Source: Myxococcales bacterium (lineage in GTDB: Bacteria > Myxococcota > Polyangia > Nannocystales > Nannocystaceae). From it: a stretch of 64,000 nt of DNA. Where the stretch lies: positions 74,202 to 138,201 of the forward strand of contig JAEUJW010000095.1 in the NCBI GenBank assembly GCA_016793465.1, written 5' to 3'. Position numbers and translations under genes: made by a program. Position 1 is the stretch's first letter; each line of letters begins with the position of its first letter. Shown piece after piece: positions 1 through 64,000 of this stretch. The notes beneath the pieces are model-generated. The model did no database searches. It was not told the origin of the DNA and worked only from the letters and a program-made list of their open reading frames with translations.

Positions 1-406
1 AGGCGAGCACGCTGGTGTTCCCGAGTTTGCTCACGGCCCTCGACCTCGGGCTGGCGCTGCGGAGCCGCCTTCGGGGCCAAACCGGGTCGGGAGAGGGTGG
101 GGGAGATCTCTCCGGAAGTGCGGCGAACGAGGGGGGTGACGTCGCCGGGGTGAGGTTCGCAGGCGGGAGCTCGGGCGGGCAGGTCCGCCGTACTCTGGTC
201 CCGATGCTCGCCACGGCCCTCGATAGCCTCGATCCGCTGCTCGAGCGCGTGTTCGGCGCGGACTGCGGGTGGGCCGCCAACCTCGTCGCTCTGGTTCATG
301 CTCGGGCTTGACGTCCGCGCGGCCCTTGCCGCATACTCCCGGTCCCTGTCGGCGCCACCTGACAGGGGAGGTCGCAAGACCTCTGGCAATCCGTGAGGGT
401 GCCGCC
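1..406. other. Left edge without a supportable gene
   Basis: I see no convincing gene here. The plus strand is open over part of it, giving a low-complexity Arg/Gly/Leu-rich translation without recognisable motifs, and the minus strand has nothing either. It may be the end of a gene outside the window, or the leader of the tRNA that follows. A GACAGG word, which recurs in intergenic hairpins elsewhere in this window, sits at 361-366. Confidence 0.4.
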
Positions 407-480
407 GGGGTGGTAGTTAAGTTGGTTATAACGCCGGCCTGTCACGCCGGAGGTCGCGGGTTCGAGCCCCGTCCGCCCCG
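407..480 (+). tRNA. tRNA-Asp (anticodon GTC)
   Basis: A full cloverleaf can be folded by hand. The acceptor strand GGGGTGG (407-413) pairs with CCGCCCC (473-479) through one G-T wobble. The D stem is GTTA/TAAC with an AGTTGGTTA loop. The anticodon stem CCGGC/GCCGG encloses loop CTGTCAC, giving anticodon GTC for aspartate. The T arm has the usual TTCGAGC loop. The discriminator base is G, and the 3' CCA is not encoded, because CAAG follows. Confidence 0.95.
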
Positions 481-504
481 CAAGAGAGAGAACGAGAGAG
501 CCCC

Positions 505-533
505 GGAGCCCAGCTTCGGGGCTCCTTGCTTTT
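505..533 (+). terminator. Terminator after tRNA-Asp
   Basis: GGAGCCC (505-511) pairs perfectly with GGGCTCC (519-525) around a 7-base loop and is followed by TTGCTTTT. The shape and position, 25 bases after the tRNA and before the convergent gene that ends at 548, fit a Rho-independent terminator for the tRNA transcript. It may also serve the minus-strand gene. Confidence 0.75.
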
Positions 534-547
534 CGGGGTCCGGGCGT

Positions 548-1171
548 TCACTCGTCGTCGGCCTCGTCGAGCTCGCCGGGGAAGCGGCCGCGCATGGCGA
601 GCATGCGGGCGGTGAGCTCGGCGAAGAACGCGGACATCGGCTCGGCCTCGGCGGGGCCGTGCAGCAGCTCGACGACGCGGGTCGCGGCCTCGAAGGTGCA
701 GACGGCGTCGGGGCGCGGGGGCGTGCGCACGCCCCAGCGCGAGGGCGGGCCCGGCGGGAGCGTGCGGTGGGGGAGCTCGGAGATCCTCGGGGCGCGCCTC
801 GCCATGCGCGAGCACTGGTGCCAGGTGCCGTCGAGCACGACCACGCAGCGGCGCTTGCCGGGCGTGACCGGCATGCTGGCCGCGCCGACCGCCGGCGCGC
901 CCTCGCTGGGGAACAGCACGTAGTAGTCGAGGTCCGGGTCGTCGAGCGGGGCGGTGTCCATCGCCTCGTCGCGCGCGCCGTAGTAGACGACGGGGGCGCG
1001 CAGCACCGCGGCGGCGACGCGTCCGGTGCTGGTCGGCTTGGTGCGCTCGCGGTTGTGCTGCACGACCACGAACGCGGTCGGGAGGTCGCGCAGCGGCAGC
1101 GCGTCGCACAGGCACAGCTCGAGGTGGAGGCCGCAGGTCGGGCAGCGCGGGCGAGAGTTCTTGCGGGGCAT
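548..1171 (-). CDS. DTW-domain protein, probable tRNA-uridine aminocarboxypropyltransferase
   Basis: This 207-residue protein belongs to the DTW family (TapT/YfiP type). Known members transfer the 3-amino-3-carboxypropyl group of S-adenosylmethionine to uridine in tRNA (acp3U). A Cys cluster at the N-terminus (C10, C13, C20, C22) should bind zinc. The family signature is at residues 114-117 as D-G-T-W, so the classic D-x-T-W spacing is kept, and the H39-N40...T-G50 stretch fits the conserved SAM-side motif. The start is ATG at 1171. It lies four bases after the stop of the HD phosphohydrolase gene, so the two are probably co-transcribed. The tRNA substrate cannot be read from sequence; the family call is firm. 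Confidence 0.85.
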   Translation of the reverse strand: MPRKNSRPRCPTCGLHLELCLCDALPLRDLPTAFVVVQHNRERTKPTSTGRVAAAVLRAPVVYYGARDEAMDTAPLDDPDLDYYVLFPSEGAPAVGAASMPVTPGKRRCVVVLDGTWHQCSRMARRAPRISELPHRTLPPGPPSRWGVRTPPRPDAVCTFEAATRVVELLHGPAEAEPMSAFFAELTARMLAMRGRFPGELDEADDE

Positions 1172-1175
1172 GGGG

Positions 1176-2444
1176 TCAGGTGAAGTCGGCGAGGGCGTCG
1201 GCGACGCGGGCGCGCAGCCCGGCGGGGAACACGGCGCGGTGGTGGACGAAGCGCTCGCGGCTGAGGCCGCGGAGCACCGGCGAGGCGTCGAGCAGCTGCT
1301 GCACGCGGCCGCCGGAGCGCAGCACGCCGAGGGCGTCGTCCTCGGTGTACGCGTCGATGTGCACGCGGTCGATCGCCCCGAGGTACGCGGGGGCGATGCC
1401 GGCGTCGGCGAGCACGCCGTGGAGGCGGGCCTCGGCGGCGGCGGAGTCGGCGGCGGGCGCGAGGCGCAGCGTCTTGTACAGCTTGCGCTCGCGCAGGCCG
1501 GTGGCCAGCCCGGCGAGCACGGGGTCGGGGCCGCGGGCGTACTCGGCGAAGGCGGTGACGAGGGTGGTGTCGTCGAGCTCGAGGTAGGCGGCGACGGAGA
1601 TCTGGCGGCCGCGCAGGATGTCCTCGAGGACAGGCGGCGTGCCGGGCTGACGATCCGTCTCCAGCAGCCGGCGGAACAGCGCGTGGATCATGTGCTCGGC
1701 GGCGCGGACGGCCTTGTGCAGGTAGACCTGGCGGTACATGTAGAGGCGGGCGAGGAAGAACCCCTCGACGGCGGTCAGGCCCTTCTCGCCGTCGACGGCC
1801 AGGCGCGCCGAGGTGCCGTCGCGGGGCACGACCAGGCGCAGCGAGGCCAGCAGCCAGTCGACGTCGAGCAGGCCGTAGCGCACGCCGGTCATGTAGCTGT
1901 CGCGCACGAGGTAGTCGCAGCGGTCGACGTCGAAGGTGCCGGACACGGCGCTGGCGAGGTGGGCGATCGGCCCCTCGCCGTGGATCAGGCGCTCGACCAC
2001 CGCGGGCATCGCCGGGTCGGCCTCGGCGAGCGTGCGGTGCACGCAGGTGCCCGGGTCGAGGAGGATGCGCGAGGTCCAGGTCTCGTGGCGCGGCGAGTCG
2101 GGCAGCACGGCCTCGAAGGTGTGCGAGTAGGGGCCGTGCCCGAGGTCGTGCAGCAGGGCCGCGGCGAGGGCGGCGAGGGCGGTGTCGTCGTCGATGCGGT
2201 CGTGCGCGGGCAGCTCGGCCGAGAGCGTGCGCACGCGATCGAGATAGCGCTGCATGACGTGGGTGGCGCCGACGGCGTGCGAGAAGCGCGAGTGCTCGCC
2301 GCCGGGGAAGGCCAGCGAGGCCAGCCCGAGGGCACGGATCCGCCGCAGGCGCTGGACCTCGGGGCACGCGAGCAGGCGAGAGATCCACCGCTCGGCCGCG
2401 CCGGTGAAGGAGATCAGCCCGTGAACGGGATCGCGCAGGATCAT
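1176..2444 (-). CDS. HD-domain phosphohydrolase (YdhJ/COG1078 type)
   Basis: This 422-residue protein has the HD metal-site residues in order: H51 (in HSRFSHAVGATH), the H99-D100 pair in LLHDLGHGPYSH, and a later aspartate in FDVDRCDYLVRDS. The order and length match COG1078 HD phosphohydrolases, relatives of dNTP triphosphohydrolases, which hydrolyse nucleotides or nucleic acid ends. The true substrate is not predictable. The reading frame stays open upstream to an ATG at 2477, but M-I-L-R-D-P-V-H-G at 2444 matches how family members begin (K-D-P-V-H-G), so I use 2444. It is the first gene of a two-gene unit with the DTW protein. Its promoter must lie between 2445 and 2544, shared with the divergent TPR gene. 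Confidence 0.85.
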   Translation of the reverse strand: MILRDPVHGLISFTGAAERWISRLLACPEVQRLRRIRALGLASLAFPGGEHSRFSHAVGATHVMQRYLDRVRTLSAELPAHDRIDDDTALAALAAALLHDLGHGPYSHTFEAVLPDSPRHETWTSRILLDPGTCVHRTLAEADPAMPAVVERLIHGEGPIAHLASAVSGTFDVDRCDYLVRDSYMTGVRYGLLDVDWLLASLRLVVPRDGTSARLAVDGEKGLTAVEGFFLARLYMYRQVYLHKAVRAAEHMIHALFRRLLETDRQPGTPPVLEDILRGRQISVAAYLELDDTTLVTAFAEYARGPDPVLAGLATGLRERKLYKTLRLAPAADSAAAEARLHGVLADAGIAPAYLGAIDRVHIDAYTEDDALGVLRSGGRVQQLLDASPVLRGLSRERFVHHRAVFPAGLRARVADALADFT

Positions 2445-2544
2445 CGCCGGGAGGGTACACGCTGCCCGCCGGGCCATAAAGCCGCGATCCGGTGTTATCC
2501 TGCGAGGCCGCCTCCACGGCCGCGGTCGCGGCCTCACCACGACG

Positions 2545-5500
2545 ATGGGCCAGTGCCGCAAATGTGCGTATCCCCTGGACCAGGGCGAGCAGCTCGGCCA
2601 GCGCTGCCCGAACTGCGGGGCGCCGACGCGTGAGCCCGAGCCGGAGGGGCCGGCGATCCTCGGGTCGGTGTTCGGCAAGCCGGCGGGTGAGCCTGGCCTT
2701 TCGGACAGCTCGTCGAGCGCGGCCAGGGCGTCGGACTCGGGCTCGCGCCTGTCGGAGTCAGGGGCGCAGCCGCGGCGGATCTTCGAGGTGCCCGGGTTCA
2801 AGACGCCGGTGACCCAGCCGGCGGCGTTCTTCAAGGCGCCGCCGGGCAAGCCGGTGAAGCTGGAGAGCAAGCCCGGCAAGCCGCCCGAGGCCCGGGCGGC
2901 GCCGACGGTCGCGCCGACGGTCGCGGGCGGGCCGAGCCCGACAGGACCGGGCGAGGCCGCGTCGGCGCCGGCGACGACGGGCGCCGCGTCGGCGACAGGC
3001 GCCACGCCGCGGCCGTCGTCGGCGTCGGTGCTGCCGCGAGGGACTGCCGGGCGCGGGCCGAACGAATCGTCGCATGTCGCGCCCGGGCCGAGCGAGTCGT
3101 CGCATGTCACGCCCGGGCCGAGCGAGCCGTCGCGCGTCGCGCCCGTGCCGAACGAGTCGTCGCGCGTCGCGCCCGTGCCGAACGAGTCGTCGCGCGTCGC
3201 GCCCGGGCCGAACGAGTCGTCGCGCGTCGCGCCCGGGCCGAACGAGTCGTCGCGCGTCGCGCTGACGCTGGCGGGGCCGCGTTCGCCGGGCGACTCGTCC
3301 TCGCGCGGATCTTCGGCGACCTCGAGCGGCTCCCGGCCGATCCGCAGCGACCCGAACGAGGACGACCTGCCGGCGCCGGTGGTGTCGACGCGGCCGTTCA
3401 CGATCCCGAAGATCGTCGGGCAGCAGCGCCTCACGGTCCCGCCGGTGGCCGCCGGGACCCACGAGCTCGACAGCAGCTCCGAGCTCGACCTCCCGCAGAT
3501 CCTCGAGCTCTCCAACCTCGACTCGCGGATCGACACCGTGGTCGCCAGCGCGCGCCCGCCGGGCAGCGCGCGCCCCGACGACGTCGAGGTCGACCTCGAG
3601 GACCTCCACCACGAGGCCGCCGAGGCGCCCCCGCCCGCGCCTACGCCGCCCCCCGCGTCGCCCACGCCGGCGCCCGAACAGCCCCGCGCCGCCCCGCGCA
3701 CGCCGCCGCCGCGCCCGCGCGCGCTGCCGGTCCCGCCGCCGCCGCCGCCGCGCGAGCCGAGCCTGCTGGCCCGCGCCGGCGTGGTCGTGCTGGCGGTCGC
3801 ATGCGTCGGCGTGTGGTGGTCGCAGTTCACCCGCGAGGCCGAGGCCGGACCGCCGACGGTCACGCGCACGCTGTCCCTCGAGACATGGTCCGAAGTCCAC
3901 GCGTTCATGCAGGCGCGGCGCCTCGACACCGACCGCACCGCCGACTACCTGAAGGCGCTGGCCGAGGCGGAGGCGCAGCGCGACCCGATCGGCCAGGCCG
4001 AGGCGGCGCTGTGCATGCACCTGCGGTACGGCCCGGACCCGGTGCGCAGCAGCGCCGCCGAGGTGTGGCGCCGCCAGGCCGCGCCGGAGGACCCGCGCCA
4101 GGCTCGCGTCGCCGGCCTCGCGGCCCTGGCCAACGACGACGTCGCCGAGGCCGAGCGCCTGCTGGTCGGCGAGGACGCGCGCTCGCGGCTCTATCGCGCG
4201 CTCGCGGCCCAGCGGCGCGGCGACCACACGACCGCGGCGAACGAGGCGAGCGCCGCCCTGGCGCTGCGCCCGACCGACGTGGCCGCGGGGCTCGTGGCCG
4301 TGACGTCGGCGATCGCCGCCAGGCGCACCGCCCCGCTCGACCCGCTGCGCGCGGCCGCGGCGGCCCACTCCGATCACCCGCTGTACCGCGAGGCGCTGGT
4401 GCGGGCGCTGCTCGACCGCGGGCGCCTGGCCGAGGCGCGCACGCTGGCCGACCGCATCGACCGGGTCAACGGCGCGAGCGAGGCGCACCAGGCCCGGGCG
4501 CTCGCGCTGAAGGCCGAGGTCGCGGCCGCGGGCGGCGAGATCTCGCAGGCGGTCTGGCTGTTCGAGAAGGCGGGCCAGCTCGCGCCGCAGGACCTCCCGA
4601 CCCAGCTCGCGCGCGTGCGCCTGCTGCTGTCGCACGGCGACCGCCTGCGCGTGCAGCAGGAGCTGACCCAGCTCGCGCGCCAGTCGCCCGACGACCCCGG
4701 CGTGCTCGCGCTGCAGGCCGAGGCCGCCCTGAAGTTCGAGAACCACGCCGCGGCGACGCGGGCGATCGACCGGCTCGCGGCCGTCGACGACGAGCGCGCG
4801 CGGGTCGCTCGCCTGCGCGGCGAGCTGAACCTCAAGCAGGGCAACGTCGAGGCCGCGATCGCCGCCTACCGCGCGGCCGTCGACGCGCAGCCCGACGACG
4901 TCGCCGCCCTGCTCGCGCTCGCCGGGCTGCGCACCCGCGGGTCCGAGGGCCGCGCCGCCCTCGCCGCGCTCGACGCGGCCCGCCAGACGCTGCAGGCCGA
5001 CCCGAGCGCCGCGCAGCGCCCCAAGCTGCGGGCGCTGGCCCTGGGCCACGCGAACCTGCTCGCCGAGACAGGTCGCAAGGACCAGGCGATCGGCGTGCTC
5101 GACGCGGCCCTGGCGATCGACCCCGACGACAACGCGGCCCAGCTGCGCCGCGGCGAGCTGGCGATCGAGCAGGGGCGCGTCGCGGCCGGGCGGGCCGACC
5201 TCGCGGCGGTGGCCGAGCGGACCGGCGGCTACCCGGGGCTGGTCGAGTCGCTCGGGCGCCTGTACCTCCGCGACAACGAGCTGGTGCTGCTGGCCTCGCT
5301 GGTCCAGCCGCACCTCGCCGACCCGCGGGCGTCCGACGAGGTGCTGGTGATGGGCGGGCTCTTGCGCCTCGCGCAGGGCGAGGTCGACGCGGCCGAGGCG
5401 CTCATCGATCGCGTGCTGCTGCGCAGCGGGAGCGTGTGGGAGGCGCGGCTGGCCAAGGCGCGGGTGCTCCACGCGCGCGGTCGGCCGGCGGACGCGCTGG

Positions 5501-6099
5501 CCGAGGTGCGACTGGCCCGGCCGCCCGAGCCCGACGCCGAGGTCGAGCTGTGGACCGGCAAGATCCTCGAGCGCCTCGGCAAGCCGCAGGAGGCCGCCAA
5601 CGCCTACCGCAAGGCGCGTCAGCTCGACCCCTCGCTGTACGAGGCCGCGTTCCTGCACGGGCGCGCGCTGCTCGCCGGGGGCGAGGCCCGCGAGGCGATC
5701 ACCGAGCTCACCGCGGTGACCGCCGCGACCGACGCCTTCCCCGCGGCCTTCCTCGCGCTCGGCCTGGCCCACCGCGAGCGCGGCCAGTACGACCTGGCGA
5801 TCAACCAGTTCATCCGCGCCGCCCTGCTCGACCCCTCGACCGGCGAGGCCGCGTACTGGGCCGGCCGCACGCGCGTCGAGCTCGGCCGCCCCGCCGACGC
5901 GCTCTACCACCTCCGCCGCGCCGTGCTCGCCCCCAGCCCCGGCCCCTGGCTGGCCGACGCCCACCTCTGGCTGGCGCGAGCTCTGATTAAACAGAACCTG
6001 CGCGACGAGGCCGCCGGCGCCTACGCCAATTATTTAAAGATCGCCGGGCCCAGGGCGGCCGCCCGCGCCGAGGCCGAGAAGCTCACGCGCGGCCGCTGA
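2545..6099 (+). CDS. Zinc-ribbon, single-pass membrane TPR protein
   Basis: A 1184-residue protein built of four parts. Residues 1-30 form a small zinc ribbon (C4, C7, C21, C24). Residues 30-405 are low-complexity, Pro/Ala/Ser/Glu-rich and probably disordered, and include seven copies of a ten-residue repeat. One membrane segment lies at about 408-427. The rest, from about 470 to the end, is a long series of tetratricopeptide-like helical hairpins. By topology the ribbon and linker should be cytoplasmic and the TPR superhelix periplasmic; this is inference. Zinc-ribbon-plus-linker-plus-TPR proteins are frequent in myxobacteria and act as scaffolds, but no specific role can be given. Codons near the 3' end switch locally to A/T-ending forms (5985-5992 and 6028-6041). 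Confidence 0.85.
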   Translation: MGQCRKCAYPLDQGEQLGQRCPNCGAPTREPEPEGPAILGSVFGKPAGEPGLSDSSSSAARASDSGSRLSESGAQPRRIFEVPGFKTPVTQPAAFFKAPPGKPVKLESKPGKPPEARAAPTVAPTVAGGPSPTGPGEAASAPATTGAASATGATPRPSSASVLPRGTAGRGPNESSHVAPGPSESSHVTPGPSEPSRVAPVPNESSRVAPVPNESSRVAPGPNESSRVAPGPNESSRVALTLAGPRSPGDSSSRGSSATSSGSRPIRSDPNEDDLPAPVVSTRPFTIPKIVGQQRLTVPPVAAGTHELDSSSELDLPQILELSNLDSRIDTVVASARPPGSARPDDVEVDLEDLHHEAAEAPPPAPTPPPASPTPAPEQPRAAPRTPPPRPRALPVPPPPPPREPSLLARAGVVVLAVACVGVWWSQFTREAEAGPPTVTRTLSLETWSEVHAFMQARRLDTDRTADYLKALAEAEAQRDPIGQAEAALCMHLRYGPDPVRSSAAEVWRRQAAPEDPRQARVAGLAALANDDVAEAERLLVGEDARSRLYRALAAQRRGDHTTAANEASAALALRPTDVAAGLVAVTSAIAARRTAPLDPLRAAAAAHSDHPLYREALVRALLDRGRLAEARTLADRIDRVNGASEAHQARALALKAEVAAAGGEISQAVWLFEKAGQLAPQDLPTQLARVRLLLSHGDRLRVQQELTQLARQSPDDPGVLALQAEAALKFENHAAATRAIDRLAAVDDERARVARLRGELNLKQGNVEAAIAAYRAAVDAQPDDVAALLALAGLRTRGSEGRAALAALDAARQTLQADPSAAQRPKLRALALGHANLLAETGRKDQAIGVLDAALAIDPDDNAAQLRRGELAIEQGRVAAGRADLAAVAERTGGYPGLVESLGRLYLRDNELVLLASLVQPHLADPRASDEVLVMGGLLRLAQGEVDAAEALIDRVLLRSGSVWEARLAKARVLHARGRPADALAEVRLARPPEPDAEVELWTGKILERLGKPQEAANAYRKARQLDPSLYEAAFLHGRALLAGGEAREAITELTAVTAATDAFPAAFLALGLAHRERGQYDLAINQFIRAALLDPSTGEAAYWAGRTRVELGRPADALYHLRRAVLAPSPGPWLADAHLWLARALIKQNLRDEAAGAYANYLKIAGPRAAARAEAEKLTRGR
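3055..3264 (+). repeat. Seven tandem 30-bp repeats inside the TPR gene
   Basis: Seven in-frame copies of a 30-bp unit encode variants of the decapeptide G-P-N-E-S-S-R-V-A-P (units at 3055, 3085, 3115, 3145, 3175, 3205 and 3235). The middle copies are almost identical and the outer ones have drifted (His for Arg, Ser for Asn), the usual pattern of repeat expansion by slippage. It lies in the disordered linker, so copy number could vary without breaking the frame. Confidence 0.9.
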
Positions 6100-6100
6100 C

Positions 6101-6116
6101 CTGTCCTCGCGGACAG
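6101..6116. terminator. Short hairpin between convergent genes
   Basis: CTGTCC (6101-6106) pairs with GGACAG (6111-6116) around a TCGC loop, between the convergent TPR and FAD genes. A second, imperfect CCTGTCCTGAGGACCAGG palindrome follows. The stem is the same word as the TTCG-capped hairpins at 35,971-36,117, so it may be a recurring terminator or REP-like element. No T-tract follows. Confidence 0.4.
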
Positions 6117-6148
6117 CCTGTCCTGAGGACCAGGTGAGAACCGCGCGC

Positions 6149-7744
6149 TCAAAACTCCTGGGCGACCGCCTCGACGCGCGCCCCGAGCCGGCGCGCCACC
6201 GCCTCGGCGACGCGCAGCCCGTCGAGCGCGGCCGACACGATGCCGCCTGCGAACCCCGCCCCCTCGCCGCACGGGTAGAGCCCGGGCGTGCCCGGCGAGG
6301 CCAGAGTGTCGGGCTCGCGGTCGAAGCGGACCGGACAGCTCGTGCGGCTCTCGAGCCCGACCGCGACGGCCTCGTCGCCGAGGAAGCCCGGCATGCGCCC
6401 CGCGAGCCCGCGCAGCGCGAGCTGCAGCGGCGGTGCCAGCCTGCCGAGCAGCGCGTCGAGCCGCGCCGGCCGCAGCCCGCGGTGGTAGCTGGTGGCCGGC
6501 AGATCGCTCGACGGCGTGCCGGCCACGAAGTCGCGCAAGCGCTGGCCCGGGGCCACGAACCCGCCGCCGCCGGCCTCGTACGCGGCGGCCTCGAGCCTGG
6601 CCTGGTAGGCCACGCCGGACAGCGGGTCGGACGGGTCGAGGCCGGCGCGCGCGACCTCCTCGGCGCCGACCTCGGTGACGAGGCCCGAGTTGGCGTAGCG
6701 CCCGCTGCGCGCGTTCGGGCTCATGCCGTTGACGACCTGCATGCCCGGGTCGGTCGCCGCCGGCACGATGTACCCGCCCGGGCACATGCAGAACGAGAAC
6801 GCCGCGCCCGCGGGGGTCTGCTCGACCAGCCGATACGAGGCCGCGCCGAGCGCGGGGTGCCCCGCGAGCGCGCCGTACTGCAGGCGGTCGATCAGCGCCT
6901 GCGGGTGCTCGACCCGCACCCCCAGCGCGAACGGCTTGAAGGACAGTTTGACCCGCGCGTCCCGCAGCCAGCGCTGCACGTCGCGGGCCGAGTGCCCCGG
7001 CGCGACGACCACCGCCGCGGCCGGCACGACCTCGCCGTCCGCGAGTCGCACGCCGCGCACGCCGCCGCCGTCGCGGAGCAATGCATCGACCCTGGCGTCG
7101 AAGCGGATGTCCACGCCGGCGCTGGCGAGGTGCTCGCGCATCGCCGTGATCACCCGCGGCAGCAGGTTGGTGCCGATGTGCGGGCGCGCGTCGACCAGCA
7201 CCTGCGGCGGCGCGCCGTAGCCGGCCAGCGCCGAGAGCACCAGGCGCACCGACCCGCGCTTGCTCGACCGCGTGTACAGCTTGCCGTCGGAGAACGTGCC
7301 GGCCCCGCCCTCGCCGAAGCAGTAGTTGCTGTCGGGCACCAGCTCGCCGCGCTGGCTGAGCGCCGCGAGGTCCCTGCGGCGGGCCCGGACCTCGCGCCCG
7401 CGCTCGAGGATCACCGCCCGCACGCCCGCGCGCGCGAGGCCCCACGCGCAGAACATCCCCGCCGGTCCGGCCCCGACGATCGCCACCGTCGGCGCCGACG
7501 ACATGGCCGCGAGCACAGGCACGCGCAGCTCGCGGGGCCGCGGCGCGTCGGCCAGCTGCAGCGCCAGCTCGGCGTGGATCCTCACCCGCCCGCGGCGCGC
7601 GTCGATGGCCCGGTGCACGACCTCGACCGCGCGCACGCTGGCCTCGGGCACGCCGGCCGCGCGCGCTCCTTCGCGGCGCAGCGCCGCCGGGTCGAGCAGC
7701 GCGTCCGGGTGCAGGTCGACCCGCGCGAGCAGCGGCTCGTTCAC
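6149..7744 (-). CDS. FAD-dependent dehydrogenase (COG2509-like)
   Basis: A 531-residue flavoprotein. After an N-terminal domain of about 85 residues comes the FAD-binding dinucleotide motif V-A-I-V-G-A-G-P-A-G-M, followed by E-R-G at the end of the second strand. Further conserved blocks are NYCFGEGGAGTFSDGKLYTR, CMCPGGYIVPA and, near the C-terminus, YPCGEGAGFAGGIVSAALDG. This pattern is characteristic of COG2509 uncharacterised FAD-dependent dehydrogenases, whose substrate is unknown. The start is GTG at 7744, overlapping the TGA of the upstream peptidase gene (GTGA), so the two are translationally coupled. Confidence 0.85.
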   Translation of the reverse strand: MNEPLLARVDLHPDALLDPAALRREGARAAGVPEASVRAVEVVHRAIDARRGRVRIHAELALQLADAPRPRELRVPVLAAMSSAPTVAIVGAGPAGMFCAWGLARAGVRAVILERGREVRARRRDLAALSQRGELVPDSNYCFGEGGAGTFSDGKLYTRSSKRGSVRLVLSALAGYGAPPQVLVDARPHIGTNLLPRVITAMREHLASAGVDIRFDARVDALLRDGGGVRGVRLADGEVVPAAAVVVAPGHSARDVQRWLRDARVKLSFKPFALGVRVEHPQALIDRLQYGALAGHPALGAASYRLVEQTPAGAAFSFCMCPGGYIVPAATDPGMQVVNGMSPNARSGRYANSGLVTEVGAEEVARAGLDPSDPLSGVAYQARLEAAAYEAGGGGFVAPGQRLRDFVAGTPSSDLPATSYHRGLRPARLDALLGRLAPPLQLALRGLAGRMPGFLGDEAVAVGLESRTSCPVRFDREPDTLASPGTPGLYPCGEGAGFAGGIVSAALDGLRVAEAVARRLGARVEAVAQEF

Positions 7745-9702
7745 CTGGCCTCGACTTTCTTGACCACCGTCTTCGGGTCGCTGCCCGGCAGCCCGCTCGC
7801 CAGCCCGACGCCGTTCTTATTAAAAGGCACGGGGCGGCCGTCGGCGAGCGCCTGCATGACCCCGCCGACGATCTGCCCGATCGCCAGCATGCCCTCGAGG
7901 TTGATCTTGTCGACGGTGTCGCCGGGTCGGTGGTAGTCCGCGTGCGTCCCTGTGAAGAAGAACAGCACCGGGATGTCCTTGCGGTAGAAGCTCGCGTGGT
8001 CGCTGCGGGTCGCGGTCGAGCCCTCGTAGAGCACCTGCAGCCCGGCCGGCCCGATCTCGTCGAGCAGCGGCAGCCACGCCTCGCTCGACCCGAGCCCGCC
8101 GATCGCCAGCCCCTTGGGCCCGAGGCGGCCGACCATGTCGAGGTTGACCATCGCCACCACCTTGCCGAGCTCGAACGGCGGCCTCTCGACCAGCGCCTTC
8201 GAGCCGAGGATGCCGAGCTCCTCGCCCGCGAAGTGGGTGAACACCAGGGTCCGCCGCGGCGCCCGCCCGCTCTGTTTGAACAGGCGCGCCAGCTCGAGCA
8301 CCATCGCCGTGCCGCTGGCGTTGTCGTCGGCGCCGTTGCAGATGGCGTCGACCTTGTCGCCCTCGCGCAGCTCGCCGCACTCGTCGTCGGGGGCCTCGCC
8401 GATGTGGTCGTAGTGCGCGCCGAGCACGACGAGCTCCCCGGCCCTGTCGCTGCCCGGCAGCGTGGCGATCACGTTGGGCACCATCACCGACTCCGGCTCG
8501 AGCGCCACCGCCAGCGCGACCTCCGGCCCGCCGGAGATCGGCCCCGACAGCGGCTTCTTGTGCCGGTCGAGCTCGGCCTGCAGCTGCGAGATCTTCTTTC
8601 CCGTGCCCGACAGCAGCCTGTCGGCGGCCTTCCAGCGGACCTGGACCACCGGCACCGGTAGGGGGTCCAAAGCCCCACCCCGGCCTGGCTTGTCGGGCTT
8701 CAGCTTCGGCAGCTCGTCGGCCTTGCGGCTGGCCTCGTCGACGAAGCTCCGCGGGCCGCGGACGGCGACCACCCCGACCGCGCCGGCCTTGGCCAGGCGC
8801 TCCACCTTGGAGCGCAGCGAGCCCTCGGAGAACCCGAACCGCGGCCCCGGCAGCTTCGCCGCCGACTTCATCAGGGCCCCGCCGATCGTCATCGGGTTGT
8901 ACTCGACGGTCAGCGGGTCCTCGGGCAGCGGCCACACCTCCTTCAGGGACTCGGCCGGCATGAACGACCCGACCCGCGCGAGCAGCTCGGCCCGGGCCTT
9001 CGCGTGCAGCGCCTTCAACTTGGCGACATCCTTGGCCTCCTTCAGGGGCTTGGCCGCCTCGGCGAAGGCCTTCGCGTCGGCCTGGATCTTCCCGAACAGG
9101 GCCATCGGGTCGGGCCGGCCCGGGGCCTCGAGCAGGACCAGCGCGACCTTCCCCTTGAGGTCGACGCCCGCGAGGTCGTCGTACTCCGGGGGAGTGCCCT
9201 CCTCGGACTCGGACCTCGCGGCGTAGCCGACGAACACCAGCCCGCCGCGGACCTCGCCGGACGCGCTCTGCGGCACCGCGGCGAACTCCTCGGCGGACGC
9301 CGGTCTGGCGGCCTTGCCGCGGTGCACGTGCAGGCTCGGCGGCTGCGTCGCCCGGGCCCCGGTGACGAGCGGGAAGTCGACGGTGAACGCCGCTCCCGCC
9401 GGCGTGAGGCCGAGCTCGGCGTAGCGCCCGACGAGGTGCTCGGCGGCCCGGCGCAGCTCGGGCGACAGGGTGTGACGCCCGTGCATCTCGTCGCTGGCGA
9501 GGAACGTGATGTCGGCCGTCATGCGCGCGCCGTCGAGGCTCGGCAGCGCGGCCGGCGGCGGCGCCGGCCGCGGCGGTTCGGCGGGCCTCGACGGCTCCGG
9601 CGGACGCGGACCAGGACCGCGGTCGCATGCGAGATCTGTGGCGAGGACCACGGCGAGAGCGAGCCACCGCGGACGCGAACCGATGCGGAACATGGCGTGC
9701 AT
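7741..9702 (-). CDS. M28-family metallopeptidase, secreted, with PA-like insert
   Basis: A 653-residue secreted zinc aminopeptidase of family M28. The expected two-zinc ligands appear in order: His in GAHYDHIG, the bridging Asp in NGADDNASG, catalytic Glu-Glu in GEELG, Asp in NLDMVGR and His in RSDHASFY. A long insertion between the N-terminus and the catalytic half has the feel of a PA domain plus an extra Lys/Ala-rich helical segment. The N-terminus is a signal peptide ending in T-D-L-A-C, so it may be a lipoprotein although the lipobox is atypical. ATG at 9702 has GAGGT five bases upstream; ATG at 9693 is worse placed. It overlaps the FAD gene by four bases. Confidence 0.87.
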   Translation of the reverse strand: MHAMFRIGSRPRWLALAVVLATDLACDRGPGPRPPEPSRPAEPPRPAPPPAALPSLDGARMTADITFLASDEMHGRHTLSPELRRAAEHLVGRYAELGLTPAGAAFTVDFPLVTGARATQPPSLHVHRGKAARPASAEEFAAVPQSASGEVRGGLVFVGYAARSESEEGTPPEYDDLAGVDLKGKVALVLLEAPGRPDPMALFGKIQADAKAFAEAAKPLKEAKDVAKLKALHAKARAELLARVGSFMPAESLKEVWPLPEDPLTVEYNPMTIGGALMKSAAKLPGPRFGFSEGSLRSKVERLAKAGAVGVVAVRGPRSFVDEASRKADELPKLKPDKPGRGGALDPLPVPVVQVRWKAADRLLSGTGKKISQLQAELDRHKKPLSGPISGGPEVALAVALEPESVMVPNVIATLPGSDRAGELVVLGAHYDHIGEAPDDECGELREGDKVDAICNGADDNASGTAMVLELARLFKQSGRAPRRTLVFTHFAGEELGILGSKALVERPPFELGKVVAMVNLDMVGRLGPKGLAIGGLGSSEAWLPLLDEIGPAGLQVLYEGSTATRSDHASFYRKDIPVLFFFTGTHADYHRPGDTVDKINLEGMLAIGQIVGGVMQALADGRPVPFNKNGVGLASGLPGSDPKTVVKKVEAR

Positions 9703-10050
9703 CTTGTACCTCACCGATCTCGCGTCACGGCGCTTCGCGCCCGAACGCTGCGCGGAGCACGTGCGTTGATTCACACCTCCGCAGCCGCGAGCATCGGCCG
9801 TCCGTGGACCCGCAGTTCCTCCGTCGTGTGTCGCGACGAGCCCCGAACTTCCCCTCGTCTCCCCGGTCGGCAAAAACCGCGCAAACGTCGCAATGGCCGC
9901 GCCAGGGCCGTGCCGGGCGGTTGACGCCCCATGGCAAGACGGGTACCGTCCGGACGCACCATAGGGTGACCCTTTCCTGTCCGACGGCATGCCGGACGCC
10001 CCCCACGTTGAAGGGCACAACTTTCAACTAGCCAGAAGGATTACAAAACG
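9703..10050. promoter_or_regulatory. Divergent intergenic region; possible sigma70-like promoter for the VWA gene
   Basis: This 348-bp gap separates the divergent M28 peptidase and VWA genes and must hold both promoters. Toward the VWA gene, TTGACG at 9921-9926 and TACCGT at 9944-9949 are 17 bases apart, an acceptable housekeeping-type promoter. AAGGA at 10036-10040 would be the ribosome binding site, a little distant from the ATG at 10051. Short open frames here have no coding features. Confidence 0.4.
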
Positions 10051-12324
10051 ATGAAGCGTCTCAGTCTGATCGGTTCATGGAAGCGGATCGGCGTGCAGGC
10101 CGGCCTCCTCGCGGGCATCGGCCTCGCGTTCGTCGGCGGCTCGCAGCCCCCCAATGTCGGTGCGGAGCCCCCGGAGGATTGCAAGAGCGAGGACATGTGC
10201 TCGTTCAAGAAGCCGCTCTTCCTGATCATCCTCGACTACTCGACGTCGATGAACAAGGACTTCATGGGCCAGGGCACCCGCTGGGAGAACGCGGTGTCGG
10301 CCACGAAGACCGCGATCGACGCCAACAACGGCTTCCTGGTCTCGAACTTCATCATCGGCCTCATGCGCTTCGGCCATGACCCGAACCCGAACTCCGCCGG
10401 CACCACGATCCCGAGCGACACCTCGGGCATCGTCGACGGCCAGAAGGTCGACGTCGAGTTCTACGACAAGAACGACCCGGCCAAGCCCTACTTCGAGTGC
10501 GAGCAGGGCGACGTCATCAAGGCCGCCCTCGACGCCCTGCCGGCGCCGATCAACGGCAACCTCGTCGGCATCGGCACGTGGACCCGCGGCGCGCTGCTGA
10601 GGGCCGAGCAGGTCTTCGACGACGCCCTCGCCAACCACCCGATGGACGGCCAGGACCCCGCCCGCCTGCGCTCCATCATGCTCGTCACCGACGGCGAGTG
10701 GACCAACCCGCAGGGCAACATGCCCCTCAACCCGCCGGCCGAGAACCCGTCTCCGCAGGCCGCCAACCTCTTCAACAACGACCAGATCCCGACCTACGTC
10801 GTCGCCATCGGCGAGGCGATGGGCAAGGCCTTCGCCGACGAGCTCGCCAACGCGGGCGGCACCGGCACGGCCTACGACGCGGCCAACCCCCAGGCCCTCG
10901 TCGAGGCCCTCGCCATGGTCGTGCAGGACCTCATCAACATGCAGGTCTCGCCGATCTGTACGCCCGGCCTGCCGCGCATCATGGTCCTCCTCGACGCCTC
11001 GTCGTCGATGCTCAACCTCATGGGCGGCGCCACCCACGCCGGCCCGGGCCAGGGCGGCTGGGAGGCCGCGCGCGACGCCCTCGCCGGCGACGTCAACGCG
11101 ATCTTCCTCCAGCAGGTCACCAACGGCCAGGTCGAGGACCTCGTGCACCTCGGCCTCGCGGTGTTCGGCGGCGGCCCGCCCCAGGGCGTCGACGAGTCCG
11201 ACATCCTCGTGCAGTACGGCCCGTGCCGCCGCGACAACTTCAAGTGGGCGCTCGACCCGCAGAGCTCGTGCGTCGCCCCCGGCTGCAACGACCCGTACGC
11301 CCCGGCGCCGATCACCTGGACCTACCAGGACGGCACCATGGTCGGCCCGATGTTCGACGAGGCGACCACCAGCCACATGCCGCTCTGCAACCAGGGCCAG
11401 GCCCCCAACATGGGCTGCTTCGGCTCCGGCACGATGACCCACCTCGGGCTCCTCACCATCCAGAGCAACATCAACACCTACAAGGGTCAGTGCAGCGACC
11501 CGAACGCGCAGTACCCCTGCAGCGACTCGACGCAGTTCATCAACATCATCATCACCGACGGTGTCTCGAACTCGACCGACGCGCAGCTGCAGCCGCCGCT
11601 GACCCAGATGTACAACGCCGGCATCACGTCCTACGTGATCGGACTCGGCGACGGCGTCGACACGCCCCAGGCCATCACCCACCTCAACAAGCTCGCCGAC
11701 TGGGGCTCGGGCAACATGCTCGACTACTACGACGCGAACAACCAGGTGATGCTCCAGAACGCCCTGGCCGACATCATCGAGGGCGTCAGCTTCGACCCGT
11801 GCTGCAAGTTCAACGACTGCGGCTTCAACCCCGAGCCGCAGACCATGGAGCCCGACCCGGTGGTGAACCCCACCTCGGAGTCCGATTCCACGACCGACCC
11901 GATGACGTCGGGCACGACGAACATGACCGGCGAGACGACCGACACCACCGGTCCGGTCCTCACGACCGACATGACCACGGGCGGCCCGACCAGCGATACG
12001 GACACCAGCGCCGGTCCGACCAGCGACCCCGACACCAGCGCCGGCCCGACCAGCACGCCGGAGCCGGATCCGACGGGCGATCCGCCGACCACCACCGCCG
12101 AGCCCGATCCGACGACCGCTGGTCCGACGACGGTCCCGACCACCAACGAGCCGGATCCCGACGAGGAGACCACCTTCGGCAGCAGCGGCTCGTCCACCGC
12201 CGACACCGGCATCGACGACGAGGGTGGCTGCGGTTGCAAGACCGACGACGCCCCGCGCGGCCTGCTCGGCACGCTCCTCACCTTCGGCCTGGCCGGCTTC
12301 ATCCGCCGGCGTCGCCGCGCGTGA
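10051..12324 (+). CDS. Secreted two-VWA-domain protein with MYXO-CTERM-like anchor
   Basis: A 757-residue exported protein. Residues 1-38 are a signal peptide. Two von Willebrand A domains follow, each starting with a MIDAS D-x-S-x-S motif: D62-Y-S-T-S66 and D315-A-S-S-S319. From about residue 610 there is a long Thr/Pro/Asp/Ser-rich, low-complexity stalk with TSDTDTSAGP-type repeats. The last 33 residues form a G-C-G-C motif, a hydrophobic segment and a final R-R-R-R-R cluster, which is the MYXO-CTERM plan; such tails are cut and the Cys modified to anchor proteins at the outer surface. Metal-dependent adhesion or matrix binding is likely but the ligand is unknown. The gene stands alone between a divergent peptidase and a downstream terminator. 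Confidence 0.88.
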   Translation: MKRLSLIGSWKRIGVQAGLLAGIGLAFVGGSQPPNVGAEPPEDCKSEDMCSFKKPLFLIILDYSTSMNKDFMGQGTRWENAVSATKTAIDANNGFLVSNFIIGLMRFGHDPNPNSAGTTIPSDTSGIVDGQKVDVEFYDKNDPAKPYFECEQGDVIKAALDALPAPINGNLVGIGTWTRGALLRAEQVFDDALANHPMDGQDPARLRSIMLVTDGEWTNPQGNMPLNPPAENPSPQAANLFNNDQIPTYVVAIGEAMGKAFADELANAGGTGTAYDAANPQALVEALAMVVQDLINMQVSPICTPGLPRIMVLLDASSSMLNLMGGATHAGPGQGGWEAARDALAGDVNAIFLQQVTNGQVEDLVHLGLAVFGGGPPQGVDESDILVQYGPCRRDNFKWALDPQSSCVAPGCNDPYAPAPITWTYQDGTMVGPMFDEATTSHMPLCNQGQAPNMGCFGSGTMTHLGLLTIQSNINTYKGQCSDPNAQYPCSDSTQFINIIITDGVSNSTDAQLQPPLTQMYNAGITSYVIGLGDGVDTPQAITHLNKLADWGSGNMLDYYDANNQVMLQNALADIIEGVSFDPCCKFNDCGFNPEPQTMEPDPVVNPTSESDSTTDPMTSGTTNMTGETTDTTGPVLTTDMTTGGPTSDTDTSAGPTSDPDTSAGPTSTPEPDPTGDPPTTTAEPDPTTAGPTTVPTTNEPDPDEETTFGSSGSSTADTGIDDEGGCGCKTDDAPRGLLGTLLTFGLAGFIRRRRRA

Positions 12325-12380
12325 GCCACCCGGGCCCGCCCGGGCCCACCGACCTTCGCCGTGGATCACGGCGACCCACC

Positions 12381-12412
12381 GCGCCGGCCCCAAGCCGGCG
12401 CGGCCGGCTTTT
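12381..12412 (+). terminator. Rho-independent terminator of the VWA gene
   Basis: GCGCCGGC (12381-12388) pairs perfectly with GCCGGCGC (12394-12401) around CCCAA, with a further GGCCGGC and then TTTT. It lies 57 bases after the stop of the VWA gene and merges into the A/T palindrome described separately. Confidence 0.8.
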
Positions 12413-12442
12413 AATAATTGGTCATCGATTCAATTATTAAAA
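12409..12442. repeat. Perfect A/T-rich inverted repeat, 12-bp arms
   Basis: TTTTAATAATTG (12409-12420) and CAATTATTAAAA (12431-12442) are exact reverse complements separated by GTCATCGATT. In sequence this GC-rich, an exact A/T palindrome is striking. It could be part of the terminator, an operator for the helicase gene downstream, or a binding site for a nucleoid protein. The same TTTAATAATT core recurs inside genes at 16718-16727 and 40392-40401. Confidence 0.85.
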
Positions 12443-12558
12443 ATTATCTGACGCGGCGTACGTGGCTGCGTCGGGGTCTGGGGGACCCGCGGAGTTCGTC
12501 GCATTTTCGCGGCGAGCGTACTGGTCGGCTGCGATCGCTTTTGCTATGCACCCCGATC

Positions 12559-15000
12559 GTGTCTCACGCCGAGCAATCCGAGGAATTGACCGCCCCGTCG
12601 TCCGGCCCTGAATACGCCTCCCTCTCGCGGGACGGCCAGCGCATCGTCTCCGAGGAGGTCGACATCCTGCGAAAGATCCAGGAGCGCCTCGCCCGCGAGG
12701 CCGAGAGCACCCCCGAGCAGATGGAGGACCTCGACGCCCAGCTGCTCGAGCTGCGCGACGCCCTCGCCGAGGCCAAGGAGGAGGACCAGGCCTCGCTCGT
12801 CGAGCAGATGCATCAGGTCGCGGCCCTCAGCCGCACCCGCGGTCAGGGCCGCGACGCCCCCGTCGACCCCAAGAACCCGTACTTCGGCCACCTGCGCCTG
12901 CGCGAGGCCAAGTCCTCGCGCATGCGCGACGTCCTGGTCGGCAAGCGCACCATGCTCGACGACGGCGACGGCCTCTCGATCGTCGACTGGCGCAACGCCC
13001 CGGTCTCGCGCCTCTACTACCGCTACGAGGAGGACGACGAGTACGAGGAGGAGTTCGACGCGCGCAGCCTCGAGGGCCGCGTGCTCGTGCGCCGCTCGAT
13101 CGCCGTGATGGACGCCCGCCTGCGCCGCGTCTCGGCCCCGCAGGGCACCTTCGTGTGCGACCGCCGCGGCCAGTGGAAGGACGCGGTCGGCGCGGCCAAG
13201 CCCTCGCTCGAGGGCGGGGTGGGCACCGCGGCGCGCGTGCCGAGCGGGCAGCTCGGCGTGCACGGCGAGGAGGACGAGCCCCGCGCCGACAAGCACCTGC
13301 AAGAGATCACCGCGCTGATCGACAAGGAGCAGTTCAACCTCATCACCCAGCCGGAGTCGGGGATCGTGCTGATCCAGGGCGGCGCCGGCTCGGGCAAGAC
13401 GACGGTCGCGCTGCACCGCGTGGCCTACCTCGCCTACCAGGACCGCCGGCGCTTCGCGCCGAGCAAGATGCTCATCATGGTCTTCAACGAGGCCCTGGTC
13501 GAGTACATCCGCCACGTGCTGCCCTCGCTCGGCATCGAGGGCGTGCCGGTCACGACCTACCGCCGCTGGAGCACCCAGCTGCTGCGCAAGCTCAAGCTGC
13601 GCCTGCCGATCGCCCACGTCGACGGCACGCCCGACCCGGTGTCGCGCTTCAAGAAGCACCCGGCGACGATCAAGATGCTCGAGGCGCGCATCGCCGAGCA
13701 GCTGGCCGACGCCGAGGAGTCGCTCGACACCCGCCTCGGCGACCGCCCCGGCAAGGCCGCGATCCTGGCCGCATGGAAGCGGTTCGCCGAGCTCCCGCCG
13801 GTCGTCCGGGTCGAGCGCACGCTCGAGTGGGTGCGCGCCGAGCAGAGCCTGCCGCCGGCCACGCGCGCGCCGGCCGAGACCACCCTGCGGGCCATCCGCG
13901 AGTACATGCGCGACGTCTGCGACGACTACATCGAGCTCATGACCGACGGCGAGGCGATCCGCGCCGCCATCCGCGAGCACGCCGCCGACGACTTCAACGA
14001 CGCGGACATCGGCACGATCGTGCGCTGGTGCGGCGCCAAGGCCGAGCTCGACAGCGAGCCCGAGCCCGAGCCCGATGACGCCGAGCCCGACGTGCCCGAC
14101 ATCGACGGCGAGCCGCGCCCGCCGAAGGGCGAGGTCGACGACGACAACGAGCCCGAGGTCATGGCCCCGAGGCAGCTCGGCGCCGCCATGCTCGACCCCG
14201 AGGACGACGCCATCCTGCTGCGCCTGCTGCAGCTCAAGTACGGCGGCATCTTCGTCGGCGGCAAGCGCTTCGAGTACGAGCACATCGTCATCGACGAGGC
14301 CCAGGACCTGGCCCCGCTCGAGGTCCGCGTGCTGCTCGACTGCGTGACCGACGGCCAGAGCGTGACCATCGCCGGCGACCGCGCGCAGAAGATGATCTTC
14401 GACAACGGCTTCACCGACTGGCCCGAGCTGCTGGCCGACGCCGGCCTGCCGCACGTGGCCATCCAGCCGCTGAAGATCACCTACCGCTCGACCCGCCAGG
14501 TCATGGACCTCTCGCGCCACGTGCTCGGCCCGCTGCACAACCCCGAGGACCAGCTCATCGCCCGCGAGGGCGCCCCGGTCGGGTTCTTCAACTTCGGCGA
14601 CACCGGCGAGGCCGTCGCCTTCCTCGCCGAGGCCCTGCGCAGCCTCATGCAGCGCGAGCCGACCGCCAGCGTCGCGCTCATCACCCGCTACCCCCAGCAG
14701 GCCGACGTGTACCACGACGCCCTGCGCATCGCCGAGGTGCCCAAGCTGCGCCGCGTCGGTCGCCAGGACTTCAGCTTCACGCCCGGCATCGACGTGACCG
14801 ACGTCCGCCAGGTCAAGGGCCTCGAGTTCGACTACGTCGTCATCCTCGACCCGACGTCGCAGAACTACCCCGAGGTGGTCGAGTCGCGCCACCTGCTGCA
14901 CATCGCGGCGACCCGCGCCGCGCACCAGCTGTGGCTGATCTGCGCCGGCCCGGTCAGCAGGCTGATCCCCGAGGACGTGATCGTCGCCGGCGAGGAGTAG
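12559..15000 (+). CDS. HelD-like superfamily 1 helicase/ATPase
   Basis: About 813 residues. The N-terminus is a charged coiled coil, followed by a block (NPYFGHLRL...GDGLSIVDWRNAPVSRLYY) that is typical of HelD, the SF1 ATPase that binds RNA polymerase and frees it from stalled or post-termination complexes. Walker A is G-G-A-G-S-G-K-T at about 275-282, Walker B V-I-D-E-A-Q-D at about 577, then TYRSTRQVMDLS and a C-terminal VKGLEFDYV...HIAATRA motif. An acidic insert (Glu-Pro-Asp repeats) lies before Walker B. The frame is open up to 12418 but the extra residues look non-coding; GTG at 12559 is my choice of start, with TTG at 12541 as an alternative. A role as a DNA helicase (UvrD/HelD of E. 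coli) is the other option. Confidence 0.8.
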   Translation: MSHAEQSEELTAPSSGPEYASLSRDGQRIVSEEVDILRKIQERLAREAESTPEQMEDLDAQLLELRDALAEAKEEDQASLVEQMHQVAALSRTRGQGRDAPVDPKNPYFGHLRLREAKSSRMRDVLVGKRTMLDDGDGLSIVDWRNAPVSRLYYRYEEDDEYEEEFDARSLEGRVLVRRSIAVMDARLRRVSAPQGTFVCDRRGQWKDAVGAAKPSLEGGVGTAARVPSGQLGVHGEEDEPRADKHLQEITALIDKEQFNLITQPESGIVLIQGGAGSGKTTVALHRVAYLAYQDRRRFAPSKMLIMVFNEALVEYIRHVLPSLGIEGVPVTTYRRWSTQLLRKLKLRLPIAHVDGTPDPVSRFKKHPATIKMLEARIAEQLADAEESLDTRLGDRPGKAAILAAWKRFAELPPVVRVERTLEWVRAEQSLPPATRAPAETTLRAIREYMRDVCDDYIELMTDGEAIRAAIREHAADDFNDADIGTIVRWCGAKAELDSEPEPEPDDAEPDVPDIDGEPRPPKGEVDDDNEPEVMAPRQLGAAMLDPEDDAILLRLLQLKYGGIFVGGKRFEYEHIVIDEAQDLAPLEVRVLLDCVTDGQSVTIAGDRAQKMIFDNGFTDWPELLADAGLPHVAIQPLKITYRSTRQVMDLSRHVLGPLHNPEDQLIAREGAPVGFFNFGDTGEAVAFLAEALRSLMQREPTASVALITRYPQQADVYHDALRIAEVPKLRRVGRQDFSFTPGIDVTDVRQVKGLEFDYVVILDPTSQNYPEVVESRHLLHIAATRAAHQLWLICAGPVSRLIPEDVIVAGEE

Positions 15001-15064
15001 GCGACGCCGGTCACCGCCGCGCGTCCGCGGTCGGGCCGCATCGGCTCGGCTTGCGGGCGCGCAT

Positions 15065-16426
15065 GTGTTCTCGGATCGGCCTGTGCTACAAGCGGGCGTG
15101 CTCCGTTGCTGGCTCTGTGCCGGGATCCTCGCCTCGGCGGCGTCCTCCGTGCACGCGGCGCCGCCGGATGGGGCACGCGACCGCGGCGAGCCGGTCGAGC
15201 TGGCGCCGACGCCGGTGCGGCCGGGCCCCGTGCAGACCTGGTCGCTACAGCAGGTCATGCGCGCGGTGGAGCACAACCACCCGCGGATCCGGGCCGAGCA
15301 GGCGCGCCGCGGTGAGGTCGACGCCGACGTGCTCACGGCGCGCTGGTCGATCCCCAACCCGATCGTGATGACCGACAACGGCACCGCCGAGTTCACCTAC
15401 CGCCTCGGGCTCACCCAGCGGATCGAGCTGGGCGGCAAGCGGCGGCGGCGGGTCGAGCTGGCGATGGCCCGCTACGCCGTGCTCGACGCCGACCTGCGGG
15501 TCGTCGCCGCCGGGCTGCGGGCCGACGCGCGGCGCACGTACATGGAGGCCTTCTTCGCCCAGGAGCGCGAGAAGATGCTCATCGAGCTGATCCGCAGCAT
15601 CGACGAGCTGCTCGCCATCGTCGACGCCAGGCCCGGCGACATCCCCAAGGCCGACGTGCTCGAGGTCCGCATCGTGCGCCTGAAGGCGCGTCAGGCCCTC
15701 GAGACCTCGAAGTTCGAGCACCTCCAGGCCGACATCCGCCTCAACAACATGCTCGGCAACGAGGCCGCGGTCGAGCTCGTGCTCACCTCGCCGGCCCGCG
15801 ACCGCCCGCCGCGCTGGCTCGACCTGAAGAATGACGACTGGCGCACCGAGTTCCTCGGCGCCTACGAGAACCTGCTCGCCGAGGCCCTGAAGCACCGCCC
15901 CGAGCTCGAGCGCCTGCTCCGCGAGCGCGACATCCTCGGCCAGGAGGAGCGCCTGCACCGCAGCGAGCGCGCCCCTGACCTGTACTTCAGCGTCGGCCCC
16001 GACTTCGTGCCCGAGCCCGACTACAGCCGCGTGAACAAGGGCGTGTTCGCCATGCTGAGCTTCGACGTGCCGCTGTTCGACCGCCAGCAGGGCCCGCTCG
16101 CCGGCGTCCGGGCCCGCCGCGCCCAGCTCAACCTCGAGCACGACGCCCTGCGCACGGACATCGCCCGCCAGGTCGCCGACGCCGTGGCCTTCGCCTGCTT
16201 CCAGCAGTCGCAGTACCGCCTCTACGAGCGAGAGCTGGTGCCCGCCGCCGACGCCGTGTACGCCGACGCGCTCGGGGCCTTCCTCGCCAACCAGTCGCCG
16301 TTCCTCGTGGTGGTCCGCGCCCAGGAGAGCCGCGTGCTCACCCGCCTCGAGTACCTGCGCAGCCTGGCCGCCTACCACGTCGGCCTCGCGACCGTCGAGC
16401 AGGCCCTCGGCACGCCGGCGATCTGA
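15065..16426 (+). CDS. TolC-family outer membrane efflux protein
   Basis: A 453-residue outer-membrane-factor protein, the channel component of tripartite RND or type I export systems. The signal peptide runs through SSVHA|A, about residue 32. The body has two long helical OEP repeats, each ending in a short beta segment (FTYRLGLTQRIELGGKRRRR and FAMLSFDVPLFDRQQGP), which is the CzcC-like arrangement. No membrane-fusion or RND pump gene is next to it, so it is an orphan whose partner must be elsewhere. GTG at 15065 is used; GTG at 15098 would give a shorter, cleaner signal peptide. It ends facing the convergent dehydrogenase gene. Confidence 0.85.
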   Translation: MFSDRPVLQAGVLRCWLCAGILASAASSVHAAPPDGARDRGEPVELAPTPVRPGPVQTWSLQQVMRAVEHNHPRIRAEQARRGEVDADVLTARWSIPNPIVMTDNGTAEFTYRLGLTQRIELGGKRRRRVELAMARYAVLDADLRVVAAGLRADARRTYMEAFFAQEREKMLIELIRSIDELLAIVDARPGDIPKADVLEVRIVRLKARQALETSKFEHLQADIRLNNMLGNEAAVELVLTSPARDRPPRWLDLKNDDWRTEFLGAYENLLAEALKHRPELERLLRERDILGQEERLHRSERAPDLYFSVGPDFVPEPDYSRVNKGVFAMLSFDVPLFDRQQGPLAGVRARRAQLNLEHDALRTDIARQVADAVAFACFQQSQYRLYERELVPAADAVYADALGAFLANQSPFLVVVRAQESRVLTRLEYLRSLAAYHVGLATVEQALGTPAI

Positions 16427-16513
16427 ACGCGCCGAGACGCAGGAGCGCGAGGGCCTCGGAGCGACACACTCGTGCGCTCAGAGGGCCGAGCCGCGGAGGT
16501 CGGACGGACCAGC

Positions 16514-16555
16514 GCGAAGCCCCCGGCTCGCGTGAAGCGGAGCCGGGGGCTTCGC
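16514..16555. terminator. Strong bidirectional terminator hairpin
   Basis: GCGAAGCCCCCGGCT (16514-16528) and AGCCGGGGGCTTCGC (16541-16555) form a perfect 15-bp stem between the convergent TolC-like and dehydrogenase genes. There is no clear T-tract on either side, so efficiency is uncertain, but position and symmetry fit a shared terminator. Confidence 0.75.
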
Positions 16556-16558
16556 ACT

Positions 16559-16579
16559 GGACCGGCCGACGGCCGGTCC
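16559..16579. terminator. Second hairpin, dehydrogenase side
   Basis: GGACCGGCC (16559-16567) pairs with GGCCGGTCC (16571-16579) around GAC. It lies directly after the larger hairpin and 20 bases from the dehydrogenase stop codon, and may back up termination of that transcript. Confidence 0.5.
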
Positions 16580-16599
16580 AGATCCGGAGGGGCGTGAAC

Positions 16600-17766
16600 T
16601 CAGCTCGCCGCGGACTGCAGGTGGCGCACGGAGGCCTCCGCGAGCCACTGGCCGACCTCGGAGCACTTGGCCGCCTTCGCCTCGCCGACGAGGTCGTAGG
16701 TGAGCGGGTTGCCGATCTTTAATAATTCGACGACGGCGGCCTCGATGGCCCTGGCGCCGCGATTGAGGCGGGCGTCCTGCTTGCGGTCGCCGAGCCACTC
16801 GAGGCCCTCCTTGACGGAGAGGATCATGGCGATCGGGTTGACCTTGTCCTTGCCGGCGTGCTTCGGGGCCGAGCCGTGGATCGGCTCGAACATGCCGTGG
16901 TCCTTGCCGACGTTGGCGCCGACGGCCATGCCCATGCCGCCCTGCAGGACCGACGCGAGGTCGGTGAGGATGTCGCCGAACATGTTGGTGGTGACGACCA
17001 CGTCGTAGTACTCGGGCTGGCCGATGAGCCACTGCGTGAACGCGTCGACGATCGCCGTCTCGCGCTCGATGCCCGGGTACTGCTCGCCGATCTCGTGGAA
17101 CACCTGGGTGAAGAACTGACAGCCGTGCAGCACGTTGTCCTTGACGATGGCCGTCACGCGCAGCTTGCCGTCCTTGGGGGCGCCCTTGTTGCGGCGCTTG
17201 CACAGCTCGAACGCGTGACGGATGACCTGCTCGCTGGCGCGGCGGGTGATCACGCGGGTGTCGACCGCGACCTCGGTGCGGCCGCCGGGCGAGAGCTTGC
17301 CGCCGGTGGGCGAGTAGAGCCCCTCGGTGTTCTCGCGGATCATCACCATGTCGACCTGGCCGGGCTGCCAGACCAGCTTGTTCTGGCCGTGGATGCGGTG
17401 CTGCACGCCCTCGTAGAGCTTCACCGGGCGCACGTTGGCGTAGAGGTTGAGGCGGGTGCGGTTGCCCAGCACCGGCGAGAACCCGGCCATCTTGCCGTCC
17501 TTCATCAGCACCGGGCCCGCGCCGGTGGGCGACGGCCAGCCGACCGCGCCGAGCAGGATCAGGTCGGCCGCGTCGCAGCGCGCTTCGGCGCCCTCGGGCC
17601 AGTCGCGGTCGCCGTGCTCGAGGTAGTACTGACCACCGCACGGGATGTCGTCGATGCTCCACGCCACGTCCAGCGCGCGGGAGATCGCATGCAGCACGCG
17701 CAGGCCCTCCCGCATCACCTCCGGGCCCGTACCGTCGCCGCCGAGGGTCACCAGCTTGTACGTCAT
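16600..17766 (-). CDS. Isocitrate/isopropylmalate-type beta-decarboxylating dehydrogenase
   Basis: A 388-residue NAD(P)-dependent metal-requiring dehydrogenase of the isopropylmalate/isocitrate family, which oxidises a 2-hydroxy acid and removes CO2. It begins with the nucleotide-side motif [10 protein letters not shown], has the substrate-loop sequence [12 protein letters not shown], the metal-binding [20 protein letters not shown] block, and [18 protein letters not shown] near the end. Specificity (3-isopropylmalate, isocitrate, homoisocitrate or tartrate) cannot be settled from these motifs. No leuC or leuD is near, which argues against naming it leuB. An A/T islet at 16716-16729 encodes E-L-L-K-I with rare codons. 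Confidence 0.85.
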
Positions 17767-17824
17767 GGCGCCCTTCGTACCGCGTGGTTCGCCCGCCGGG
17801 GCGCGTCGAACGCGGTTCTAGGGT

Positions 17825-20497
17825 GTGAAAGCTCACCCGCTCGCGACAGAGTCGGGTTATACATACGGACTCGTCGTGCAGCTCGTCGCCTCGCCGCTGT
17901 GGTTGCTGTGGCTGCTCGCACCGGAGCCCGGGGTCGCGGAGGCGGGGACGAGCGCGCCGGGCGAGACGACCGGAGCCGAGCCGAAGGCCGAGGGCCCGGC
18001 GCTGCCGGCTGGCGCGTTGCCCTCGACCCCGGGCGTGCCGGGTGTGGTCGACATGGCGGACTCGCCGGAGTGGGTGGCGCCGTCGCGGACGCGCAGGCGC
18101 AAGCCGATCGTCGGCGCGGCGCGGGTCGAGCGCATGTACATGAAGGCGCACCGCGTCGACGACAGGGACATCACGGTCGACGGTCACCTCCACGAGGCGG
18201 CGTGGAAGACGGTGCCGCTGCTGCCGGAGCTGGTCCAGACCGAGCCGCGTTACGGGTTTCATCCCACGCACCCGACCGACGTGCGCGTCGCCTACGGGCA
18301 GCGGGGCATCTACGTGTCGTTCGTGTGCCACGGCGACCCCAAGAAGGTGCGGCCGGGGGTGTTCCGCAAGGACCAGATCGGGCCGAGCGACCTGGTGTGG
18401 CTCGAGATCGACCCGAACAACAACGACACCAACGGGTTCGTGTTCGTGACCAACCCGTCGGGCTCGCAGGAGGACGCGCAGCTGTTCCGCGACGACAGCG
18501 AGGAGCTGCTGTGGGACGGCGTGTGGCAGACGGCCGGCAAGATCACCCCGCAGGGCTGGACCTCGGAGATCTTCGTGCCGTGGTCGACGATCCGCTTCGA
18601 GGCCCGCGACGAGTACGACTTCGGCATCAACGTCGGCCGGTGGGTCAACGAGGACGGCGAGCTCAACATCCTCTCGCCGGCGCCGCAGGGCCTGCCGGGC
18701 CGCATCTCGTGGGCGCTCGACTACCGCGGGGTCAAGGGCATCGAGCCCGGCCTCAACCTCGAGCTGCGCCCGTTCGTCTCGTCGCGCATCGCCGCCCGCA
18801 GGCCCGACGACACGCTCGACCTGTCGACGCCGTTTCTCCCCAACGGCGGCTTCGACGTCAAGTACGGCCTGCGCGGCAACCTGACCCTCGACGTCACCGT
18901 GAACCCCGACTTCGGCCAGGCCGAGGTCGACCCCGCGGTGCTCAACCTCGGGCCGTTCGAGGTGTTCTTCCCCGAGCGCCGGCAGTTCTTCCTCGAGTCG
19001 AAGGAGCTGTTCGAGACCCGCTTCCAGCTGTTCTACTCGCGGCGCGTCGGCAACAACCCGCGGCCGGCGCGGGCCGACCTGACGACCCGCACGGACAGGA
19101 ACGGCAACGAGGAGCGCGGCGACCTCGTGCAGCTCGACCCGCTGACGCGCATCTTCGGGGCGCTGCGGCTCACCGGGCAGGCGGCGAAGTCGTGGAGCGT
19201 GGGCGCGTTGACGGCCACGACCGGCGCGACCTACGGCACCGAGGAGTTCTCGGACGGCACGCGCCACCGGGTGACGGTCGACCCGACGAGCCAGTACTCG
19301 GTGCTGCGCGTGCGCAAGGAGTTCGACAGCCAGACCAGCGTCGGCACCATCGCCACCGGGGTGATCCGCGGCGGCGGCGAGCGCAGCGCGTTCACCGGCG
19401 GCTTCGACTACCGCATCCGCTTCCTCGACCGCTGGCGCCACTCGGCCCAGGTCATCGGCACCTACGACGGCCAGCGCGGGGGCGCCGGCGCCGGCTTCGA
19501 CCTGCGGCGCAGCGGCAAGAACTTCTCGATGGTGACCGACCTCGACATGCTGACGCCGCACGCGAACTTCAACGACCTGGGGTTCATGCGGCTCAACAAC
19601 TACATCGACGGGCACACCACGCTCAGCGTGTACAACGCCCAGCCGGTCGGGCGCGTGCGCCGGCTGTCGGCCGCGGTCGACACGCGGGTGGCCTCGAGCT
19701 TCCAGGGCGACCTGCTGCAGAAGCAGCTGTTCGGCGAGTTCGGGCTGACGACCCTCAGCCTGTGGGAGTTCGCGGCCAACGCCGGCGGCCACCTGCCGCA
19801 GTACGACCTCTACGAGACGCGCGGGGGCATCCCCTACGAGGTGCCGCTGCACTGGTGGACCGGCTTCGACGTGACCTCGCCGGACAACCGCCGGGTCGTC
19901 GGCGCCTTTAATAGTGCTTACGGCGAGCAGAACGGGCGACCCGGCCCCGACATCGCGCTCGAGCTGCGGCTGCGGCCGATCAACCGGCTCGAGCTGACGC
20001 TGCGCGGCGACTTCAACGCGACTTTCAACCGCCCGCGCTGGACCACCACCAACGCGTTCGGCGAGCCGGTGTTCGGACGCGCCAAGGTCATCTCGTACAC
20101 CGGCGTGCTGCGCGGGACCCTCGGCATCCTGCCCAACCTGACCCTGCAGACCTTCAACCAGCTGTACTACCTGTCGGCGCACCACGACGAGTTCTTCATC
20201 CTCACCGCGCCCAACGTGCTGCTGCCGACCGACCCGACCCCGTACTACGGCCAGGTCGACCAGGGCCTGACGAGCTTCATCTCCAACTCGATCCTGCGCT
20301 GGGAGTACCTGCCGGGCAGCTTCCTGTTCGTGGTCTACACCCACCGCACGAGCTTCACCGAGGGCGGCGACAGCACGGCCCCCGGCGGCGGCCCGATCTT
20401 CTTCCGCCCGGGCTCGGGCTTCTCCAACCTGCTGGCCTATCGCGCGCAGGACGAGGACATCATCTTTATTAAATTGCAGCACCTGTTCGGGCTGTGA
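17825..20497 (+). CDS. DUF5916-like outer-membrane beta-barrel with CBM9-like N-domain
   Basis: An 890-residue exported protein. After a probable signal peptide and Pro/Ala-rich linker (to about residue 100) comes a domain starting ITVDGHLHEAAWKTVPLLPE, the hallmark opening of CBM9-like domains that precede DUF5916 barrels. It is followed by the DUF5916 signature VNPDFGQAEVDPAVLNL...FFPERRQFFLE. The rest is an alternating aromatic/polar pattern of amphipathic strands ending in QHLFGL, as expected for an outer-membrane barrel. The physiological role of the family is unknown. The start GTG at 17825 leaves little room for a promoter after the divergent dehydrogenase (ATG at 17766). A/T islets at 19905-19920 and 20465-20475. 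Confidence 0.82.
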   Translation: MKAHPLATESGYTYGLVVQLVASPLWLLWLLAPEPGVAEAGTSAPGETTGAEPKAEGPALPAGALPSTPGVPGVVDMADSPEWVAPSRTRRRKPIVGAARVERMYMKAHRVDDRDITVDGHLHEAAWKTVPLLPELVQTEPRYGFHPTHPTDVRVAYGQRGIYVSFVCHGDPKKVRPGVFRKDQIGPSDLVWLEIDPNNNDTNGFVFVTNPSGSQEDAQLFRDDSEELLWDGVWQTAGKITPQGWTSEIFVPWSTIRFEARDEYDFGINVGRWVNEDGELNILSPAPQGLPGRISWALDYRGVKGIEPGLNLELRPFVSSRIAARRPDDTLDLSTPFLPNGGFDVKYGLRGNLTLDVTVNPDFGQAEVDPAVLNLGPFEVFFPERRQFFLESKELFETRFQLFYSRRVGNNPRPARADLTTRTDRNGNEERGDLVQLDPLTRIFGALRLTGQAAKSWSVGALTATTGATYGTEEFSDGTRHRVTVDPTSQYSVLRVRKEFDSQTSVGTIATGVIRGGGERSAFTGGFDYRIRFLDRWRHSAQVIGTYDGQRGGAGAGFDLRRSGKNFSMVTDLDMLTPHANFNDLGFMRLNNYIDGHTTLSVYNAQPVGRVRRLSAAVDTRVASSFQGDLLQKQLFGEFGLTTLSLWEFAANAGGHLPQYDLYETRGGIPYEVPLHWWTGFDVTSPDNRRVVGAFNSAYGEQNGRPGPDIALELRLRPINRLELTLRGDFNATFNRPRWTTTNAFGEPVFGRAKVISYTGVLRGTLGILPNLTLQTFNQLYYLSAHHDEFFILTAPNVLLPTDPTPYYGQVDQGLTSFISNSILRWEYLPGSFLFVVYTHRTSFTEGGDSTAPGGGPIFFRPGSGFSNLLAYRAQDEDIIFIKLQHLFGL

Positions 20498-20612
20498 CGC
20501 GCGAAACGTGCGGGTGAGGGCTCGCGCCCGCGGAGGCGCGGCGGCTCGACAGGCGCGGCGGGCTTACGCGATACTCGGCTGGGGGCGGTGCCGCGGCGCC
20601 GGGAGGGTGCAC

Positions 20613-21098
20613 ATGCTCGAATCTTTGCTGGCCGAGCTCGCCGGGTTGTTCGTGGAGGAGGGCAGCGAGCCGCACGAGCGGTCGCGCGGGCACCGGAGCG
20701 AGGCGTCGCGCGCGGCGGCGGCGGCGATCCTCGAGATCGCCACGCTGGTCGCGCTGGCCGACGGCAAGCGCACCGACGCCGAGCAGGCCACGCTCGAGCG
20801 GGCCGCGCTGGCCCTGCTGGCCAGGGAGCAGCGAGCCAGCGAGGCGCTCGCGGGGGCCTTCGAGATCGCCAGCGCGTCGCGGGCGCGCGGCGAGGTGCGC
20901 ACGCACCTGCGGGCCGCGGCGGCGCAGGTGCCCGAGCAGCGGCGGGTCGAGCTCATGACCTACGCGATCAAAACCGCGGTCGCCGGCGGCGAGCCGCTCG
21001 CCAACTCGGTGCTGCGCGCGCTGGCCGACGAGCTCGGGGTGGCGCCCGACGACCTCGCGGCGCGGGTCGAGCGGGCGCAGGCCCGCGCCGAGGGGTGA
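20613..21098 (+). CDS. TerB-like helical protein
   Basis: A 161-residue Ala-rich all-helical protein. The segment AAILEIATLVALADGKRTDAEQATLERAA resembles the TerB/DjlA core (helix, acidic D-G-x-x-x-x-x-E turn, helix) that binds divalent metal in tellurite-resistance and related proteins. I start at ATG 20613, which has GGAGGG upstream at good spacing. It is followed by a convergent gene ten bases downstream. The family assignment is by pattern only, and the role is open. Confidence 0.55.
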   Translation: MLESLLAELAGLFVEEGSEPHERSRGHRSEASRAAAAAILEIATLVALADGKRTDAEQATLERAALALLAREQRASEALAGAFEIASASRARGEVRTHLRAAAAQVPEQRRVELMTYAIKTAVAGGEPLANSVLRALADELGVAPDDLAARVERAQARAEG

Positions 21099-21108
21099 TC
21101 GCTCGCGG

Positions 21109-22086
21109 CTACCAGCCGAGGACCGAGGCGAAGATCAGCGGGGCGACGATGGTCGCGTCGGACTCGATGATGTAGCTGGGGGTGTCGACGCCGAGCTTGC
21201 CCCACGTGATCTTCTCGTTGGGCACGGCGCCCGAGTACGAGCCGTAGCTCGTGGTCGAGTCGCTGATCTGGCAGAAGTAGCCCCACAGCGGCACGTCGGT
21301 GCGGCGCAGGTCCTGGTGGAGCATCGGCACCACGCAGATCGGGAAGTCGCCGGCGATGCCGCCGCCGATCTGGAAGAACCCGAGCGACGAGTCCTTGGTG
21401 GTCCTGGTGTACCAGTCGGCCAGGAAGATCATGTACTCGATGCCGGTGCGCACCGTGTGCACGTTCTTCACGTCGCCGCTGATCACGTGGCCGGCGAACA
21501 TGTTGCCGAGCGTCGAGTCCTCCCAGCCGGGCACGATCATCGGCAGGTCGGCCTCGGCCGCGGCGAGCAGCCAGCTGTCCTTCGGGTCGATCTGGTAGCT
21601 CTGCTTCAGCTTGCCGGAGCGCAAAATCTTGAAGAAGAACTCGTGGGGGAAGTAGCGCTCGCCGGCCTTGTCGGCGCGGACCCACTCCTCGAGCACGACG
21701 TCCTCGATGCGCCGCATGGCCTCCATCTCCGGGATGCAGGTGTCGGTCACGCGGTTCATGTGGCGCTCCAGCAGGGCCTGCTCGTCGTTGGCGGTGAGGT
21801 GGCGGTAGCCGGGCACGCGCTCGTAGTGGTCGTGGGCGACCAAATTGAACACGTCCTCCTCGAGGTTGGCGCCGGTGCAGCAGATGCCGTGGACCTTGCC
21901 GGCGCGGATCATCTCGGCGAGGGACAGGCCGAGCTCCGCGGTGCTCATGGCGCCGGCGAGGGTCACGAGCATCTTGCCGCCGCCAGCGAGGTGCCTCTTG
22001 TAGCCCTCGGCGGCGTCCACGAGGGCGGCCGCGTTGAAATGCCGGTAATGGCGGCGGATAAAGCTGGAGATCGGGGCGGAGTCCAT
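21109..22086 (-). CDS. Deoxyhypusine-synthase-like enzyme
   Basis: A 325-residue protein closely matching the deoxyhypusine synthase fold. It contains the NAD-binding segments LAGAMSTAELG and CCTGANLEEDVFN, the GGGIAGDFPICVVP block, and EKITWGKL near the C-terminus, where the Lys of W-G-K is the active-site lysine of eukaryotic DHS that carries the butylimine. Bacteria lack eIF5A, so bacterial members are thought to transfer the aminobutyl group of spermidine to other acceptors (homospermidine-synthase-like). The acceptor here is unknown. ATG 22086 gives the usual length; the frame continues to an ATG at 22131. Divergent from glpD with only about 50 bases between, so the promoters overlap. 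Confidence 0.8.
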   Translation of the reverse strand: MDSAPISSFIRRHYRHFNAAALVDAAEGYKRHLAGGGKMLVTLAGAMSTAELGLSLAEMIRAGKVHGICCTGANLEEDVFNLVAHDHYERVPGYRHLTANDEQALLERHMNRVTDTCIPEMEAMRRIEDVVLEEWVRADKAGERYFPHEFFFKILRSGKLKQSYQIDPKDSWLLAAAEADLPMIVPGWEDSTLGNMFAGHVISGDVKNVHTVRTGIEYMIFLADWYTRTTKDSSLGFFQIGGGIAGDFPICVVPMLHQDLRRTDVPLWGYFCQISDSTTSYGSYSGAVPNEKITWGKLGVDTPSYIIESDATIVAPLIFASVLGW

Positions 22087-22139
22087 GGCGGGCGCGAGGA
22101 TACGCCATCCTGCGGGGCCTGGTACCCTCATGGCGACCG

Positions 22140-23771
22140 ATGCGACGTGACCTGTCCATGATGAGCGGCCGCCGGTTCGACCTGATCGTCGTCGGCGGGG
22201 GGGTGACCGGCGCCTGCGTGGCCCGCGACGCGGCGCTCCGCGGGCTTGCGGTCGCGCTGGTCGAGAAGCACGACTTCAGCCACGCGACCAGCGCGGCCTC
22301 GTCGAAGCTGATCCACGGCGGGCTGCGCTACCTGCGAAACCTCGAGTTCGGGCTCATCCGCGAGTCGCTGCGCGAGCGCAGGATCTGGGAGCGCAGCGCG
22401 CCGCACCTCGTGTACCCGCTGGCGATGGTCATGCCGGTGTACGCGCGCCACGACGACGGCCTGGCCAAGATGCGCCTCGGGCTCTCGCTCTACGACGCGC
22501 TGGCGTTCGACCGCGGGTGGCTCGCGGACCCCGACCAGCGGATCCCCGCCCACCGCTCGCTGTCGCCGGCCGAGACGCTGGCGCTGCAGCCCGAGCTCGC
22601 CGCCGACGGGCTCACCGGGGCGCTGCAGTACTTCGACTGTCAGATGTTCTCGCCGGAGCGCCTCGCGCTCGAGTGTTTGATCTCTGCCGCGGCCGCGGGG
22701 GCGGCGCTGGCGAACTACGTCGAGGTCGACGGGTTCGTGCGCGAGGGCCCGCGGGTCGCCGGCGTGCGCGTGCGAGACCGGATCGGCGGCGCGACGGTCG
22801 AGCTGCGCGCGGGGCTGGTGATCAACGCGGCGGGGCCGTGGGCGGACAAGCTGCTCGAGCGGGTCACCGAGCACCCGCCGCCGATGATGCGCTCGAAGGG
22901 CATCCACGTGATCACGCGGCCGCTGACGAGCGGGCACGCGCTGGCGATCGTCGGCGCGCACGGGCACGTGTTCGTGCTGCCGTGGCGCGGGCACAGCCTG
23001 ATCGGCACGACCGACGAGGTCTACGAGGGCGAGCCCGACGCGTTCCGCGTGACCGAGAGGGACATCGCGGGGCTCTTGAACGCCCTGAACGCCGAGGTGC
23101 CGGCGTTCGCGCTGACGCGTGGCGACGTGCTGCACACCTACGGCGGGCTGCGGCCGCTGGTCGAGGACTCGTCGGCGACGTCGAGCTACGACGCCTCGCG
23201 GCGCTCGGAGATCTGCGACCACGCGGCCCAGGGCGGGCCCGAGGGGCTGGTCTCGGTGCTCGGCGGCAAGTGGACGACGTCGCGGCGCCTGGCCGAGAAG
23301 GTGGTCGACATGGTCGGACGCAAGCTCGGGCGCAAGCTCGCGGCCTGCCCGACCGCGCAGACGCCGGTGCCGGGCGGCGCGATCGGCCGGTTCGCGAGCT
23401 TCGTGGCCGGGGCCGTGCACGCCCGGCCGGGCCTCGACGCCGGGCTCGTGCAGCACCTGGCCCGCAACTACGGGGCGCGCATGGACGAGGTGCTGCACCT
23501 CGTGCGGCACGACCCCGGCCTGGCCCGGCCGCTGGCGGACGGTCTGCCGGAGGTGGCGGCCCAGGTCGTGCACGCGGTCCGGGCGGAAATGGCCGTGGGG
23601 CTCGAGGACGTGGTGTTCCGGCGGACCGGGCTCGGCACGCTGGGGAACCCGGGGGAGGCGGCGCTGACGGCCGTGGCCGGGCAGATGGGCGCGCTGCTCG
23701 GGTGGGACCGGGCGGAGCGGGTGGCCCAGGTCGACCGGGTGCTTGACCGCTACGTCGTCGCGGGCGCATGA
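22140..23771 (+). CDS. glpD: Glycerol-3-phosphate dehydrogenase (flavoprotein)
   Basis: A 543-residue membrane-associated flavoenzyme that oxidises sn-glycerol 3-phosphate to dihydroxyacetone phosphate and passes electrons to quinone. The FAD motif VVGGGVTGACVARDAALRG is at residues 16-34, followed by the GlpD signature SSKLIHGGLRYL and FVLPWRGHSLIGTTD, then GGKWTTSRRLAE. Length and motif order are those of GlpD. The start could be ATG 22140 or 22158. It is the first gene of a three-gene unit with a lipid kinase (four-base overlap) and an alkyl-DHAP synthase, so its product DHAP is probably channelled toward ether lipid synthesis rather than serving only glycerol catabolism. Confidence 0.92.
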   Translation: MRRDLSMMSGRRFDLIVVGGGVTGACVARDAALRGLAVALVEKHDFSHATSAASSKLIHGGLRYLRNLEFGLIRESLRERRIWERSAPHLVYPLAMVMPVYARHDDGLAKMRLGLSLYDALAFDRGWLADPDQRIPAHRSLSPAETLALQPELAADGLTGALQYFDCQMFSPERLALECLISAAAAGAALANYVEVDGFVREGPRVAGVRVRDRIGGATVELRAGLVINAAGPWADKLLERVTEHPPPMMRSKGIHVITRPLTSGHALAIVGAHGHVFVLPWRGHSLIGTTDEVYEGEPDAFRVTERDIAGLLNALNAEVPAFALTRGDVLHTYGGLRPLVEDSSATSSYDASRRSEICDHAAQGGPEGLVSVLGGKWTTSRRLAEKVVDMVGRKLGRKLAACPTAQTPVPGGAIGRFASFVAGAVHARPGLDAGLVQHLARNYGARMDEVLHLVRHDPGLARPLADGLPEVAAQVVHAVRAEMAVGLEDVVFRRTGLGTLGNPGEAALTAVAGQMGALLGWDRAERVAQVDRVLDRYVVAGA

Positions 23772-24730
23772 CACCGGGTGCCACCATGCGCGTGCGGGCG
23801 ATCGTCAACCCCAACTCATCCCACGGCCGCACCCGCGAGGCGTGGCCGAAGCTGCACGCCGCGCTCGAGGGGTCGCTCGGGCCGGTGGAGTTCGCGTTCA
23901 CGTCGGGGCAGCTCGACGCGACCACGAAGACGCGCGAGGCGCTGATCCAGGGCGTCGACCTGATCGTCGCCGTCGGCGGCGACGGGACCGTCAACGAGGT
24001 CGTCAACGGGTTCTACGCGCCGCCGGTGCCGGGCGGGCCCGACGTGCCGCTGCGGCCGCAGGCGGCGCTGGCGCTGCTGGTCTCGGGGACAGGCGGGGAC
24101 TTTCGCAAGACCTTCAGCATCGGCGACGACCTGCATGAGCAGGTCCGCCGCATCGCCGACGGCGAGACGCGGGCGATCGACGTCGGGCGCATCGACTACG
24201 TGGCCGGCGACGGCGCCCCGGGCGCGCGTTACTTCATCAACATCGCCAGCTTCGGGCTGTCGGGGCTGGTGGTCGGCGCGGTCAACGGCGCGTGGCTCAG
24301 CAAGCGGATCTCCGGGCGCTTCGCGTTCTTCTGGGCCTCGCTGACATCGCTCGTCCGCTACGAGATGCCGCGCGTGCGCCTGCGGGTCGACGAGCAGGCG
24401 CCGGTCGAGTTCGCCTGCAACACCGTCGCGGTGTGCAACGGCCGCTACTTCGGCGGCGGCATGCACGTGGGCCCCGACGCCAGGCCCGACGACGGGCTGT
24501 TCGACGTGGTGGCCATGCACGACATGGGCAAGCTCGAGATGATGAAGGACCCCAACGCGATCTACCGCGGCGAGCACGTCAAGCACCCGAAGGTGCGGGT
24601 GGTCCGCGGGCGCACGGTGGTCGCGGAGCCGCTGGACGGCGAGGTCCTGCTCGACGTCGACGGCGAGGGGCCGGGTCGTCTGCCGGCCACGTTCACGGTG
24701 ATCCCCGGCGGGCTGCAGTTTCGCAGCTGA
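23768..24730 (+). CDS. Diacylglycerol-kinase-fold lipid kinase (YegS/BmrU-like)
   Basis: A 320-residue cytosolic or membrane-peripheral kinase with the diacylglycerol kinase catalytic domain. IVNPNSSHGR is at residues 12-21, the ATP-loop G-G-D-G-T-V-N-E-V at 70-78, the GTGGDF motif around 110, and a C-terminal beta-sandwich with NGRYFGGGMHVGPDARPDDGLFDV. Such enzymes phosphorylate diacylglycerol, sphingoid bases or other lipids. The ATG at 23768 overlaps the glpD stop (ATGA); ATG 23786 is an alternative. Its place between glpD and an alkyl-DHAP synthase suggests an ether glycerolipid substrate, which is inference. Confidence 0.87.
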   Translation: MTPGATMRVRAIVNPNSSHGRTREAWPKLHAALEGSLGPVEFAFTSGQLDATTKTREALIQGVDLIVAVGGDGTVNEVVNGFYAPPVPGGPDVPLRPQAALALLVSGTGGDFRKTFSIGDDLHEQVRRIADGETRAIDVGRIDYVAGDGAPGARYFINIASFGLSGLVVGAVNGAWLSKRISGRFAFFWASLTSLVRYEMPRVRLRVDEQAPVEFACNTVAVCNGRYFGGGMHVGPDARPDDGLFDVVAMHDMGKLEMMKDPNAIYRGEHVKHPKVRVVRGRTVVAEPLDGEVLLDVDGEGPGRLPATFTVIPGGLQFRS

Positions 24731-24761
24731 CCGAAGAGACAGGAAGATCGAGGGACAGAGC

Positions 24762-26471
24762 ATGACGTACGACAGACGCAAGCTGCGCTGGAACGGGTGG
24801 GGTCTGGCCCACGCGGGCTTCGAGTTCGGGCCGCGCGAGCCCGAGGTGTGGGCGTGGATCGCCCGGATGCTGGGGCGCCGGGAGTTCGCGCGCACGCCGG
24901 CGGTGCCGCTGCCGGACATCGAGCTGGCGGCGCCGCGGCTCGACGCCGGGGCCGTCGAGGCGCTGGCGGCGATCGTCGGCCACGACCACGTCAAGCAGGA
25001 CCGCTACGAGCGGGCCTTCCACGCCCGCGGCAAGAGCTACTACGACCTATTAAAAGTGCGGGCGGGCGACCTCGGAGAGAACGTGCCCGACGCGGTCGTG
25101 TACCCCGAGGACTTCGACGAGGTGCAGGCGCTGGTCGAGCTGGCGGCGCAGCGGAACATCGCCCTGGTGCCGTTCGGCGGCGGCTCGAGCGTGGTCGGCG
25201 GGGTCACGGCCCAGCGGCGCGCGGACCAGGCCGGGGTGGTGACGGTCGACATGACGCGCATGAACCGGCTGCTCGCGCTCGACTCGGTGTCGCACACGGC
25301 GACGCTCGAGGCGGGGGTGTACGGCCCGGACCTCGAGGCGCAGCTGCAGGCGCGGGGCTACACGCTGGGGCACTACCCGCAGTCGTTCGAGTTCTCGACG
25401 CTCGGCGGGTGGATCGCCGCGCGCGGGGCGGGCCAGCAGTCGAACCGCTACGGCAAGGCGGAGAAGTGGCTGCTCGGCGCCAAACTGGCGACGCCGCGCG
25501 GGTCGTGGACGACCGAGCAGTTCCCGGCGTCGGCGGCCGGCCCGAATTTAAATCAGCTGGTGGTCGGCAGCGAGGGCACTCTGGGGATCGTCGCGGAGGC
25601 GACGGTGCGGGTGCACCCGGTGCCGGCGGTGAAGGACTACCGCGGCTACCTCTTCAAGAATTTCTCCGAAGGGGCGGCGGCGGTGCGGGAGATCGTCCAG
25701 CGGGGCATCCCGGTGGCCATGCTGCGGCTCTCGGATCCCGACGAGACGCGGTTCCTGCAGGGGTTCTCGGGCGCCCAGCACCCGCCGGGTCAGGCCACGA
25801 AGATCGGCGCGCGGCTGGTCGCGTGGCGCGGCTACGCGGAGGAGCGCTGCCTGCTGCTCGTCGGCCTCGAGGGCGAGCGCGAGGCGGTGTACGAGGCGCA
25901 GATCGCCACCCGCTGCGTGTGCGAGCGTCACGGCGGGCTGTCGCTCGGGCAGGGCGCCGGGCGCCGCTGGTACGCGCGGCGCTTCATGATGCCGTACCTG
26001 CGCGACCCGCTGCTCGACCGCGGCATCGCGGTCGAGACGCTCGAGACGTCGGTGCGCTGGGCCAACCTCGTCGGGCTGTATGAAGACATGACGACGACGC
26101 TGCGCGAGGCGCTCGCCCAGGAGAGGGCCGACGCGGAGGCGCAGACGATCGTCATGGCCCACATCTCGCACGTGTACGAGGACGGCGCGTCGCTGTACTT
26201 CACGATGGTGTTCCCGCAAAAGGGCGGGAAGACCCCGGCGGAGGCCGCCGAGGCCAACCGCGCGCAGTGGGACGTCGTCAAGCAGGCGGCCTGCAAGACG
26301 CTCGCCGCGGGCGGCGGCACGATCTCCCATCACCACGGCGTCGGCACCGACCACGCGCCGTGGCTCGCGGGGGAGAAGGGGCCGATCGGGTTCGACGTCC
26401 TGGCTGGCCTGAAGGACAGGCTCGATCCCGCGGGCGTGCTGAACCCCGGGAAGCTCATGACCGGCGGCTAA
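24762..26471 (+). CDS. Alkyldihydroxyacetonephosphate synthase (AGPS-like)
   Basis: A 569-residue FAD enzyme of the vanillyl-alcohol-oxidase fold. The FAD-domain motif VPFGGGSSVVGGV lies near residue 145, with STLGGWIAARGAGQQS and VGSEGTLGIV further on. Close to the C-terminus is GTISHHHGVGTDH, with the triple His at 523-525; this motif is diagnostic for alkylglycerone-phosphate synthase, which swaps the acyl chain of acyl-DHAP for a fatty alcohol to make the ether bond. Myxobacteria are known for ether lipids. It is 31 bases downstream of the lipid kinase and probably in one operon with it and glpD. D-lactate or glycolate oxidases share the fold but lack the HHH motif. A/T islets at 25049 and 25545. 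Confidence 0.88.
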   Translation: MTYDRRKLRWNGWGLAHAGFEFGPREPEVWAWIARMLGRREFARTPAVPLPDIELAAPRLDAGAVEALAAIVGHDHVKQDRYERAFHARGKSYYDLLKVRAGDLGENVPDAVVYPEDFDEVQALVELAAQRNIALVPFGGGSSVVGGVTAQRRADQAGVVTVDMTRMNRLLALDSVSHTATLEAGVYGPDLEAQLQARGYTLGHYPQSFEFSTLGGWIAARGAGQQSNRYGKAEKWLLGAKLATPRGSWTTEQFPASAAGPNLNQLVVGSEGTLGIVAEATVRVHPVPAVKDYRGYLFKNFSEGAAAVREIVQRGIPVAMLRLSDPDETRFLQGFSGAQHPPGQATKIGARLVAWRGYAEERCLLLVGLEGEREAVYEAQIATRCVCERHGGLSLGQGAGRRWYARRFMMPYLRDPLLDRGIAVETLETSVRWANLVGLYEDMTTTLREALAQERADAEAQTIVMAHISHVYEDGASLYFTMVFPQKGGKTPAEAAEANRAQWDVVKQAACKTLAAGGGTISHHHGVGTDHAPWLAGEKGPIGFDVLAGLKDRLDPAGVLNPGKLMTGG

Positions 26472-26591
26472 ACAGAGGCGCAGAGACCCGGTTCCTCGCC
26501 GCGGGGCGGCTCCTACCCGCCTTCTGGGCGCTGTCAGGTTGGCGCCGGGACCGCCGGACGGGTCGATCTCGGGTCCATGCGACTCTGTTTA
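26469..26591. repeat. Long inverted repeat between convergent genes
   Basis: TAAACAGAG (26469-26477, beginning at the stop codon of the alkyl-DHAP synthase) is the exact reverse complement of CTCTGTTTA (26583-26591). A second pair, GACCCG (26485-26490) and CGGGTC (26570-26575), nests inside. The whole gap between two convergent genes could therefore fold into one long arm; a shared terminator or small RNA is possible. Confidence 0.55.
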
Positions 26592-26593
26592 GC

Positions 26594-27661
26594 TCACGCG
26601 TCGTCGGCGAACAGCGACTGCTGGGCCTTCGGCACGCGGAAGGTCGTGCGCCCGCCGGGCTCGGGCTCGTCGGGGCGGCCCGCCTCGAAGCCGAGGCGGC
26701 GGGCGTGGGCGAAGAACAGCTGCTCGATGGCCTGCCAGCGCGGGCCCTCGCCGCGCATGCGCTCGCCGAAGCCGCCGCGGGTCATGGCGCCGCCGCGGAC
26801 GTCGCGGATCGCCGAGAGCACGTGTCCCGCGCGCAGGGGGACGGCGGCGGCGAGGCGCTCCTCGAACACAGGGAGCACCGAGCCGGACAGGCGGACCATG
26901 GTCATGAAGGCGCGGGTGGCCCCGCACTCGCGCGCACGTTTGAGAATTGCCGGGATGTGGCTGTCGTTGAGGCCGGGGAGGATCGGCGCGACGGCCACGG
27001 CGGTGCGCACGCCGGCGGCGGACAGGGCGGCGAGGGCCGCGAAGCGCCGGTCGATGCGCGAGGCGTAGGGCTCGATCTTGCGGCCGGTCTCGTCGTCGGC
27101 GAAGGGGATGCTGATGATGGCGACGGCGTCGGCCTCGGCGCCGAGGCGGGCGAGCAGCTCGGCGTCGCGGGCGACCAGGGCGTTCTTGGTGATGACGTGG
27201 ACGGGGTTGCGGTACTCGAGGCAGACCTCGAGGCAGCGCCGCGTGAGCTCGTAGGCGGCCTCGAGCGGCTGGTAGCAGTCGGTGACGCCGGAGAAGGCGA
27301 GGCGCTCGCCCCGCCAGCCGCGGCGCTCGAAGGCCTCGCGCAGCAGCTCGGGGGCGTTGCGCTTGACGACGATCTTGCGCTCGAAGTCGGTGCCGGCGCC
27401 CCAGCCGAGGTACTCGTGGCTCGGGCGGGCGTAGCAGTAGATGCAGCCGTGGTAGCAGCCGCGGTACGGGTTGACGCCCCAGCGGAACGGGATGTCCGGG
27501 CTGTCGTTCTCCGAGAGGATCGAGCGGGCGTCTTCTTCGAAGACCTCGAGGCGGGCGTCGGGCGGGGGGATGTCGTCGAGGTGCTCGACGTGCGTCGACA
27601 GCCAGGGGTTCGGCGGGTTGGCGATCGGGCGCGGCATGACCGGGCGCGCAGCGTAGCGCAT
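26594..27661 (-). CDS. PA0069-type radical SAM protein (SplB-like)
   Basis: A 355-residue radical S-adenosylmethionine protein. The Fe-S motif C69-Y-H-G-C73-I-Y-C76 is of the CxxxCxxC type and sits in GVNPYRGCYHGCIYCYARPSHEYLG, followed by FERKIVVK. Both are signatures of the PA0069 family, which resembles spore photoproduct lyase but has no proven reaction. The C-terminus ends in a short Q-S-L-F motif. The frame is open further upstream to 27877, but that extension is Arg/Pro-rich and non-specific, so I start at ATG 27661; ATG 27637 is also possible. No obvious ribosome binding site. Convergent with the alkyl-DHAP synthase. Confidence 0.82.
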   Translation of the reverse strand: MRYAARPVMPRPIANPPNPWLSTHVEHLDDIPPPDARLEVFEEDARSILSENDSPDIPFRWGVNPYRGCYHGCIYCYARPSHEYLGWGAGTDFERKIVVKRNAPELLREAFERRGWRGERLAFSGVTDCYQPLEAAYELTRRCLEVCLEYRNPVHVITKNALVARDAELLARLGAEADAVAIISIPFADDETGRKIEPYASRIDRRFAALAALSAAGVRTAVAVAPILPGLNDSHIPAILKRARECGATRAFMTMVRLSGSVLPVFEERLAAAVPLRAGHVLSAIRDVRGGAMTRGGFGERMRGEGPRWQAIEQLFFAHARRLGFEAGRPDEPEPGGRTTFRVPKAQQSLFADDA

Positions 27662-27897
27662 GCGGATCTCGCACGCACATGTCCGTGAAGACAGGTCACG
27701 AGGGCGCGAGGCGAGCACGGCGGCGGCGGCGCTGGGGCCTGGTCGTCGGGACAGGTCGGTCGTCGGCGGTACGGAGCCGTCGAGCACGGCGAGGGCCGGG
27801 GGCGCGAGCGGCTCGCCGCGGCGGGGGACGAGCGCGCGGGACCTTGGCGCGTGTAAGCGGTGGCGTACCGGCGGCAAACTTGCTAGGACCGGGCGCC

Positions 27898-28761
27898 ATG
27901 AACGCGGAGATGCAGGGCAAGGTCGTGCTGATCACGGGCGGCAACACGGGGATCGGCAAGCAGACGGCGATCGCGCTGGCCCGCAAGGGCGCGCAGGTGG
28001 TGATCACGTCGCGCGACCCGGACAAGGGCCAGGCGGCGCTGGCGGAGGTCCGCGAGGCGAGCGGGCGCGACGACGTGGTGTGCATGCGCCTCGACCTGGC
28101 GTCGCTCGCCGAGGTGCGCCGGTTCGCGGCGGAGTTCCTCGAGAGGCACCCGCGGCTCGACGTGCTCGTGCTCAACGCCGGGCTCATGCTCGGCGCCCGC
28201 TCGCAGACGGTGGACGGCTTCGAGTCGACGTTCGGGGTCAACCACCTCGGGCACTTCGCGCTGACCCGGCTGCTGCTCGACCGCCTGAAGCAGAGCGGGC
28301 CGGCGCGCATCGTCGTGCTGTCGTCGCAGGCCCACCGCGGCGCGCGCGGGCTCGACTTCGACGACCTGCAGCTGCAGCGCGGCTACAGCAGCTGGAAGGC
28401 GTACACGCGCTCGAAGCTGGCGAACCTGCTGTTCACGCTCGAGCTGGCGCAGCGGCTCGAGGGCACCGGTGTGACCGTCAACGCGGCGCACCCCGGGGTG
28501 GTCGCCACCGAGTTCGCGGGGGCCGAGGACATGGGGCGGTTCGCCGCGCTGGTGTGGTCGCTCGGCAAGTGGGCCATGCTGACGCCGGAGCAGGGCGCGC
28601 GGACGTCGGTTTACCTCGCCAGCTCGCCGGAGGTGGAGGGCGTGAGCGGCAAGTACTTTATTAAATCGAAGCCGGCCCGGACGACGCGCGCGGCGCAGGA
28701 CCGCGAGGCGGCGAGGCGGCTGTGGGACGTCAGCGAGGCGCTGACGGGCGAGCGCTACTGA
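27898..28761 (+). CDS. Short-chain dehydrogenase/reductase (retinol dehydrogenase/WWOX-like)
   Basis: A 287-residue NAD(P)-dependent SDR. The cofactor loop T13-G-G-N-T-G-I-G20 opens the protein, NAG appears in VLVLNAGLMLG, and the catalytic residues are Ser in VVLSSQAH and Tyr-Lys in A-Y-T-R-S-K. The long variable C-terminus and QTVDGFESTFGVNHLGHFALT block resemble retinol dehydrogenase-type SDRs, which act on lipid-like alcohols and ketones. A role in reducing alkyl- or acyl-DHAP near the ether-lipid genes is tempting but unproven. ATG at 27898. A/T islet at 28656-28667 near the 3' end. Convergent with the kinase gene, eight bases apart. Confidence 0.85.
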   Translation: MNAEMQGKVVLITGGNTGIGKQTAIALARKGAQVVITSRDPDKGQAALAEVREASGRDDVVCMRLDLASLAEVRRFAAEFLERHPRLDVLVLNAGLMLGARSQTVDGFESTFGVNHLGHFALTRLLLDRLKQSGPARIVVLSSQAHRGARGLDFDDLQLQRGYSSWKAYTRSKLANLLFTLELAQRLEGTGVTVNAAHPGVVATEFAGAEDMGRFAALVWSLGKWAMLTPEQGARTSVYLASSPEVEGVSGKYFIKSKPARTTRAAQDREAARRLWDVSEALTGERY

Positions 28762-28768
28762 GGCGGCG

Positions 28769-30445
<1,677 letters not shown>

Positions 30446-30781
30446 TCCTCGCTACGTACACTACCCGGCTCCGATGTGCACGGGGAAGCTCGCTCGTCCG
30501 TCATCCACCCCCGTGCCGCCGCGCACGCGCACCTGTCCCCAGGAAAACGGCGTTTGCCGGGGACCGTCGCGGACGCTCTTCGGGGCCGACCGGCGCGGGT
30601 GAGGAGAAGGGGATCGGGCTCTCGTGGCGGCAATTGTCGACCAGGAGCGACGCAGTCGGGCGCTGGTGCGTGACGTTGCGGGCATTTGCTCGGCGGCCCC
30701 GGCGGCTGAATTCGCGCGCCGGCCGCGCGGGCGCGGGCTGTGGGGGAGGAAGATCCGTTATCATCGCGTCCCCCCGCCCCC
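30446..30781. promoter_or_regulatory. Divergent intergenic region, kinase versus two-TM protein
   Basis: A 336-bp gap between divergent start codons, so both promoters should be here. I see no clear -35/-10 pair; TTATCAT at about 30756-30762, 20 bases before the plus-strand ATG, could be a -10 element. Small open frames on both strands have no family resemblance. Confidence 0.3.
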
Positions 30782-31675
30782 ATGCTCGTCTCGCTCCGCG
30801 CTCGTACCCTGGTCGCGCTCGTCGTCGCGACCTCTCTGACCGCACCGCCTGCGTCCGCGGCTCCCGCCGCGGGAGACGCCAGGGCGCAGGCCGACTTCGA
30901 GGCGGGGTTCAACGCCGGGCAGACGGAGTTCGACGCCGGCAAGTTCGTCGACGCGGCGCGCACGTGGGTCAAGGCGGCCGACAACCTCAAGGAGACGGCG
31001 AAGAACAAGGACAACCGCCAGGCGGTGTACGAGTACATCGCCGACGCGTGGGCCAAGGCGCTCGAGGGCAACGACGACCCGGCGCTGCTGCGCGAGGGGT
31101 TCGAGTCGCTCGACAGCTACTGCAAGGGCTTCACGACGGCGTACGGGACGGAGACGCCGATCTTGCCGAAGATCGTGGCGACCCGCGACGCGCTCGGCGA
31201 GCGGGTCAAGGCGGCCGAGGACACGCCGAAGCCGCCGACGCCGGAGGGGCCGGAGGAGCTGCCGCCGGGCGACGACGACGGCGGCGACGCCCGCGAGCCC
31301 GCGCAGCCGCAGGCCGGGCCGAAGTGGAAGGGGCTGGCGATCGGCGGCGGCGTCGCGCTCGGGCTCGGCGTTGGCGGGGTCGTGCTCGGGGCGGTCGGCG
31401 GGGTGAAGGGACAGAAGCTCGAGGAGGACGTGACCGACCTGACCGGCTGCGACGCGGCCATGCCGGCGGAGGGGCAGTGCAAGGAGCTCGTCGACGACGG
31501 CAAGCGGGCCAACACGCTGGCGGTGGTCGGCGGGGTGGTCGGCGGGGTGCTCCTCGTGACCGGCGCGGTGCTGCTCGGCGTCGGCCTGAAGCGCCGGGCG
31601 GCGGGCAAGAACCAGGCGTTCGCGCCGGCGCTGGGCCCGAACTTCGTCGGCTTCACGCTGCGCGGGTCGTTCTGA
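30782..31675 (+). CDS. Exported protein with two C-terminal membrane segments (family A, copy 1)
   Basis: A 297-residue protein of unrecognised function. Residues 1-27 form a signal peptide (ends PPASAAPAA). The next 120 residues are helical and TPR-like (AGFNAGQTEFDAGKFVDAARTWVKAADN). A Pro/Asp linker then leads to two Gly-rich hydrophobic segments (about 197-218 and 252-276) enclosing a 35-residue loop with two Cys, and it ends G-F-T-L-R-G-S-F. The same plan (signal peptide, helical repeat, Pro linker, two glycine-rich membrane segments, terminal Phe) is found at 34953 and 57528, so I treat them as one family. It is divergent from a kinase gene. ATG 30782 chosen because the signal peptide starts there. 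Confidence 0.7.
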   Translation: MLVSLRARTLVALVVATSLTAPPASAAPAAGDARAQADFEAGFNAGQTEFDAGKFVDAARTWVKAADNLKETAKNKDNRQAVYEYIADAWAKALEGNDDPALLREGFESLDSYCKGFTTAYGTETPILPKIVATRDALGERVKAAEDTPKPPTPEGPEELPPGDDDGGDAREPAQPQAGPKWKGLAIGGGVALGLGVGGVVLGAVGGVKGQKLEEDVTDLTGCDAAMPAEGQCKELVDDGKRANTLAVVGGVVGGVLLVTGAVLLGVGLKRRAAGKNQAFAPALGPNFVGFTLRGSF

Positions 31676-31693
31676 GGGCGCTCGCGCGGGCGG

Positions 31694-32377
31694 TCACTCC
31701 GCGGGCTGCTTGCGCTCCAGCAGCATCTTGCTCTTCAGCATGCGGTCGCGGTGCTTCCGCATGATCGCGACCTCGGGCTCGGCGAAGGTCAGCTCGCCGG
31801 CGATGGGGCGCACGGTCTTGTTCATCAGGCTGATGTCGTAGGTCGAGTGGCGCAGGCCGAAGAAGTGGCCGAGCTCGTGGGAGAGCACGAGGGGGCTGGC
31901 GCGCCTGGCGAGGATGACCCAGCGGCGCGAGCGGTCGGCGCGCTCGCGCCAGTGCACGCCCTGGATGTCGTTGCCGGCGATGTCGACGTCGGCGAGGCGG
32001 CCGACGACGAACACGTGGGCGACGCCGCGGGTGAAGCGGTCGTGGCCGAGGGCGTCGCGCTCGTCGCGGTCGTCGATGTCGAGCTCCTTCGCGGAGAGGG
32101 AGTCGACCGCGACGATCTCGAGGCCGGTGTCGATGAGGGCGAAGTGCTTGTGCACGTGGGTGAGCTGCTCGCTGACCCACTCGGCCGTCTGCACCGGGCC
32201 GTCGGCGGTCTGGACGATGTGGAGGTGGATGCCGAAGCAGTGCGCGCGGGCGGGGTCGCAGCGCGGGGTGTCGCGCAGGTAGGGCGCGAGCGGGTCGGAC
32301 GGGGCCGCGGCGACGGCGGGGGACGGAGCGGCGGCGGCTGCTGCTTGCGTCGAGACGGCGAGGAGCAGGGCGAGCAT
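31694..32377 (-). CDS. Secreted metzincin-type zinc protease
   Basis: A 227-residue exported protein. It has an Ala-rich signal peptide and an alpha/beta domain of about 130 residues. The zinc site is H167-E-L-G-H171-F-F-G-L-R-H177, the full HExxHxxGxxH motif of metzincins, with M185 in S-L-M-N as the probable Met-turn. There is no long propeptide or extra domain, so it is one of the small metzincins. The physiological substrate is unknown; myxobacterial proteases of this kind are commonly used in predation or in processing of surface proteins. It starts at ATG 32377, four bases after the metF stop, and is probably co-transcribed with metF. Confidence 0.82.
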   Translation of the reverse strand: MLALLLAVSTQAAAAAAPSPAVAAAPSDPLAPYLRDTPRCDPARAHCFGIHLHIVQTADGPVQTAEWVSEQLTHVHKHFALIDTGLEIVAVDSLSAKELDIDDRDERDALGHDRFTRGVAHVFVVGRLADVDIAGNDIQGVHWRERADRSRRWVILARRASPLVLSHELGHFFGLRHSTYDISLMNKTVRPIAGELTFAEPEVAIMRKHRDRMLKSKMLLERKQPAE

Positions 32378-32381
32378 GGGA

Positions 32382-33296
32382 TCATCCGTAGCACGCGCGC
32401 GAGAGCTGGAGGATCTCGAAGATCGCGCGCGTGGCCGGCGACTTGTTGAGCGTGTAAAAATGGATGCCGGGCACGCCGGGCTTCGGGTGGGTGAAGGGGT
32501 CGACGGCGGGCGGCTGGAGCAGGCCGCGGCACTGGTGGGCGGCGTAGGAGACGCCGGCCCAGAAGACCTCCTGGGGGTCGTCGGTGATCGAGGTGAGGCG
32601 GTCGTGCAGGGGCGCCGGGATGGTCGCGCCGCACATTTTGGTGAAGCGCTGGATCTGCTCGACGTTGGTGACCGGCATGATGCCGGGCAGGATCGGCACG
32701 CGGATGCCGGCCTCGCGGGCGCGGCGCTCGAAGGCGTGGAAGCTGGCGTTGTCGAAGAACAGCTGGGAGATCAAGAAGTCGACCCCGGCGTCGACCTTGG
32801 TCTTTAAGTTTTGCAGGTCGACGGCGGCGTCGGCGGCCTCGGGGTGGATCTCCGGGTAGCAGGCGCCGCCGACGCAGAACGGGCCGCGGTCGCGGACGAA
32901 CGCCACCAGCTCGCTGGCGTGGCGCAGGCCGCCGGGCACGACCTCGAACTTGCCCTGGCCCTGGGGCGGGTCGCCGCGCAGGGCGAGGATGTTGTGCACG
33001 TCGGCGTCGGCGAGCTGGTCGAGCACGCGGGCGAGCTCGTCGCGGGTGGCGCCGACGCAGGTGAGGTGGGCCATGGGCTCGATGCCCAGCTCGCGCTTGA
33101 TGCGGCCGACGATCTCGATGGTGCGCACGCGGGTGCTGCCGCCGGCGCCGTAGGTGACCGACACGAAGTCGGGGCCGAGGGGGGCGAGCTGCTCGAGGCT
33201 GCGCCAGAGGACCTGCTCGCCCTTCTCGGTCTTGGGGGGGAAGAACTCGAAGCTGAAGACCGGCCGCTTGTGCGCCAGTCGCTCGCGGATCAGCAT
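32382..33296 (-). CDS. metF: Methylenetetrahydrofolate reductase
   Basis: A 304-residue TIM-barrel flavoprotein that reduces 5,10-methylene-tetrahydrofolate to the 5-methyl form, the methyl donor for methionine synthesis. The diagnostic opening SFEFFPPKTEKGE is at residues 15-27, followed by VSVTYGAGGSTR, HLTCVGATRDEL, ILALRGDPP, GGACYPEIHPEA and LISQLFFDN, the standard motif order in MetF. Length is typical. It starts at ATG 33296. No SAM riboswitch-like structure is evident in the 58-base gap to the divergent permease. An A/T islet at 32801-32813 encodes Q-N-L-K. Confidence 0.94.
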   Translation of the reverse strand: MLIRERLAHKRPVFSFEFFPPKTEKGEQVLWRSLEQLAPLGPDFVSVTYGAGGSTRVRTIEIVGRIKRELGIEPMAHLTCVGATRDELARVLDQLADADVHNILALRGDPPQGQGKFEVVPGGLRHASELVAFVRDRGPFCVGGACYPEIHPEAADAAVDLQNLKTKVDAGVDFLISQLFFDNASFHAFERRAREAGIRVPILPGIMPVTNVEQIQRFTKMCGATIPAPLHDRLTSITDDPQEVFWAGVSYAAHQCRGLLQPPAVDPFTHPKPGVPGIHFYTLNKSPATRAIFEILQLSRACYG

Positions 33297-33354
33297 GCGG
33301 TGTTGGGTACCACGGGGGCGGCTGGACCGTCCAGGGTCGTGATACACAGCGCAG

Positions 33355-34902
33355 ATGCGCTGGTTCGTCCGCGGCGACATCGACGGGTTCTTCGGCCTCG
33401 CGGTCGACAACCTCGTGCAGCTCCTGTTGATCGACGCGCTGTGTCGGTTCGTGCTCGGGTTCCCGGAGGCGCTGCTCCACGGCGCGGTGCTGCCGGGGGC
33501 GGCGGTGTCGCTGCTGGTCGGCAATTTTTATTACGCGTGGCAGGCCCGCGAGGTCGGGCGGAGGCTGGGGCGCGACGACCTGTGCGCCCTGCCGTACGGC
33601 ATCAACACGGTGTCGGTGTTCGCACATGTCTTTTTGGTCATGTTGCCGGCGAAGCTGGCGGCCGAGGCCGCGGGCGCGGCGGACCCGGCGCGGGTGGCCT
33701 GGCAGGCGGGGCTGGTGGCGTGCTTCGGGTCGGGGGCGATCGAGCTGCTCGGTGCGTTCGTCGCCGAGAGGGTGCGCCGGGCGACGCCGCGGGCGGCGCT
33801 GCTGTCGACGCTGGCCGGGGTGGCGCTGGGCTTCATCTCGCTGGGGTTCCTGTTTCGCAGCTTCGCGCGGCCGATCGTCGGGCTGACGACGCTGGCGGTG
33901 CTGCTGCTGGTCTACTTCGGGCGGGTCAAGTTCCGCGGGGGCCTGCCGGGCGGGCTGGTGGCGGTGCTGCTGGGCACGCTGCTGGCGTGGCTCACGGGCG
34001 TCGCGCCGGTCGGGGCGATGCCGTCGGCGGGGCAAGGGTTCAATTTGCCGGTGCCGGTGATCGGCGAGCTGGTGGCGGCGCTCAGCGGCGAGCACATGTG
34101 GACGTACCTGTCGGTGATCGTGCCGATGGGAATCTTTAATATCGTCGGGTCGCTGCAGAACATCGAGGCGGCGGAGGCGGCGGGGGACCCGTATCCGACG
34201 CGGCCGTCGCTGATCGTCAACGGGCTCGGGTCGATCGCGGCGGCGACGTTCGGCTCGTGCTTCCCGACCACGATCTACATCGGCCACCCCGGGTGGAAGG
34301 CGATGGGGGCGCGGGCGGGCTACTCGATCTTAAATGGAGTGTTCGCCACGGCGGTGTGCCTGACGGGCACGCTGGCGTATATCGCGTGGGCGGTGCCGAT
34401 CGAGGCGGGCATGGCGATCGTGCTGTGGATCGGGGTGGTGATCTCGGCGCAGGCGTTTCAGGTGACGCCGCGAGAGCACGCGCCGGCGGTGGTGATCGGG
34501 ATGCTGCCGGGGGTGGCCGCGTGGGGGGCGTTGATGGCGAAGGCGGGGCTGCGGGCGGGCGGGACGGCGTTCGATGAGAAGTTGGTGCCGGTGTTCCAGG
34601 GCGCGGACGTGTGGATCGACGGGGCCTTCGCGCTCGAGCAGGGGTTTATTTTTACGGCGATGTTGCTGTCGGCGGCGACGGTGGCGGTCATCGAGCGCAA
34701 GTTCATGGCGGCGGCCGGCTGGTGCGCCGTGGCGGCGCTGCTGTCGGCGCTGGGGCTGATGCACAGCTACGGGTGGACGCCGGCCGACACGGTGCTGGCG
34801 CTCACGCCGGCGTGGCCGTGGGCCGTCGGCTACGCGGCGATGGCGGGGGTGTTCGTGCTGGCGCCGCTGCTGACGACGCGTGACGCGGGGCCCGGGCACT
34901 GA
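33355..34902 (+). CDS. NCS2-like purine/xanthine-type permease
   Basis: A 515-residue integral membrane protein with about 12-14 hydrophobic helices. It has the look of the nucleobase-cation symporter-2/AzgA fold: a substrate-side LPYGINTVSVFAHVF segment and, in the second half, SLQNIEAAEAAGDPYPTRPSLIVNGLGSIAAATFGSCFPTT, where family members have the Q/N-E-x-G-x-x-x region followed by the reentrant strand. Transport of a purine or similar heterocycle is a reasonable guess. Divergent from metF. Five A/T-rich islets (33523, 34135, 34328, 34645 and a weaker one at 34042) fall in this one gene, more than in any other. Confidence 0.75.
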   Translation: MRWFVRGDIDGFFGLAVDNLVQLLLIDALCRFVLGFPEALLHGAVLPGAAVSLLVGNFYYAWQAREVGRRLGRDDLCALPYGINTVSVFAHVFLVMLPAKLAAEAAGAADPARVAWQAGLVACFGSGAIELLGAFVAERVRRATPRAALLSTLAGVALGFISLGFLFRSFARPIVGLTTLAVLLLVYFGRVKFRGGLPGGLVAVLLGTLLAWLTGVAPVGAMPSAGQGFNLPVPVIGELVAALSGEHMWTYLSVIVPMGIFNIVGSLQNIEAAEAAGDPYPTRPSLIVNGLGSIAAATFGSCFPTTIYIGHPGWKAMGARAGYSILNGVFATAVCLTGTLAYIAWAVPIEAGMAIVLWIGVVISAQAFQVTPREHAPAVVIGMLPGVAAWGALMAKAGLRAGGTAFDEKLVPVFQGADVWIDGAFALEQGFIFTAMLLSAATVAVIERKFMAAAGWCAVAALLSALGLMHSYGWTPADTVLALTPAWPWAVGYAAMAGVFVLAPLLTTRDAGPGH

Positions 34903-34952
34903 GCGGAGGATTTTTTCTTGCGCAGCGAGGGCGCGGCGGGAAAACTCGCGGC

Positions 34953-35915
34953 ATGCGCCGATCCCTCCGCGAAATCATGTCGGTCGTGCTGGCTGCGAGC
35001 CTGGTGGCGACGCCGGGCGAGGTGCGGGCGCAGGACGCGTCGTGGCCGGCCGCGGCGACGCAGGCCGACGCCGAGGGCAAGGCGGCGTACTCGAGCGGAG
35101 ACTACGCCGGGGCGCTGGCGGCGTTTCAGCGGGCGTACGCGGCGATGCCGGACCCGGTGGCCCAGCGCAGGGGGCGCGAGGCGGTCCTGGGGTCGCTGCG
35201 CAGCACGTACACGCGGCTGTACGAGGCGTCGCACGAGCGCGCGCAGCTGTGCGCGTGGCGGGCGACGCTGGTGAGCCACACCGACGCGCTGCGGGCCCGG
35301 CTGGGGGCGTCGGCGACGCAGGAGACGATGGGGCTCGACGGGCTGCGCGCGCAGGTCGACGCCGACGTGGCGCGCGACTTCCCGAACGACCCGCGCTGCG
35401 TGCCGCCGTCGGCGACGCCGGTCGCGGGGGCGCCGACGTCTTCGCCGGCACCGTTGACGACGACGACGCCGGTGTATACGCGGCCGCCGGCGGTGCAGAC
35501 GGTGCCGCCGCTGCCGCCGAGGCAGGAGCCGGCGCCGGTGGGGTCGACGGATCGCGAGCAGAAGATGTGGCGGGCCGGAGGGATCTCGCTGGGCGTGGGG
35601 ATCCTCGGGCTGCTCGGGATGGGGGCGGGGCTGGTGCTCGCGGACAACCGCGAGAAGGCGATCGTCGACCTCGAGAAGATGCTGGCCGACAAGAACCTGA
35701 AGCCGACGAACGACGACATCGAGCGCGCGGACCGGTTCAGGCGGCAGGCGACGATCGCCTCGGGCGCGGCGATCGGCCTGGGGATCGGCGGCGGGGTTTT
35801 ATTAATTACGGGCATCGCGCTGATGGCCGCGGGGCGCAACGGGCGGCGCGCCAATCAAGCGAGCGTGGCGCCGACGGTCGGGGTGTGGGGGCTCGCGGTC
35901 CGCGGGCGGTTCTAG
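34953..35915 (+). CDS. Exported protein with two C-terminal membrane segments (family A, copy 2)
   Basis: A 320-residue protein with the same plan as the one at 30782. It has a signal peptide (cut after VRAQ, about residue 26), a TPR-like helical part (AEGKAAYSSGDYAGALAAFQRAYAAMPD), a Pro/Thr linker around 150-195, and two glycine-rich membrane segments (about 213-230 and 268-290) enclosing a charged loop; it ends G-L-A-V-R-G-R-F. Function not recognised. The ATG at 34953 follows the permease by 50 bases. The codons for V-L-L-I-T at 35797-35808 are gtt-tta-tta-att, an A/T islet in otherwise GC-ending codons. Confidence 0.7.
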   Translation: MRRSLREIMSVVLAASLVATPGEVRAQDASWPAAATQADAEGKAAYSSGDYAGALAAFQRAYAAMPDPVAQRRGREAVLGSLRSTYTRLYEASHERAQLCAWRATLVSHTDALRARLGASATQETMGLDGLRAQVDADVARDFPNDPRCVPPSATPVAGAPTSSPAPLTTTTPVYTRPPAVQTVPPLPPRQEPAPVGSTDREQKMWRAGGISLGVGILGLLGMGAGLVLADNREKAIVDLEKMLADKNLKPTNDDIERADRFRRQATIASGAAIGLGIGGGVLLITGIALMAAGRNGRRANQASVAPTVGVWGLAVRGRF

Positions 35916-35931
35916 CGGCGCCGACGGGTCT

Positions 35932-36130
35932 GGGGCGAGCGCGCAGCGGAGGCCGACGGTGGCGGCGTATGCCTGTCCTTCGGGACAGGCGCTCATCAGG
36001 GCGAGCGCGCAGCGGAGGCCGCCATTGGTGTATGCCTGTCCTTCGGGACAGGAGGTCGTCACGGGGCGAGCACGCAGCGGAGGATGCCATTGGCGTATGT
36101 CTGTCCTTCGGGACAGGCGGTCGTCAAGGG
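35932..36130. repeat. Three 65-bp tandem copies of the 3' end of the FGE-like gene, each with a TTCG hairpin
   Basis: Three units with a period of 65-66 bp (anchor GCGAGC at 35935, 36001 and 36066) precede the true gene end at 36131. Read on the minus strand, each carries a version of the gene's last codons, G-L-R-C-A-L-A-P. Each also carries a CCTGTCC-TTCG-GGACAGG hairpin (35972-35989, 36035-36052) or its 6-bp form (36101-36116). The UUCG-capped stems should be very stable and may act as terminators or as a REP-like unit. Confidence 0.85.
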
Positions 36131-37716
36131 TCGAGCACGCAGCGGAAGCCGACGTCGGCGCGGCGGTCCTTGACGTTGCGCAGGCCGCGGGCGGTCACGC
36201 GGACCTCGGCGTCGGTGGTGGCGGTGTAGCTGCCGCCGCGGACCACGCGGTTGTCGGGGTCGGGCTCGCCCGAGCCCCAGCCGCCGTCGTCGTGGCTGCC
36301 GGACTCGTCGCGGTAGGTCAGCTCGGGGCTGGCGGTCCACTCCCACACGTTGCCGGCGAGGTCGAACACGCGGCCGCGGCCGGCGCCGCGGGCGTGGCTG
36401 GCGGTGCGCGCGGTGGCGGCGTCGCCGTCGCTGGTCGAGAACAGGCGCGGCGGCTCGGGGCCGGACTTCGGCGTGGGGGCGCACTCGCGGCCGCAGGCGT
36501 TGACGAGGTCGGGGCCGGGCTCGGCCTCGCCCCACGGGTAGCTGCGCTCCTGGTCGCCGCCGCGGGCGGCCCACTCCCACTCGTGTTCGCTGGGCAGGCG
36601 CTTGCCCTGGGCGCGGCAGTAGGTCTCGGCCTGGTGCCAGGCGACGCAGTTGACGGGGTGGCGACTGCGGGCGGCGCGGTCGCCGTTGCAGCGCTCGGAC
36701 TCGCGGGTGCGCTGCTCCTCGGTGAGCCTGGCCGACTGCACGGTGGAAGGAGCGGCGGAGCAGGGGCCGCCCTGGGCGCAGTCGGCGTACTCGCCGACGG
36801 TGACCTCGCGCTGGTCGATGCAGAAGTCGCGGACGTCGACGAGGCCGCCGGACGAGGCGCCTTCGGGGCGCGTGCCGCCGCGGTGGACGCTGGGACGGAA
36901 GCGGCCGCCCTCGACGAGCGTGGTGCCGCGGGGGCAGGGCCTCGCCTGCCGGCGCGCGGACACTTCTTCGGGCTCGCGGATGGGCTCGACCTCGAGGCGG
37001 AGCAGCGCGCCGCAGCCGTCGGGCGGGGTGGAGGAGTCGCCGCCGGAGCAGCGGCGCGGGTCGCCGTCGCTGCGCTCGAACCCTCGCTCGGCGGACGAGC
37101 CGGCGCCGGCCTGGGCCACGCCGAAGCCGCCGCCGGCGGAGATCTCCGCACCTGCCTCGGAGGACAGGCGGAACGCGCCCACGGTGACGGCGGAGATCAC
37201 GTGGGTCGCGCGCTCGCAGTCGCCTTGCAGCTCGCGGCGATCGACGCGGGCGCGGCCGGCGGCCTCGTAGTGGCCGACCACGGTCATGGCCAGGGACAGC
37301 GCGCCGTGGCGGGCGAGCTCCCCCTCGAGCTGGGCCGCGCCGAGGGGGATCTTCGCGTAGAGCTCGTCGGCGCTGCGGAACACCTGGTCGTCGCGCTTGG
37401 CCCCCACGCCGGTGTACTCGTAGCGGCCCGTCACCGTGCAGCGGCGCAGCAGCTCCATCTCGCAGCTCTCGTAGCGGACCGCGACCAGCCCCGCGTCGGC
37501 GCGCTTAATGATTAAGCCTTCGAGCAGGCCGCGATCCGAGGAGGGCCACTCGATGATGAGCGGGCGCGCGTGGCTCTTCATGACGCCGCAGCGGGCCTGG
37601 CCCTGGGTGTCGATCGACGGGGTCTGGGCGAGGCCCGAGGCGAGGTTGCGGCCGCGGCAGGCCGCGCCGACGGCGACGAGCGCGAGGACCAGGCAGAGCC
37701 GCGGAGCGGGTGACAC
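36124..37716 (-). CDS. Lipoprotein with formylglycine-generating-enzyme (FGE/SUMF1) domain
   Basis: A 530-residue lipoprotein. Starting at GTG 37716, the signal peptide ends V-G-A-A-C20, a good lipobox. The first 270 residues are a family-unspecific domain. From about 275 the FGE-sulfatase domain begins (C-P-R-G-T-T-L-V-E-G-G-R-F) and shows DFCIDQREVTVGEYADC, HPVNCVAWHQAETYC, RLPSEHEWEWAARGG, FDLAGNVWEWT, RVVRGGSY and G-F-R-C-V at the end. Many bacterial FGE-fold proteins are not sulfatase-maturases but bind ligands or act beside protein kinases. The paired catalytic Cys of true FGEs cannot be assigned here, so enzymatic activity is doubtful. The 3' end has been copied in tandem downstream. 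Confidence 0.82.
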   Translation of the reverse strand: MSPAPRLCLVLALVAVGAACRGRNLASGLAQTPSIDTQGQARCGVMKSHARPLIIEWPSSDRGLLEGLIIKRADAGLVAVRYESCEMELLRRCTVTGRYEYTGVGAKRDDQVFRSADELYAKIPLGAAQLEGELARHGALSLAMTVVGHYEAAGRARVDRRELQGDCERATHVISAVTVGAFRLSSEAGAEISAGGGFGVAQAGAGSSAERGFERSDGDPRRCSGGDSSTPPDGCGALLRLEVEPIREPEEVSARRQARPCPRGTTLVEGGRFRPSVHRGGTRPEGASSGGLVDVRDFCIDQREVTVGEYADCAQGGPCSAAPSTVQSARLTEEQRTRESERCNGDRAARSRHPVNCVAWHQAETYCRAQGKRLPSEHEWEWAARGGDQERSYPWGEAEPGPDLVNACGRECAPTPKSGPEPPRLFSTSDGDAATARTASHARGAGRGRVFDLAGNVWEWTASPELTYRDESGSHDDGGWGSGEPDPDNRVVRGGSYTATTDAEVRVTARGLRNVKDRRADVGFRCVLDP

Positions 37717-37771
37717 GGGGGCAGGGTATCGCAGTTTCGGCCGGCGGGGTCGCGAGGCCGCACGGCGAGGC

Positions 37772-37866
37772 GCGGGGATTGCAGGTCGACGCGGGGATTG
37801 CAGGTCGACGCGGGGATTGCAGAGCGACGCGGGGATTGCAGGGGCGCGCGGCGCTTGCAGGTCAGC
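37772..37866. repeat. Tandem 19-bp repeats after the thioredoxin gene
   Basis: Five units of 19 bp start at 37772, 37791, 37810, 37829 and 37848. The first two are identical (GCGGGGATTGCAGGTCGAC) and the later ones diverge. A sixth, weaker unit (37867-37885) lies inside the thioredoxin reading frame, and the gene's stop codon falls in the fifth. The array therefore seems to have grown out of the 3' end of that gene. It fills the space between two minus-strand lipoprotein genes. Confidence 0.85.
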
Positions 37867-38398
37867 GCGGCGCTTGCGTGTCGTCGCGGCGGACGGCGTC
37901 GATGGCACGACGGAGCTCGCGGATGCCGTCGCCGGGGCGGGCCTGCCAGCGGACGTTGCCGGCGGCGTCGACGACCAGGGTCGCGGGGATCTGCCGCACG
38001 CGGAAGCGGCTGGCGAGGATCTGGCCGGCGTCGTGGATCACAGGGAAGGGCAGGCCGAGCTGACGGACCATCGACTGGGTGTCGGCGGCGTACTCGTCCT
38101 CGCCGAAGCCGACGATCACCAGGTCGGGGTCGGAGCTCGCGAGCCTGGCGACGTCGGGCAGCTGCTGCCAGCAGGGCTTGCAGTACTGGGCGAAGAACTC
38201 GACGACGAGGACCTTGCCGCGCAGCGATTCGCTCGTCAGCGGCGCGCCGGTGAGGGTGCGCCGGTTGAACGCGGGCACGGGGCGGCCCACCGCGGGGCTC
38301 GCGGCCGAGGGCGGCAACCCCGGCGAGGCGCACGCGAATAGGCCGCACAGCGCCAGCGCGAGGCCGGGGCCCGGCGCGCGGGCGCACCGGTGGGACAT
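37862..38398 (-). CDS. TlpA-like thioredoxin-fold lipoprotein
   Basis: A 178-residue lipoprotein (lipobox G-L-F-A-C23) with a TlpA/ResA-type thioredoxin domain. Key parts are VGRPVPAFNRRTLTGAPLTSESLRGKVLVVEFFAQYC73-K-P-C76-W and, later, the cis-Pro segment QIPATLVVDAAGNV. The C-K-P-C pair suits a periplasmic reductant, for example for cytochrome c maturation or methionine sulfoxide repair; the partner is unknown. ATG 38398 gives a clean signal peptide; ATG 38431 upstream is possible. It lies upstream of the FGE-like lipoprotein on the same strand, separated by the 19-bp repeats, and is divergent from the HTTM cassette. Confidence 0.85.
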   Translation of the reverse strand: MSHRCARAPGPGLALALCGLFACASPGLPPSAASPAVGRPVPAFNRRTLTGAPLTSESLRGKVLVVEFFAQYCKPCWQQLPDVARLASSDPDLVIVGFGEDEYAADTQSMVRQLGLPFPVIHDAGQILASRFRVRQIPATLVVDAAGNVRWQARPGDGIRELRRAIDAVRRDDTQAPR

Positions 38399-38502
38399 GC
38401 GGCGGGACGTCAAGGACTGGATGGTTAGCACACGTCGGGTCGCCTGTGCGACGCCGCGGCTTGCGAGCCCTGCGCGGGCTCCGTGATACTGTCCGCCGCC
38501 CC

Positions 38503-41091
38503 GTGCTGCTGCTCGCCCTCGCCGAGACCCCCAACTACACCCGGGTGCCGCCGGAGCTGACGGCGCACGTCGGCTGGTTGTCGCTGGCCGCGCTGGTGTG
38601 CCTGCTGCTGTGGCTGGCCGCGCGGATGGAGTGGATCCGCCGCAGCTTCCTCGCGCTCGAGGACCCGCGCATGTTCGCGGTCATGCGCATCGGCATGGCG
38701 CTGATGACGATCCAGTGCTTCTGGAACCTGAAGCCGTACTGGCGGATGTTGTGGAGCGACGAGGGTCTATTTAATGCCGACGACGCCCGCTCGCGCATGG
38801 GCGGCTCGGCGCTGTCGGGCTGGACGCCGGAGGACGGCTTCCTCGACAACTGGGCGGTCTTCAAATACTTCTGGGGCAAGCACTCGTGGTTCTTCATCGA
38901 CTCGGCGCCCGACGCGGTCGAGACGTTCATGTACGTGTTCTTCGGGGTGCTGCTGCTGTACGCGTTCGGGGTGCTGAGCCGCGTCACCGGGGTGATCGCG
39001 TGGCTGATGGTCAGCAGCGTGTACAACCACAACGCGCTGTACCTCGAGGGCACCGACACGGTGTACCGCACGTTCTGGTTCATCCTGCTGTTCTGCAGGA
39101 CCGGGGCGGCGTGGAGCGTCGACAACGTGGTGCGCTGCTGGTGGCTGCGCCGGCGCGGCGAGCTGCAGGAGCCGGGCGCGCCGGCCCGGCCGGGGCTGCG
39201 GCCGGTCTACAGGTCGGTCCCCAGCTGGCCGCGCTACCTGATGATGGGCCAGCTCGTGGCCATCTACACCAGCACGGGCATGGTCAAGACCGGCAACGTG
39301 TGGGCGGCCGGCGACGCGCTGTACTACTCGCTGAACCTCGACCACTTCTACCGCTTCGAGGGCTGGACGCAGGTGGTCTCGGCGGCGCTCGGGACCACGC
39401 TGTTCCGCGTGATGACGTGGGTGACCCTGTGGTGGGAGTGCCTGTTTAGCGTCGCCGCGCTCGGGATGATTGTGAAATTTCACCTCGAGCAGCGCGACCG
39501 CCCGTGGTACCTCGCGCAGGGGCGCTGGCGGACGTGGCTCGCGCGCGGGGCCCTGCTCGGGCTCTACGGGCTGCTGTACCGCGTCGTCACGCTCGCGTAC
39601 CCGTACTGCATCGAGCTGCCGAAGGACGCCAGCGCCGAGCTCACCGAGAAGCTGGTGAGCGAGGGGCTGCGCAACGTCGACGTCATGATGCTCGCGGTGA
39701 TCCCGCTGCTGGTGACGCTGTGGTTCGTGCTCGGGCGCTGGCCGCTGAAGATGGGGCTGAGGCTGCGGGGGAGGCGGCGCGAGGCTGTCGTGGATCAGCA
39801 CTGGCTGCGCAAGTGGCTGCTCGGGCGCAGGGTGTGGCTCGGCCTCGGGCTGACGTTCCACGGGTTTCTGATCCTGTTCATGAACATCGGCATGTTCCCC
39901 TTCATCATGCTGATGACCTACGCCGCGTGGCTGCGCGGCGAGGAGTTCGCGGCGGCGCTGCGCTGGCTGGTCGGGCTGGTGTGGCGCTCGCCGCTCGGCA
40001 AGCGGCTGCCGGCGGCCTGGCTGGCGCGGGCCGACGCGTGGACGGCCCCGGCCGAGGCGCCCGAGGCGGCGCCGCGGCGCGGGCGGCCGCTGCCCGACTG
40101 GCTGGTGCTGCTGCTCGGGCTGATCGGCGTCGGGCTCGGGGCGGCGTGGATCGCCGGCAAGACGTGGGGCGTGAGGTACGAGCTCGGCGACTACGTGTAC
40201 GCGTGGCTCGGGCTGTGCGTGCTCGTCGGGCTCGGGTTTCGCCTGTGGAGGACCACGCCGGAGCGGCACCTCGCGCGCATGGGCGGGGGGCCGGCGCTGG
40301 CGTACGGTCCGGCGGGGCGGGCGATCGCGCTGGGGTTCATGACCAGCCACGCGCTGGTGGTCGGGCTCGGGCTCGGGCCCAACTACACCATCTTTAATAA
40401 TTGGCGCGGGCCGGTGCGCGGGCTGTTCGGCAGCTGGGCGACGGTCACGGGGACCTCGCAGAGCTGGAAGATGTTCGCGCCCAACCCGCCGCGCGCCAAC
40501 GTGTTCATGAAGACCGTGGTCGTGCTGCCGAACGGCGAGCGCTGGAACATCGGCAACAACGCCTACGACTGGCGGCCGTGGCCGTGGATCTGGAACGACC
40601 GCATCCGCAAGATGCACCGGCGCATGGTCAGCAAGGGGAAGTGGTACCTGCGCTACTGGGCCCACTTCTACTGCCGCGAGTGGTACCTCGAGACCGGCCA
40701 GCGCGCGGCCGCGGTCGAGGTGCACAAGCTCGTCACGAAGATCCCCTCGCCCGACCAGGTGGCAAAGAAGGGCTGGTACGAGCCGACCAAGCTCAAGCTG
40801 ACCGACGAGATCGTCGAGACCCACGACTGCCCGCGCGGCGGCGACCTGCCGCCGTTCATGAAGCTGCGCTACGGCCACGAGCTGACCCACGAGGACGAGG
40901 CGGCGCTCGCCGACGCGGCCGAACGCGAGCGGCGCAGCTCCGAGACCAAGCGGAGGAGCTGGGCCAACCGCCGCGACTGGGGCGGCAGCGGCCCGCAGCC
41001 GACGGCGCCGACGACCCTGCCCGGTCAGGCCGCGCGCGCCGGCGCCGACGAGGAAGAACCGCCCGCGAAGGACGGCGGGGACGGCGAATAG
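38503..41091 (+). CDS. HTTM-domain membrane protein fused to a 'MFAPNP' domain
   Basis: A protein of about 862 residues. The N-terminal half is an HTTM (vitamin-K-dependent gamma-carboxylase-like) multi-helix domain: DPRMFAVMRIGMALMTIQCFW, YHHNALYLEG-type loop (NHNALYLEGTDTVYR), GQLVAIYTSTGMVKTGNVW and SLNLDHFYRFEGW. It continues through further membrane helices to a last one near 630 and then a soluble domain beginning Q-S-W-K-M-F-A-P-N-P-P (about residue 655), with a basic, Glu/Pro-rich tail. The gene at 41956 matches its first half and the gene at 41109 its second, so this is a fusion of both. GTG 38503 is chosen because V-L-L-L-A-L-A-E-T-P aligns with the start of the 41956 protein; GTG 38446 is also open. 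Substrate unknown. Confidence 0.75.
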   Translation: MLLLALAETPNYTRVPPELTAHVGWLSLAALVCLLLWLAARMEWIRRSFLALEDPRMFAVMRIGMALMTIQCFWNLKPYWRMLWSDEGLFNADDARSRMGGSALSGWTPEDGFLDNWAVFKYFWGKHSWFFIDSAPDAVETFMYVFFGVLLLYAFGVLSRVTGVIAWLMVSSVYNHNALYLEGTDTVYRTFWFILLFCRTGAAWSVDNVVRCWWLRRRGELQEPGAPARPGLRPVYRSVPSWPRYLMMGQLVAIYTSTGMVKTGNVWAAGDALYYSLNLDHFYRFEGWTQVVSAALGTTLFRVMTWVTLWWECLFSVAALGMIVKFHLEQRDRPWYLAQGRWRTWLARGALLGLYGLLYRVVTLAYPYCIELPKDASAELTEKLVSEGLRNVDVMMLAVIPLLVTLWFVLGRWPLKMGLRLRGRRREAVVDQHWLRKWLLGRRVWLGLGLTFHGFLILFMNIGMFPFIMLMTYAAWLRGEEFAAALRWLVGLVWRSPLGKRLPAAWLARADAWTAPAEAPEAAPRRGRPLPDWLVLLLGLIGVGLGAAWIAGKTWGVRYELGDYVYAWLGLCVLVGLGFRLWRTTPERHLARMGGGPALAYGPAGRAIALGFMTSHALVVGLGLGPNYTIFNNWRGPVRGLFGSWATVTGTSQSWKMFAPNPPRANVFMKTVVVLPNGERWNIGNNAYDWRPWPWIWNDRIRKMHRRMVSKGKWYLRYWAHFYCREWYLETGQRAAAVEVHKLVTKIPSPDQVAKKGWYEPTKLKLTDEIVETHDCPRGGDLPPFMKLRYGHELTHEDEAALADAAERERRSSETKRRSWANRRDWGGSGPQPTAPTTLPGQAARAGADEEEPPAKDGGDGE

Positions 41092-41108
41092 CCCCGAGGA
41101 CATGTCCC

Positions 41109-41954
41109 ATGAGCCAGGAACCGAACCCCGAGCTGACCGACAAACTGCTGCACGCGCCCGTCGCGGAGACGCCGGTCGACCCGCGGCGGCCGGCGTACGG
41201 CGTCGTCGGCATGGTCGTGGTCAGCCTGTTCATCCTCTATCACACGATCGTGCTGCTGCAGCACACGACGCCGTCGGGCGGGCTGGCGCAGACGTTCAGC
41301 CGCACGCTGGGCGAGAAGCTCGAGGCCGGCGGGTACATGCGGGCCACCTCGAACGTGCAGAGCTGGTCGATGTTCGCGCCCAACCCGCACCGCAGCAACA
41401 TGTTCCTGCAGGTGTTCGTCGAGCTGACCGACGGCACGGTCATCGACCTCGAGCACGACATGTACGGCCGGCGCGAGTACCCGTACATCTTTTACGACCG
41501 CATGGGGAAGATCAACCGGCGCTTGCTCGAGCAGGAGCGCTACCAGCGGCACTACGCGGCGTGGGTGTGCCGCGACTGGGCCCTGACCCACGGCGGCGAG
41601 ATGCCGGACCGGGTCAAGTACGTCAAGATGTGGACCAAGGTCCCGCACCCGGCGAAGGTGATCCCCACCATGGGATTTGACCCGATGGAGCTGAAGCTGA
41701 CCAAGGAGCACCTGGCCAGCGTCGAGTGTTCGACCACCCAGCACGCCCAGCTCCCCGACGAGATCCGCGCGCGCTACGGCCTGCCGCCGCTGCCCGAGAA
41801 GGCGTTCCGCGACGTGGTGGTGCAGACCTGGTGGGACAAGAAGAAGGTCGAGGAGGCGACGATCGAGAAGCGCCGCAAGGCCATGCCCGAGGAGCCGAGC
41901 GACGCGCCGGCCGAGACGCCGCCGCCGGGCCAGGGCGCCGAGGGGGGAGGCTGA
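41109..41954 (+). CDS. Single-pass membrane protein with 'MFAPNP' domain (DUF5819-like)
   Basis: A 281-residue protein with one membrane helix (about 31-51), then S85-W-S-M-F-A-P-N-P93 opening a soluble domain, and an acidic Pro-rich tail. It is homologous by eye to the C-terminal part of the preceding gene: the membrane helix, the spacing to F-A-P-N-P, the R-I/M-G-K-I-N-R-R-like block, YAAWVCRDW versus YWAHFYCREW, and KVPHPAKV versus KIPSPDQV all line up. The motif recalls DUF5819 proteins, found beside HTTM genes; no reaction is known. It has GAGGA upstream of ATG 41109 and is followed one base later by the HTTM gene, so the three are one operon. Confidence 0.72.
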   Translation: MSQEPNPELTDKLLHAPVAETPVDPRRPAYGVVGMVVVSLFILYHTIVLLQHTTPSGGLAQTFSRTLGEKLEAGGYMRATSNVQSWSMFAPNPHRSNMFLQVFVELTDGTVIDLEHDMYGRREYPYIFYDRMGKINRRLLEQERYQRHYAAWVCRDWALTHGGEMPDRVKYVKMWTKVPHPAKVIPTMGFDPMELKLTKEHLASVECSTTQHAQLPDEIRARYGLPPLPEKAFRDVVVQTWWDKKKVEEATIEKRRKAMPEEPSDAPAETPPPGQGAEGGG

Positions 41955-41955
41955 C

Positions 41956-43818
41956 ATGCTCGGCGCGCTCTCCGGCTCCCTGCTCGCGCTGGCCGACAAG
42001 CCGCCGCCGGTCGACGTCTCGGCGCACCTCGACGTCGCGACGGTCGTGCTGTGGGCGGTGCTCGGGCTCGCGCTGCTGTTCTTCGCGGTGCGCCCCGAGC
42101 TGTGGCGGCGGCTGTGGCTCGACCGCGTCGACCCGCGCCCGGCGGGCCTGCTGCGCATCGTGTTCGGCGTGGTCGTGCTGTGGACGATGGTCGACCTGAT
42201 CCCGCTCGGTCGGTTCCTGTTCACCGATGAGGGGCTGTGGCTGCCGAAGATGGCCCGCCGCAACTACAGCAGCGACTTTCGCACGATCTGGGACCCCGAG
42301 CACGGGTTCGAGGGCTGGTTCGACGTCCTGCGGGCGTTCTGGCACCGCTTCTCGCTGTTCCACATCCGCGCCGACCCGCCGTTCGTGTGGACGATCTACG
42401 GCGTGACGATCGTGTCGCTGGTCATGATGATCCTCGGGATCAAGACCCGCATCACGACCTTCCTCAGCTGGTTCCTCGTCAACACGATCTACATCTACAG
42501 CCCGATCTTCTACAGCGGCGGCGACACGGTCGTGCGCGTGTACCTGTTCCTCGGGCTGTTCCTGCAGTGGGGTCAGGCGTACTCGCTCGACGCGTGGTGG
42601 CGCCGCAGGCGGGCCGTGCTGCGCGGGGCCGCGGAGATACCGCCGCTGAGGCCGATCCCGGCGTGGCCGCTGCGGCTGATGATGCTGCAGCTGGCGATCA
42701 TCTACTGCGCGACCGGGGCGCTGAAGAGCGGGCACACCTGGCTCGACGGCACGGCCCTGTTCTTCGCGCTGAACCTCGACCACTTCTATCGCCACCCGGC
42801 GCAGATCCAGCTCGTCACGTTCCTGCAGATGATCTGGGTCCTGCCGATCGCGACGTGGATCACGCGCATCTGGGAGACGGCGTTCCCGGTGGCGCTGGTC
42901 GGCGCGGCGGTCAACGCGTTCGAGCGCGATAAGCGGGCCGGGGTGTGGCCGCAGGCGCCGCTGTGGCGCCGCTCGCTGTCATACGCGTGCCTGGTCGCGG
43001 TGTTCGGCGGGCTGGCGTACATCGCGGCGCTGGCCGCCTGGTACTTCTACGACCCGGCGCTCGGGCCGTGGAAAATTAATAAATACGGGGCGGCGATCCT
43101 GTTCGGGGCGCTCGGCGTGGCGATCCCCGTGGTCGCGCTCGCGGCGTACCTGGCGCTGCGGCGCTGGCGTCCGCGGGTCCACCGGTTCGTGCTGACGTGG
43201 CTGCTCGGCAAGCGGCTGTGGCTGGGGATCGGGCTCGTCATGCACGTGGGCATCGACCTGCTGATGAACGTCGGCACGTTCGTGCAGGTGATGATCGCGG
43301 TGTACCTCGCGTGGCTGTCGGGGGCGGAGCTCGAGGCGTTCTGGCGCTACATCGTGACGGCGCCGCAGGCCCCGGGCGAGGGCACGCGGCCGCTCCGCAA
43401 GCCGCGCTGGCGGGCCGTGCTGCTGGCGCCGATCGACCGCCTGCGCTACCGCGCCGCGCCGGCGCCGTACGTGGTGCACCACCACCCGGGCGAGCACGCG
43501 GTGCGTCGCGCGGCGCTGCTGCGCATGTGGGACCTCAGCGGGCGCCTGGCGTTCACCGCCGACGAAGCGGTGAGGCCGGGCGAGCTGTGCGTGGTGGTTC
43601 CGCCGCGACCGCGGCTCGGCGAGCGCCTGGCCGCCCGGCTGAGCCCCGGCTGGCTCGTGCCGCGCCTGCCGGCGCCCGCGGGGGCGAGGCTCGTCGGGGC
43701 GAGGGCCGGGCGCGCGCTGGTCCGACTGCTCCCGGGCTTCTGGTGGATGTACCCGTGGTGCCTCGTGCCCGGTCTGTCGCGTCTGTGCGGCCTGTGGGTC
43801 GCCCGCACGTTCAAATGA
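41956..43818 (+). CDS. HTTM-domain (vitamin-K-carboxylase-like) membrane protein
   Basis: A 620-residue polytopic membrane protein. It begins with a membrane segment, then VDPRPAGLLRIVFGVVVLWTMVDL, PIFYSGGDTVVRVYLFLGLFLQWGQAYSLD, LQLAIIYCATGALKSGHTWLDGTALFFALNLDHFYRHP and a distal VMHVGIDLLMNVGTFVQVMIAVYLAW block, the usual HTTM order. The C-terminal 150 residues are soluble. HTTM domains are the membrane part of gamma-glutamyl carboxylases, which are vitamin-K-dependent in animals; in bacteria their chemistry is mostly unknown. It starts one base after the stop of the previous gene. An A/T islet at 43072-43085 encodes K-I-N-K-Y. Confidence 0.8.
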   Translation: MLGALSGSLLALADKPPPVDVSAHLDVATVVLWAVLGLALLFFAVRPELWRRLWLDRVDPRPAGLLRIVFGVVVLWTMVDLIPLGRFLFTDEGLWLPKMARRNYSSDFRTIWDPEHGFEGWFDVLRAFWHRFSLFHIRADPPFVWTIYGVTIVSLVMMILGIKTRITTFLSWFLVNTIYIYSPIFYSGGDTVVRVYLFLGLFLQWGQAYSLDAWWRRRRAVLRGAAEIPPLRPIPAWPLRLMMLQLAIIYCATGALKSGHTWLDGTALFFALNLDHFYRHPAQIQLVTFLQMIWVLPIATWITRIWETAFPVALVGAAVNAFERDKRAGVWPQAPLWRRSLSYACLVAVFGGLAYIAALAAWYFYDPALGPWKINKYGAAILFGALGVAIPVVALAAYLALRRWRPRVHRFVLTWLLGKRLWLGIGLVMHVGIDLLMNVGTFVQVMIAVYLAWLSGAELEAFWRYIVTAPQAPGEGTRPLRKPRWRAVLLAPIDRLRYRAAPAPYVVHHHPGEHAVRRAALLRMWDLSGRLAFTADEAVRPGELCVVVPPRPRLGERLAARLSPGWLVPRLPAPAGARLVGARAGRALVRLLPGFWWMYPWCLVPGLSRLCGLWVARTFK

Positions 43819-43872
43819 CGGCGTTCGCCGGCGATTGACCTCGCCGCTCGGCTTGCCCATACTCCCCGCGCC

Positions 43873-43959
43873 GGAGGAGTGGCCGAGCGGTTTAAGGCAA
43901 CGGACTTGAAATCCGTCGTGCTCGTAAGGGTACCGAGGGTTCGAATCCCTCCTCCTCCA
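43873..43959 (+). tRNA. tRNA-Ser (anticodon TGA)
   Basis: A class II tRNA. Acceptor GGAGGAG (43873-43879) pairs with CTCCTCC (43952-43958). The anticodon stem CGGA/TCCG holds loop CTTGAAA with anticodon TGA. A long variable arm (GTGCTCGTAAGGGTAC region) and a T arm GAGGG-TTCGAAT-CCCTC complete it. The base in the discriminator position is A, where serine tRNAs normally have G, and no CCA is encoded. A broken recombinase gene lies 390 bases downstream, so this tRNA is a probable integration site. Confidence 0.93.
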
Positions 43960-44019
43960 TGCTCTTTGTCCTCGCCGCTCTCGTGAGCGCTGCACTCGGG
44001 TCCGCGGCCGCAGGCGCGG

Positions 44020-44346
44020 TCAGGGCTGCTCGAAGCAGTACGACGCGGACTTTTCCAACCCCTTGTCAGCGCTCGCCTTTCGCCACAAGCCCGCGTCGTA
44101 CTTCACGAATTCGTCCAGGGCCTGAACTCCCGTGAGTGCCCGAATCTCTCGGGAGTCAGCCCACCTCTTGGAGAGCTGGTGGAGGCGCTTGGAGCCGCGC
44201 GGCGGCGATGGGCGCCGCGTGCTCGTGGATGAACTGAGGGACAGTTTGATCGACTGTTGGGCCGGCGGCGCGACGTTGACGACCGGCGGGGCGCTGTGCG
44301 AGCGCAAGGTGGTTGTGGGATGGGTGGGAGTCGCCGTCGTGGTCAT
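44020..44346 (-). CDS. Small hypothetical protein
   Basis: A 108-residue open frame on the minus strand between tRNA-Ser and the recombinase fragment. The first half is Thr/Pro/Ser low-complexity; the second half (SKRLHQLSKRWADSREIRALTGVQALDEFVKYDAGLWRKA) has a normal helical composition. I recognise no family. It may be the true end of a longer lost gene or chance coding. Confidence 0.3.
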   Translation of the reverse strand: MTTTATPTHPTTTLRSHSAPPVVNVAPPAQQSIKLSLSSSTSTRRPSPPRGSKRLHQLSKRWADSREIRALTGVQALDEFVKYDAGLWRKASADKGLEKSASYCFEQP

Positions 44347-44349
44347 GAG

Positions 44350-44745
44350 GTGCGCAGCCAGGCGCGCGCCGTAGGATACATCCGGGTGTCGACCGAGGAC
44401 CAGCTCCTCGGGCCCGATGCGCAGCGAGCAGCCCTCGAGCGCTGGGCATCGGCGCGAAGCGTCGAGCTGGTCGGGGTGTTCGAGGATCGCGGCGTCTATG
44501 GTGCGACAGCGCTGGACCGGCGACCCGGACTACTCGCCGCGCTCGACTGCATGGCGGAGCAGAGAGCCGGCCTCTTGGTCGCCGCGAAGCGCGACCGCTT
44601 CGCCCGCGACGTCATCCTCGCGGCGCAGCTCGAGCGCCTCGTCGAGCGCGCCGGGACGAAGCTCATGTCCACCGACGGCGCCAGCGACGGCGACTCGCCC
44701 GAGGTCACGATGATGCGTCGGATCCTCGACGTGTTCGGGAGGAGG
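44350..44745 (+). pseudogene. Truncated serine recombinase (resolvase catalytic domain)
   Basis: From GTG 44350 the frame reads V-G-Y-I-R-V-S-T-E-D-Q, with the catalytic Ser of the resolvase/invertase family, then VFEDRGVYGATALDRRPGLLAALDC, and A-K-R-D-R-F-A-R-D with the conserved Arg pair, up to MMRRILDVFG. A normal protein would continue with a long helix and a DNA-binding domain; here similarity ends at about 44740 and the frame runs into the antisense of another broken gene. The enzyme must be inactive for complete recombination. Its place next to tRNA-Ser suggests the remnant of an island integrase. Confidence 0.75.
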
Positions 44746-45425
44746 GCGGCCACTCGAGGCCCTCAGCAACCTGGGCCAGGCGCGCCTCGTCGTGGCCCAG
44801 CCGGACAGCAGCGCCTGGGCGGCGAACACCCGACCGTCGGGGCACGGGCCGCGCAGCCCGACCGCCACGACGTCGGCGCGGCGGGCCGCGACCAGCGCAG
44901 CGATGGCGAGCGAGCCGGGCGTGCGGGTGGCAGCGTAGCCGAACACATCGCCGACCATCACGTCGCCGTCGAGCGCCGTGAGCGTAGCGAATGAAGCGGC
45001 GAGCGCGGGCGGCACGTCGACGGCGGGCGGCGGGCCGAGGGCGGCGATCCGCTCGGCGTGTAGGGCGGCGATCACGACCTCGTCGCGGGTCGTACGACTC
45101 GCCGAGTGGGTGTCGCGGTCGGGAGCGAGGCGTCCGCCGATCGTCTCGTGGAAGATCTCGAGCTGGGCCGGGCCCGGCGCGCCGGACCAGCTCACCCGCG
45201 CGGTCAGCACGGCGACGCGGTCGCGGTGGACGATGGCCTGCAGCGAGACCGTCGTCGTGCCGCCGTACTCGCAGGCGCCGAGGGCGACGACGCCGTGGTC
45301 GCGGTCGCGGGGTCGCCAGTTGTCGCTCGTCAGCGCGGCGCGGACGGCGTCGGCGGTCGACAGCTCGCGGTCGAGGGCGGCGGCGAAGCGGCGCAGCAGC
45401 GCGGCGTCGCGGTCGAGCGCCGACG
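44735..45425 (-). pseudogene. Fragment of an unidentified protein
   Basis: About 230 codons without a start. The translation (RDAALLRRFAAALDREL...GDVFGYAATRTPGSLAIAALVAARRADVVAVGLRGPCP...AAQALLSGWA) has a normal composition and hints of alpha-helical repeats, but I recognise no family. Both ends are sharp joins, to the recombinase fragment at about 44740 and to the kinase fragment at about 45425, where frame and similarity change together. Confidence 0.5.
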
Positions 45426-46236
45426 TCGACGAGGACATTACCCCCATGCACGTCCCGGTGGAGGATGCCGCGCGCATGCAAGGATATGAGGGCCCCCGCG
45501 ATCTGTCGGCCCACCTCGAGAACTGCTGACGCCCCCAGGCGCTCGTCGCCGACCCAGAACTTGCTCGCAGTCCTGCCGGGCGCGAGCGTCATGGCGATGA
45601 ACGGCTTTTCGCGATCGGGGCCCGTCCGGGCCTCGATGAGCGACGGGAGTGCCGGGTCGCACGTCGCGGAGGGCGAATGCCTCGCGCACGAAGCGACGGC
45701 GCTCCTCGGGATCCTTGGCGGATCGCTCGCTCATGATCTTCAGCGCCACATAGTCCCCGGTGTCGCGGTGATAGGCGCGGTAGACCTCGGCCTTGGCTCC
45801 GTTCCCGACCACCGCAGCTCGTAGCAGCCGTCGAACAGATGGGGCGTCGCCTCGTCCGCGTGTGCCGCGAGGATCGCCGCGAGCCGGCGCTGGAACTCGG
45901 CCGCCGTGGCGATCCGATCCTCGGCCAGCACCGCGGTCGCGTCGACCACCAGCGCCTCGAGCTCGGGAGGGAACGCGGCCCCGGGTCGAACCTCGCCCAT
46001 CGGCCGGCGGGCGACGAGGTTCGGCATCTCGCCGGTGCACAGCAGGTGGATCGTCACACCCAACGCGAAGGTGTCGAAGGCCGGGCCCGGCCGTGCGGCC
46101 GTGCGGGACCCGCCTCCGGCGCGTGAAAGCCGGGCGTCCCGACCACCATCCGCGCCTCTAGTTGGTGCTCGCAGACGGGCGGCCGCGGGCGATCCAGCAT
46201 CCCGCCCGGCTCATGGCAAGCCGCACCAGATCGCAT
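45425..46236 (-). pseudogene. Broken double Ser/Thr protein kinase
   Basis: Several reading frames have to be joined. Starting from the 5' side (46236) they give G-T-P-G-F-H-A-P-E (end of the activation segment of a first kinase), then the rest of its C-lobe (EVRPGAAFPPELEALVVDATAVLAEDRIATAAEF) and the joint LFDGCYEL. A second kinase N-lobe follows (VVGNGAKAEVYRAY...YVALKIM, with the ATP Lys) and then ILHRDVHGGNVLVD. There are at least three frameshifts, and both the front half of kinase 1 and the end of kinase 2 are missing. The order and linker are the same as in the intact double kinase at 55093, so this is a decayed paralogue. Confidence 0.75.
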
Positions 46237-46599
46237 ATTTTCGCGCGTCGCGCGTAGATCACTCCGCTGCGGTTTTATTGAATTTCATCGGCTCCGAATT
46301 CGAGTAGTTCCGCGCCCAATCGTCGAACGATGATTGCGACGCCGAATCGACGGATCGCGCCGGGCGTGGCCGCGCGGCGCGATTTCTGGCAAATTGGAAC
46401 CCTGTTTTTCGTCGACCTCAACCTCGATCCGTCATGGGAATCGGTGTGAGTTTTGATTCTTCAAGTCAGTTCCCCGGAGGAGAACGGACGTGTAGGATGG
46501 GATCCTCATGTAGCCCTGTGAATGAACCCCCAGGCTCGTTGCGCGACCGCGGGCGACCAGCCGCGGGGGCGCATGGCCCCAACTGTGAGGAATGACCCG
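46237..46599. other. Intergenic region before the 46.6-kb cassette
   Basis: 363 bases with lower GC than the surroundings and no gene I can support. It must contain the promoter for the small-protein cassette, but no clear -35/-10 pair at normal spacing is visible. GAGGAA at 46587-46592 is a good ribosome binding site for ATG 46600. Confidence 0.4.
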
Positions 46600-47004
46600 A
46601 TGGCTGGCATCATTGTACCCATTTGCGAGAAGCGCATTTTCGAATTCAGCTACCTTGCGAACGGCACGAACCAGGATGTCGTTCTACATCCCGCAGTCGA
46701 TGTGGGCGCCTGGTATCGCATTCGCGCGGTGGTGCTGGTGCACCAGATTTCGGTGACGTCGGGCAATTTCACTCTTAAGCTCCAGCACACGTTCCCGTCC
46801 GAAACCGATCGTCAGGAATTTGTCGACACTACGGACTTCCTGACGACGGCGAGCATCACGAACGCCTCGCCCAACATCAAGACCATCTCGGGGACCGACC
46901 CGCAGGGCTACCTGAAGGTCATCCTTCGCGCGAGCCAGACGACGACCACGGGTGCAATCCTGTACGGTGAATTCAGCGTGTACCTCGTCCTGAGGGACGT
47001 GTAG
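46600..47004 (+). CDS. Small beta-rich protein, paralogue 1 of a tandem pair
   Basis: A 134-residue protein of unknown family. It has no signal peptide and no membrane segment; the pattern of alternating hydrophobic residues (YRIRAVVLVHQISVTSGNFTLKLQHTF...AILYGEFSVYLVLRDV) indicates a mostly beta fold. The C-terminal half lines up with the next gene: F-P-x-E-x-D, E-F, S-G-T-x-P, Y-L-K, Q-T, G, Y-x-E-F/L-S-V, L-V-L-R. The frame is open upstream to 46522, but ATG 46600 has GAGGAA at good spacing. Base composition is clearly less GC-rich than in the first 44 kb. Confidence 0.65.
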   Translation: MAGIIVPICEKRIFEFSYLANGTNQDVVLHPAVDVGAWYRIRAVVLVHQISVTSGNFTLKLQHTFPSETDRQEFVDTTDFLTTASITNASPNIKTISGTDPQGYLKVILRASQTTTTGAILYGEFSVYLVLRDV

Positions 47005-47074
47005 ATATGCGCGCCGACGGGACCGACGAACCCCGACGACTTCTTCTAAAAATCAACCTCTGAGGACATGACCC

Positions 47075-47491
47075 ATGAGCTGCCAGATTGTACCGGTGTT
47101 ACAGCGGAAACGTTTCGACTGGGGGTACCTCGCTGCAGCCGGCCAGCAACTGGTGGTCCTCCAGGCAGCTATCCCCGCCTCCTGCTTTTACTACGTCCAG
47201 CTCTGGGTCAGAGTCCACGCTCTCTCCTTCTCGGGCAACCAGATCGTCGGCGTGGCCCTGTACGACACCTTTCCCTGCGAGGATGACCACCGAGAGTTCA
47301 CCAAGACTTCGGCAGCCTTCACTAGCTTGTCCTTCACGAGCTCGACGAGCCCACCCGCGCTCTTGAGCGCGAGCGGAACTAGTCCCGGGCCGTATCTCAA
47401 GGCCCTCCTCACTGGTTACCAGGATACGGCGGTCGCCGGCACCTTCTATACCGAACTCAGCGTGTCTCTAGTCCTCAGGAGCGCTCAATGA
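47075..47491 (+). CDS. Small beta-rich protein, paralogue 2 of a tandem pair
   Basis: A 138-residue protein without signal peptide or membrane segment, paralogous to the one before it (shared F-P-x-E-D-x-x-E-F, S-G-T-x-P-x-x-Y-L-K, Q-x-T, Y-x-E-L-S-V-x-L-V-L-R). GAGGA lies just upstream of ATG 47075. Its last codon overlaps the next gene by ATGA. Two diverged tandem copies suggest a hetero-oligomer or layered assembly; this is inference, and no known family is recognised. Confidence 0.65.
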   Translation: MSCQIVPVLQRKRFDWGYLAAAGQQLVVLQAAIPASCFYYVQLWVRVHALSFSGNQIVGVALYDTFPCEDDHREFTKTSAAFTSLSFTSSTSPPALLSASGTSPGPYLKALLTGYQDTAVAGTFYTELSVSLVLRSAQ

Positions 47492-47709
47492 TCCTCTACA
47501 CGAACAACACTCGCGTCAACGCGATCGTGACGATCAAGGTTGGGCAGGGCGGAGACCTCATAAAAGGGCTCAAGATCGGTCCACCAGGCGCCGCTTCGGC
47601 GCAAAAAGTGTTCACCGGCTACAACGACGTTCTCGTCCCAGCCGAAACCTCCATCGAGCTCGAGGATGGGCTCGACGTTACGTTCACAGGCGTCCGCACA
47701 TGCCCATGA
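47488..47709 (+). CDS. Small beta-rich protein, third member of the cassette
   Basis: A 73-residue protein (MILYTNNTRVNAIVTIKVGQGGDLIKGL...) starting within the stop of the previous gene (ATGA overlap), so it is translationally coupled. It is predicted to be beta-rich, with no signal peptide and no Cys except next to the end. No family recognised. Coupling is the best evidence that it is real. Confidence 0.6.
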   Translation: MILYTNNTRVNAIVTIKVGQGGDLIKGLKIGPPGAASAQKVFTGYNDVLVPAETSIELEDGLDVTFTGVRTCP

Positions 47710-47881
47710 TCGTGAGCGTGCGCTCTCAGACAACCAAGTCGTCAGCGAAGACGTGGGACCGGCAATGGAGAATGTTGCCGCAGATATCGGCATTCACGAT
47801 TTTTCGGTCGGTCCCGGGGCATCAATCGAGTCGGAACAGGGCGTCATTGCAGACTTTCTGGCCTCTCGAGCGGAATCGTGA
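47666..47881 (+). CDS. Possible fourth small protein (frame uncertain)
   Basis: Two overlapping frames are open here. This one, from ATG 47666, gives 71 residues with an acidic, ordinary C-terminal half (VVSEDVGPAMENVAADIGIHDF); the other, from ATG 47700, gives 66 basic residues. I cannot decide which, if either, is translated. Confidence 0.25.
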   Translation: MGSTLRSQASAHAHDRERALSDNQVVSEDVGPAMENVAADIGIHDFSVGPGASIESEQGVIADFLASRAES

Positions 47882-47924
47882 CCAAGGATCACAGATCTAG
47901 ACAAATCTAATCAAGAGTTCATCG

Positions 47925-49568
47925 ATGACCTGCGAACGTCAGCACTCCTCCGACACCAATTGTCTGTGCGGCCAGACCGACACAGTAGGTGGAGCGACAC
48001 GAGAGAATGATGATTGTTTTACGACTGTTCCGTCGTCGATAGTCAGCCTTGAACGGCTGCCGAGCTCACGGATCAGTGTAAAGCCTTCTCTGACGTTTGA
48101 GAGTACCGCGCTCCCTCGCAATTTAGAAGCTCCGAACCCATCCCTGCCCGGACCTAGAGCAGTATGCTTCACCACAGTCCATGAGTTCTGGTCCGCTTCC
48201 GAATTTGGTCTCAAGCGATTTCGGTGCAAAGTTTTTGCACCGTGTTTAAATCCGGGGGAAAAGTTTGGCGTCATTCTTATCTTTCACGCACGCGCGAAGA
48301 CTCCGTCCGATCCAGACATGTACCCCGAGTTTCTTGCGTATGACGCACTAGGAATACATCTGGCGAGTCATAAGTATGTCGTCGTTTCGGCCTCGCGACA
48401 GGTTCAAATCGGAACTAATCAATGGACATACATCGATGACGCCCAGGCTCGATGCGTGGTCACGGAGACGCTTGACTGGCTGTACGTTTGGTCGCCGTAT
48501 AAGAATCAGGTAACCAATACACTCGGCGTGATTGCGCATAGTTCCGGGGGTCGCATCATCATCAACAACTATGCATTTCTGTCGGGTCAGCGAAAGATCA
48601 CCGCGATTGTATTCATGGCGTCGTGTTTTGATTACAACGAGTTGACCCAAAAGATCTCGCAGTCAACAACTAGGATTCTAACTCTGGCCACAGCTAATCC
48701 GTCTGATCCCTGTGATGGAACAGTGACGGCAGAAGGTAAACCTGTGCAGTCCGTGGTGGGCCTAGCCGACATAATCCCCGGGACCATTGTCGATAAGACC
48801 TCCGTATTTTTTCGCGAGCTCAAGAACCAATCATCTGTCTATCAGCATTTCTTTCAGGATTCTCAAACGGCCCGATTGTTCACAACGGCATTCATGGGAG
48901 CGTATTTGAACTTTATTCATGACTACCGAGAGATCTTGAGAGGCATGGTGACTGTAGATGCACCGGACAAGACTGTTGCCACGCGATTGCGACATAGAGA
49001 TTCCACGCAGGGGCGGGTTTTTAGTTTTGAGGAACAACCCGGTCTTCAATACTTTGCTACCAACAACATCATCTCGATAAAGAAGGGCTACGCATTTTCT
49101 CTTGTGAAGAATGCGCTTCCGGCTGTGAAGGTATTGAGTTTTCAATTGAAAAAGACCCAACCAATACCCTTCCCCTTCGAAGAAAAGTTTAGCATAAGCA
49201 TATCAGGATTCCCAAGCATCTTTCATCCTGAAAACTCGGGATATAAATACCTCGCTTACAGCATCGGTCAGGTCTACGACCCGGCTCGCGGCAAGACAAA
49301 CGGAGTTCCTTGGGGGATTAGAGTTTCCCTAGGGCTCGGGTCTCTCGCCAATGGTCCCGAGGTCCCTTTCGTCATTAAGCAGGGCATCATCGATCCGGCA
49401 AATGTGCGCAGCGCGCTGGCAACGTATGCAATCCCATTATCAAAACTGGGGATATTTGGCGGTGGGCCAATCCTCGCCATTCATCAAGTAACGTTTGAAT
49501 TTGTCGGGGACCCCGCAGATATGCCGATCTTTATGATTTCTGACGCTGCTCTTTGGAGAGACATATAA
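47925..49568 (+). CDS. Alpha/beta-hydrolase-like protein with C-terminal beta domain, atypical base composition
   Basis: A 547-residue protein, last gene of the cassette. Residues 110-340 look like an alpha/beta hydrolase: GVILIFHARAKTPSD at the oxyanion strand and G-V-I-A-H-S-S-G-G-R-I-I at the nucleophile elbow (Ser in H-S-S-G-G). The C-terminal 150 residues (FSISISGFPSIF...YAIPLSKLG...VTFEFVGDPADMPIFMISDAALW) resemble a jelly-roll of the carbohydrate-binding type. There is no signal peptide, and the N-terminus is Cys/Ser-rich without homology. The gene uses A/T-ending codons freely and is roughly half GC, unlike its neighbours, so it was probably acquired from a distant source. Esterase, lipase or depolymerase activity is possible. 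Confidence 0.65.
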   Translation: MTCERQHSSDTNCLCGQTDTVGGATRENDDCFTTVPSSIVSLERLPSSRISVKPSLTFESTALPRNLEAPNPSLPGPRAVCFTTVHEFWSASEFGLKRFRCKVFAPCLNPGEKFGVILIFHARAKTPSDPDMYPEFLAYDALGIHLASHKYVVVSASRQVQIGTNQWTYIDDAQARCVVTETLDWLYVWSPYKNQVTNTLGVIAHSSGGRIIINNYAFLSGQRKITAIVFMASCFDYNELTQKISQSTTRILTLATANPSDPCDGTVTAEGKPVQSVVGLADIIPGTIVDKTSVFFRELKNQSSVYQHFFQDSQTARLFTTAFMGAYLNFIHDYREILRGMVTVDAPDKTVATRLRHRDSTQGRVFSFEEQPGLQYFATNNIISIKKGYAFSLVKNALPAVKVLSFQLKKTQPIPFPFEEKFSISISGFPSIFHPENSGYKYLAYSIGQVYDPARGKTNGVPWGIRVSLGLGSLANGPEVPFVIKQGIIDPANVRSALATYAIPLSKLGIFGGGPILAIHQVTFEFVGDPADMPIFMISDAALWRDI

Positions 49569-49884
49569 TCGTACATGCGTACATGCTCGCCCTGAGATCG
49601 CGGTAGGGACGGCCCTTCGCTCCTCAGGTTGCGGTAGGGACAGCCCTCCCCTCTCGGGTTGGGCCGCCCCCCGCACAGATCCGAGCATGCGCTGCTAACG
49701 CACTCGGCTCCTACCTCGGGTACGAGCGCCGAAACGGTCGATTGGCCAGGGGTGAAGAACGCGAGGTTTGGGTAGCCAACGCAGCGATAGCCGCCGAATG
49801 TATCCTCTCATAACACTGCCCAGCCACTGCCCCTGGGCTGGGATAGGAAGATGCCGTCGTCGCATCATGGCCGCCTTGAGTGTG
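49569..49884. other. Non-coding stretch with small direct repeats and a stem
   Basis: No gene is supported. The word GCGGTAGGGAC occurs twice in about 35 bases, after which comes a stem-prone piece with CCGAG and CTCGG as arms around GCATGCGCTGCTAACGCA. The layout recalls structured DNA at the edge of mobile introns, but this is from memory only. It lies between the hydrolase gene and the insertion-sequence end. Confidence 0.3.
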
Positions 49885-50004
49885 CGTATTCCGGGCGACC
49901 TGACCGCTCGTACCGGCCTGATCTGACCGGCCGTTCCGGACCATCTGACCGGAGCGAAGCGACGGCGGGGTGACGGGGAGGAGGCGGTCGGTGGGTCTGG
50001 TGGG

Positions 50005-50751
50005 TCAGGTGGTGGTGGGCTGGTTGGCCTTCTTGTCGCGCTGGGAGGGTCCCTGGAGCGCGAGGACGTGGGCGTTGTGGACGAGGCGATCGCAGATCGC
50101 GTCGGCGATGGTGGGCTCGACGAGGAGGTCGTGCCACTTCTTGGTCGGGACCTGCGACGTGATGACGGTCGAGGTCTTGTCGTAGCGGTCCTCGAGGATC
50201 TCGAGGAGGTCGTGGAGCTCGCAGTCCTTCATGGGCGCGAGGAGGAAATCGTCGAGGACGAGCACATCGATGCGGGCGAGCCGCGCGAGCGCGGTGGTGT
50301 ATGTACCATCGGCGCGGGCGATCGCAAGATCGTGGACGAGACGCGGGACGCGGGCGAAGAGCGCGCGATAGCCGTGGCGGCACGCGGTCTGGGCGAGCGC
50401 GGCACCGAGGTAGCTCTTGCCGACGCCGGTCCTGCCGACGACGATCACGTTGAGCCGCTCGCGGATCCAGCGGCAGGTGCCGAGATCGCGGAGGACGGCC
50501 TTGTCGAGGCCGCGGCCGGGACTGCAGCGCACGTCCTCGAGGCAGGCGTCCTGCCCGAGCCGTGCCGCCTTGAGCAGCCGGCCCATGCGGCGGCTCTCGC
50601 GGTCCTGCCACTCGCGGTCGACGAGCGAGCCGACGACCTCGATCGCCGTCATGTCGTGCGGCGGGGCGTGCTGGAGGAGCTCCTCGAAGCCGGCGGCCAG
50701 GCCGCTGAGCTTCATCTCGCGGAGCTTGCGGAGGGTCTCCTGGTCGATCAC
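50005..50751 (-). CDS. istB: IS21-family helper ATPase IstB
   Basis: A 248-residue AAA+ ATPase. It opens LRKLREMKLSGLAAGFEELL, the IstB N-terminal helix, and has Walker A G-R-T-G-V-G-K-S, Walker B V-L-V-L-D-D-F and STVITSQVPTKKWHDLL...ICDRLVHNA, all standard. IstB loads and regulates the IstA transposase on target DNA. The start is GTG 50751; an upstream extension to 50838 is Arg/His-rich and unlikely. Length is typical, so it could still make protein, but its partner is truncated. The 180 bases between it and istA are longer than usual for this family, where the genes normally touch. Confidence 0.88.
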   Translation of the reverse strand: MIDQETLRKLREMKLSGLAAGFEELLQHAPPHDMTAIEVVGSLVDREWQDRESRRMGRLLKAARLGQDACLEDVRCSPGRGLDKAVLRDLGTCRWIRERLNVIVVGRTGVGKSYLGAALAQTACRHGYRALFARVPRLVHDLAIARADGTYTTALARLARIDVLVLDDFLLAPMKDCELHDLLEILEDRYDKTSTVITSQVPTKKWHDLLVEPTIADAICDRLVHNAHVLALQGPSQRDKKANQPTTT

Positions 50752-50931
50752 CGGCGACCTCCCCGACGTGGACTGCGTGGCGGCGGCGTGAGCGTGATGT
50801 CGACGCGGGTCGCGCCGGGGACGTCGCGCGTCGTCCACGTGCAGCCGTGCGGGATCAGTACCCGCACCGTCGCCGGCGGCGGCGATGATGGCAGCAGCAG
50901 GGCGCCGGCGTCGGCGGCAGGGATGACGGGA

Positions 50932-51741
50932 TCAGGACTGGTATTCGGTTTCATCGGTCTCCATCTCCTTCTTGTCGTAGTAAGTGCCGCCGCGGATGTT
51001 CTCGTGGGCGACAGGAGGTCTGCCGGGTGGCGGCGTGATCGCCACCCGCTCGAGGCTGCGGCGGAGGATCGCCACCACGCTCTTGCGAGTCGGCGAGCCG
51101 ATCTCGAGCGCACGGCGACAGGCCGCGTCGACGCGCACGGCGTCGAATCGTTTCACGTCGCGGAAGAGGGCGAGGCACGAGCGGTAGCCCATCTCCGGGT
51201 GGGGCTTCGACGCGAGGATCCGCCGCGCGACCTCGGCGACGTTCGGCCCGAGGGTCTCGGCCCACCCGATCACCCGCGACGGCGGCCAGTCGCCGTACTG
51301 CTGATGCGACTTGGGGCGGTGCGACGGGTCCGTCACCGGCGTGCCGCGGCGACCGTAGCTGCGCGTGTGGCTGGCGACGCGCCTCCCGCGGTGCAGCAGC
51401 TCGACGGTCGTCGTCGTCGCCCGGATCTCGACTTGGGCTCCGACGAGCTGATGCGGGACGCTGTAGGGGTGGTGGTCGAAGTCGACGTGGTAGTCGATGT
51501 TGACGCGACCCCTCGCCCACGTGGTGAGCTCGTACCGCTTCGCGGGCAGCGGGCGCATCGCCGGCCGGTCGAGCGCCTCGAAGGCCGAGCGGCGACAGCC
51601 CTCGAGCTTGGCGAAGGGGCGGGTGTTGAGGCGCTCCAGCAGCTCGGCGATCGCCTCGTTGAGGGCGTCCAGGCTGTAGAACCGGCGGCTGCGCAGGCAC
51701 GCCAGGATCCACCGCTGCGCCGACTGCCCTCCACGGCCCGA
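50932..51741 (-). pseudogene. istA: Truncated IS21 transposase IstA
   Basis: The frame from about 51741 reads [23 protein letters not shown]...[35 protein letters not shown], then [18 protein letters not shown] and [21 protein letters not shown]. This is the C-terminal half of IstA, starting immediately after the region that would carry the last catalytic Glu. The helix-turn-helix and DDE core are missing, so about 270 of some 500 residues remain. The stop is at 50932. Confidence 0.82.
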
Positions 51742-52016
51742 CGCCGGTGCTCCACGCCGGCGTTTCTCGTCGGCGCCGAACGTCGGCGCTACGCGTCGGC
51801 GCCCAACATCGGCGATCCGCTACGGATCCTGACCGGCGCCAACAATCGGGAGACGACGGGCCCGAGGCGCGAAAGCGCACAGAGGAACGAGGCGCAAATT
51901 TGGCGCCGGCGAACTCTCGACCTGCAACAGGCAAAGCACGGTTTGTGATTTTAGTCACCGTCACGCGCATAGCGAGGTTACTCCCATCCATGTTAGGCGT
52001 TGTTACTCTCCAATAC
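51742..52016. other. Junction region with CGTCGGCGC repeats
   Basis: The piece next to the broken istA (51750-51815) holds three to four copies of a 13-bp unit starting CGTCGGCGC. Base composition then falls toward the Cys-rich gene. No gene supported. The repeats mark the break of the insertion sequence. Confidence 0.4.
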
Positions 52017-52934
52017 ATGCCCAGGAAGCGCCACACCAAAACCCGTTCATGTGCATTTGCACTGATTTGCCTTGATTGTGGATCCGGTGAGAAGACGCAA
52101 GCTTCCTCGCTCTCTGAGACAACCGTGAGTACTTCCACAACCCAAGGATACATAAGCACCACTTCACCGACAGAAACCGCTGCTACCTCGGCCTCAACAG
52201 AACCCAGTCTTACCGATGAAGCAACTCTAGGTGACACCAGTTGTCAAACGAACTGTAGCTCTACCGAGCCCTGCTCGACATCTTGTGACGTACCTTGTAG
52301 TCTATTGATGCAAGATTGCCCTGAAGGGGCAAAGTGTGCTCCCGGGCCCGGCGAGTATGGTACGTGGAGTTCCGAACTCTGTGTACCCCTCCCTGCGAAT
52401 CCAAAACAGATCGGAGAAGCATGTCAAGTCGTTGGTTCGTTTGACTCTGGCGAAGATGATTGTGATGAAGGGTTGTTATGCTGGGTACTTGGAGGACCCG
52501 ATGAGACCTCGGGTGTTGGTACGTGTTTCGAAATGTGCACCTTTCCTGACGCTGCTTGCGCAGACAGTTTTGCGACATGCGTCACACCGATCGATAGTCC
52601 AGTTTCACTCTGCATGCCTATTTGCAATCCCTCCGTGCCTAACTGCCCTGCAGGTGAGCATTGCATCTTCTTTGTGGAGCGTCCCGTCCCGGCAATGTGT
52701 GAAAAAGAGCCAATCCCCGGAGGACCTCCCTTCTCTCCGTGTGCCAACTCGTATCAATGTGATCCTCTATTAACCTGTCACTTTTCTTCTCAGATGAAAT
52801 GTGACCAGGATTCAGCTTGCTGTCTGCAAATTTGTAGTGTTAGTCAACAAAATTGTGATGCAGGATCCTGCAATCCCTTATACCCCCCCGATACTGCCGA
52901 ATTCGGGCTCGACGACGTAGGAATCTGTGGCTAA
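52017..52934 (+). CDS. Cys-rich exported protein with Ser/Thr linker, atypical base composition
   Basis: A 305-residue protein. The start has a basic, hydrophobic leader (KTRSCAFALICLDCGSGEK), probably a signal or lipoprotein signal although the lipobox L-D-C is irregular. A Ser/Thr-rich linker follows, typical of exported Nannocystis-group proteins, and then about 220 residues with some 30 Cys in C-x-x-x-C/C-P-x-G-x-x-C patterns (CPEGAKCAPG, CPAGEHCIFF). Such domains are probably disulfide-linked and extracellular; function unknown. The reading frame uses A/T-ending codons freely, so despite the family look it is not codon-adapted like the rest. ATG 51990 is an alternative start. Confidence 0.65.
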   Translation: MPRKRHTKTRSCAFALICLDCGSGEKTQASSLSETTVSTSTTQGYISTTSPTETAATSASTEPSLTDEATLGDTSCQTNCSSTEPCSTSCDVPCSLLMQDCPEGAKCAPGPGEYGTWSSELCVPLPANPKQIGEACQVVGSFDSGEDDCDEGLLCWVLGGPDETSGVGTCFEMCTFPDAACADSFATCVTPIDSPVSLCMPICNPSVPNCPAGEHCIFFVERPVPAMCEKEPIPGGPPFSPCANSYQCDPLLTCHFSSQMKCDQDSACCLQICSVSQQNCDAGSCNPLYPPDTAEFGLDDVGICG

Positions 52935-53004
52935 ACAGGATCTCCTTGATCCAGATCCAGTCGTGAGTTGGATCCGGGACGGCGAGTTCTGTGGATCCAG
53001 TGGC

Positions 53005-53273
<269 letters not shown>

Positions 53274-53276
<3 letters not shown>

Positions 53277-53651
53277 CTGGTGCCCGGGGGGTACGCACCC
53301 TCTTCAGCGACCCGTTCCACCGCGTGCGACTGCTCGTGTTCCGTGTTCCTGATCATCGCGCTCGTGGTCGTGCTCAGCCGGGCCCTCGGCGTCCGCCACG
53401 ACGAGACCCAACTGACCGTCGCCACCCGCGACGTGCTCGCCGTGGCGGCGGCGGCCTCCGTCGCCGCCGTGCTGGTCACCCCGCGGACCTGGCACATCGT
53501 GGTCGCCGCCGCGATCCCCGTGCTGTCCGCCGTCGCCATCGCCGTGACCGCCGACGCCGTCGCCCTCGCCGCGGTGCTCTCGCTCGACGTCACGCCCCTG
53601 CTGTTCCTCGCCCACTGGCACGCGGTCGGCCGTCGGCCCGCCAGGACATAG
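53274..53651 (+). CDS. Possible small membrane protein or fragment
   Basis: About 100 hydrophobic residues (VFLIIALVVVLSRALGV...VLAVAAAASVAAVLVT...HIVVAAAIPVLSAVAIAV...) that would make three to four membrane helices. The first 24 codons are unconvincing, so the real start may be lost. I recognise no family; a broken transporter piece is as likely as an intact gene. Confidence 0.25.
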
Positions 53652-54054
53652 CGGGTGCCTTGCGCGGCTGAGGCGCAGTCGCCGGGCGTCGTTCGAATGC
53701 GCGCGAAGGCGCACGCATCGGTCGTTGCTCGCGGCCGCGGCGCTCGCCTACCATGAAGGTTCGCACGAGATGACGTGAACGAGGACCCACAGGCGAGGCG
53801 CAGGGCGTCGCCGAAGCTGGCGAGGATCAGCTCGTCGACGTCGCTGTCGCTGTCACCGACGACGATCCTGCGGTATTCGTCCCGGTCGTCGCGGAAGACC
53901 CCACAGGACCAGGACCTCGTTGACGGGGGCAACCGTCGGCGGCGACCCTCTGCGACCGCCCCGCCAAGCCGGGCCAGAGCCGCGCCTCCGATGGGATCGC
54001 TCCGCCCGAGAGTCCTGTGGGTGGGTGCGTCCGCGTCGGAGTATGCTGCCGACA
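53652..54054. other. Region with an unclassified coding-like fragment on the minus strand
   Basis: About 400 bases without a supportable gene. On the minus strand, roughly 53780-53900 reads RDDRDEYRRIVVGDSDSDVDELILASFGDALRLACG, which looks like real protein, but there is no start and the frame degrades on both sides. I treat it as another gene fragment. Confidence 0.3.
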
Positions 54055-54345
54055 TGCGGTGGCTCGCGCTCCTGATGATCGGCACGCTCACGTGCAAGAG
54101 CACCGCCCCTTCCGCCGAAGACCGAGCCGACGCCCGAGCCTCTGCTCCCGGTCTACGACGACAAGCCCGTGCGGACCTGCGCGGTGGCCTACGCCCCGCA
54201 GAAGCTCGAGCTCCGCGACGTCGCCCCCCTGGCCACGGCGATGAACAAGCGCTGGCTGGTCGCGCGCCGCGGCGACGCCCCGGTGCTGCTCCACCTCGAC
54301 GCCGACGGCAAGCTCGCCGAGGCCGCGCTCCCGCGGGGCGGGCGG
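54055..54345 (+). pseudogene. 5' end of a lipoprotein gene with a frameshift
   Basis: ATG 54055 opens a lipoprotein signal (MRWLALLMIGTLTC, Cys at 14). Around 54105 the frame must shift to continue as PLLPVYDDKPVRTCAVAYAPQKLELRDVAPLATAMNKRWLVARRGDAPVLLHLDADGKLAEA, which looks like the first blade of a propeller-type protein. Similarity ends at about 54345, where a different protein piece begins in another frame. Confidence 0.55.
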
Positions 54346-54585
54346 ACGGCGGCGAGGCGGTGCTCGGCGAGATGCGGCGCGGCGAGTACTTCGGCGAGAT
54401 CGCGCTGCTCGAGCAGACACCGCGCACGGCCTCGGTGCGGGCGACGACGGATGGGTCGATCGCCTCGCTCGCGCGCGCCGGACTCGACCTGCTGGTCGCG
54501 CGTCACCCGCAAGCGGCGGCGACGCTGGCCCGGGCGCGGGCGCAGGCCGTCGTCGCGCAGCTGCGCCGTCGCCGCCGGGAAGGTG
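54345..54585 (+). pseudogene. Fragment of a cyclic-nucleotide-binding domain
   Basis: The frame VLGEMRRGEYFGEIALLEQTPRTASVRATTDGSIASLARAGLDLLVARHPQAAATL is the end of a cNMP-binding domain. G-E-Y-F-G-E-I-A-L-L is the phosphate-binding cassette and P-R-T-A-S-V-R-A the following strand. There is no start or stop; it is fused to a lipoprotein 5' end on one side and to a DNA-binding-like piece on the other. Confidence 0.65.
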
Positions 54586-54951
54586 GTGACCTCGGGCAAC
54601 CCCAAGCGGCTCCGCTACGCCGCGTCTCGTGGGCGCACGGGCGACGCGAGCGGCACGACGGCGAAGCGCAAGCCGGCCGGATCGACGTCGAAGAAGACGA
54701 CCAAGGCGACCCCGACGCCGCAGCCGCGAGCCGCGGCTCCGTCGTTCGCCACCCAGGCCGACTACGACGCCGCGGTGCTGTCGACCATCCGCGGCGCCGG
54801 CGATCGGTTGGCCTCGTCTGCGATCCAGACGAGGGTCGGCGGATCGATCGATGCGGTTCGGGCGGCGCTCCAACGCCTCGTCGCCGCGGGTCAGGTGGTG
54901 CGGGTGGGAGAACGCAAGCTCACCCGCTACGGGGTGGCGGGACAGTCCTGA
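54585..54951 (+). pseudogene. 3' end of a gene for a basic, winged-helix-like protein
   Basis: The last 120 codons, with a stop at 54949-54951: a Lys/Arg/Thr/Pro-rich stretch, then YDAAVLSTIRGAGDRLASSAIQTRVGGSIDAVRAALQRLVAAGQVVRVGERKLTRYG. This reads as a winged helix (helix, turn, recognition helix, wing V-V-R-V-G-E-R-K-L-T-R-Y). It has no start of its own, and its 5' neighbour in the same frame is unrelated. It could still be an intact small gene from an internal start, but no ribosome binding site is visible. Confidence 0.45.
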
Positions 54952-55092
54952 ACGTCGGCGAGCTGGTCGGCACACCGGCCGCTGCGTCGTGGTGGCCGCA
55001 GATTGCTGTACATTCGGAGGGGTTGTCACAGCGGGGCGAGGACCTGTTGTTGCTTGTCTGTTCCCTTCCTTTAAGCAACGGTCGGGGGCGTC

Positions 55093-57531
55093 ATGACCGC
55101 GAACGCCACGACGACGCCCCCGCCCGAGACCATCCCTGGCGACAGGTTCATCCTGCTCGAGAAGATCGGCGAGGGCGGGACCGCGATCGTTTGGCGAGCT
55201 CGAGATCGCGAGATCGGAGCGAACGTGGCGATCAAGATCCTCCGGTCGACAGACCCGGACATCCAGGCCCGGTTCGCACAGGAGGTCCAGGTGCTGGCGA
55301 ACCTCCACCACGCGAACGTCGTCTCCGCGCTGGCACGGGGCGTCACCAGCCGGGGCGCGCCCTACGTCGCCCTCGAGCTGGTCACGGGGCAGAGCCTGCG
55401 CACACGCCTCGAGGCCGGGGGTCCACTCCCGTGGCGCGAGGTCGTTGCGATCGGTGTGCAACTCTCCGGGGCCGTGTCTGCGCTCAGCTCGAACGGCATC
55501 GTCCACCGCGACCTGAAGCCCGACAACATCATGCTCACCCCCGAAGACAGCGGCGTGGTCGTGAAGCTGATCGACTTCGGGGTGGCGCGCCTCGCCGACG
55601 ACTGGGACCCTGGCGCCGACATCACGCCAGCGCCGCGGCCGCGAACGAAGCTCGGCCTCGCGGTCGGGACGCCCGGCTACATGCCGCCGGAGGCGGGGTA
55701 CTGTCCGCCGGATGAACGGTTCGACGTCTATGGCCTCGCGGCGACGCTCTGGGAGGTCGGCACCGGCGAGCGTGTCTGCGGCTCGCCGCAGGCCGTGGCC
55801 CCGTGCGACCTGCCCGAGGACTTGCGCGAGGTTCTCCTCGCCGCACTGACCGCCGACCCCGACGACCGCACCCAGTCCGCGGCGGAGCTGGGACGGGGCC
55901 TCGAGGCCGTGCTCGCGGCCCACCCCGAGCGCGGGTCCTCGACGCTGTTCGACGGCCGCTACGAACGGATCGCCGCGCTCGGCACTGGTGCGTGCGGCGA
56001 TGCATTCTTCGCCTGCCACCGCGGCAGCCGCCACGAGGTCGTGCTGAAGCTGCTGCGCGCCCGCAACCAGGACGACGAGCGGAGGTTCGTCCGCGAGGCC
56101 GACCTGCTCGCGCATCTCGATCACCCGGGTATCCCCCGCTTCTACGACCACGCACCGGAGGCGTGGCCGCCGTACATCGCCATGGCGCGAGCCCCCGGCG
56201 TGCCGGCGGTGAGGCTGTGCCCGCCGGAGGCGCCGCGCATGAAGTTCGTCGAGCTCGCCCAGGTCGGCATCCAGCTCGCCGAGATCCTCAAATATCTCCA
56301 CGCGCGGGGCATCCTCCACCGCGACCTCAACGCCAACAACGTGATCATCGACCTCGGGCGCGAGCCGCGAGCCACGCTCATCGACTACGGGAGCGCGGCG
56401 CTCACGGAGAAGTACTACAGCCTCGCCACGCCACCGCGCTACTGGACGCCGCCGGAGGCCCGGGTGGACATCCCGGACGGGGGGATCGAAAAGCTGCCGT
56501 GGGCGGCCCCGGAGGCCCGCACCGAGGGGTTCTCCGAGAAGAGTGACGTCTACTCGCTCGGGTTCCTGCTGTATCGGCTCATCACCGGGAAGCGACCGAC
56601 GAAGGGATACGACGGCGCGCTGGACTATCTGTGCACGCATCATCCCACCTGCCCTCCGGACATCGCCCAGGCGGTCCTCGGCGCGCTGCACCCGGACCCG
56701 CACTCACGGCTGGACGCGGCGCAGCTCGCCGAGCGCCTGCGCGACGCGCTCCCCGAGGATGGCACGGCTCCGGCGGACGCCGCGCCCGCCGCATCAACCG
56801 CTCCAGCAAATGTCGAGCCCGTCGCACCCACCGCTCCGCCGCCGCCGAAGCCTGACCCATGGGACAGGTCGACTCGTGGCTGGACGCAGTTCATGAGGGC
56901 GACCGCCGAGCCCGGCGCCCAGGCCGTGAACGCCGAGCCGCCGGGGCCCCCGACGGAGAACGCCGAGCCGCCCGGCACCCCGGCGGCGAACGCCGAGCCG
57001 GCGCCTGCGCTCGCGCAGGTCATCCCGCTGCACCCGCGTGACATCCTCGAGCGCGCGACGAGCCTCGATCCGGACTTCCTGCCGCCGCCCCGGTCGACTC
57101 GACGGCCGCTGTGGCCAGTCGCCGTGATGGCCGTGATGATGCTCGTGGGTGCGGTGCTGCTCTGGTCCGCCACCGGTGATCCCCAGGACGACGTGGTGTC
57201 GCTGCCCGCCTCGCCGTTGGAGCCGCAGGCTACCGCGGTCACCGTGAAGGCCATTCCAGCACTCGAGGAGCGCGCGGACCGGATGCCCGAGGTCGGTCCG
57301 CCCGCCGTGATGCTCACCCGCGCGAACCCCGAGCTGGTCGCGTGCGCGAGTCGATGCGGAGGCACACTTTGGATCGAGCTGGCGACGACCGCCGGGGAGC
57401 CGCGCTTCACCTCGATCTCCGTCGTGTGCGGCGGCCCCGGCGAGTCCACCTGCGCCCGCGGGGTGCTGGACGCGCTCCGGTTCACCCCACCCGACTCTGC
57501 ACACACTCTGATCGAGGAGGTTCGGCCGTGA
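55093..57531 (+). CDS. Double-domain Ser/Thr protein kinase with membrane anchor
   Basis: An 812-residue protein with two kinase domains in one chain. Kinase 1 (about 18-280) is complete: G-E-G-G-T-A-I-V, K48, H138-R-D-L-K-P-D-N, D161-F-G and GTPGYMPPE. Kinase 2 (about 290-560) has a weaker Gly loop (G-T-G-A-C-G-D-A), its ATP Lys in V-V-L-K-L-L, H409-R-D-L-N-A-N-N and D431-Y-G instead of DFG; it may be of reduced activity or regulatory. A Pro/Ala/Glu linker, a membrane segment (about 673-693) and a 95-residue C-domain with four Cys of the AgmX/TonB-like kind follow. The gene overlaps the next by GTGA. The broken copy at 45425-46236 has the same order. Confidence 0.9.
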   Translation: MTANATTTPPPETIPGDRFILLEKIGEGGTAIVWRARDREIGANVAIKILRSTDPDIQARFAQEVQVLANLHHANVVSALARGVTSRGAPYVALELVTGQSLRTRLEAGGPLPWREVVAIGVQLSGAVSALSSNGIVHRDLKPDNIMLTPEDSGVVVKLIDFGVARLADDWDPGADITPAPRPRTKLGLAVGTPGYMPPEAGYCPPDERFDVYGLAATLWEVGTGERVCGSPQAVAPCDLPEDLREVLLAALTADPDDRTQSAAELGRGLEAVLAAHPERGSSTLFDGRYERIAALGTGACGDAFFACHRGSRHEVVLKLLRARNQDDERRFVREADLLAHLDHPGIPRFYDHAPEAWPPYIAMARAPGVPAVRLCPPEAPRMKFVELAQVGIQLAEILKYLHARGILHRDLNANNVIIDLGREPRATLIDYGSAALTEKYYSLATPPRYWTPPEARVDIPDGGIEKLPWAAPEARTEGFSEKSDVYSLGFLLYRLITGKRPTKGYDGALDYLCTHHPTCPPDIAQAVLGALHPDPHSRLDAAQLAERLRDALPEDGTAPADAAPAASTAPANVEPVAPTAPPPPKPDPWDRSTRGWTQFMRATAEPGAQAVNAEPPGPPTENAEPPGTPAANAEPAPALAQVIPLHPRDILERATSLDPDFLPPPRSTRRPLWPVAVMAVMMLVGAVLLWSATGDPQDDVVSLPASPLEPQATAVTVKAIPALEERADRMPEVGPPAVMLTRANPELVACASRCGGTLWIELATTAGEPRFTSISVVCGGPGESTCARGVLDALRFTPPDSAHTLIEEVRP

Positions 57532-58526
57532 TTGTATCCCCGACGTTGCATCTGCTGCTCGCCGCCACACTCGCAGCGAGTCCGGCGGCGGACCCGTCGA
57601 CCTGCGGGCCGACGGATCATCGCTGCACGGCCGAGACCAACGTCGCCGCGGCGCGGGCGGCGACCACGGACAGCGAGCGGGTCCATCGCCTCTACCGCGC
57701 CCACCGGGCCTACCTGGCCCTCGCGCGGGGGGCCGCTCCTGCCGAGCGTGAAGGACTACTGTGCCGCGCGGAGGAACTGCTGGACCAGGCTCAGGCGCTG
57801 CCGCCTCCGAATTCGCTGCGCCAGCCGCTGGTCAAGACGGCGAAGGAGATCGCGGATGCGCTCGCGGGCATCGACTGCTCGCCGAAGAAGCAGCGGAAGG
57901 GTGCCGGTCGACTTGTGGCGGAGGGGGCCGGTCGACGTGTAGCGAAGAAGACGGCATCGTCGGCCGCGACCCCGACCGCGGCCGACCGCCAGGACCCGCC
58001 CGCCGCGAGCGAGCCGGCGTCGGTCCTGCTCGGAGTGCGAGCGCGTCGACCTGCAGACACGAGCCGGGTCTCCCCCTCGCCCGCACCTGGGCCCGTCGCG
58101 CCGGATCGGCACGATGATCCACGTCCCGACGCCACGCCGGGGCCCACTGGCTCACCAACGGCCGTGGTCGTCGCGTCGCCGGGTCGACGGCTGCAGATCG
58201 GCGGAGGGGTGGCGATGGTCGCCGGTGCGGCCCTCGGCGGGGTGGCGACCTACCTCGGCACGCGCGCCGCGCGAGCCAAGCAGGCGGGCGTCGATCTGGC
58301 CGCGACGGAGACCGGAGCCGCGGCCCGCGAGGAGGGCCTCGCGCTGCAGGACGAGTACCGGACCGCCGGGACCATCGGGGTCGGTGTCGGGGTCGTCGGC
58401 GGCGCCGCGCTCCTGGCCGGGATCACCATGCTCGTCGTGGGCCATCAGCGCAATGCACGGGGCCGCATGCGGGAGGCGATCGTCATGCCGACCCGGACCG
58501 GACTGCTTCTCAGCGTGAATTTTTAG
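57528..58526 (+). CDS. Exported protein with two C-terminal membrane segments (family A, copy 3)
   Basis: A 332-residue protein starting at GTG 57528 inside the stop of the kinase gene, so translationally coupled to it. It has a signal peptide of about 22 residues, a helical segment with Cys pairs, a long Pro/Arg/Ala linker, and two glycine-rich hydrophobic segments (about 222-243 and 284-305) enclosing an Ala/Glu loop; it ends G-L-L-L-S-V-N-F. The plan matches the proteins at 30782 and 34953. Function unknown; the coupling suggests it works with the kinase, perhaps as its membrane partner. Confidence 0.7.
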   Translation: MIVSPTLHLLLAATLAASPAADPSTCGPTDHRCTAETNVAAARAATTDSERVHRLYRAHRAYLALARGAAPAEREGLLCRAEELLDQAQALPPPNSLRQPLVKTAKEIADALAGIDCSPKKQRKGAGRLVAEGAGRRVAKKTASSAATPTAADRQDPPAASEPASVLLGVRARRPADTSRVSPSPAPGPVAPDRHDDPRPDATPGPTGSPTAVVVASPGRRLQIGGGVAMVAGAALGGVATYLGTRAARAKQAGVDLAATETGAAAREEGLALQDEYRTAGTIGVGVGVVGGAALLAGITMLVVGHQRNARGRMREAIVMPTRTGLLLSVNF

Positions 58527-58545
58527 GTGTACATCGGAGGAGATC

Positions 58546-60240
58546 ATGCCGCGCCGAACCGCACTCACCCTCAGCTTCGCCATGATCGCGTGTCTCGCCG
58601 CCTGCGTACCGGACTGGCCGCTACCAGCCCTCGGGGACTGCCTGGACGACGACTGCACTGGCTCCTCCGGTGCGGCCTCATCGAGCGGCCCCACGTCCGC
58701 GCCTCCACTGGCGACCACGGATGGTCCGTCGACCGGGGGCGGCGACGCCGACATGACCGGCGGCGATACGCAGGATGCGTCCAGTGGGGAGGACGCGGGC
58801 ACGACCGGTATGCCGGAGTCGCCCCCGGCGATCGGCCCGCACGCGATCACCCCGGATTACATCGCGACCAATACCGTGCTGGGCGTAACAGCCTCGGCTG
58901 CGGAAGGCACGGTCGTGGACAAGATCCAGATGCGGCTCGACGGCGGTGAGCCGATCGAGCTCGAGCAGATCGCCCCGGGCGAGTTCGTCGGAGAGATCGC
59001 GGCGTACACCGCCCTCAAGGGCGAACATGGCGGCAACGGCGAGCACACCGCGACGCTCACGCCCTGGCGTGGCGCGATCGAGGGCGAGGCGGTGACGGTC
59101 GACTACGTGATCGCCTTGCCGCCGCCCGGCTACGAGCGCCACTGGTCCGTCGGCGGCCAGAGCGGGTCCGTCGCCGCGATCGATTTGCTGCCCGACGGTC
59201 GGCCGGTCGAGTTCGGCACGGTCATCGAGGACGGCGAGCCGCGCTGCTACCTCAACCTCCGCAACCTGGACGGGTCTTTGGTGGAGTCCTTGACGGTGCT
59301 GCCGACGGCCTACTGCCGGGCGACCGACATGACGACCGATAGCGAGACCGGGATGATCTTCGTCCTCATGGATCGCAAGGGCGGGAACGGGGACGTGTGG
59401 TGGGCCGGGGCGATTGCCGGATGGGGGAACGGGCCCGTCAACATCGGCACGGGTGCGGTCGGCGAGACGGCGCTGGCGCTGGCTCACCACCCCGAGAAAA
59501 AAACACTTGCGGTCTGCGGCTCGCAGACGAACGCCGACTTCGACGGGCGCGACGCGCTCGCGGTGCTGCTCCGGCCGGGCGAGCAGGCCGAGCCGCGACT
59601 GCTCGACTATCGTGCCGAGGGCGAGCAGGGCCACAAATTCGCGGAGGTCGCCCGTGACTGTAAGTTCTCGGTCGCGGGCGACACGCTCGTCCTCGTCGGC
59701 GAGGCGTGGGGGTATCACGACGACATCAACGACATCAAGCGCGACCGGCTCGCGTTGGTCGAGGTCGACGTCCTGACCGACGACGACCCGAAGTGGACCG
59801 TCGCCGGCCCCGGACCGGGCACCCAGAGCCGGGGGCTGGCGCTCGACATCGACGACCTCGGCCGCGCCCACGTCGTCGGGTACACATGCTCGGACGACTG
59901 CAAGCCCGACGGCGAGGTCCGGGTCTACGAGCCCGGCGGCGCGCTTGCCTCGCCGCCGGTCCAGCTCGGACCGCTGGGGTCGCTGTGGCTGGGGCCCCAC
60001 GACATCGCCTGGAGCCCGGCCGGCTACGCCGTGGTCGCGTTCGGCGAGCTGGAGGACGGGGAGTCCGTCTTCAAGGCCCAGGCGGTCGCCCCAGGTGGCG
60101 CCGCGCCGCTGTGGACCTTCCTCCCGCTGGACAGGAAGGGACAACAGCTCGCACTCGCCGCCACGGTGGGGCCGAACGGCGAGGTTTACCTTGGGGGCAT
60201 CGCGGACGGTCACCCGGCGTTCGCGGTCAGCGGCGGGTAG
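58546..60240 (+). CDS. Lipoprotein with beta-propeller-like domain
   Basis: A 564-residue lipoprotein (lipobox C-L-A-A-C20) with the Ser/Thr/Gly/Asp-rich linker typical of this bacterial group up to about residue 95. A small beta domain (GVTASAAEGTVVDKIQMRLDGGEP) comes next, and then 390 residues of repeated strands with GxxxDxxG-like turns (DIDDLGRAHVVGYT, TVGPNGEVYLGGI), most likely a beta-propeller. GGAGGAG precedes ATG 58546. It follows the two-TM protein by 19 bases and is the third gene of the kinase operon. The ligand is unknown; a periplasmic or surface sensor input for the kinase is a reasonable guess. Confidence 0.75.
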   Translation: MPRRTALTLSFAMIACLAACVPDWPLPALGDCLDDDCTGSSGAASSSGPTSAPPLATTDGPSTGGGDADMTGGDTQDASSGEDAGTTGMPESPPAIGPHAITPDYIATNTVLGVTASAAEGTVVDKIQMRLDGGEPIELEQIAPGEFVGEIAAYTALKGEHGGNGEHTATLTPWRGAIEGEAVTVDYVIALPPPGYERHWSVGGQSGSVAAIDLLPDGRPVEFGTVIEDGEPRCYLNLRNLDGSLVESLTVLPTAYCRATDMTTDSETGMIFVLMDRKGGNGDVWWAGAIAGWGNGPVNIGTGAVGETALALAHHPEKKTLAVCGSQTNADFDGRDALAVLLRPGEQAEPRLLDYRAEGEQGHKFAEVARDCKFSVAGDTLVLVGEAWGYHDDINDIKRDRLALVEVDVLTDDDPKWTVAGPGPGTQSRGLALDIDDLGRAHVVGYTCSDDCKPDGEVRVYEPGGALASPPVQLGPLGSLWLGPHDIAWSPAGYAVVAFGELEDGESVFKAQAVAPGGAAPLWTFLPLDRKGQQLALAATVGPNGEVYLGGIADGHPAFAVSGG

Positions 60241-60248
60241 ACCGCGGG

Positions 60249-61385
60249 TCAGCCGGGCGGCGGCACGAACGCCTCGCACGCGACGTCGACGAGGTTCGCC
60301 GCCTCGGCGAAGCCGGGCCCGTAGTCGGGCTCCGTAATATGGATGCTGTGGTGGTACGGCCACATCTTCGTGAACTTGCAGATGCCGTCGGGGCCGTCGC
60401 ACTCGGGGAACCCGACGTCGAAGACGACGACGGACCGCTCGTCGCCGTGCTTGGCGTCGAGCACAGCTTGCTTCCACTCGGCCGGGGTGCCCTCCGAGTC
60501 GAGTGGAGGGCCGCCGCCGGAGTCTCCGGTGCTGTGGATGAACGTCACCATCAACAGCGCGTCGGGCCGGAGGAACCCGTTGTTGCAGCCGCCGTTGATC
60601 TGGGGGTCGACCGCGGCGGTGAGCGCCTGCCCGAGCATGCCGTAGCCGCTCATCCCGACGGTGGCGATGCAGGCGAACGTCTCGTCGAGGTTCGTCTGCC
60701 CCTTGGCGAGGAAGCGACGGCCGCCGTCGATCGGGCAGGGCTTGTCCGCCGTGCCCAGGCCCGCGGGGAAGACCGTGCCGGCACCCCAGGCTTCGTCGCA
60801 AAACGTCACCGAGTCGACGGCCTCGCACGGGTAGTTCGGGTCATAACAGCACGGCTCGCCCTCGTTGCCCGACGCCGGACAGCACTCGTCACCGACCTTG
60901 CAGTCGAGGTCGGGACACACCTGGTTGCAGACCTCGTCGCCCCACCATCCCCCCGGCACACCGTCACCGTCTACGACCATGATGTGGTAGTCGAAGTCGG
61001 CGAACGTCGACTCGATCGTGTCGATGAACTGCGGGAACGCGGCGGTGAGCTGGGCCTGGCTATCCGCCATCAGCCCATCGCGGGAGACGAGGAAGAGGAA
61101 GTCGATCTTCCCCTTGCAGCCGGCCGGGGATGGGACGAAGTCCGGCTGCACGCCGGCATCGAACGTGCCGGTCGAGCCCGGAGCCGCGCCGGTCGACACG
61201 TCACCCTGGCCGCCGGAGCCGGAGCTGGTGGACGACGTGCCCGTGGCGGAACTGCCCTCGCTCCCCGGGCCGCCGGTGCCGGGGCCCGGCCCGCCCGAGA
61301 ACGAGGACGAGGCGTCCCCGCTGCGCGTGCACGCCGTGGCCGCCAGCAACGCAGCGGCGAGGCAATGGGGTCGGCGGGGGCGCAT
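60249..61385 (-). CDS. Lipoprotein with degenerate VWA-like domain
   Basis: A 378-residue lipoprotein (A-A-T-A-C19) with a Ser/Gly/Thr-rich linker to about residue 90. Then comes a VWA-like fold starting K-I-D-F-L-F-L-V-S-R-D-G-L-M, where the usual D-x-S-x-S metal motif has become V-S-R-D-G, and ending with a LLMVTFIHSTGDSG strand. A Cys-rich insert (CNQVCPDLDCKVGDECCP) sits in between. This family is common in Nannocystis-group genomes; without the MIDAS Asp it should not bind metal in the classic way. The frame extends to 61511, but ATG 61385 has the lipoprotein signal. Convergent with the kinase operon, eight bases apart. Confidence 0.78.
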   Translation of the reverse strand: MRPRRPHCLAAALLAATACTRSGDASSSFSGGPGPGTGGPGSEGSSATGTSSTSSGSGGQGDVSTGAAPGSTGTFDAGVQPDFVPSPAGCKGKIDFLFLVSRDGLMADSQAQLTAAFPQFIDTIESTFADFDYHIMVVDGDGVPGGWWGDEVCNQVCPDLDCKVGDECCPASGNEGEPCCYDPNYPCEAVDSVTFCDEAWGAGTVFPAGLGTADKPCPIDGGRRFLAKGQTNLDETFACIATVGMSGYGMLGQALTAAVDPQINGGCNNGFLRPDALLMVTFIHSTGDSGGGPPLDSEGTPAEWKQAVLDAKHGDERSVVVFDVGFPECDGPDGICKFTKMWPYHHSIHITEPDYGPGFAEAANLVDVACEAFVPPPG

Positions 61386-61465
61386 GACCACCCGAGAGTA
61401 TCGCAGACCGCGCGGTGCGACCAGCCGCGGGGCAAGCCGTCGTCTGCCACGCGCCACCACGACCG

Positions 61466-63559
61466 TTACGGGGGCCGATCGCTCCGCCTGCCGGCGCCAC
61501 GGCGGATCCATCCGCCAGGCGACCTCAGCTCGGAGCCGGTGAGGCCGCCTGCGGCCCGTGCAGGCAGGCTGGTTCGGGCCTCGTCCCGAGGCTGCGCCGC
61601 GTGGTTGCCCGGGTGCAGCCCGATGGACTGCTGAGAGCGCTTCTTCATTTCGGCGAGGTACACCGTCGCCAGCTGTTGGTACGGCGTCGCGGCCGGGAGC
61701 CCCAACGAGGCCAGAAGCACAGGGTCGAGCTCGGCTCTCTGTGGGCGGCGTGCGGGCGGTGGAGCCGACATCTTGCTGACCGGGGCTCCCAGCGCCAGGA
61801 CGGTCGGCGCCGCCATGTCGACGGACGCCGTCGGCGGACTGTCTGAGTCACAGGCCAGGTAAACGAAAATCACGTCAGTGTCGCAGGGCGGATCCGAGGG
61901 CGCGGCAGACGGTGTCGGATCATCGGAGACCGCGGGCCTCGCCACCGCTTCGTCGGCGGGCTTCGAGGACGACACCCCATCGGCGGGCGGCGAGGACCGT
62001 GGGGCGGTGGGCGCCGCCGCACCGTCGGCGGGCTTTGAGGACGGCGTGCCGTCAACGGCGGTGGGCGCCGCTTCGTCGGCGGGCTTCGAGGACGGCGCCC
62101 CGTCAACGGCCGCCGAGGACGTCACGGCGGTGGGCGCCGCTGCTCCGTCGGCGGGCGGCGAGGACGGCGCCCCGTCAGAGGTCGGCAAGGGCGACGTCAC
62201 GTTGGTGGGCTGCGATGGCGGCGAGTCGTCGGCGGTCGGTGATGCTGGCGGCGTCGAGGATGCTTGTGGCGGTGTGTGCGCCGGCGACACCGTTGACGGC
62301 GGGGTCACTTCGGCCGCTGGCGCCGAATCGGTCCCAGGTGCCGCGGCTGTCTGCGGCCGAGCCTGCTTCTTGCCCTGCTTCGACCCCGGTTTGCGATCGA
62401 GGTCGATCGGCCCGGCCTCGATCATCTCCTGTAGCAGCGCGGAGCCCAGGGCCCGCAGCTCCCCGAGCCGCAGCTCCCACCGCCGGCCCCGGCGGACGAG
62501 CAACTTCGTGTGCAGGGCGATGCGGCGCAGGGCGATGTTCAGGATCTTCAGGCAGCAGTGGATCTCCTGGCCCGTCTTCTCGCGGATGAAGTCCAGGAGT
62601 TTCTTCGCCCAGAAGATCAGGTTGCCGAGGTCCGCAAGTTGGATGAGGGCGCGGAAGGCGTTGAGGAGCTTCGGGATCACGGTCGACCCGTTGCCGATGC
62701 AGTCGCTTAGCGGGGTGAGGTGAAGGAGCGCCTTGATGAGGTCCACGCCGGAGAGGTGTGGGGGTGTTTGCGGCGCCGGGCGCTTCTTCTTGCCACCCGA
62801 TCGTTTGGTGTCCTGCCGCGCGCGCTGCCCTGACGCCGCTTGCCGGGTGGCGCGAGGCGGCGGATCGCCCGCGACACGTGAGTCGGCCCAGCCGTCCACG
62901 CGGCCGAGGTCGCCGCGCAAGACCTCCTCCAGCGAGTAGGTCCGGATGGCTCGACGGATGTCGCCGGACTCGCTGGCCAGACCGAACTCGTCGCCGCCGA
63001 GATGGGCGAGCACGAAGAGGTCTTCGCCCAGGTCGAGGAAGCCGACGATGCCGTCGGCGCCGAGCGCCTGGAGGTAGCGGTCTCGCCCGCCGATCGACAC
63101 ACGGAGCCGCGCTCTCGTGTGGCCATCGAGCTCGTCGGCGTCGTTCTGCAACTGGTCGTGCTCGCCGACGCCGAGCACTGTGACCGAGCCGCCCCGGTCG
63201 TTGTGGGCGCGGAGGAGGACTCCGTCACCGTCGTCCACGACGGGCGGCATCAAACGAAGCTCGCCACCGACCGTCACCGCATGTTCGGTCCCGTCGTCGT
63301 CGGCCCGCCACCTGGGTCCCGGACCGATGAAGTCCGGTCCCCCTGGCGGCCCCTCTTGCTGGATCCGCTTCGCCAGTCGCTCGAGTACGTGGCGGGGTCC
63401 GCTGGCCAGGAGTCTGGCCCCGTCGTGACCGTCCCACTGCATATACAGGCTCCAGTATCCGCGGCGGACATCCTCATGCGGGCGAACGATGAGGCTGCCC
63501 TCGCGGATGCGGAGCATGCGGTTCCCGTTGTCGAGGGTGAGCCAGTCGCGGTCCTCCAT
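61466..63559 (-). CDS. Large protein of unknown function with Pro/Ala/Ser repeats
   Basis: A 697-residue protein. I start at ATG 63559 because GAGGACGAGGAC precedes it; the frame stays open to 63817. The first 250 residues are beta-rich (LTLDNGNRMLRIREGSLIVRP...GYWSLYMQWDG). A Lys/Arg-rich link leads to a helical region (LLNAFRALIQLADLGNLIFWAKKLLDFIREKTGQEI...RRIALHTKLL). From about 470 to 630 it is Pro/Ala/Ser/Asp low complexity with repeats, and the tail has LLASLGLPAATPYQQLATVYLAEMKKR. The N-terminal layout recalls VgrG/baseplate-type proteins, but I see no diagnostic motif. No signal peptide, no membrane helix. Confidence 0.6.
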   Translation of the reverse strand: MEDRDWLTLDNGNRMLRIREGSLIVRPHEDVRRGYWSLYMQWDGHDGARLLASGPRHVLERLAKRIQQEGPPGGPDFIGPGPRWRADDDGTEHAVTVGGELRLMPPVVDDGDGVLLRAHNDRGGSVTVLGVGEHDQLQNDADELDGHTRARLRVSIGGRDRYLQALGADGIVGFLDLGEDLFVLAHLGGDEFGLASESGDIRRAIRTYSLEEVLRGDLGRVDGWADSRVAGDPPPRATRQAASGQRARQDTKRSGGKKKRPAPQTPPHLSGVDLIKALLHLTPLSDCIGNGSTVIPKLLNAFRALIQLADLGNLIFWAKKLLDFIREKTGQEIHCCLKILNIALRRIALHTKLLVRRGRRWELRLGELRALGSALLQEMIEAGPIDLDRKPGSKQGKKQARPQTAAAPGTDSAPAAEVTPPSTVSPAHTPPQASSTPPASPTADDSPPSQPTNVTSPLPTSDGAPSSPPADGAAAPTAVTSSAAVDGAPSSKPADEAAPTAVDGTPSSKPADGAAAPTAPRSSPPADGVSSSKPADEAVARPAVSDDPTPSAAPSDPPCDTDVIFVYLACDSDSPPTASVDMAAPTVLALGAPVSKMSAPPPARRPQRAELDPVLLASLGLPAATPYQQLATVYLAEMKKRSQQSIGLHPGNHAAQPRDEARTSLPARAAGGLTGSELRSPGGWIRRGAGRRSDRPP
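61930..62180 (-). repeat. In-frame repeats of about 45-60 bp
   Basis: The low-complexity part of the preceding gene contains four to five imperfect copies of a unit encoding D-G-A-P-S-S-K-P-A-D-E/G-A-A-P-T-A-V. The differences are mostly small deletions of whole codons, so the frame is kept. They suggest repeat expansion in a disordered linker. Confidence 0.75.
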
Positions 63560-63931
63560 GTCCTCGTCCTCGCCGAGCGCCGCGCGGCGCGCGTGGCGAT
63601 CGGCGTGCCGGCGCAGCGCGGCGTCAGCCCAGCACTCGTCTCGCGCATCCCCGCCGAACATCCCCGCCGTCGCAGACCTCCCGAGGATGGAGACCCTACC
63701 CACGCCTCCACCCGCTGAATAGCCGACGCTTTGGTCCGTGGAACGGCGGGCCGGTGGCGTGCTCTCGCCGCGTCGGCGATGTCGCGGGGTTGGGCATGCT
63801 CGCGGAAGAACCGCCACGGCCGATGCCTGCAGCCGTCACTCGGAGTACGAGGTCCCCAAACCCCCCAGTCTCAGGAAAGTTGTCGCCTTCACCGATAAAC
63901 CACCCGAGGGGCGAGCAAAGCAACCAGTGAG
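63560..63931. other. Intergenic region, probable divergent promoters
   Basis: 372 bases between the minus-strand gene and a plus-strand start near the edge. Open frames on both strands are Arg/Pro-rich antisense-like translations without motifs. No clear promoter motif is visible. Confidence 0.35.
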
Positions 63932-64000
63932 ATGAACACCGAGATCGCCCGGATGGGCGGGCAGCAGAGAACAGACGAGTACGACGTGGACCTCGAGGAG
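63932..64000 (+). CDS. Start of a gene cut by the right edge (partial)
   Basis: ATG 63932 opens 23 codons to the end of the window (MNTEIARMGGQQRTDEYDVD...), an acidic, plausible N-terminus. There is no good ribosome binding site, and the frame could be fortuitous. No family can be named from so few residues. Confidence 0.3.
   Translation, partial: MNTEIARMGGQQRTDEYDVDLEE

What the first reader, a model, noticed from the sequence alone, without database searches (positions are those of the whole stretch)
5985..43085. About twenty TTAA-containing A/T islets placed at synonymous sites in GC-rich genes
In genes where nearly every codon ends in G or C, rare A/T codons appear together in short runs of 7-14 A/T bases. 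Examples: 6028-6041 (N-Y-L-K), 7814-7826 (F-N-K), 16716-16729 (E-L-L-K), 19905-19920 (F-N-S), 20465-20475 (F-I-K-L), 25049 (L-L-K), 25545 (N-L-N), 28656-28667 (F-I-K), 34135 (F-N-I), 35797-35808 (V-L-L-I), 37504-37516, 38767-38778 (L-F-N), 40391-40404 (I-F-N-N) and 43072-43085 (K-I-N-K). Nearly all contain TTAA, and TTAATAATT-like cores repeat. The amino acids do not force this: L-F-N-N at 10769 is written ttc-aac-aac. If A+T is about 28 % (my estimate by eye), runs of nine or more A/T should be rarer than one in 44 kb, yet about a dozen occur. Several lie within about 130 bases of a stop codon. Possible roles: binding sites of a nucleoid or segregation protein, translational pause sites, or internal promoters. 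Clustering of adjacent rare synonymous codons argues that the DNA word, not the protein, is kept.
Basis: partly seen in the sequence, partly recalled or inferred. Interest (0 to 1): 0.72.

Follow-up and report, generated by a model that had tools for sequence, protein, structure and literature searches.

The report
Recurrent A/T word in GC-rich genes
A very GC-rich bacterium related to Nannocystis carries short all-A/T DNA words about every two to three thousand bases in the stretch studied, mostly inside genes by choice of rare synonymous codons and often near gene ends, which points to a DNA signal read by the cell rather than to the proteins encoded.

Summary
In the first 46 kb there are 16 A/T runs of 8 or more, against 0.3 in first-order Markov sequence. 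In 25 curated genes 14 such runs stand against 0.28 in 1000 synonymous-codon shuffles, maximum 3. The word matters, not only A/T content: TTAA inside runs is 13 against 0.2 expected, TTAA elsewhere 4 against 4.9. Amino-acid strings able to hold TTAA are spelled A/T 13 of 93 times, others 2 of 153 (p 9e-5; allowing for string length p 0.03). Among capable strings in the last 120 bp of a gene 6 of 9 are used, elsewhere 7 of 84.

None of 10 comparable islets is A/T in the closest held relative. Yet TTTAATAA exceeds its reversed control in all 7 genomes of the Nannocystis clade (309 against 64) but not in the other 22 of the family together (74 against 177), and there too leans towards gene ends and convergent junctions.

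Promoters, hairpin terminators, rare-codon pausing and hidden stops fit poorly. Best reading: a recognition word for a DNA-binding protein at ends of transcription units; an uptake-signal-like word is the main rival.

The parts
6028..6038 (.). islet AATTATTTAAA (N-Y-L-K), 61 bp before the end of gene 2545-6099(+), convergent with 6149-7744(-)
7817..7825 (.). islet TTATTAAAA; coding strand TTTTAATAA (F-N-K), 76 bp before the end of the M28-peptidase gene 7741-10020(-)
12409..12419 (.). intergenic TTTTAATAATT, 5 bases after a strong hairpin (stems 12379-12388 and 12394-12403, -23.7 kcal/mol): looks like the terminator of gene 10051-12324(+)
12432..12447 (.). intergenic AATTATTAAAAATTAT; with 12409 forms an inverted pair TTTTAATAATTG / CAATTATTAAAA, arms 10 bp apart
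16718..16727 (.). islet TTTAATAATT; coding strand GAA TTA TTA AAG (E-L-L-K), 118 bp before the end of 16600-17766(-), convergent with 15065-16426(+)
19907..19913 (.). islet TTTAATA (F-N-S) in 17825-20497(+)
20465..20475 (.). islet TTTATTAAATT (F-I-K-L), 22 bp before the end of 17825-20497(+)
25048..25055 (.). islet TATTAAAA (L-L-K) in the alkyl-DHAP-synthase-like gene 24762-26471(+)
25545..25553 (.). islet AATTTAAAT (N-L-N; same residues in 6 relatives, written AAC CTC/TTG AAC or AAT there)
28657..28666 (.). islet TTTATTAAAT (F-I-K), about 95 bp before the end of the short-chain dehydrogenase gene ending at 28761(+), convergent with 28769-30445(-)
33523..33533 (.). islet AATTTTTATTA (N-F-Y-Y), no TTAA
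34135..34142 (.). islet TTTAATAT (F-N-I)
34645..34654 (.). islet TTTATTTTTA (F-I-F), no TTAA
35797..35808 (.). islet TTTTATTAATTA (V-L-L-I), 107 bp before the end of 34953-35915(+), convergent with the FGE-sulfatase-type gene 36124-37908(-)
37504..37516 (.). CTTAATGATTAAG near-palindrome, weak relative, inside 36124-37908(-)
38768..38775 (.). islet TATTTAAT (L-F-N) in 38446-41091(+)
40393..40402 (.). islet TTTAATAATT (F-N-N; four relatives have F-A-N, F-S-Q or F-S-S) in 38446-41091(+)
43072..43085 (.). islet AAAATTAATAAATA (K-I-N-K) in 41956-43818(+); only poorly alignable to relatives

Best explanation
The islets are copies of a short, degenerate, all-A/T recognition word (core TTTAATAA or its complement, usually with TTAA in the middle), about one per 2.7 kb in the 44 kb studied. 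I infer that a DNA-binding protein reads it and works at the ends of transcription units: holding or relaxing the overwound DNA between convergent genes, or blocking read-through there. Because genes are packed almost end to end, sites have to be written into coding DNA, so they fall where the protein sequence (strings of F, N, I, K, L, Y) can be spelled in A/T, with a preference for the last 120 bp of a gene. Shown: excess over codon shuffles, TTAA concentrated in long runs, gene-end preference, over-representation of the word in the Nannocystis clade. Inferred: that a protein reads it, which protein, that topology or road-blocking is its job, and that the rest of the genome looks like this window.
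For: Excess over codon shuffles 14 vs 0.28. TTAA excess only within runs of 7+, 13 vs 0.2, elsewhere 4 vs 4.9. TTAA-capable strings used 13/93, others 2/153, p 9e-5; stratified by string length odds ratio 5.7, p 0.03. Gene-end capable strings used 6/9 vs 7/84, p 1.5e-4, not stratified. A/T-ending codons of A/T-capable residues adjoin 21.8x expected at distance 1, 11x at 2, 4x at 3, none at 5, so the unit is about 10 bp. TTTAATAA 309 vs 64 reversed in 7 clade genomes, 74 vs 177 in the other 22 of the family together. In G006 and G004, 9 of 36 coding sites lie within 120 bp of the stop vs 7.5% of capable strings, p 0.001. Among 80 loci from G002, G003, G004 and G006, 10 of 12 gene-end sites with a called neighbour face a convergent gene (baseline 44%, p 0.007) and 11 of 17 intergenic sites with both neighbours called lie in convergent gaps (baseline 22% of gap bases, p 2e-4); 3 and 15 sites without a called neighbour were set aside. 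In the window 4 of 6 convergent junctions have an islet within 130 bp vs 2 of 13 other gene ends, one-sided p 0.046. GapR, a nucleoid protein drawn to overtwisted and, modestly, A/T-rich DNA, is enriched between convergent genes when expressed in yeast (PMC8360656, passages).
Against: No protein was identified and no binding tested. 9 of the 15 coding runs of 7+ lie far from a gene end. Counted by gene ends the window's convergent excess vanishes: 4 of 12 vs 2 of 13, p 0.28. The gene-end preference in G004 alone is 3 of 18, p 0.15, and within 250 bp in both genomes 13 of 36, p 0.06. Several convergent sites have gaps of 300-1000 bp to the called neighbour, where genes may have been missed, and four of the 17 intergenic sites overlap or touch a gene's end, one or more as tandem TAA stops; some sites in sister species are the same site. 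Only 4 of the 16 runs of 8+ share the 10-mer TTTAATAATT or complement; two have no TTAA. Density in the clade is 1.7-6.3 per Mb against 159 per Mb here, so the role need not be the same. The window's islets are not in G006.
Confidence: 0.37

Rival explanations
1. The word is a self-recognition signal for natural DNA uptake (like Neisseria DUS or Haemophilus USS), accumulating by biased uptake and recombination (drive) wherever proteins tolerate it.
For: Same style: many copies, both orientations, mostly coding, a word weaker in sister genomes, gene-end preference as reported for uptake words of Pasteurellaceae (PMC2346458, first of three parts read), an inverted pair beside a hairpin at 12379-12442, as uptake words often form terminator hairpins (PMC1852404, passages), and no islets in the GC-rich 14 kb of the foreign-looking 44-64 kb (Poisson p 0.008). 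Drive would also explain partial turnover of positions.
Against: Known uptake words are highly conserved (PMC1852404, passages) and contain G/C; this one is degenerate. No uptake data or receptor. The 44-64 kb test is one region; the inverted pair is a single case and its arms are the tail, not the stem, of the hairpin.
Confidence: 0.2
2. Transcription-termination elements: the islets are T-tracts of intrinsic terminators, bidirectional at convergent ends.
For: 12409 follows a very strong hairpin. Two of 7 terminator-like sites in 24900-44000 abut islets 33523 and 34135. In Nannocystis TTTAA/TTAAA (overlaps counted twice) is 1.67 per kb in the 60 bp after convergent stops vs 0.12 after co-directional stops, some between palindromes.
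Against: Flanking hairpins are at background for the 19 runs of 7+ as a set (mean percentile 0.53 over 38 flanks, 4 below 0.1) and for 156 Nannocystis flanks (p 0.72); terminator-like sites are not in excess, 3 vs 4.7 and 7 vs 5.0 expected. Islets inside a gene would truncate its message. Only 9 separate places underlie the convergent TTTAA signal.
Confidence: 0.13
3. A mutational process (neighbour-dependent G/C to A/T change, or error-prone patches) makes A/T clusters that survive where synonymous.
For: Clusters of neighbouring synonymous changes confined to one species are seen in Nannocystis, 15 of 32 testable islets there are unique to one genome, and amino-acid identity at the window's islets is near background (28/35 vs 74% to G006; 59-62% vs 67-68% to three others).
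Against: Does not by itself predict TTAA concentrated in long runs, the gene-end preference or the convergent preference, nor near-absence in 18 GC-rich loci of other genera.
Confidence: 0.14
4. Codon-level effect: clusters of rare codons that slow ribosomes, or hidden stop codons that catch frameshifts.
For: Every in-gene TTAA necessarily carries an out-of-frame TAA; several alternative-frame ORFs end in islets.
Against: Hidden stops are not enriched: out-of-frame TGA 276 vs 298, TAG 2 vs 16, TAA 22 vs 19 and only 6 vs 19 outside islets; antisense TAA is raised, 39 vs 26. A/T-ending codons of other residues cluster 5.0x at distance 1 and still 2.5-3.7x at 2-8, a regional pattern, unlike all-A/T residues (21.8x, gone by 5). 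Short TTAA would suffice but is not in excess.
Confidence: 0.06
5. Internal promoters or operator sites for neighbouring genes.
For: A/T words resemble a -10 box; 7817 and 20465 precede co-directional genes.
Against: Sigma-70-like sites are at chance, 1 vs 0.4 and 1 vs 0.6, and neither is at an islet; other promoter types were not covered. Gene-end islets mostly face convergent genes.
Confidence: 0.06

Closest known systems
DNA uptake sequences (Neisseria DUS, Haemophilus/Pasteurellaceae USS)
   Same: Short lineage-specific word, many copies, both strands, many inside genes, biased to gene termini in Pasteurellaceae, close inverted copies at terminators
   Different: All A/T and degenerate, in DNA of about 72% GC; no evidence of uptake; sister genomes carry it about 25-90 times less often
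A/T-preferring nucleoid proteins (GapR; H-NS and Lsr2 recalled)
   Same: A/T recognition; GapR enriched between convergent genes (PMC8360656, passages)
   Different: Recalled: those bind what A/T-rich DNA exists, and I know of none with sites written into synonymous codons; no such protein identified here
CdbA of Myxococcus xanthus
   Same: Genome-wide nucleoid protein of a myxobacterium with hundreds of sites
   Different: Its consensus is GC-rich and a direct repeat (PMC7156744, passages)
REP/BIME elements of enterobacteria (recalled)
   Same: Repeated words at 3' gene ends and convergent gaps
   Different: Long palindromes, intergenic; islets are about 10 bp, not palindromic, mostly coding

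Membership tests
DNA uptake sequence (DUS/USS) | Word over-represented against composition and codon controls | tested here: met
   sisters
DNA uptake sequence (DUS/USS) | One highly conserved word of about 9-12 bp | tested here: not met
   Only 4 of 16 runs of 8+ share a 10-mer; core TTTAATAA in 7 places
DNA uptake sequence (DUS/USS) | Bias to gene termini (reported for Pasteurellaceae, not a strict requirement) | tested here: met
   not significant in G004 alone
DNA uptake sequence (DUS/USS) | Promotes uptake of self DNA | not testable with these tools
   needs transformation assays
Intrinsic terminator | GC hairpin directly before a T-tract | tested here: not met
   Met at 12409 and arguably 33523 and 34135; islet flanks as a set at background
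Sigma-70 promoter | -35 and -10 hexamers at 16-18 bp | tested here: not met
Hidden stop codons (ambush) | Out-of-frame stops above codon-shuffled expectation | tested here: not met
Nucleoid-protein binding site | Specific binding by an abundant DNA-binding protein | not testable with these tools
   no protein known; window genome not held
Nucleoid-protein site of GapR type | Enrichment between convergent genes | tested here: inconclusive
   Met in clade genomes; window p 0.046 by junctions but 0.28 by gene ends

The most novel reading that the evidence does not exclude
A strongly selected or self-spreading all-A/T chromosomal word that dictates synonymous codons, and perhaps some residues (I for V, N for A, N for T, K for A against G006 at islets; direction not polarised), in a myxobacterium of about 72% GC: either an uptake dialect outside Neisseriaceae and Pasteurellaceae, or a nucleoid address code at transcription-unit ends, about 25-90 times denser in this lineage than in the Nannocystis clade that already over-uses the word.
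Probability: 0.42. Interest if true: 0.82.

Novelty: new variant of a known kind. Interest (0 to 1): 0.62.

Why it matters
It would be a case where DNA-level demand overrides codon choice across a chromosome, in a phylum where I know of no such word. Because the Nannocystis clade shows a weak form and this lineage a strong one, the rise of a genomic word could be followed, and cultured Nannocystis species make binding and transformation tests feasible.

Tried and rejected
Hidden-stop selection, rare-codon pausing, promoters and hairpin terminators were each tested and fit poorly. Transposon footprints or insertions: rejected because islet 25545 aligns without a gap to six relatives with identical residues. 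CdbA sites: rejected because that consensus is GC-rich. A tRNA-Ser attachment-site copy for 44-64 kb was sought with exact words of 14 bases or more and not found in the window. The third-order Markov model reproduces the runs because it is trained on them. Literature: (no paper), 46, 57, 63 and 75 looked for Nannocystis with AT-rich, uptake sequence with myxobacteria, myxobacterial nucleoid proteins, and A/T words in GC-rich coding DNA; in the listings and abstract starts shown I saw nothing on this phenomenon, in one open-access library only. Searches gave listings that I did not open. On re-checking I lowered the favoured reading from 0.40 to 0.37 and raised the mutational one, because the TTAA-capability test weakens when stratified, the window's convergent excess is not significant by gene ends, and Nannocystis islets are partly shared rather than mostly private.
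Full report
Source. The window is 70.7% GC, its first 44 kb 72.3%. Its alkyl-DHAP-synthase-like protein matches Nannocystis best among held genomes (71% to a Nannocystis MAG, G006; 63-65% to five other Nannocystis records) and unnamed proteins up to 89%. No whole genome is held for it, so genome-wide counts for this organism were not possible.

Observation. Runs of A/T of 8 or more number 16 in the first 46 kb against 0.3 expected from first-order Markov sequence. In coding DNA the excess survives synonymous shuffling that keeps every protein and the codon counts: 15 vs 1.3 within genes and 0.35 pooled on a first gene set; 14 vs 0.28, maximum 3 in 1000 shuffles, on 25 curated genes. Gene models rest on a simple GC3 caller and inspection, so starts are approximate and some genes may be missed.

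A word, not just A/T. TTAA inside runs of 7 or more is 13 vs 0.2 expected, while TTAA in short context is 4 vs 4.9. I listed the amino-acid strings in the 25 genes that could be spelled as a long A/T run: those able to contain TTAA are so spelled in 13 of 93 cases, the rest in 2 of 153 (p 9e-5). Capable strings are longer; stratified by length the odds ratio falls to 5.7 and p to 0.03. An EM motif fit on 18 hand-picked sites gives TTTTAATAAT, on both strands and in more than one reading frame. A/T-ending codons of A/T-capable residues cluster 21.8-fold at neighbours and not at five codons, whereas A/T-ending codons of other residues show a broad regional clustering.

Where. Of the capable strings in the last 120 bp of a gene 6 of 9 are used, against 7 of 84 elsewhere (p 1.5e-4, not stratified). 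Nine of the 15 coding runs of 7+ are not near an end. Four of six convergent junctions have an islet within 130 bp, against 2 of 13 other gene ends (one-sided p 0.046), but by gene ends this is 4 of 12 against 2 of 13 (p 0.28). The intergenic islet at 12409 lies 5 bases after a strong hairpin and looks like the tail of a terminator; its inverted copy lies 10 bp further on. The region 44-64 kb, which follows a tRNA-Ser, includes low-GC stretches and an IS21-type ATPase gene and looks acquired, has one run of 7+ with TTAA, in a low-GC part.

Relatives. In G006 none of 10 alignable islets is an A/T run; for example N-L-N is AAT-TTA-AAT here and AAC-TTG-AAC there. Two further coding islets had no G006 alignment of use (7817, 43072) and 6028, 28657 and 35797 were not compared. 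Residues at islets are conserved about as well as elsewhere (28 of 35 vs 74% to G006; 59-62% vs 67-68% to three others). Nannocystis itself has a weaker form: 4 to 11 coding runs of 8+ per 131-152 kb of coding DNA in six genomes, against 0.45-0.80 in shuffles, mostly other A/T words; some of these lie in doubtful gene models. Of 46 such runs 32 could be tested against orthologues: 17 have a run of 7+ in at least one other species, 15 in none, and 35 of 125 orthologous places hold one, 20 of them from a single Y-K-M site. In 18 loci outside Nannocystis at 69% GC or more I count 3 runs of 8+ in about 352 kb from the listing.

The word in the clade. TTTAATAA exceeds its reversed control in each of 7 genomes (six with Nannocystis titles, and G022, placed there by 88-97% median protein identity): 309 vs 64 in all. 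In the other 22 genomes of the family it is 74 vs 177 together, with one genome, G029, at 3 vs 2. AATTATTAAA occurs 0-6 times per genome in 8 relatives against 4 times in 46 kb here; 307 of 377 sampled genomes of the phylum have none, and most of those with many have as many reversed. Of 60 fetched TTTAATAA sites of G006 and G004 (of 119), 36 are in called genes and 9 of these lie within 120 bp of the stop, against 7.5% of capable strings (p 0.001; G006 6 of 18, p 0.001; G004 3 of 18, p 0.15; within 250 bp 13 of 36, p 0.06). Among sites of 80 loci with called neighbours, 10 of 12 at gene ends face a convergent gene and 11 of 17 intergenic ones lie in convergent gaps; 18 sites without a called neighbour were set aside. 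Some gaps are long enough to hide genes, a few sites overlap stop codons, and some sites in sister species are the same site, so these p values are optimistic. TTTAA/TTAAA also marks convergent ends in Nannocystis, but from 9 separate places.

Mechanism. Sites on both strands, leaning to gene ends and convergent junctions, with no promoter signal and, as a set, no hairpins (three islets do follow hairpins), are what a protein-recognised word could give. I favour a protein acting on DNA topology or read-through at transcription-unit ends; GapR shows that such binding exists (PMC8360656, passages). An uptake signal is the main rival: published uptake words share a gene-terminus bias (PMC2346458, first of three parts read) and form terminator hairpins as close inverted copies (PMC1852404, passages). 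Density, lineage-specific strength and partial turnover of positions fit the uptake reading about as well as a structural one; the degeneracy of the word fits it worse. I cannot decide between them with the data held.

Noticed in passing
window 44000-64000: Foreign-looking region after tRNA-Ser (43873-43959): GC down to 53-61% at 46-50 and 52-54 kb, IstB/IS21-type ATPase at 50005-50838.
   Followed up: partly
window 53021-53054, 53060-53093, 53245-53278: Three near-identical 34-bp repeats (GGCGCTTAAGAGATTTCAGGCGGGAATTTTCGCG), two of them 39 bp apart: possible transposon end or protein-binding repeats.
   Followed up: no
window 47925-49568: 547-aa ORF in the lowest-GC stretch without Pfam or NCBIfam match.
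   Followed up: partly
window genes 1-44000: Out-of-frame TAG is strongly depleted (2 vs 16 expected from codon shuffles) and TAA outside islets too (6 vs 19); perhaps avoidance of CTAG and isolated TAA.
   Followed up: no
window 12541-15000: Helicase-like gene best matching HelD/HelR RNA-polymerase recycling motors, below curated cut-off, just after the inverted islet pair.
   Followed up: no
window 61941-62250: Seven imperfect 34-bp direct repeats inside ORF 61466-63817(-).
   Followed up: no
L168 and L183, convergent gaps of G001 and G002: Recurrent palindromes of the form GCATG(T/C)CC..GGGCATG(C/T)C beside TTTAA, like a REP family.
   Followed up: no
genome handle G133 (Myxococcota): AATTATTAAA 32 times against 4 for the reversed control in 3.5 Mb; cause unknown.
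   Followed up: no
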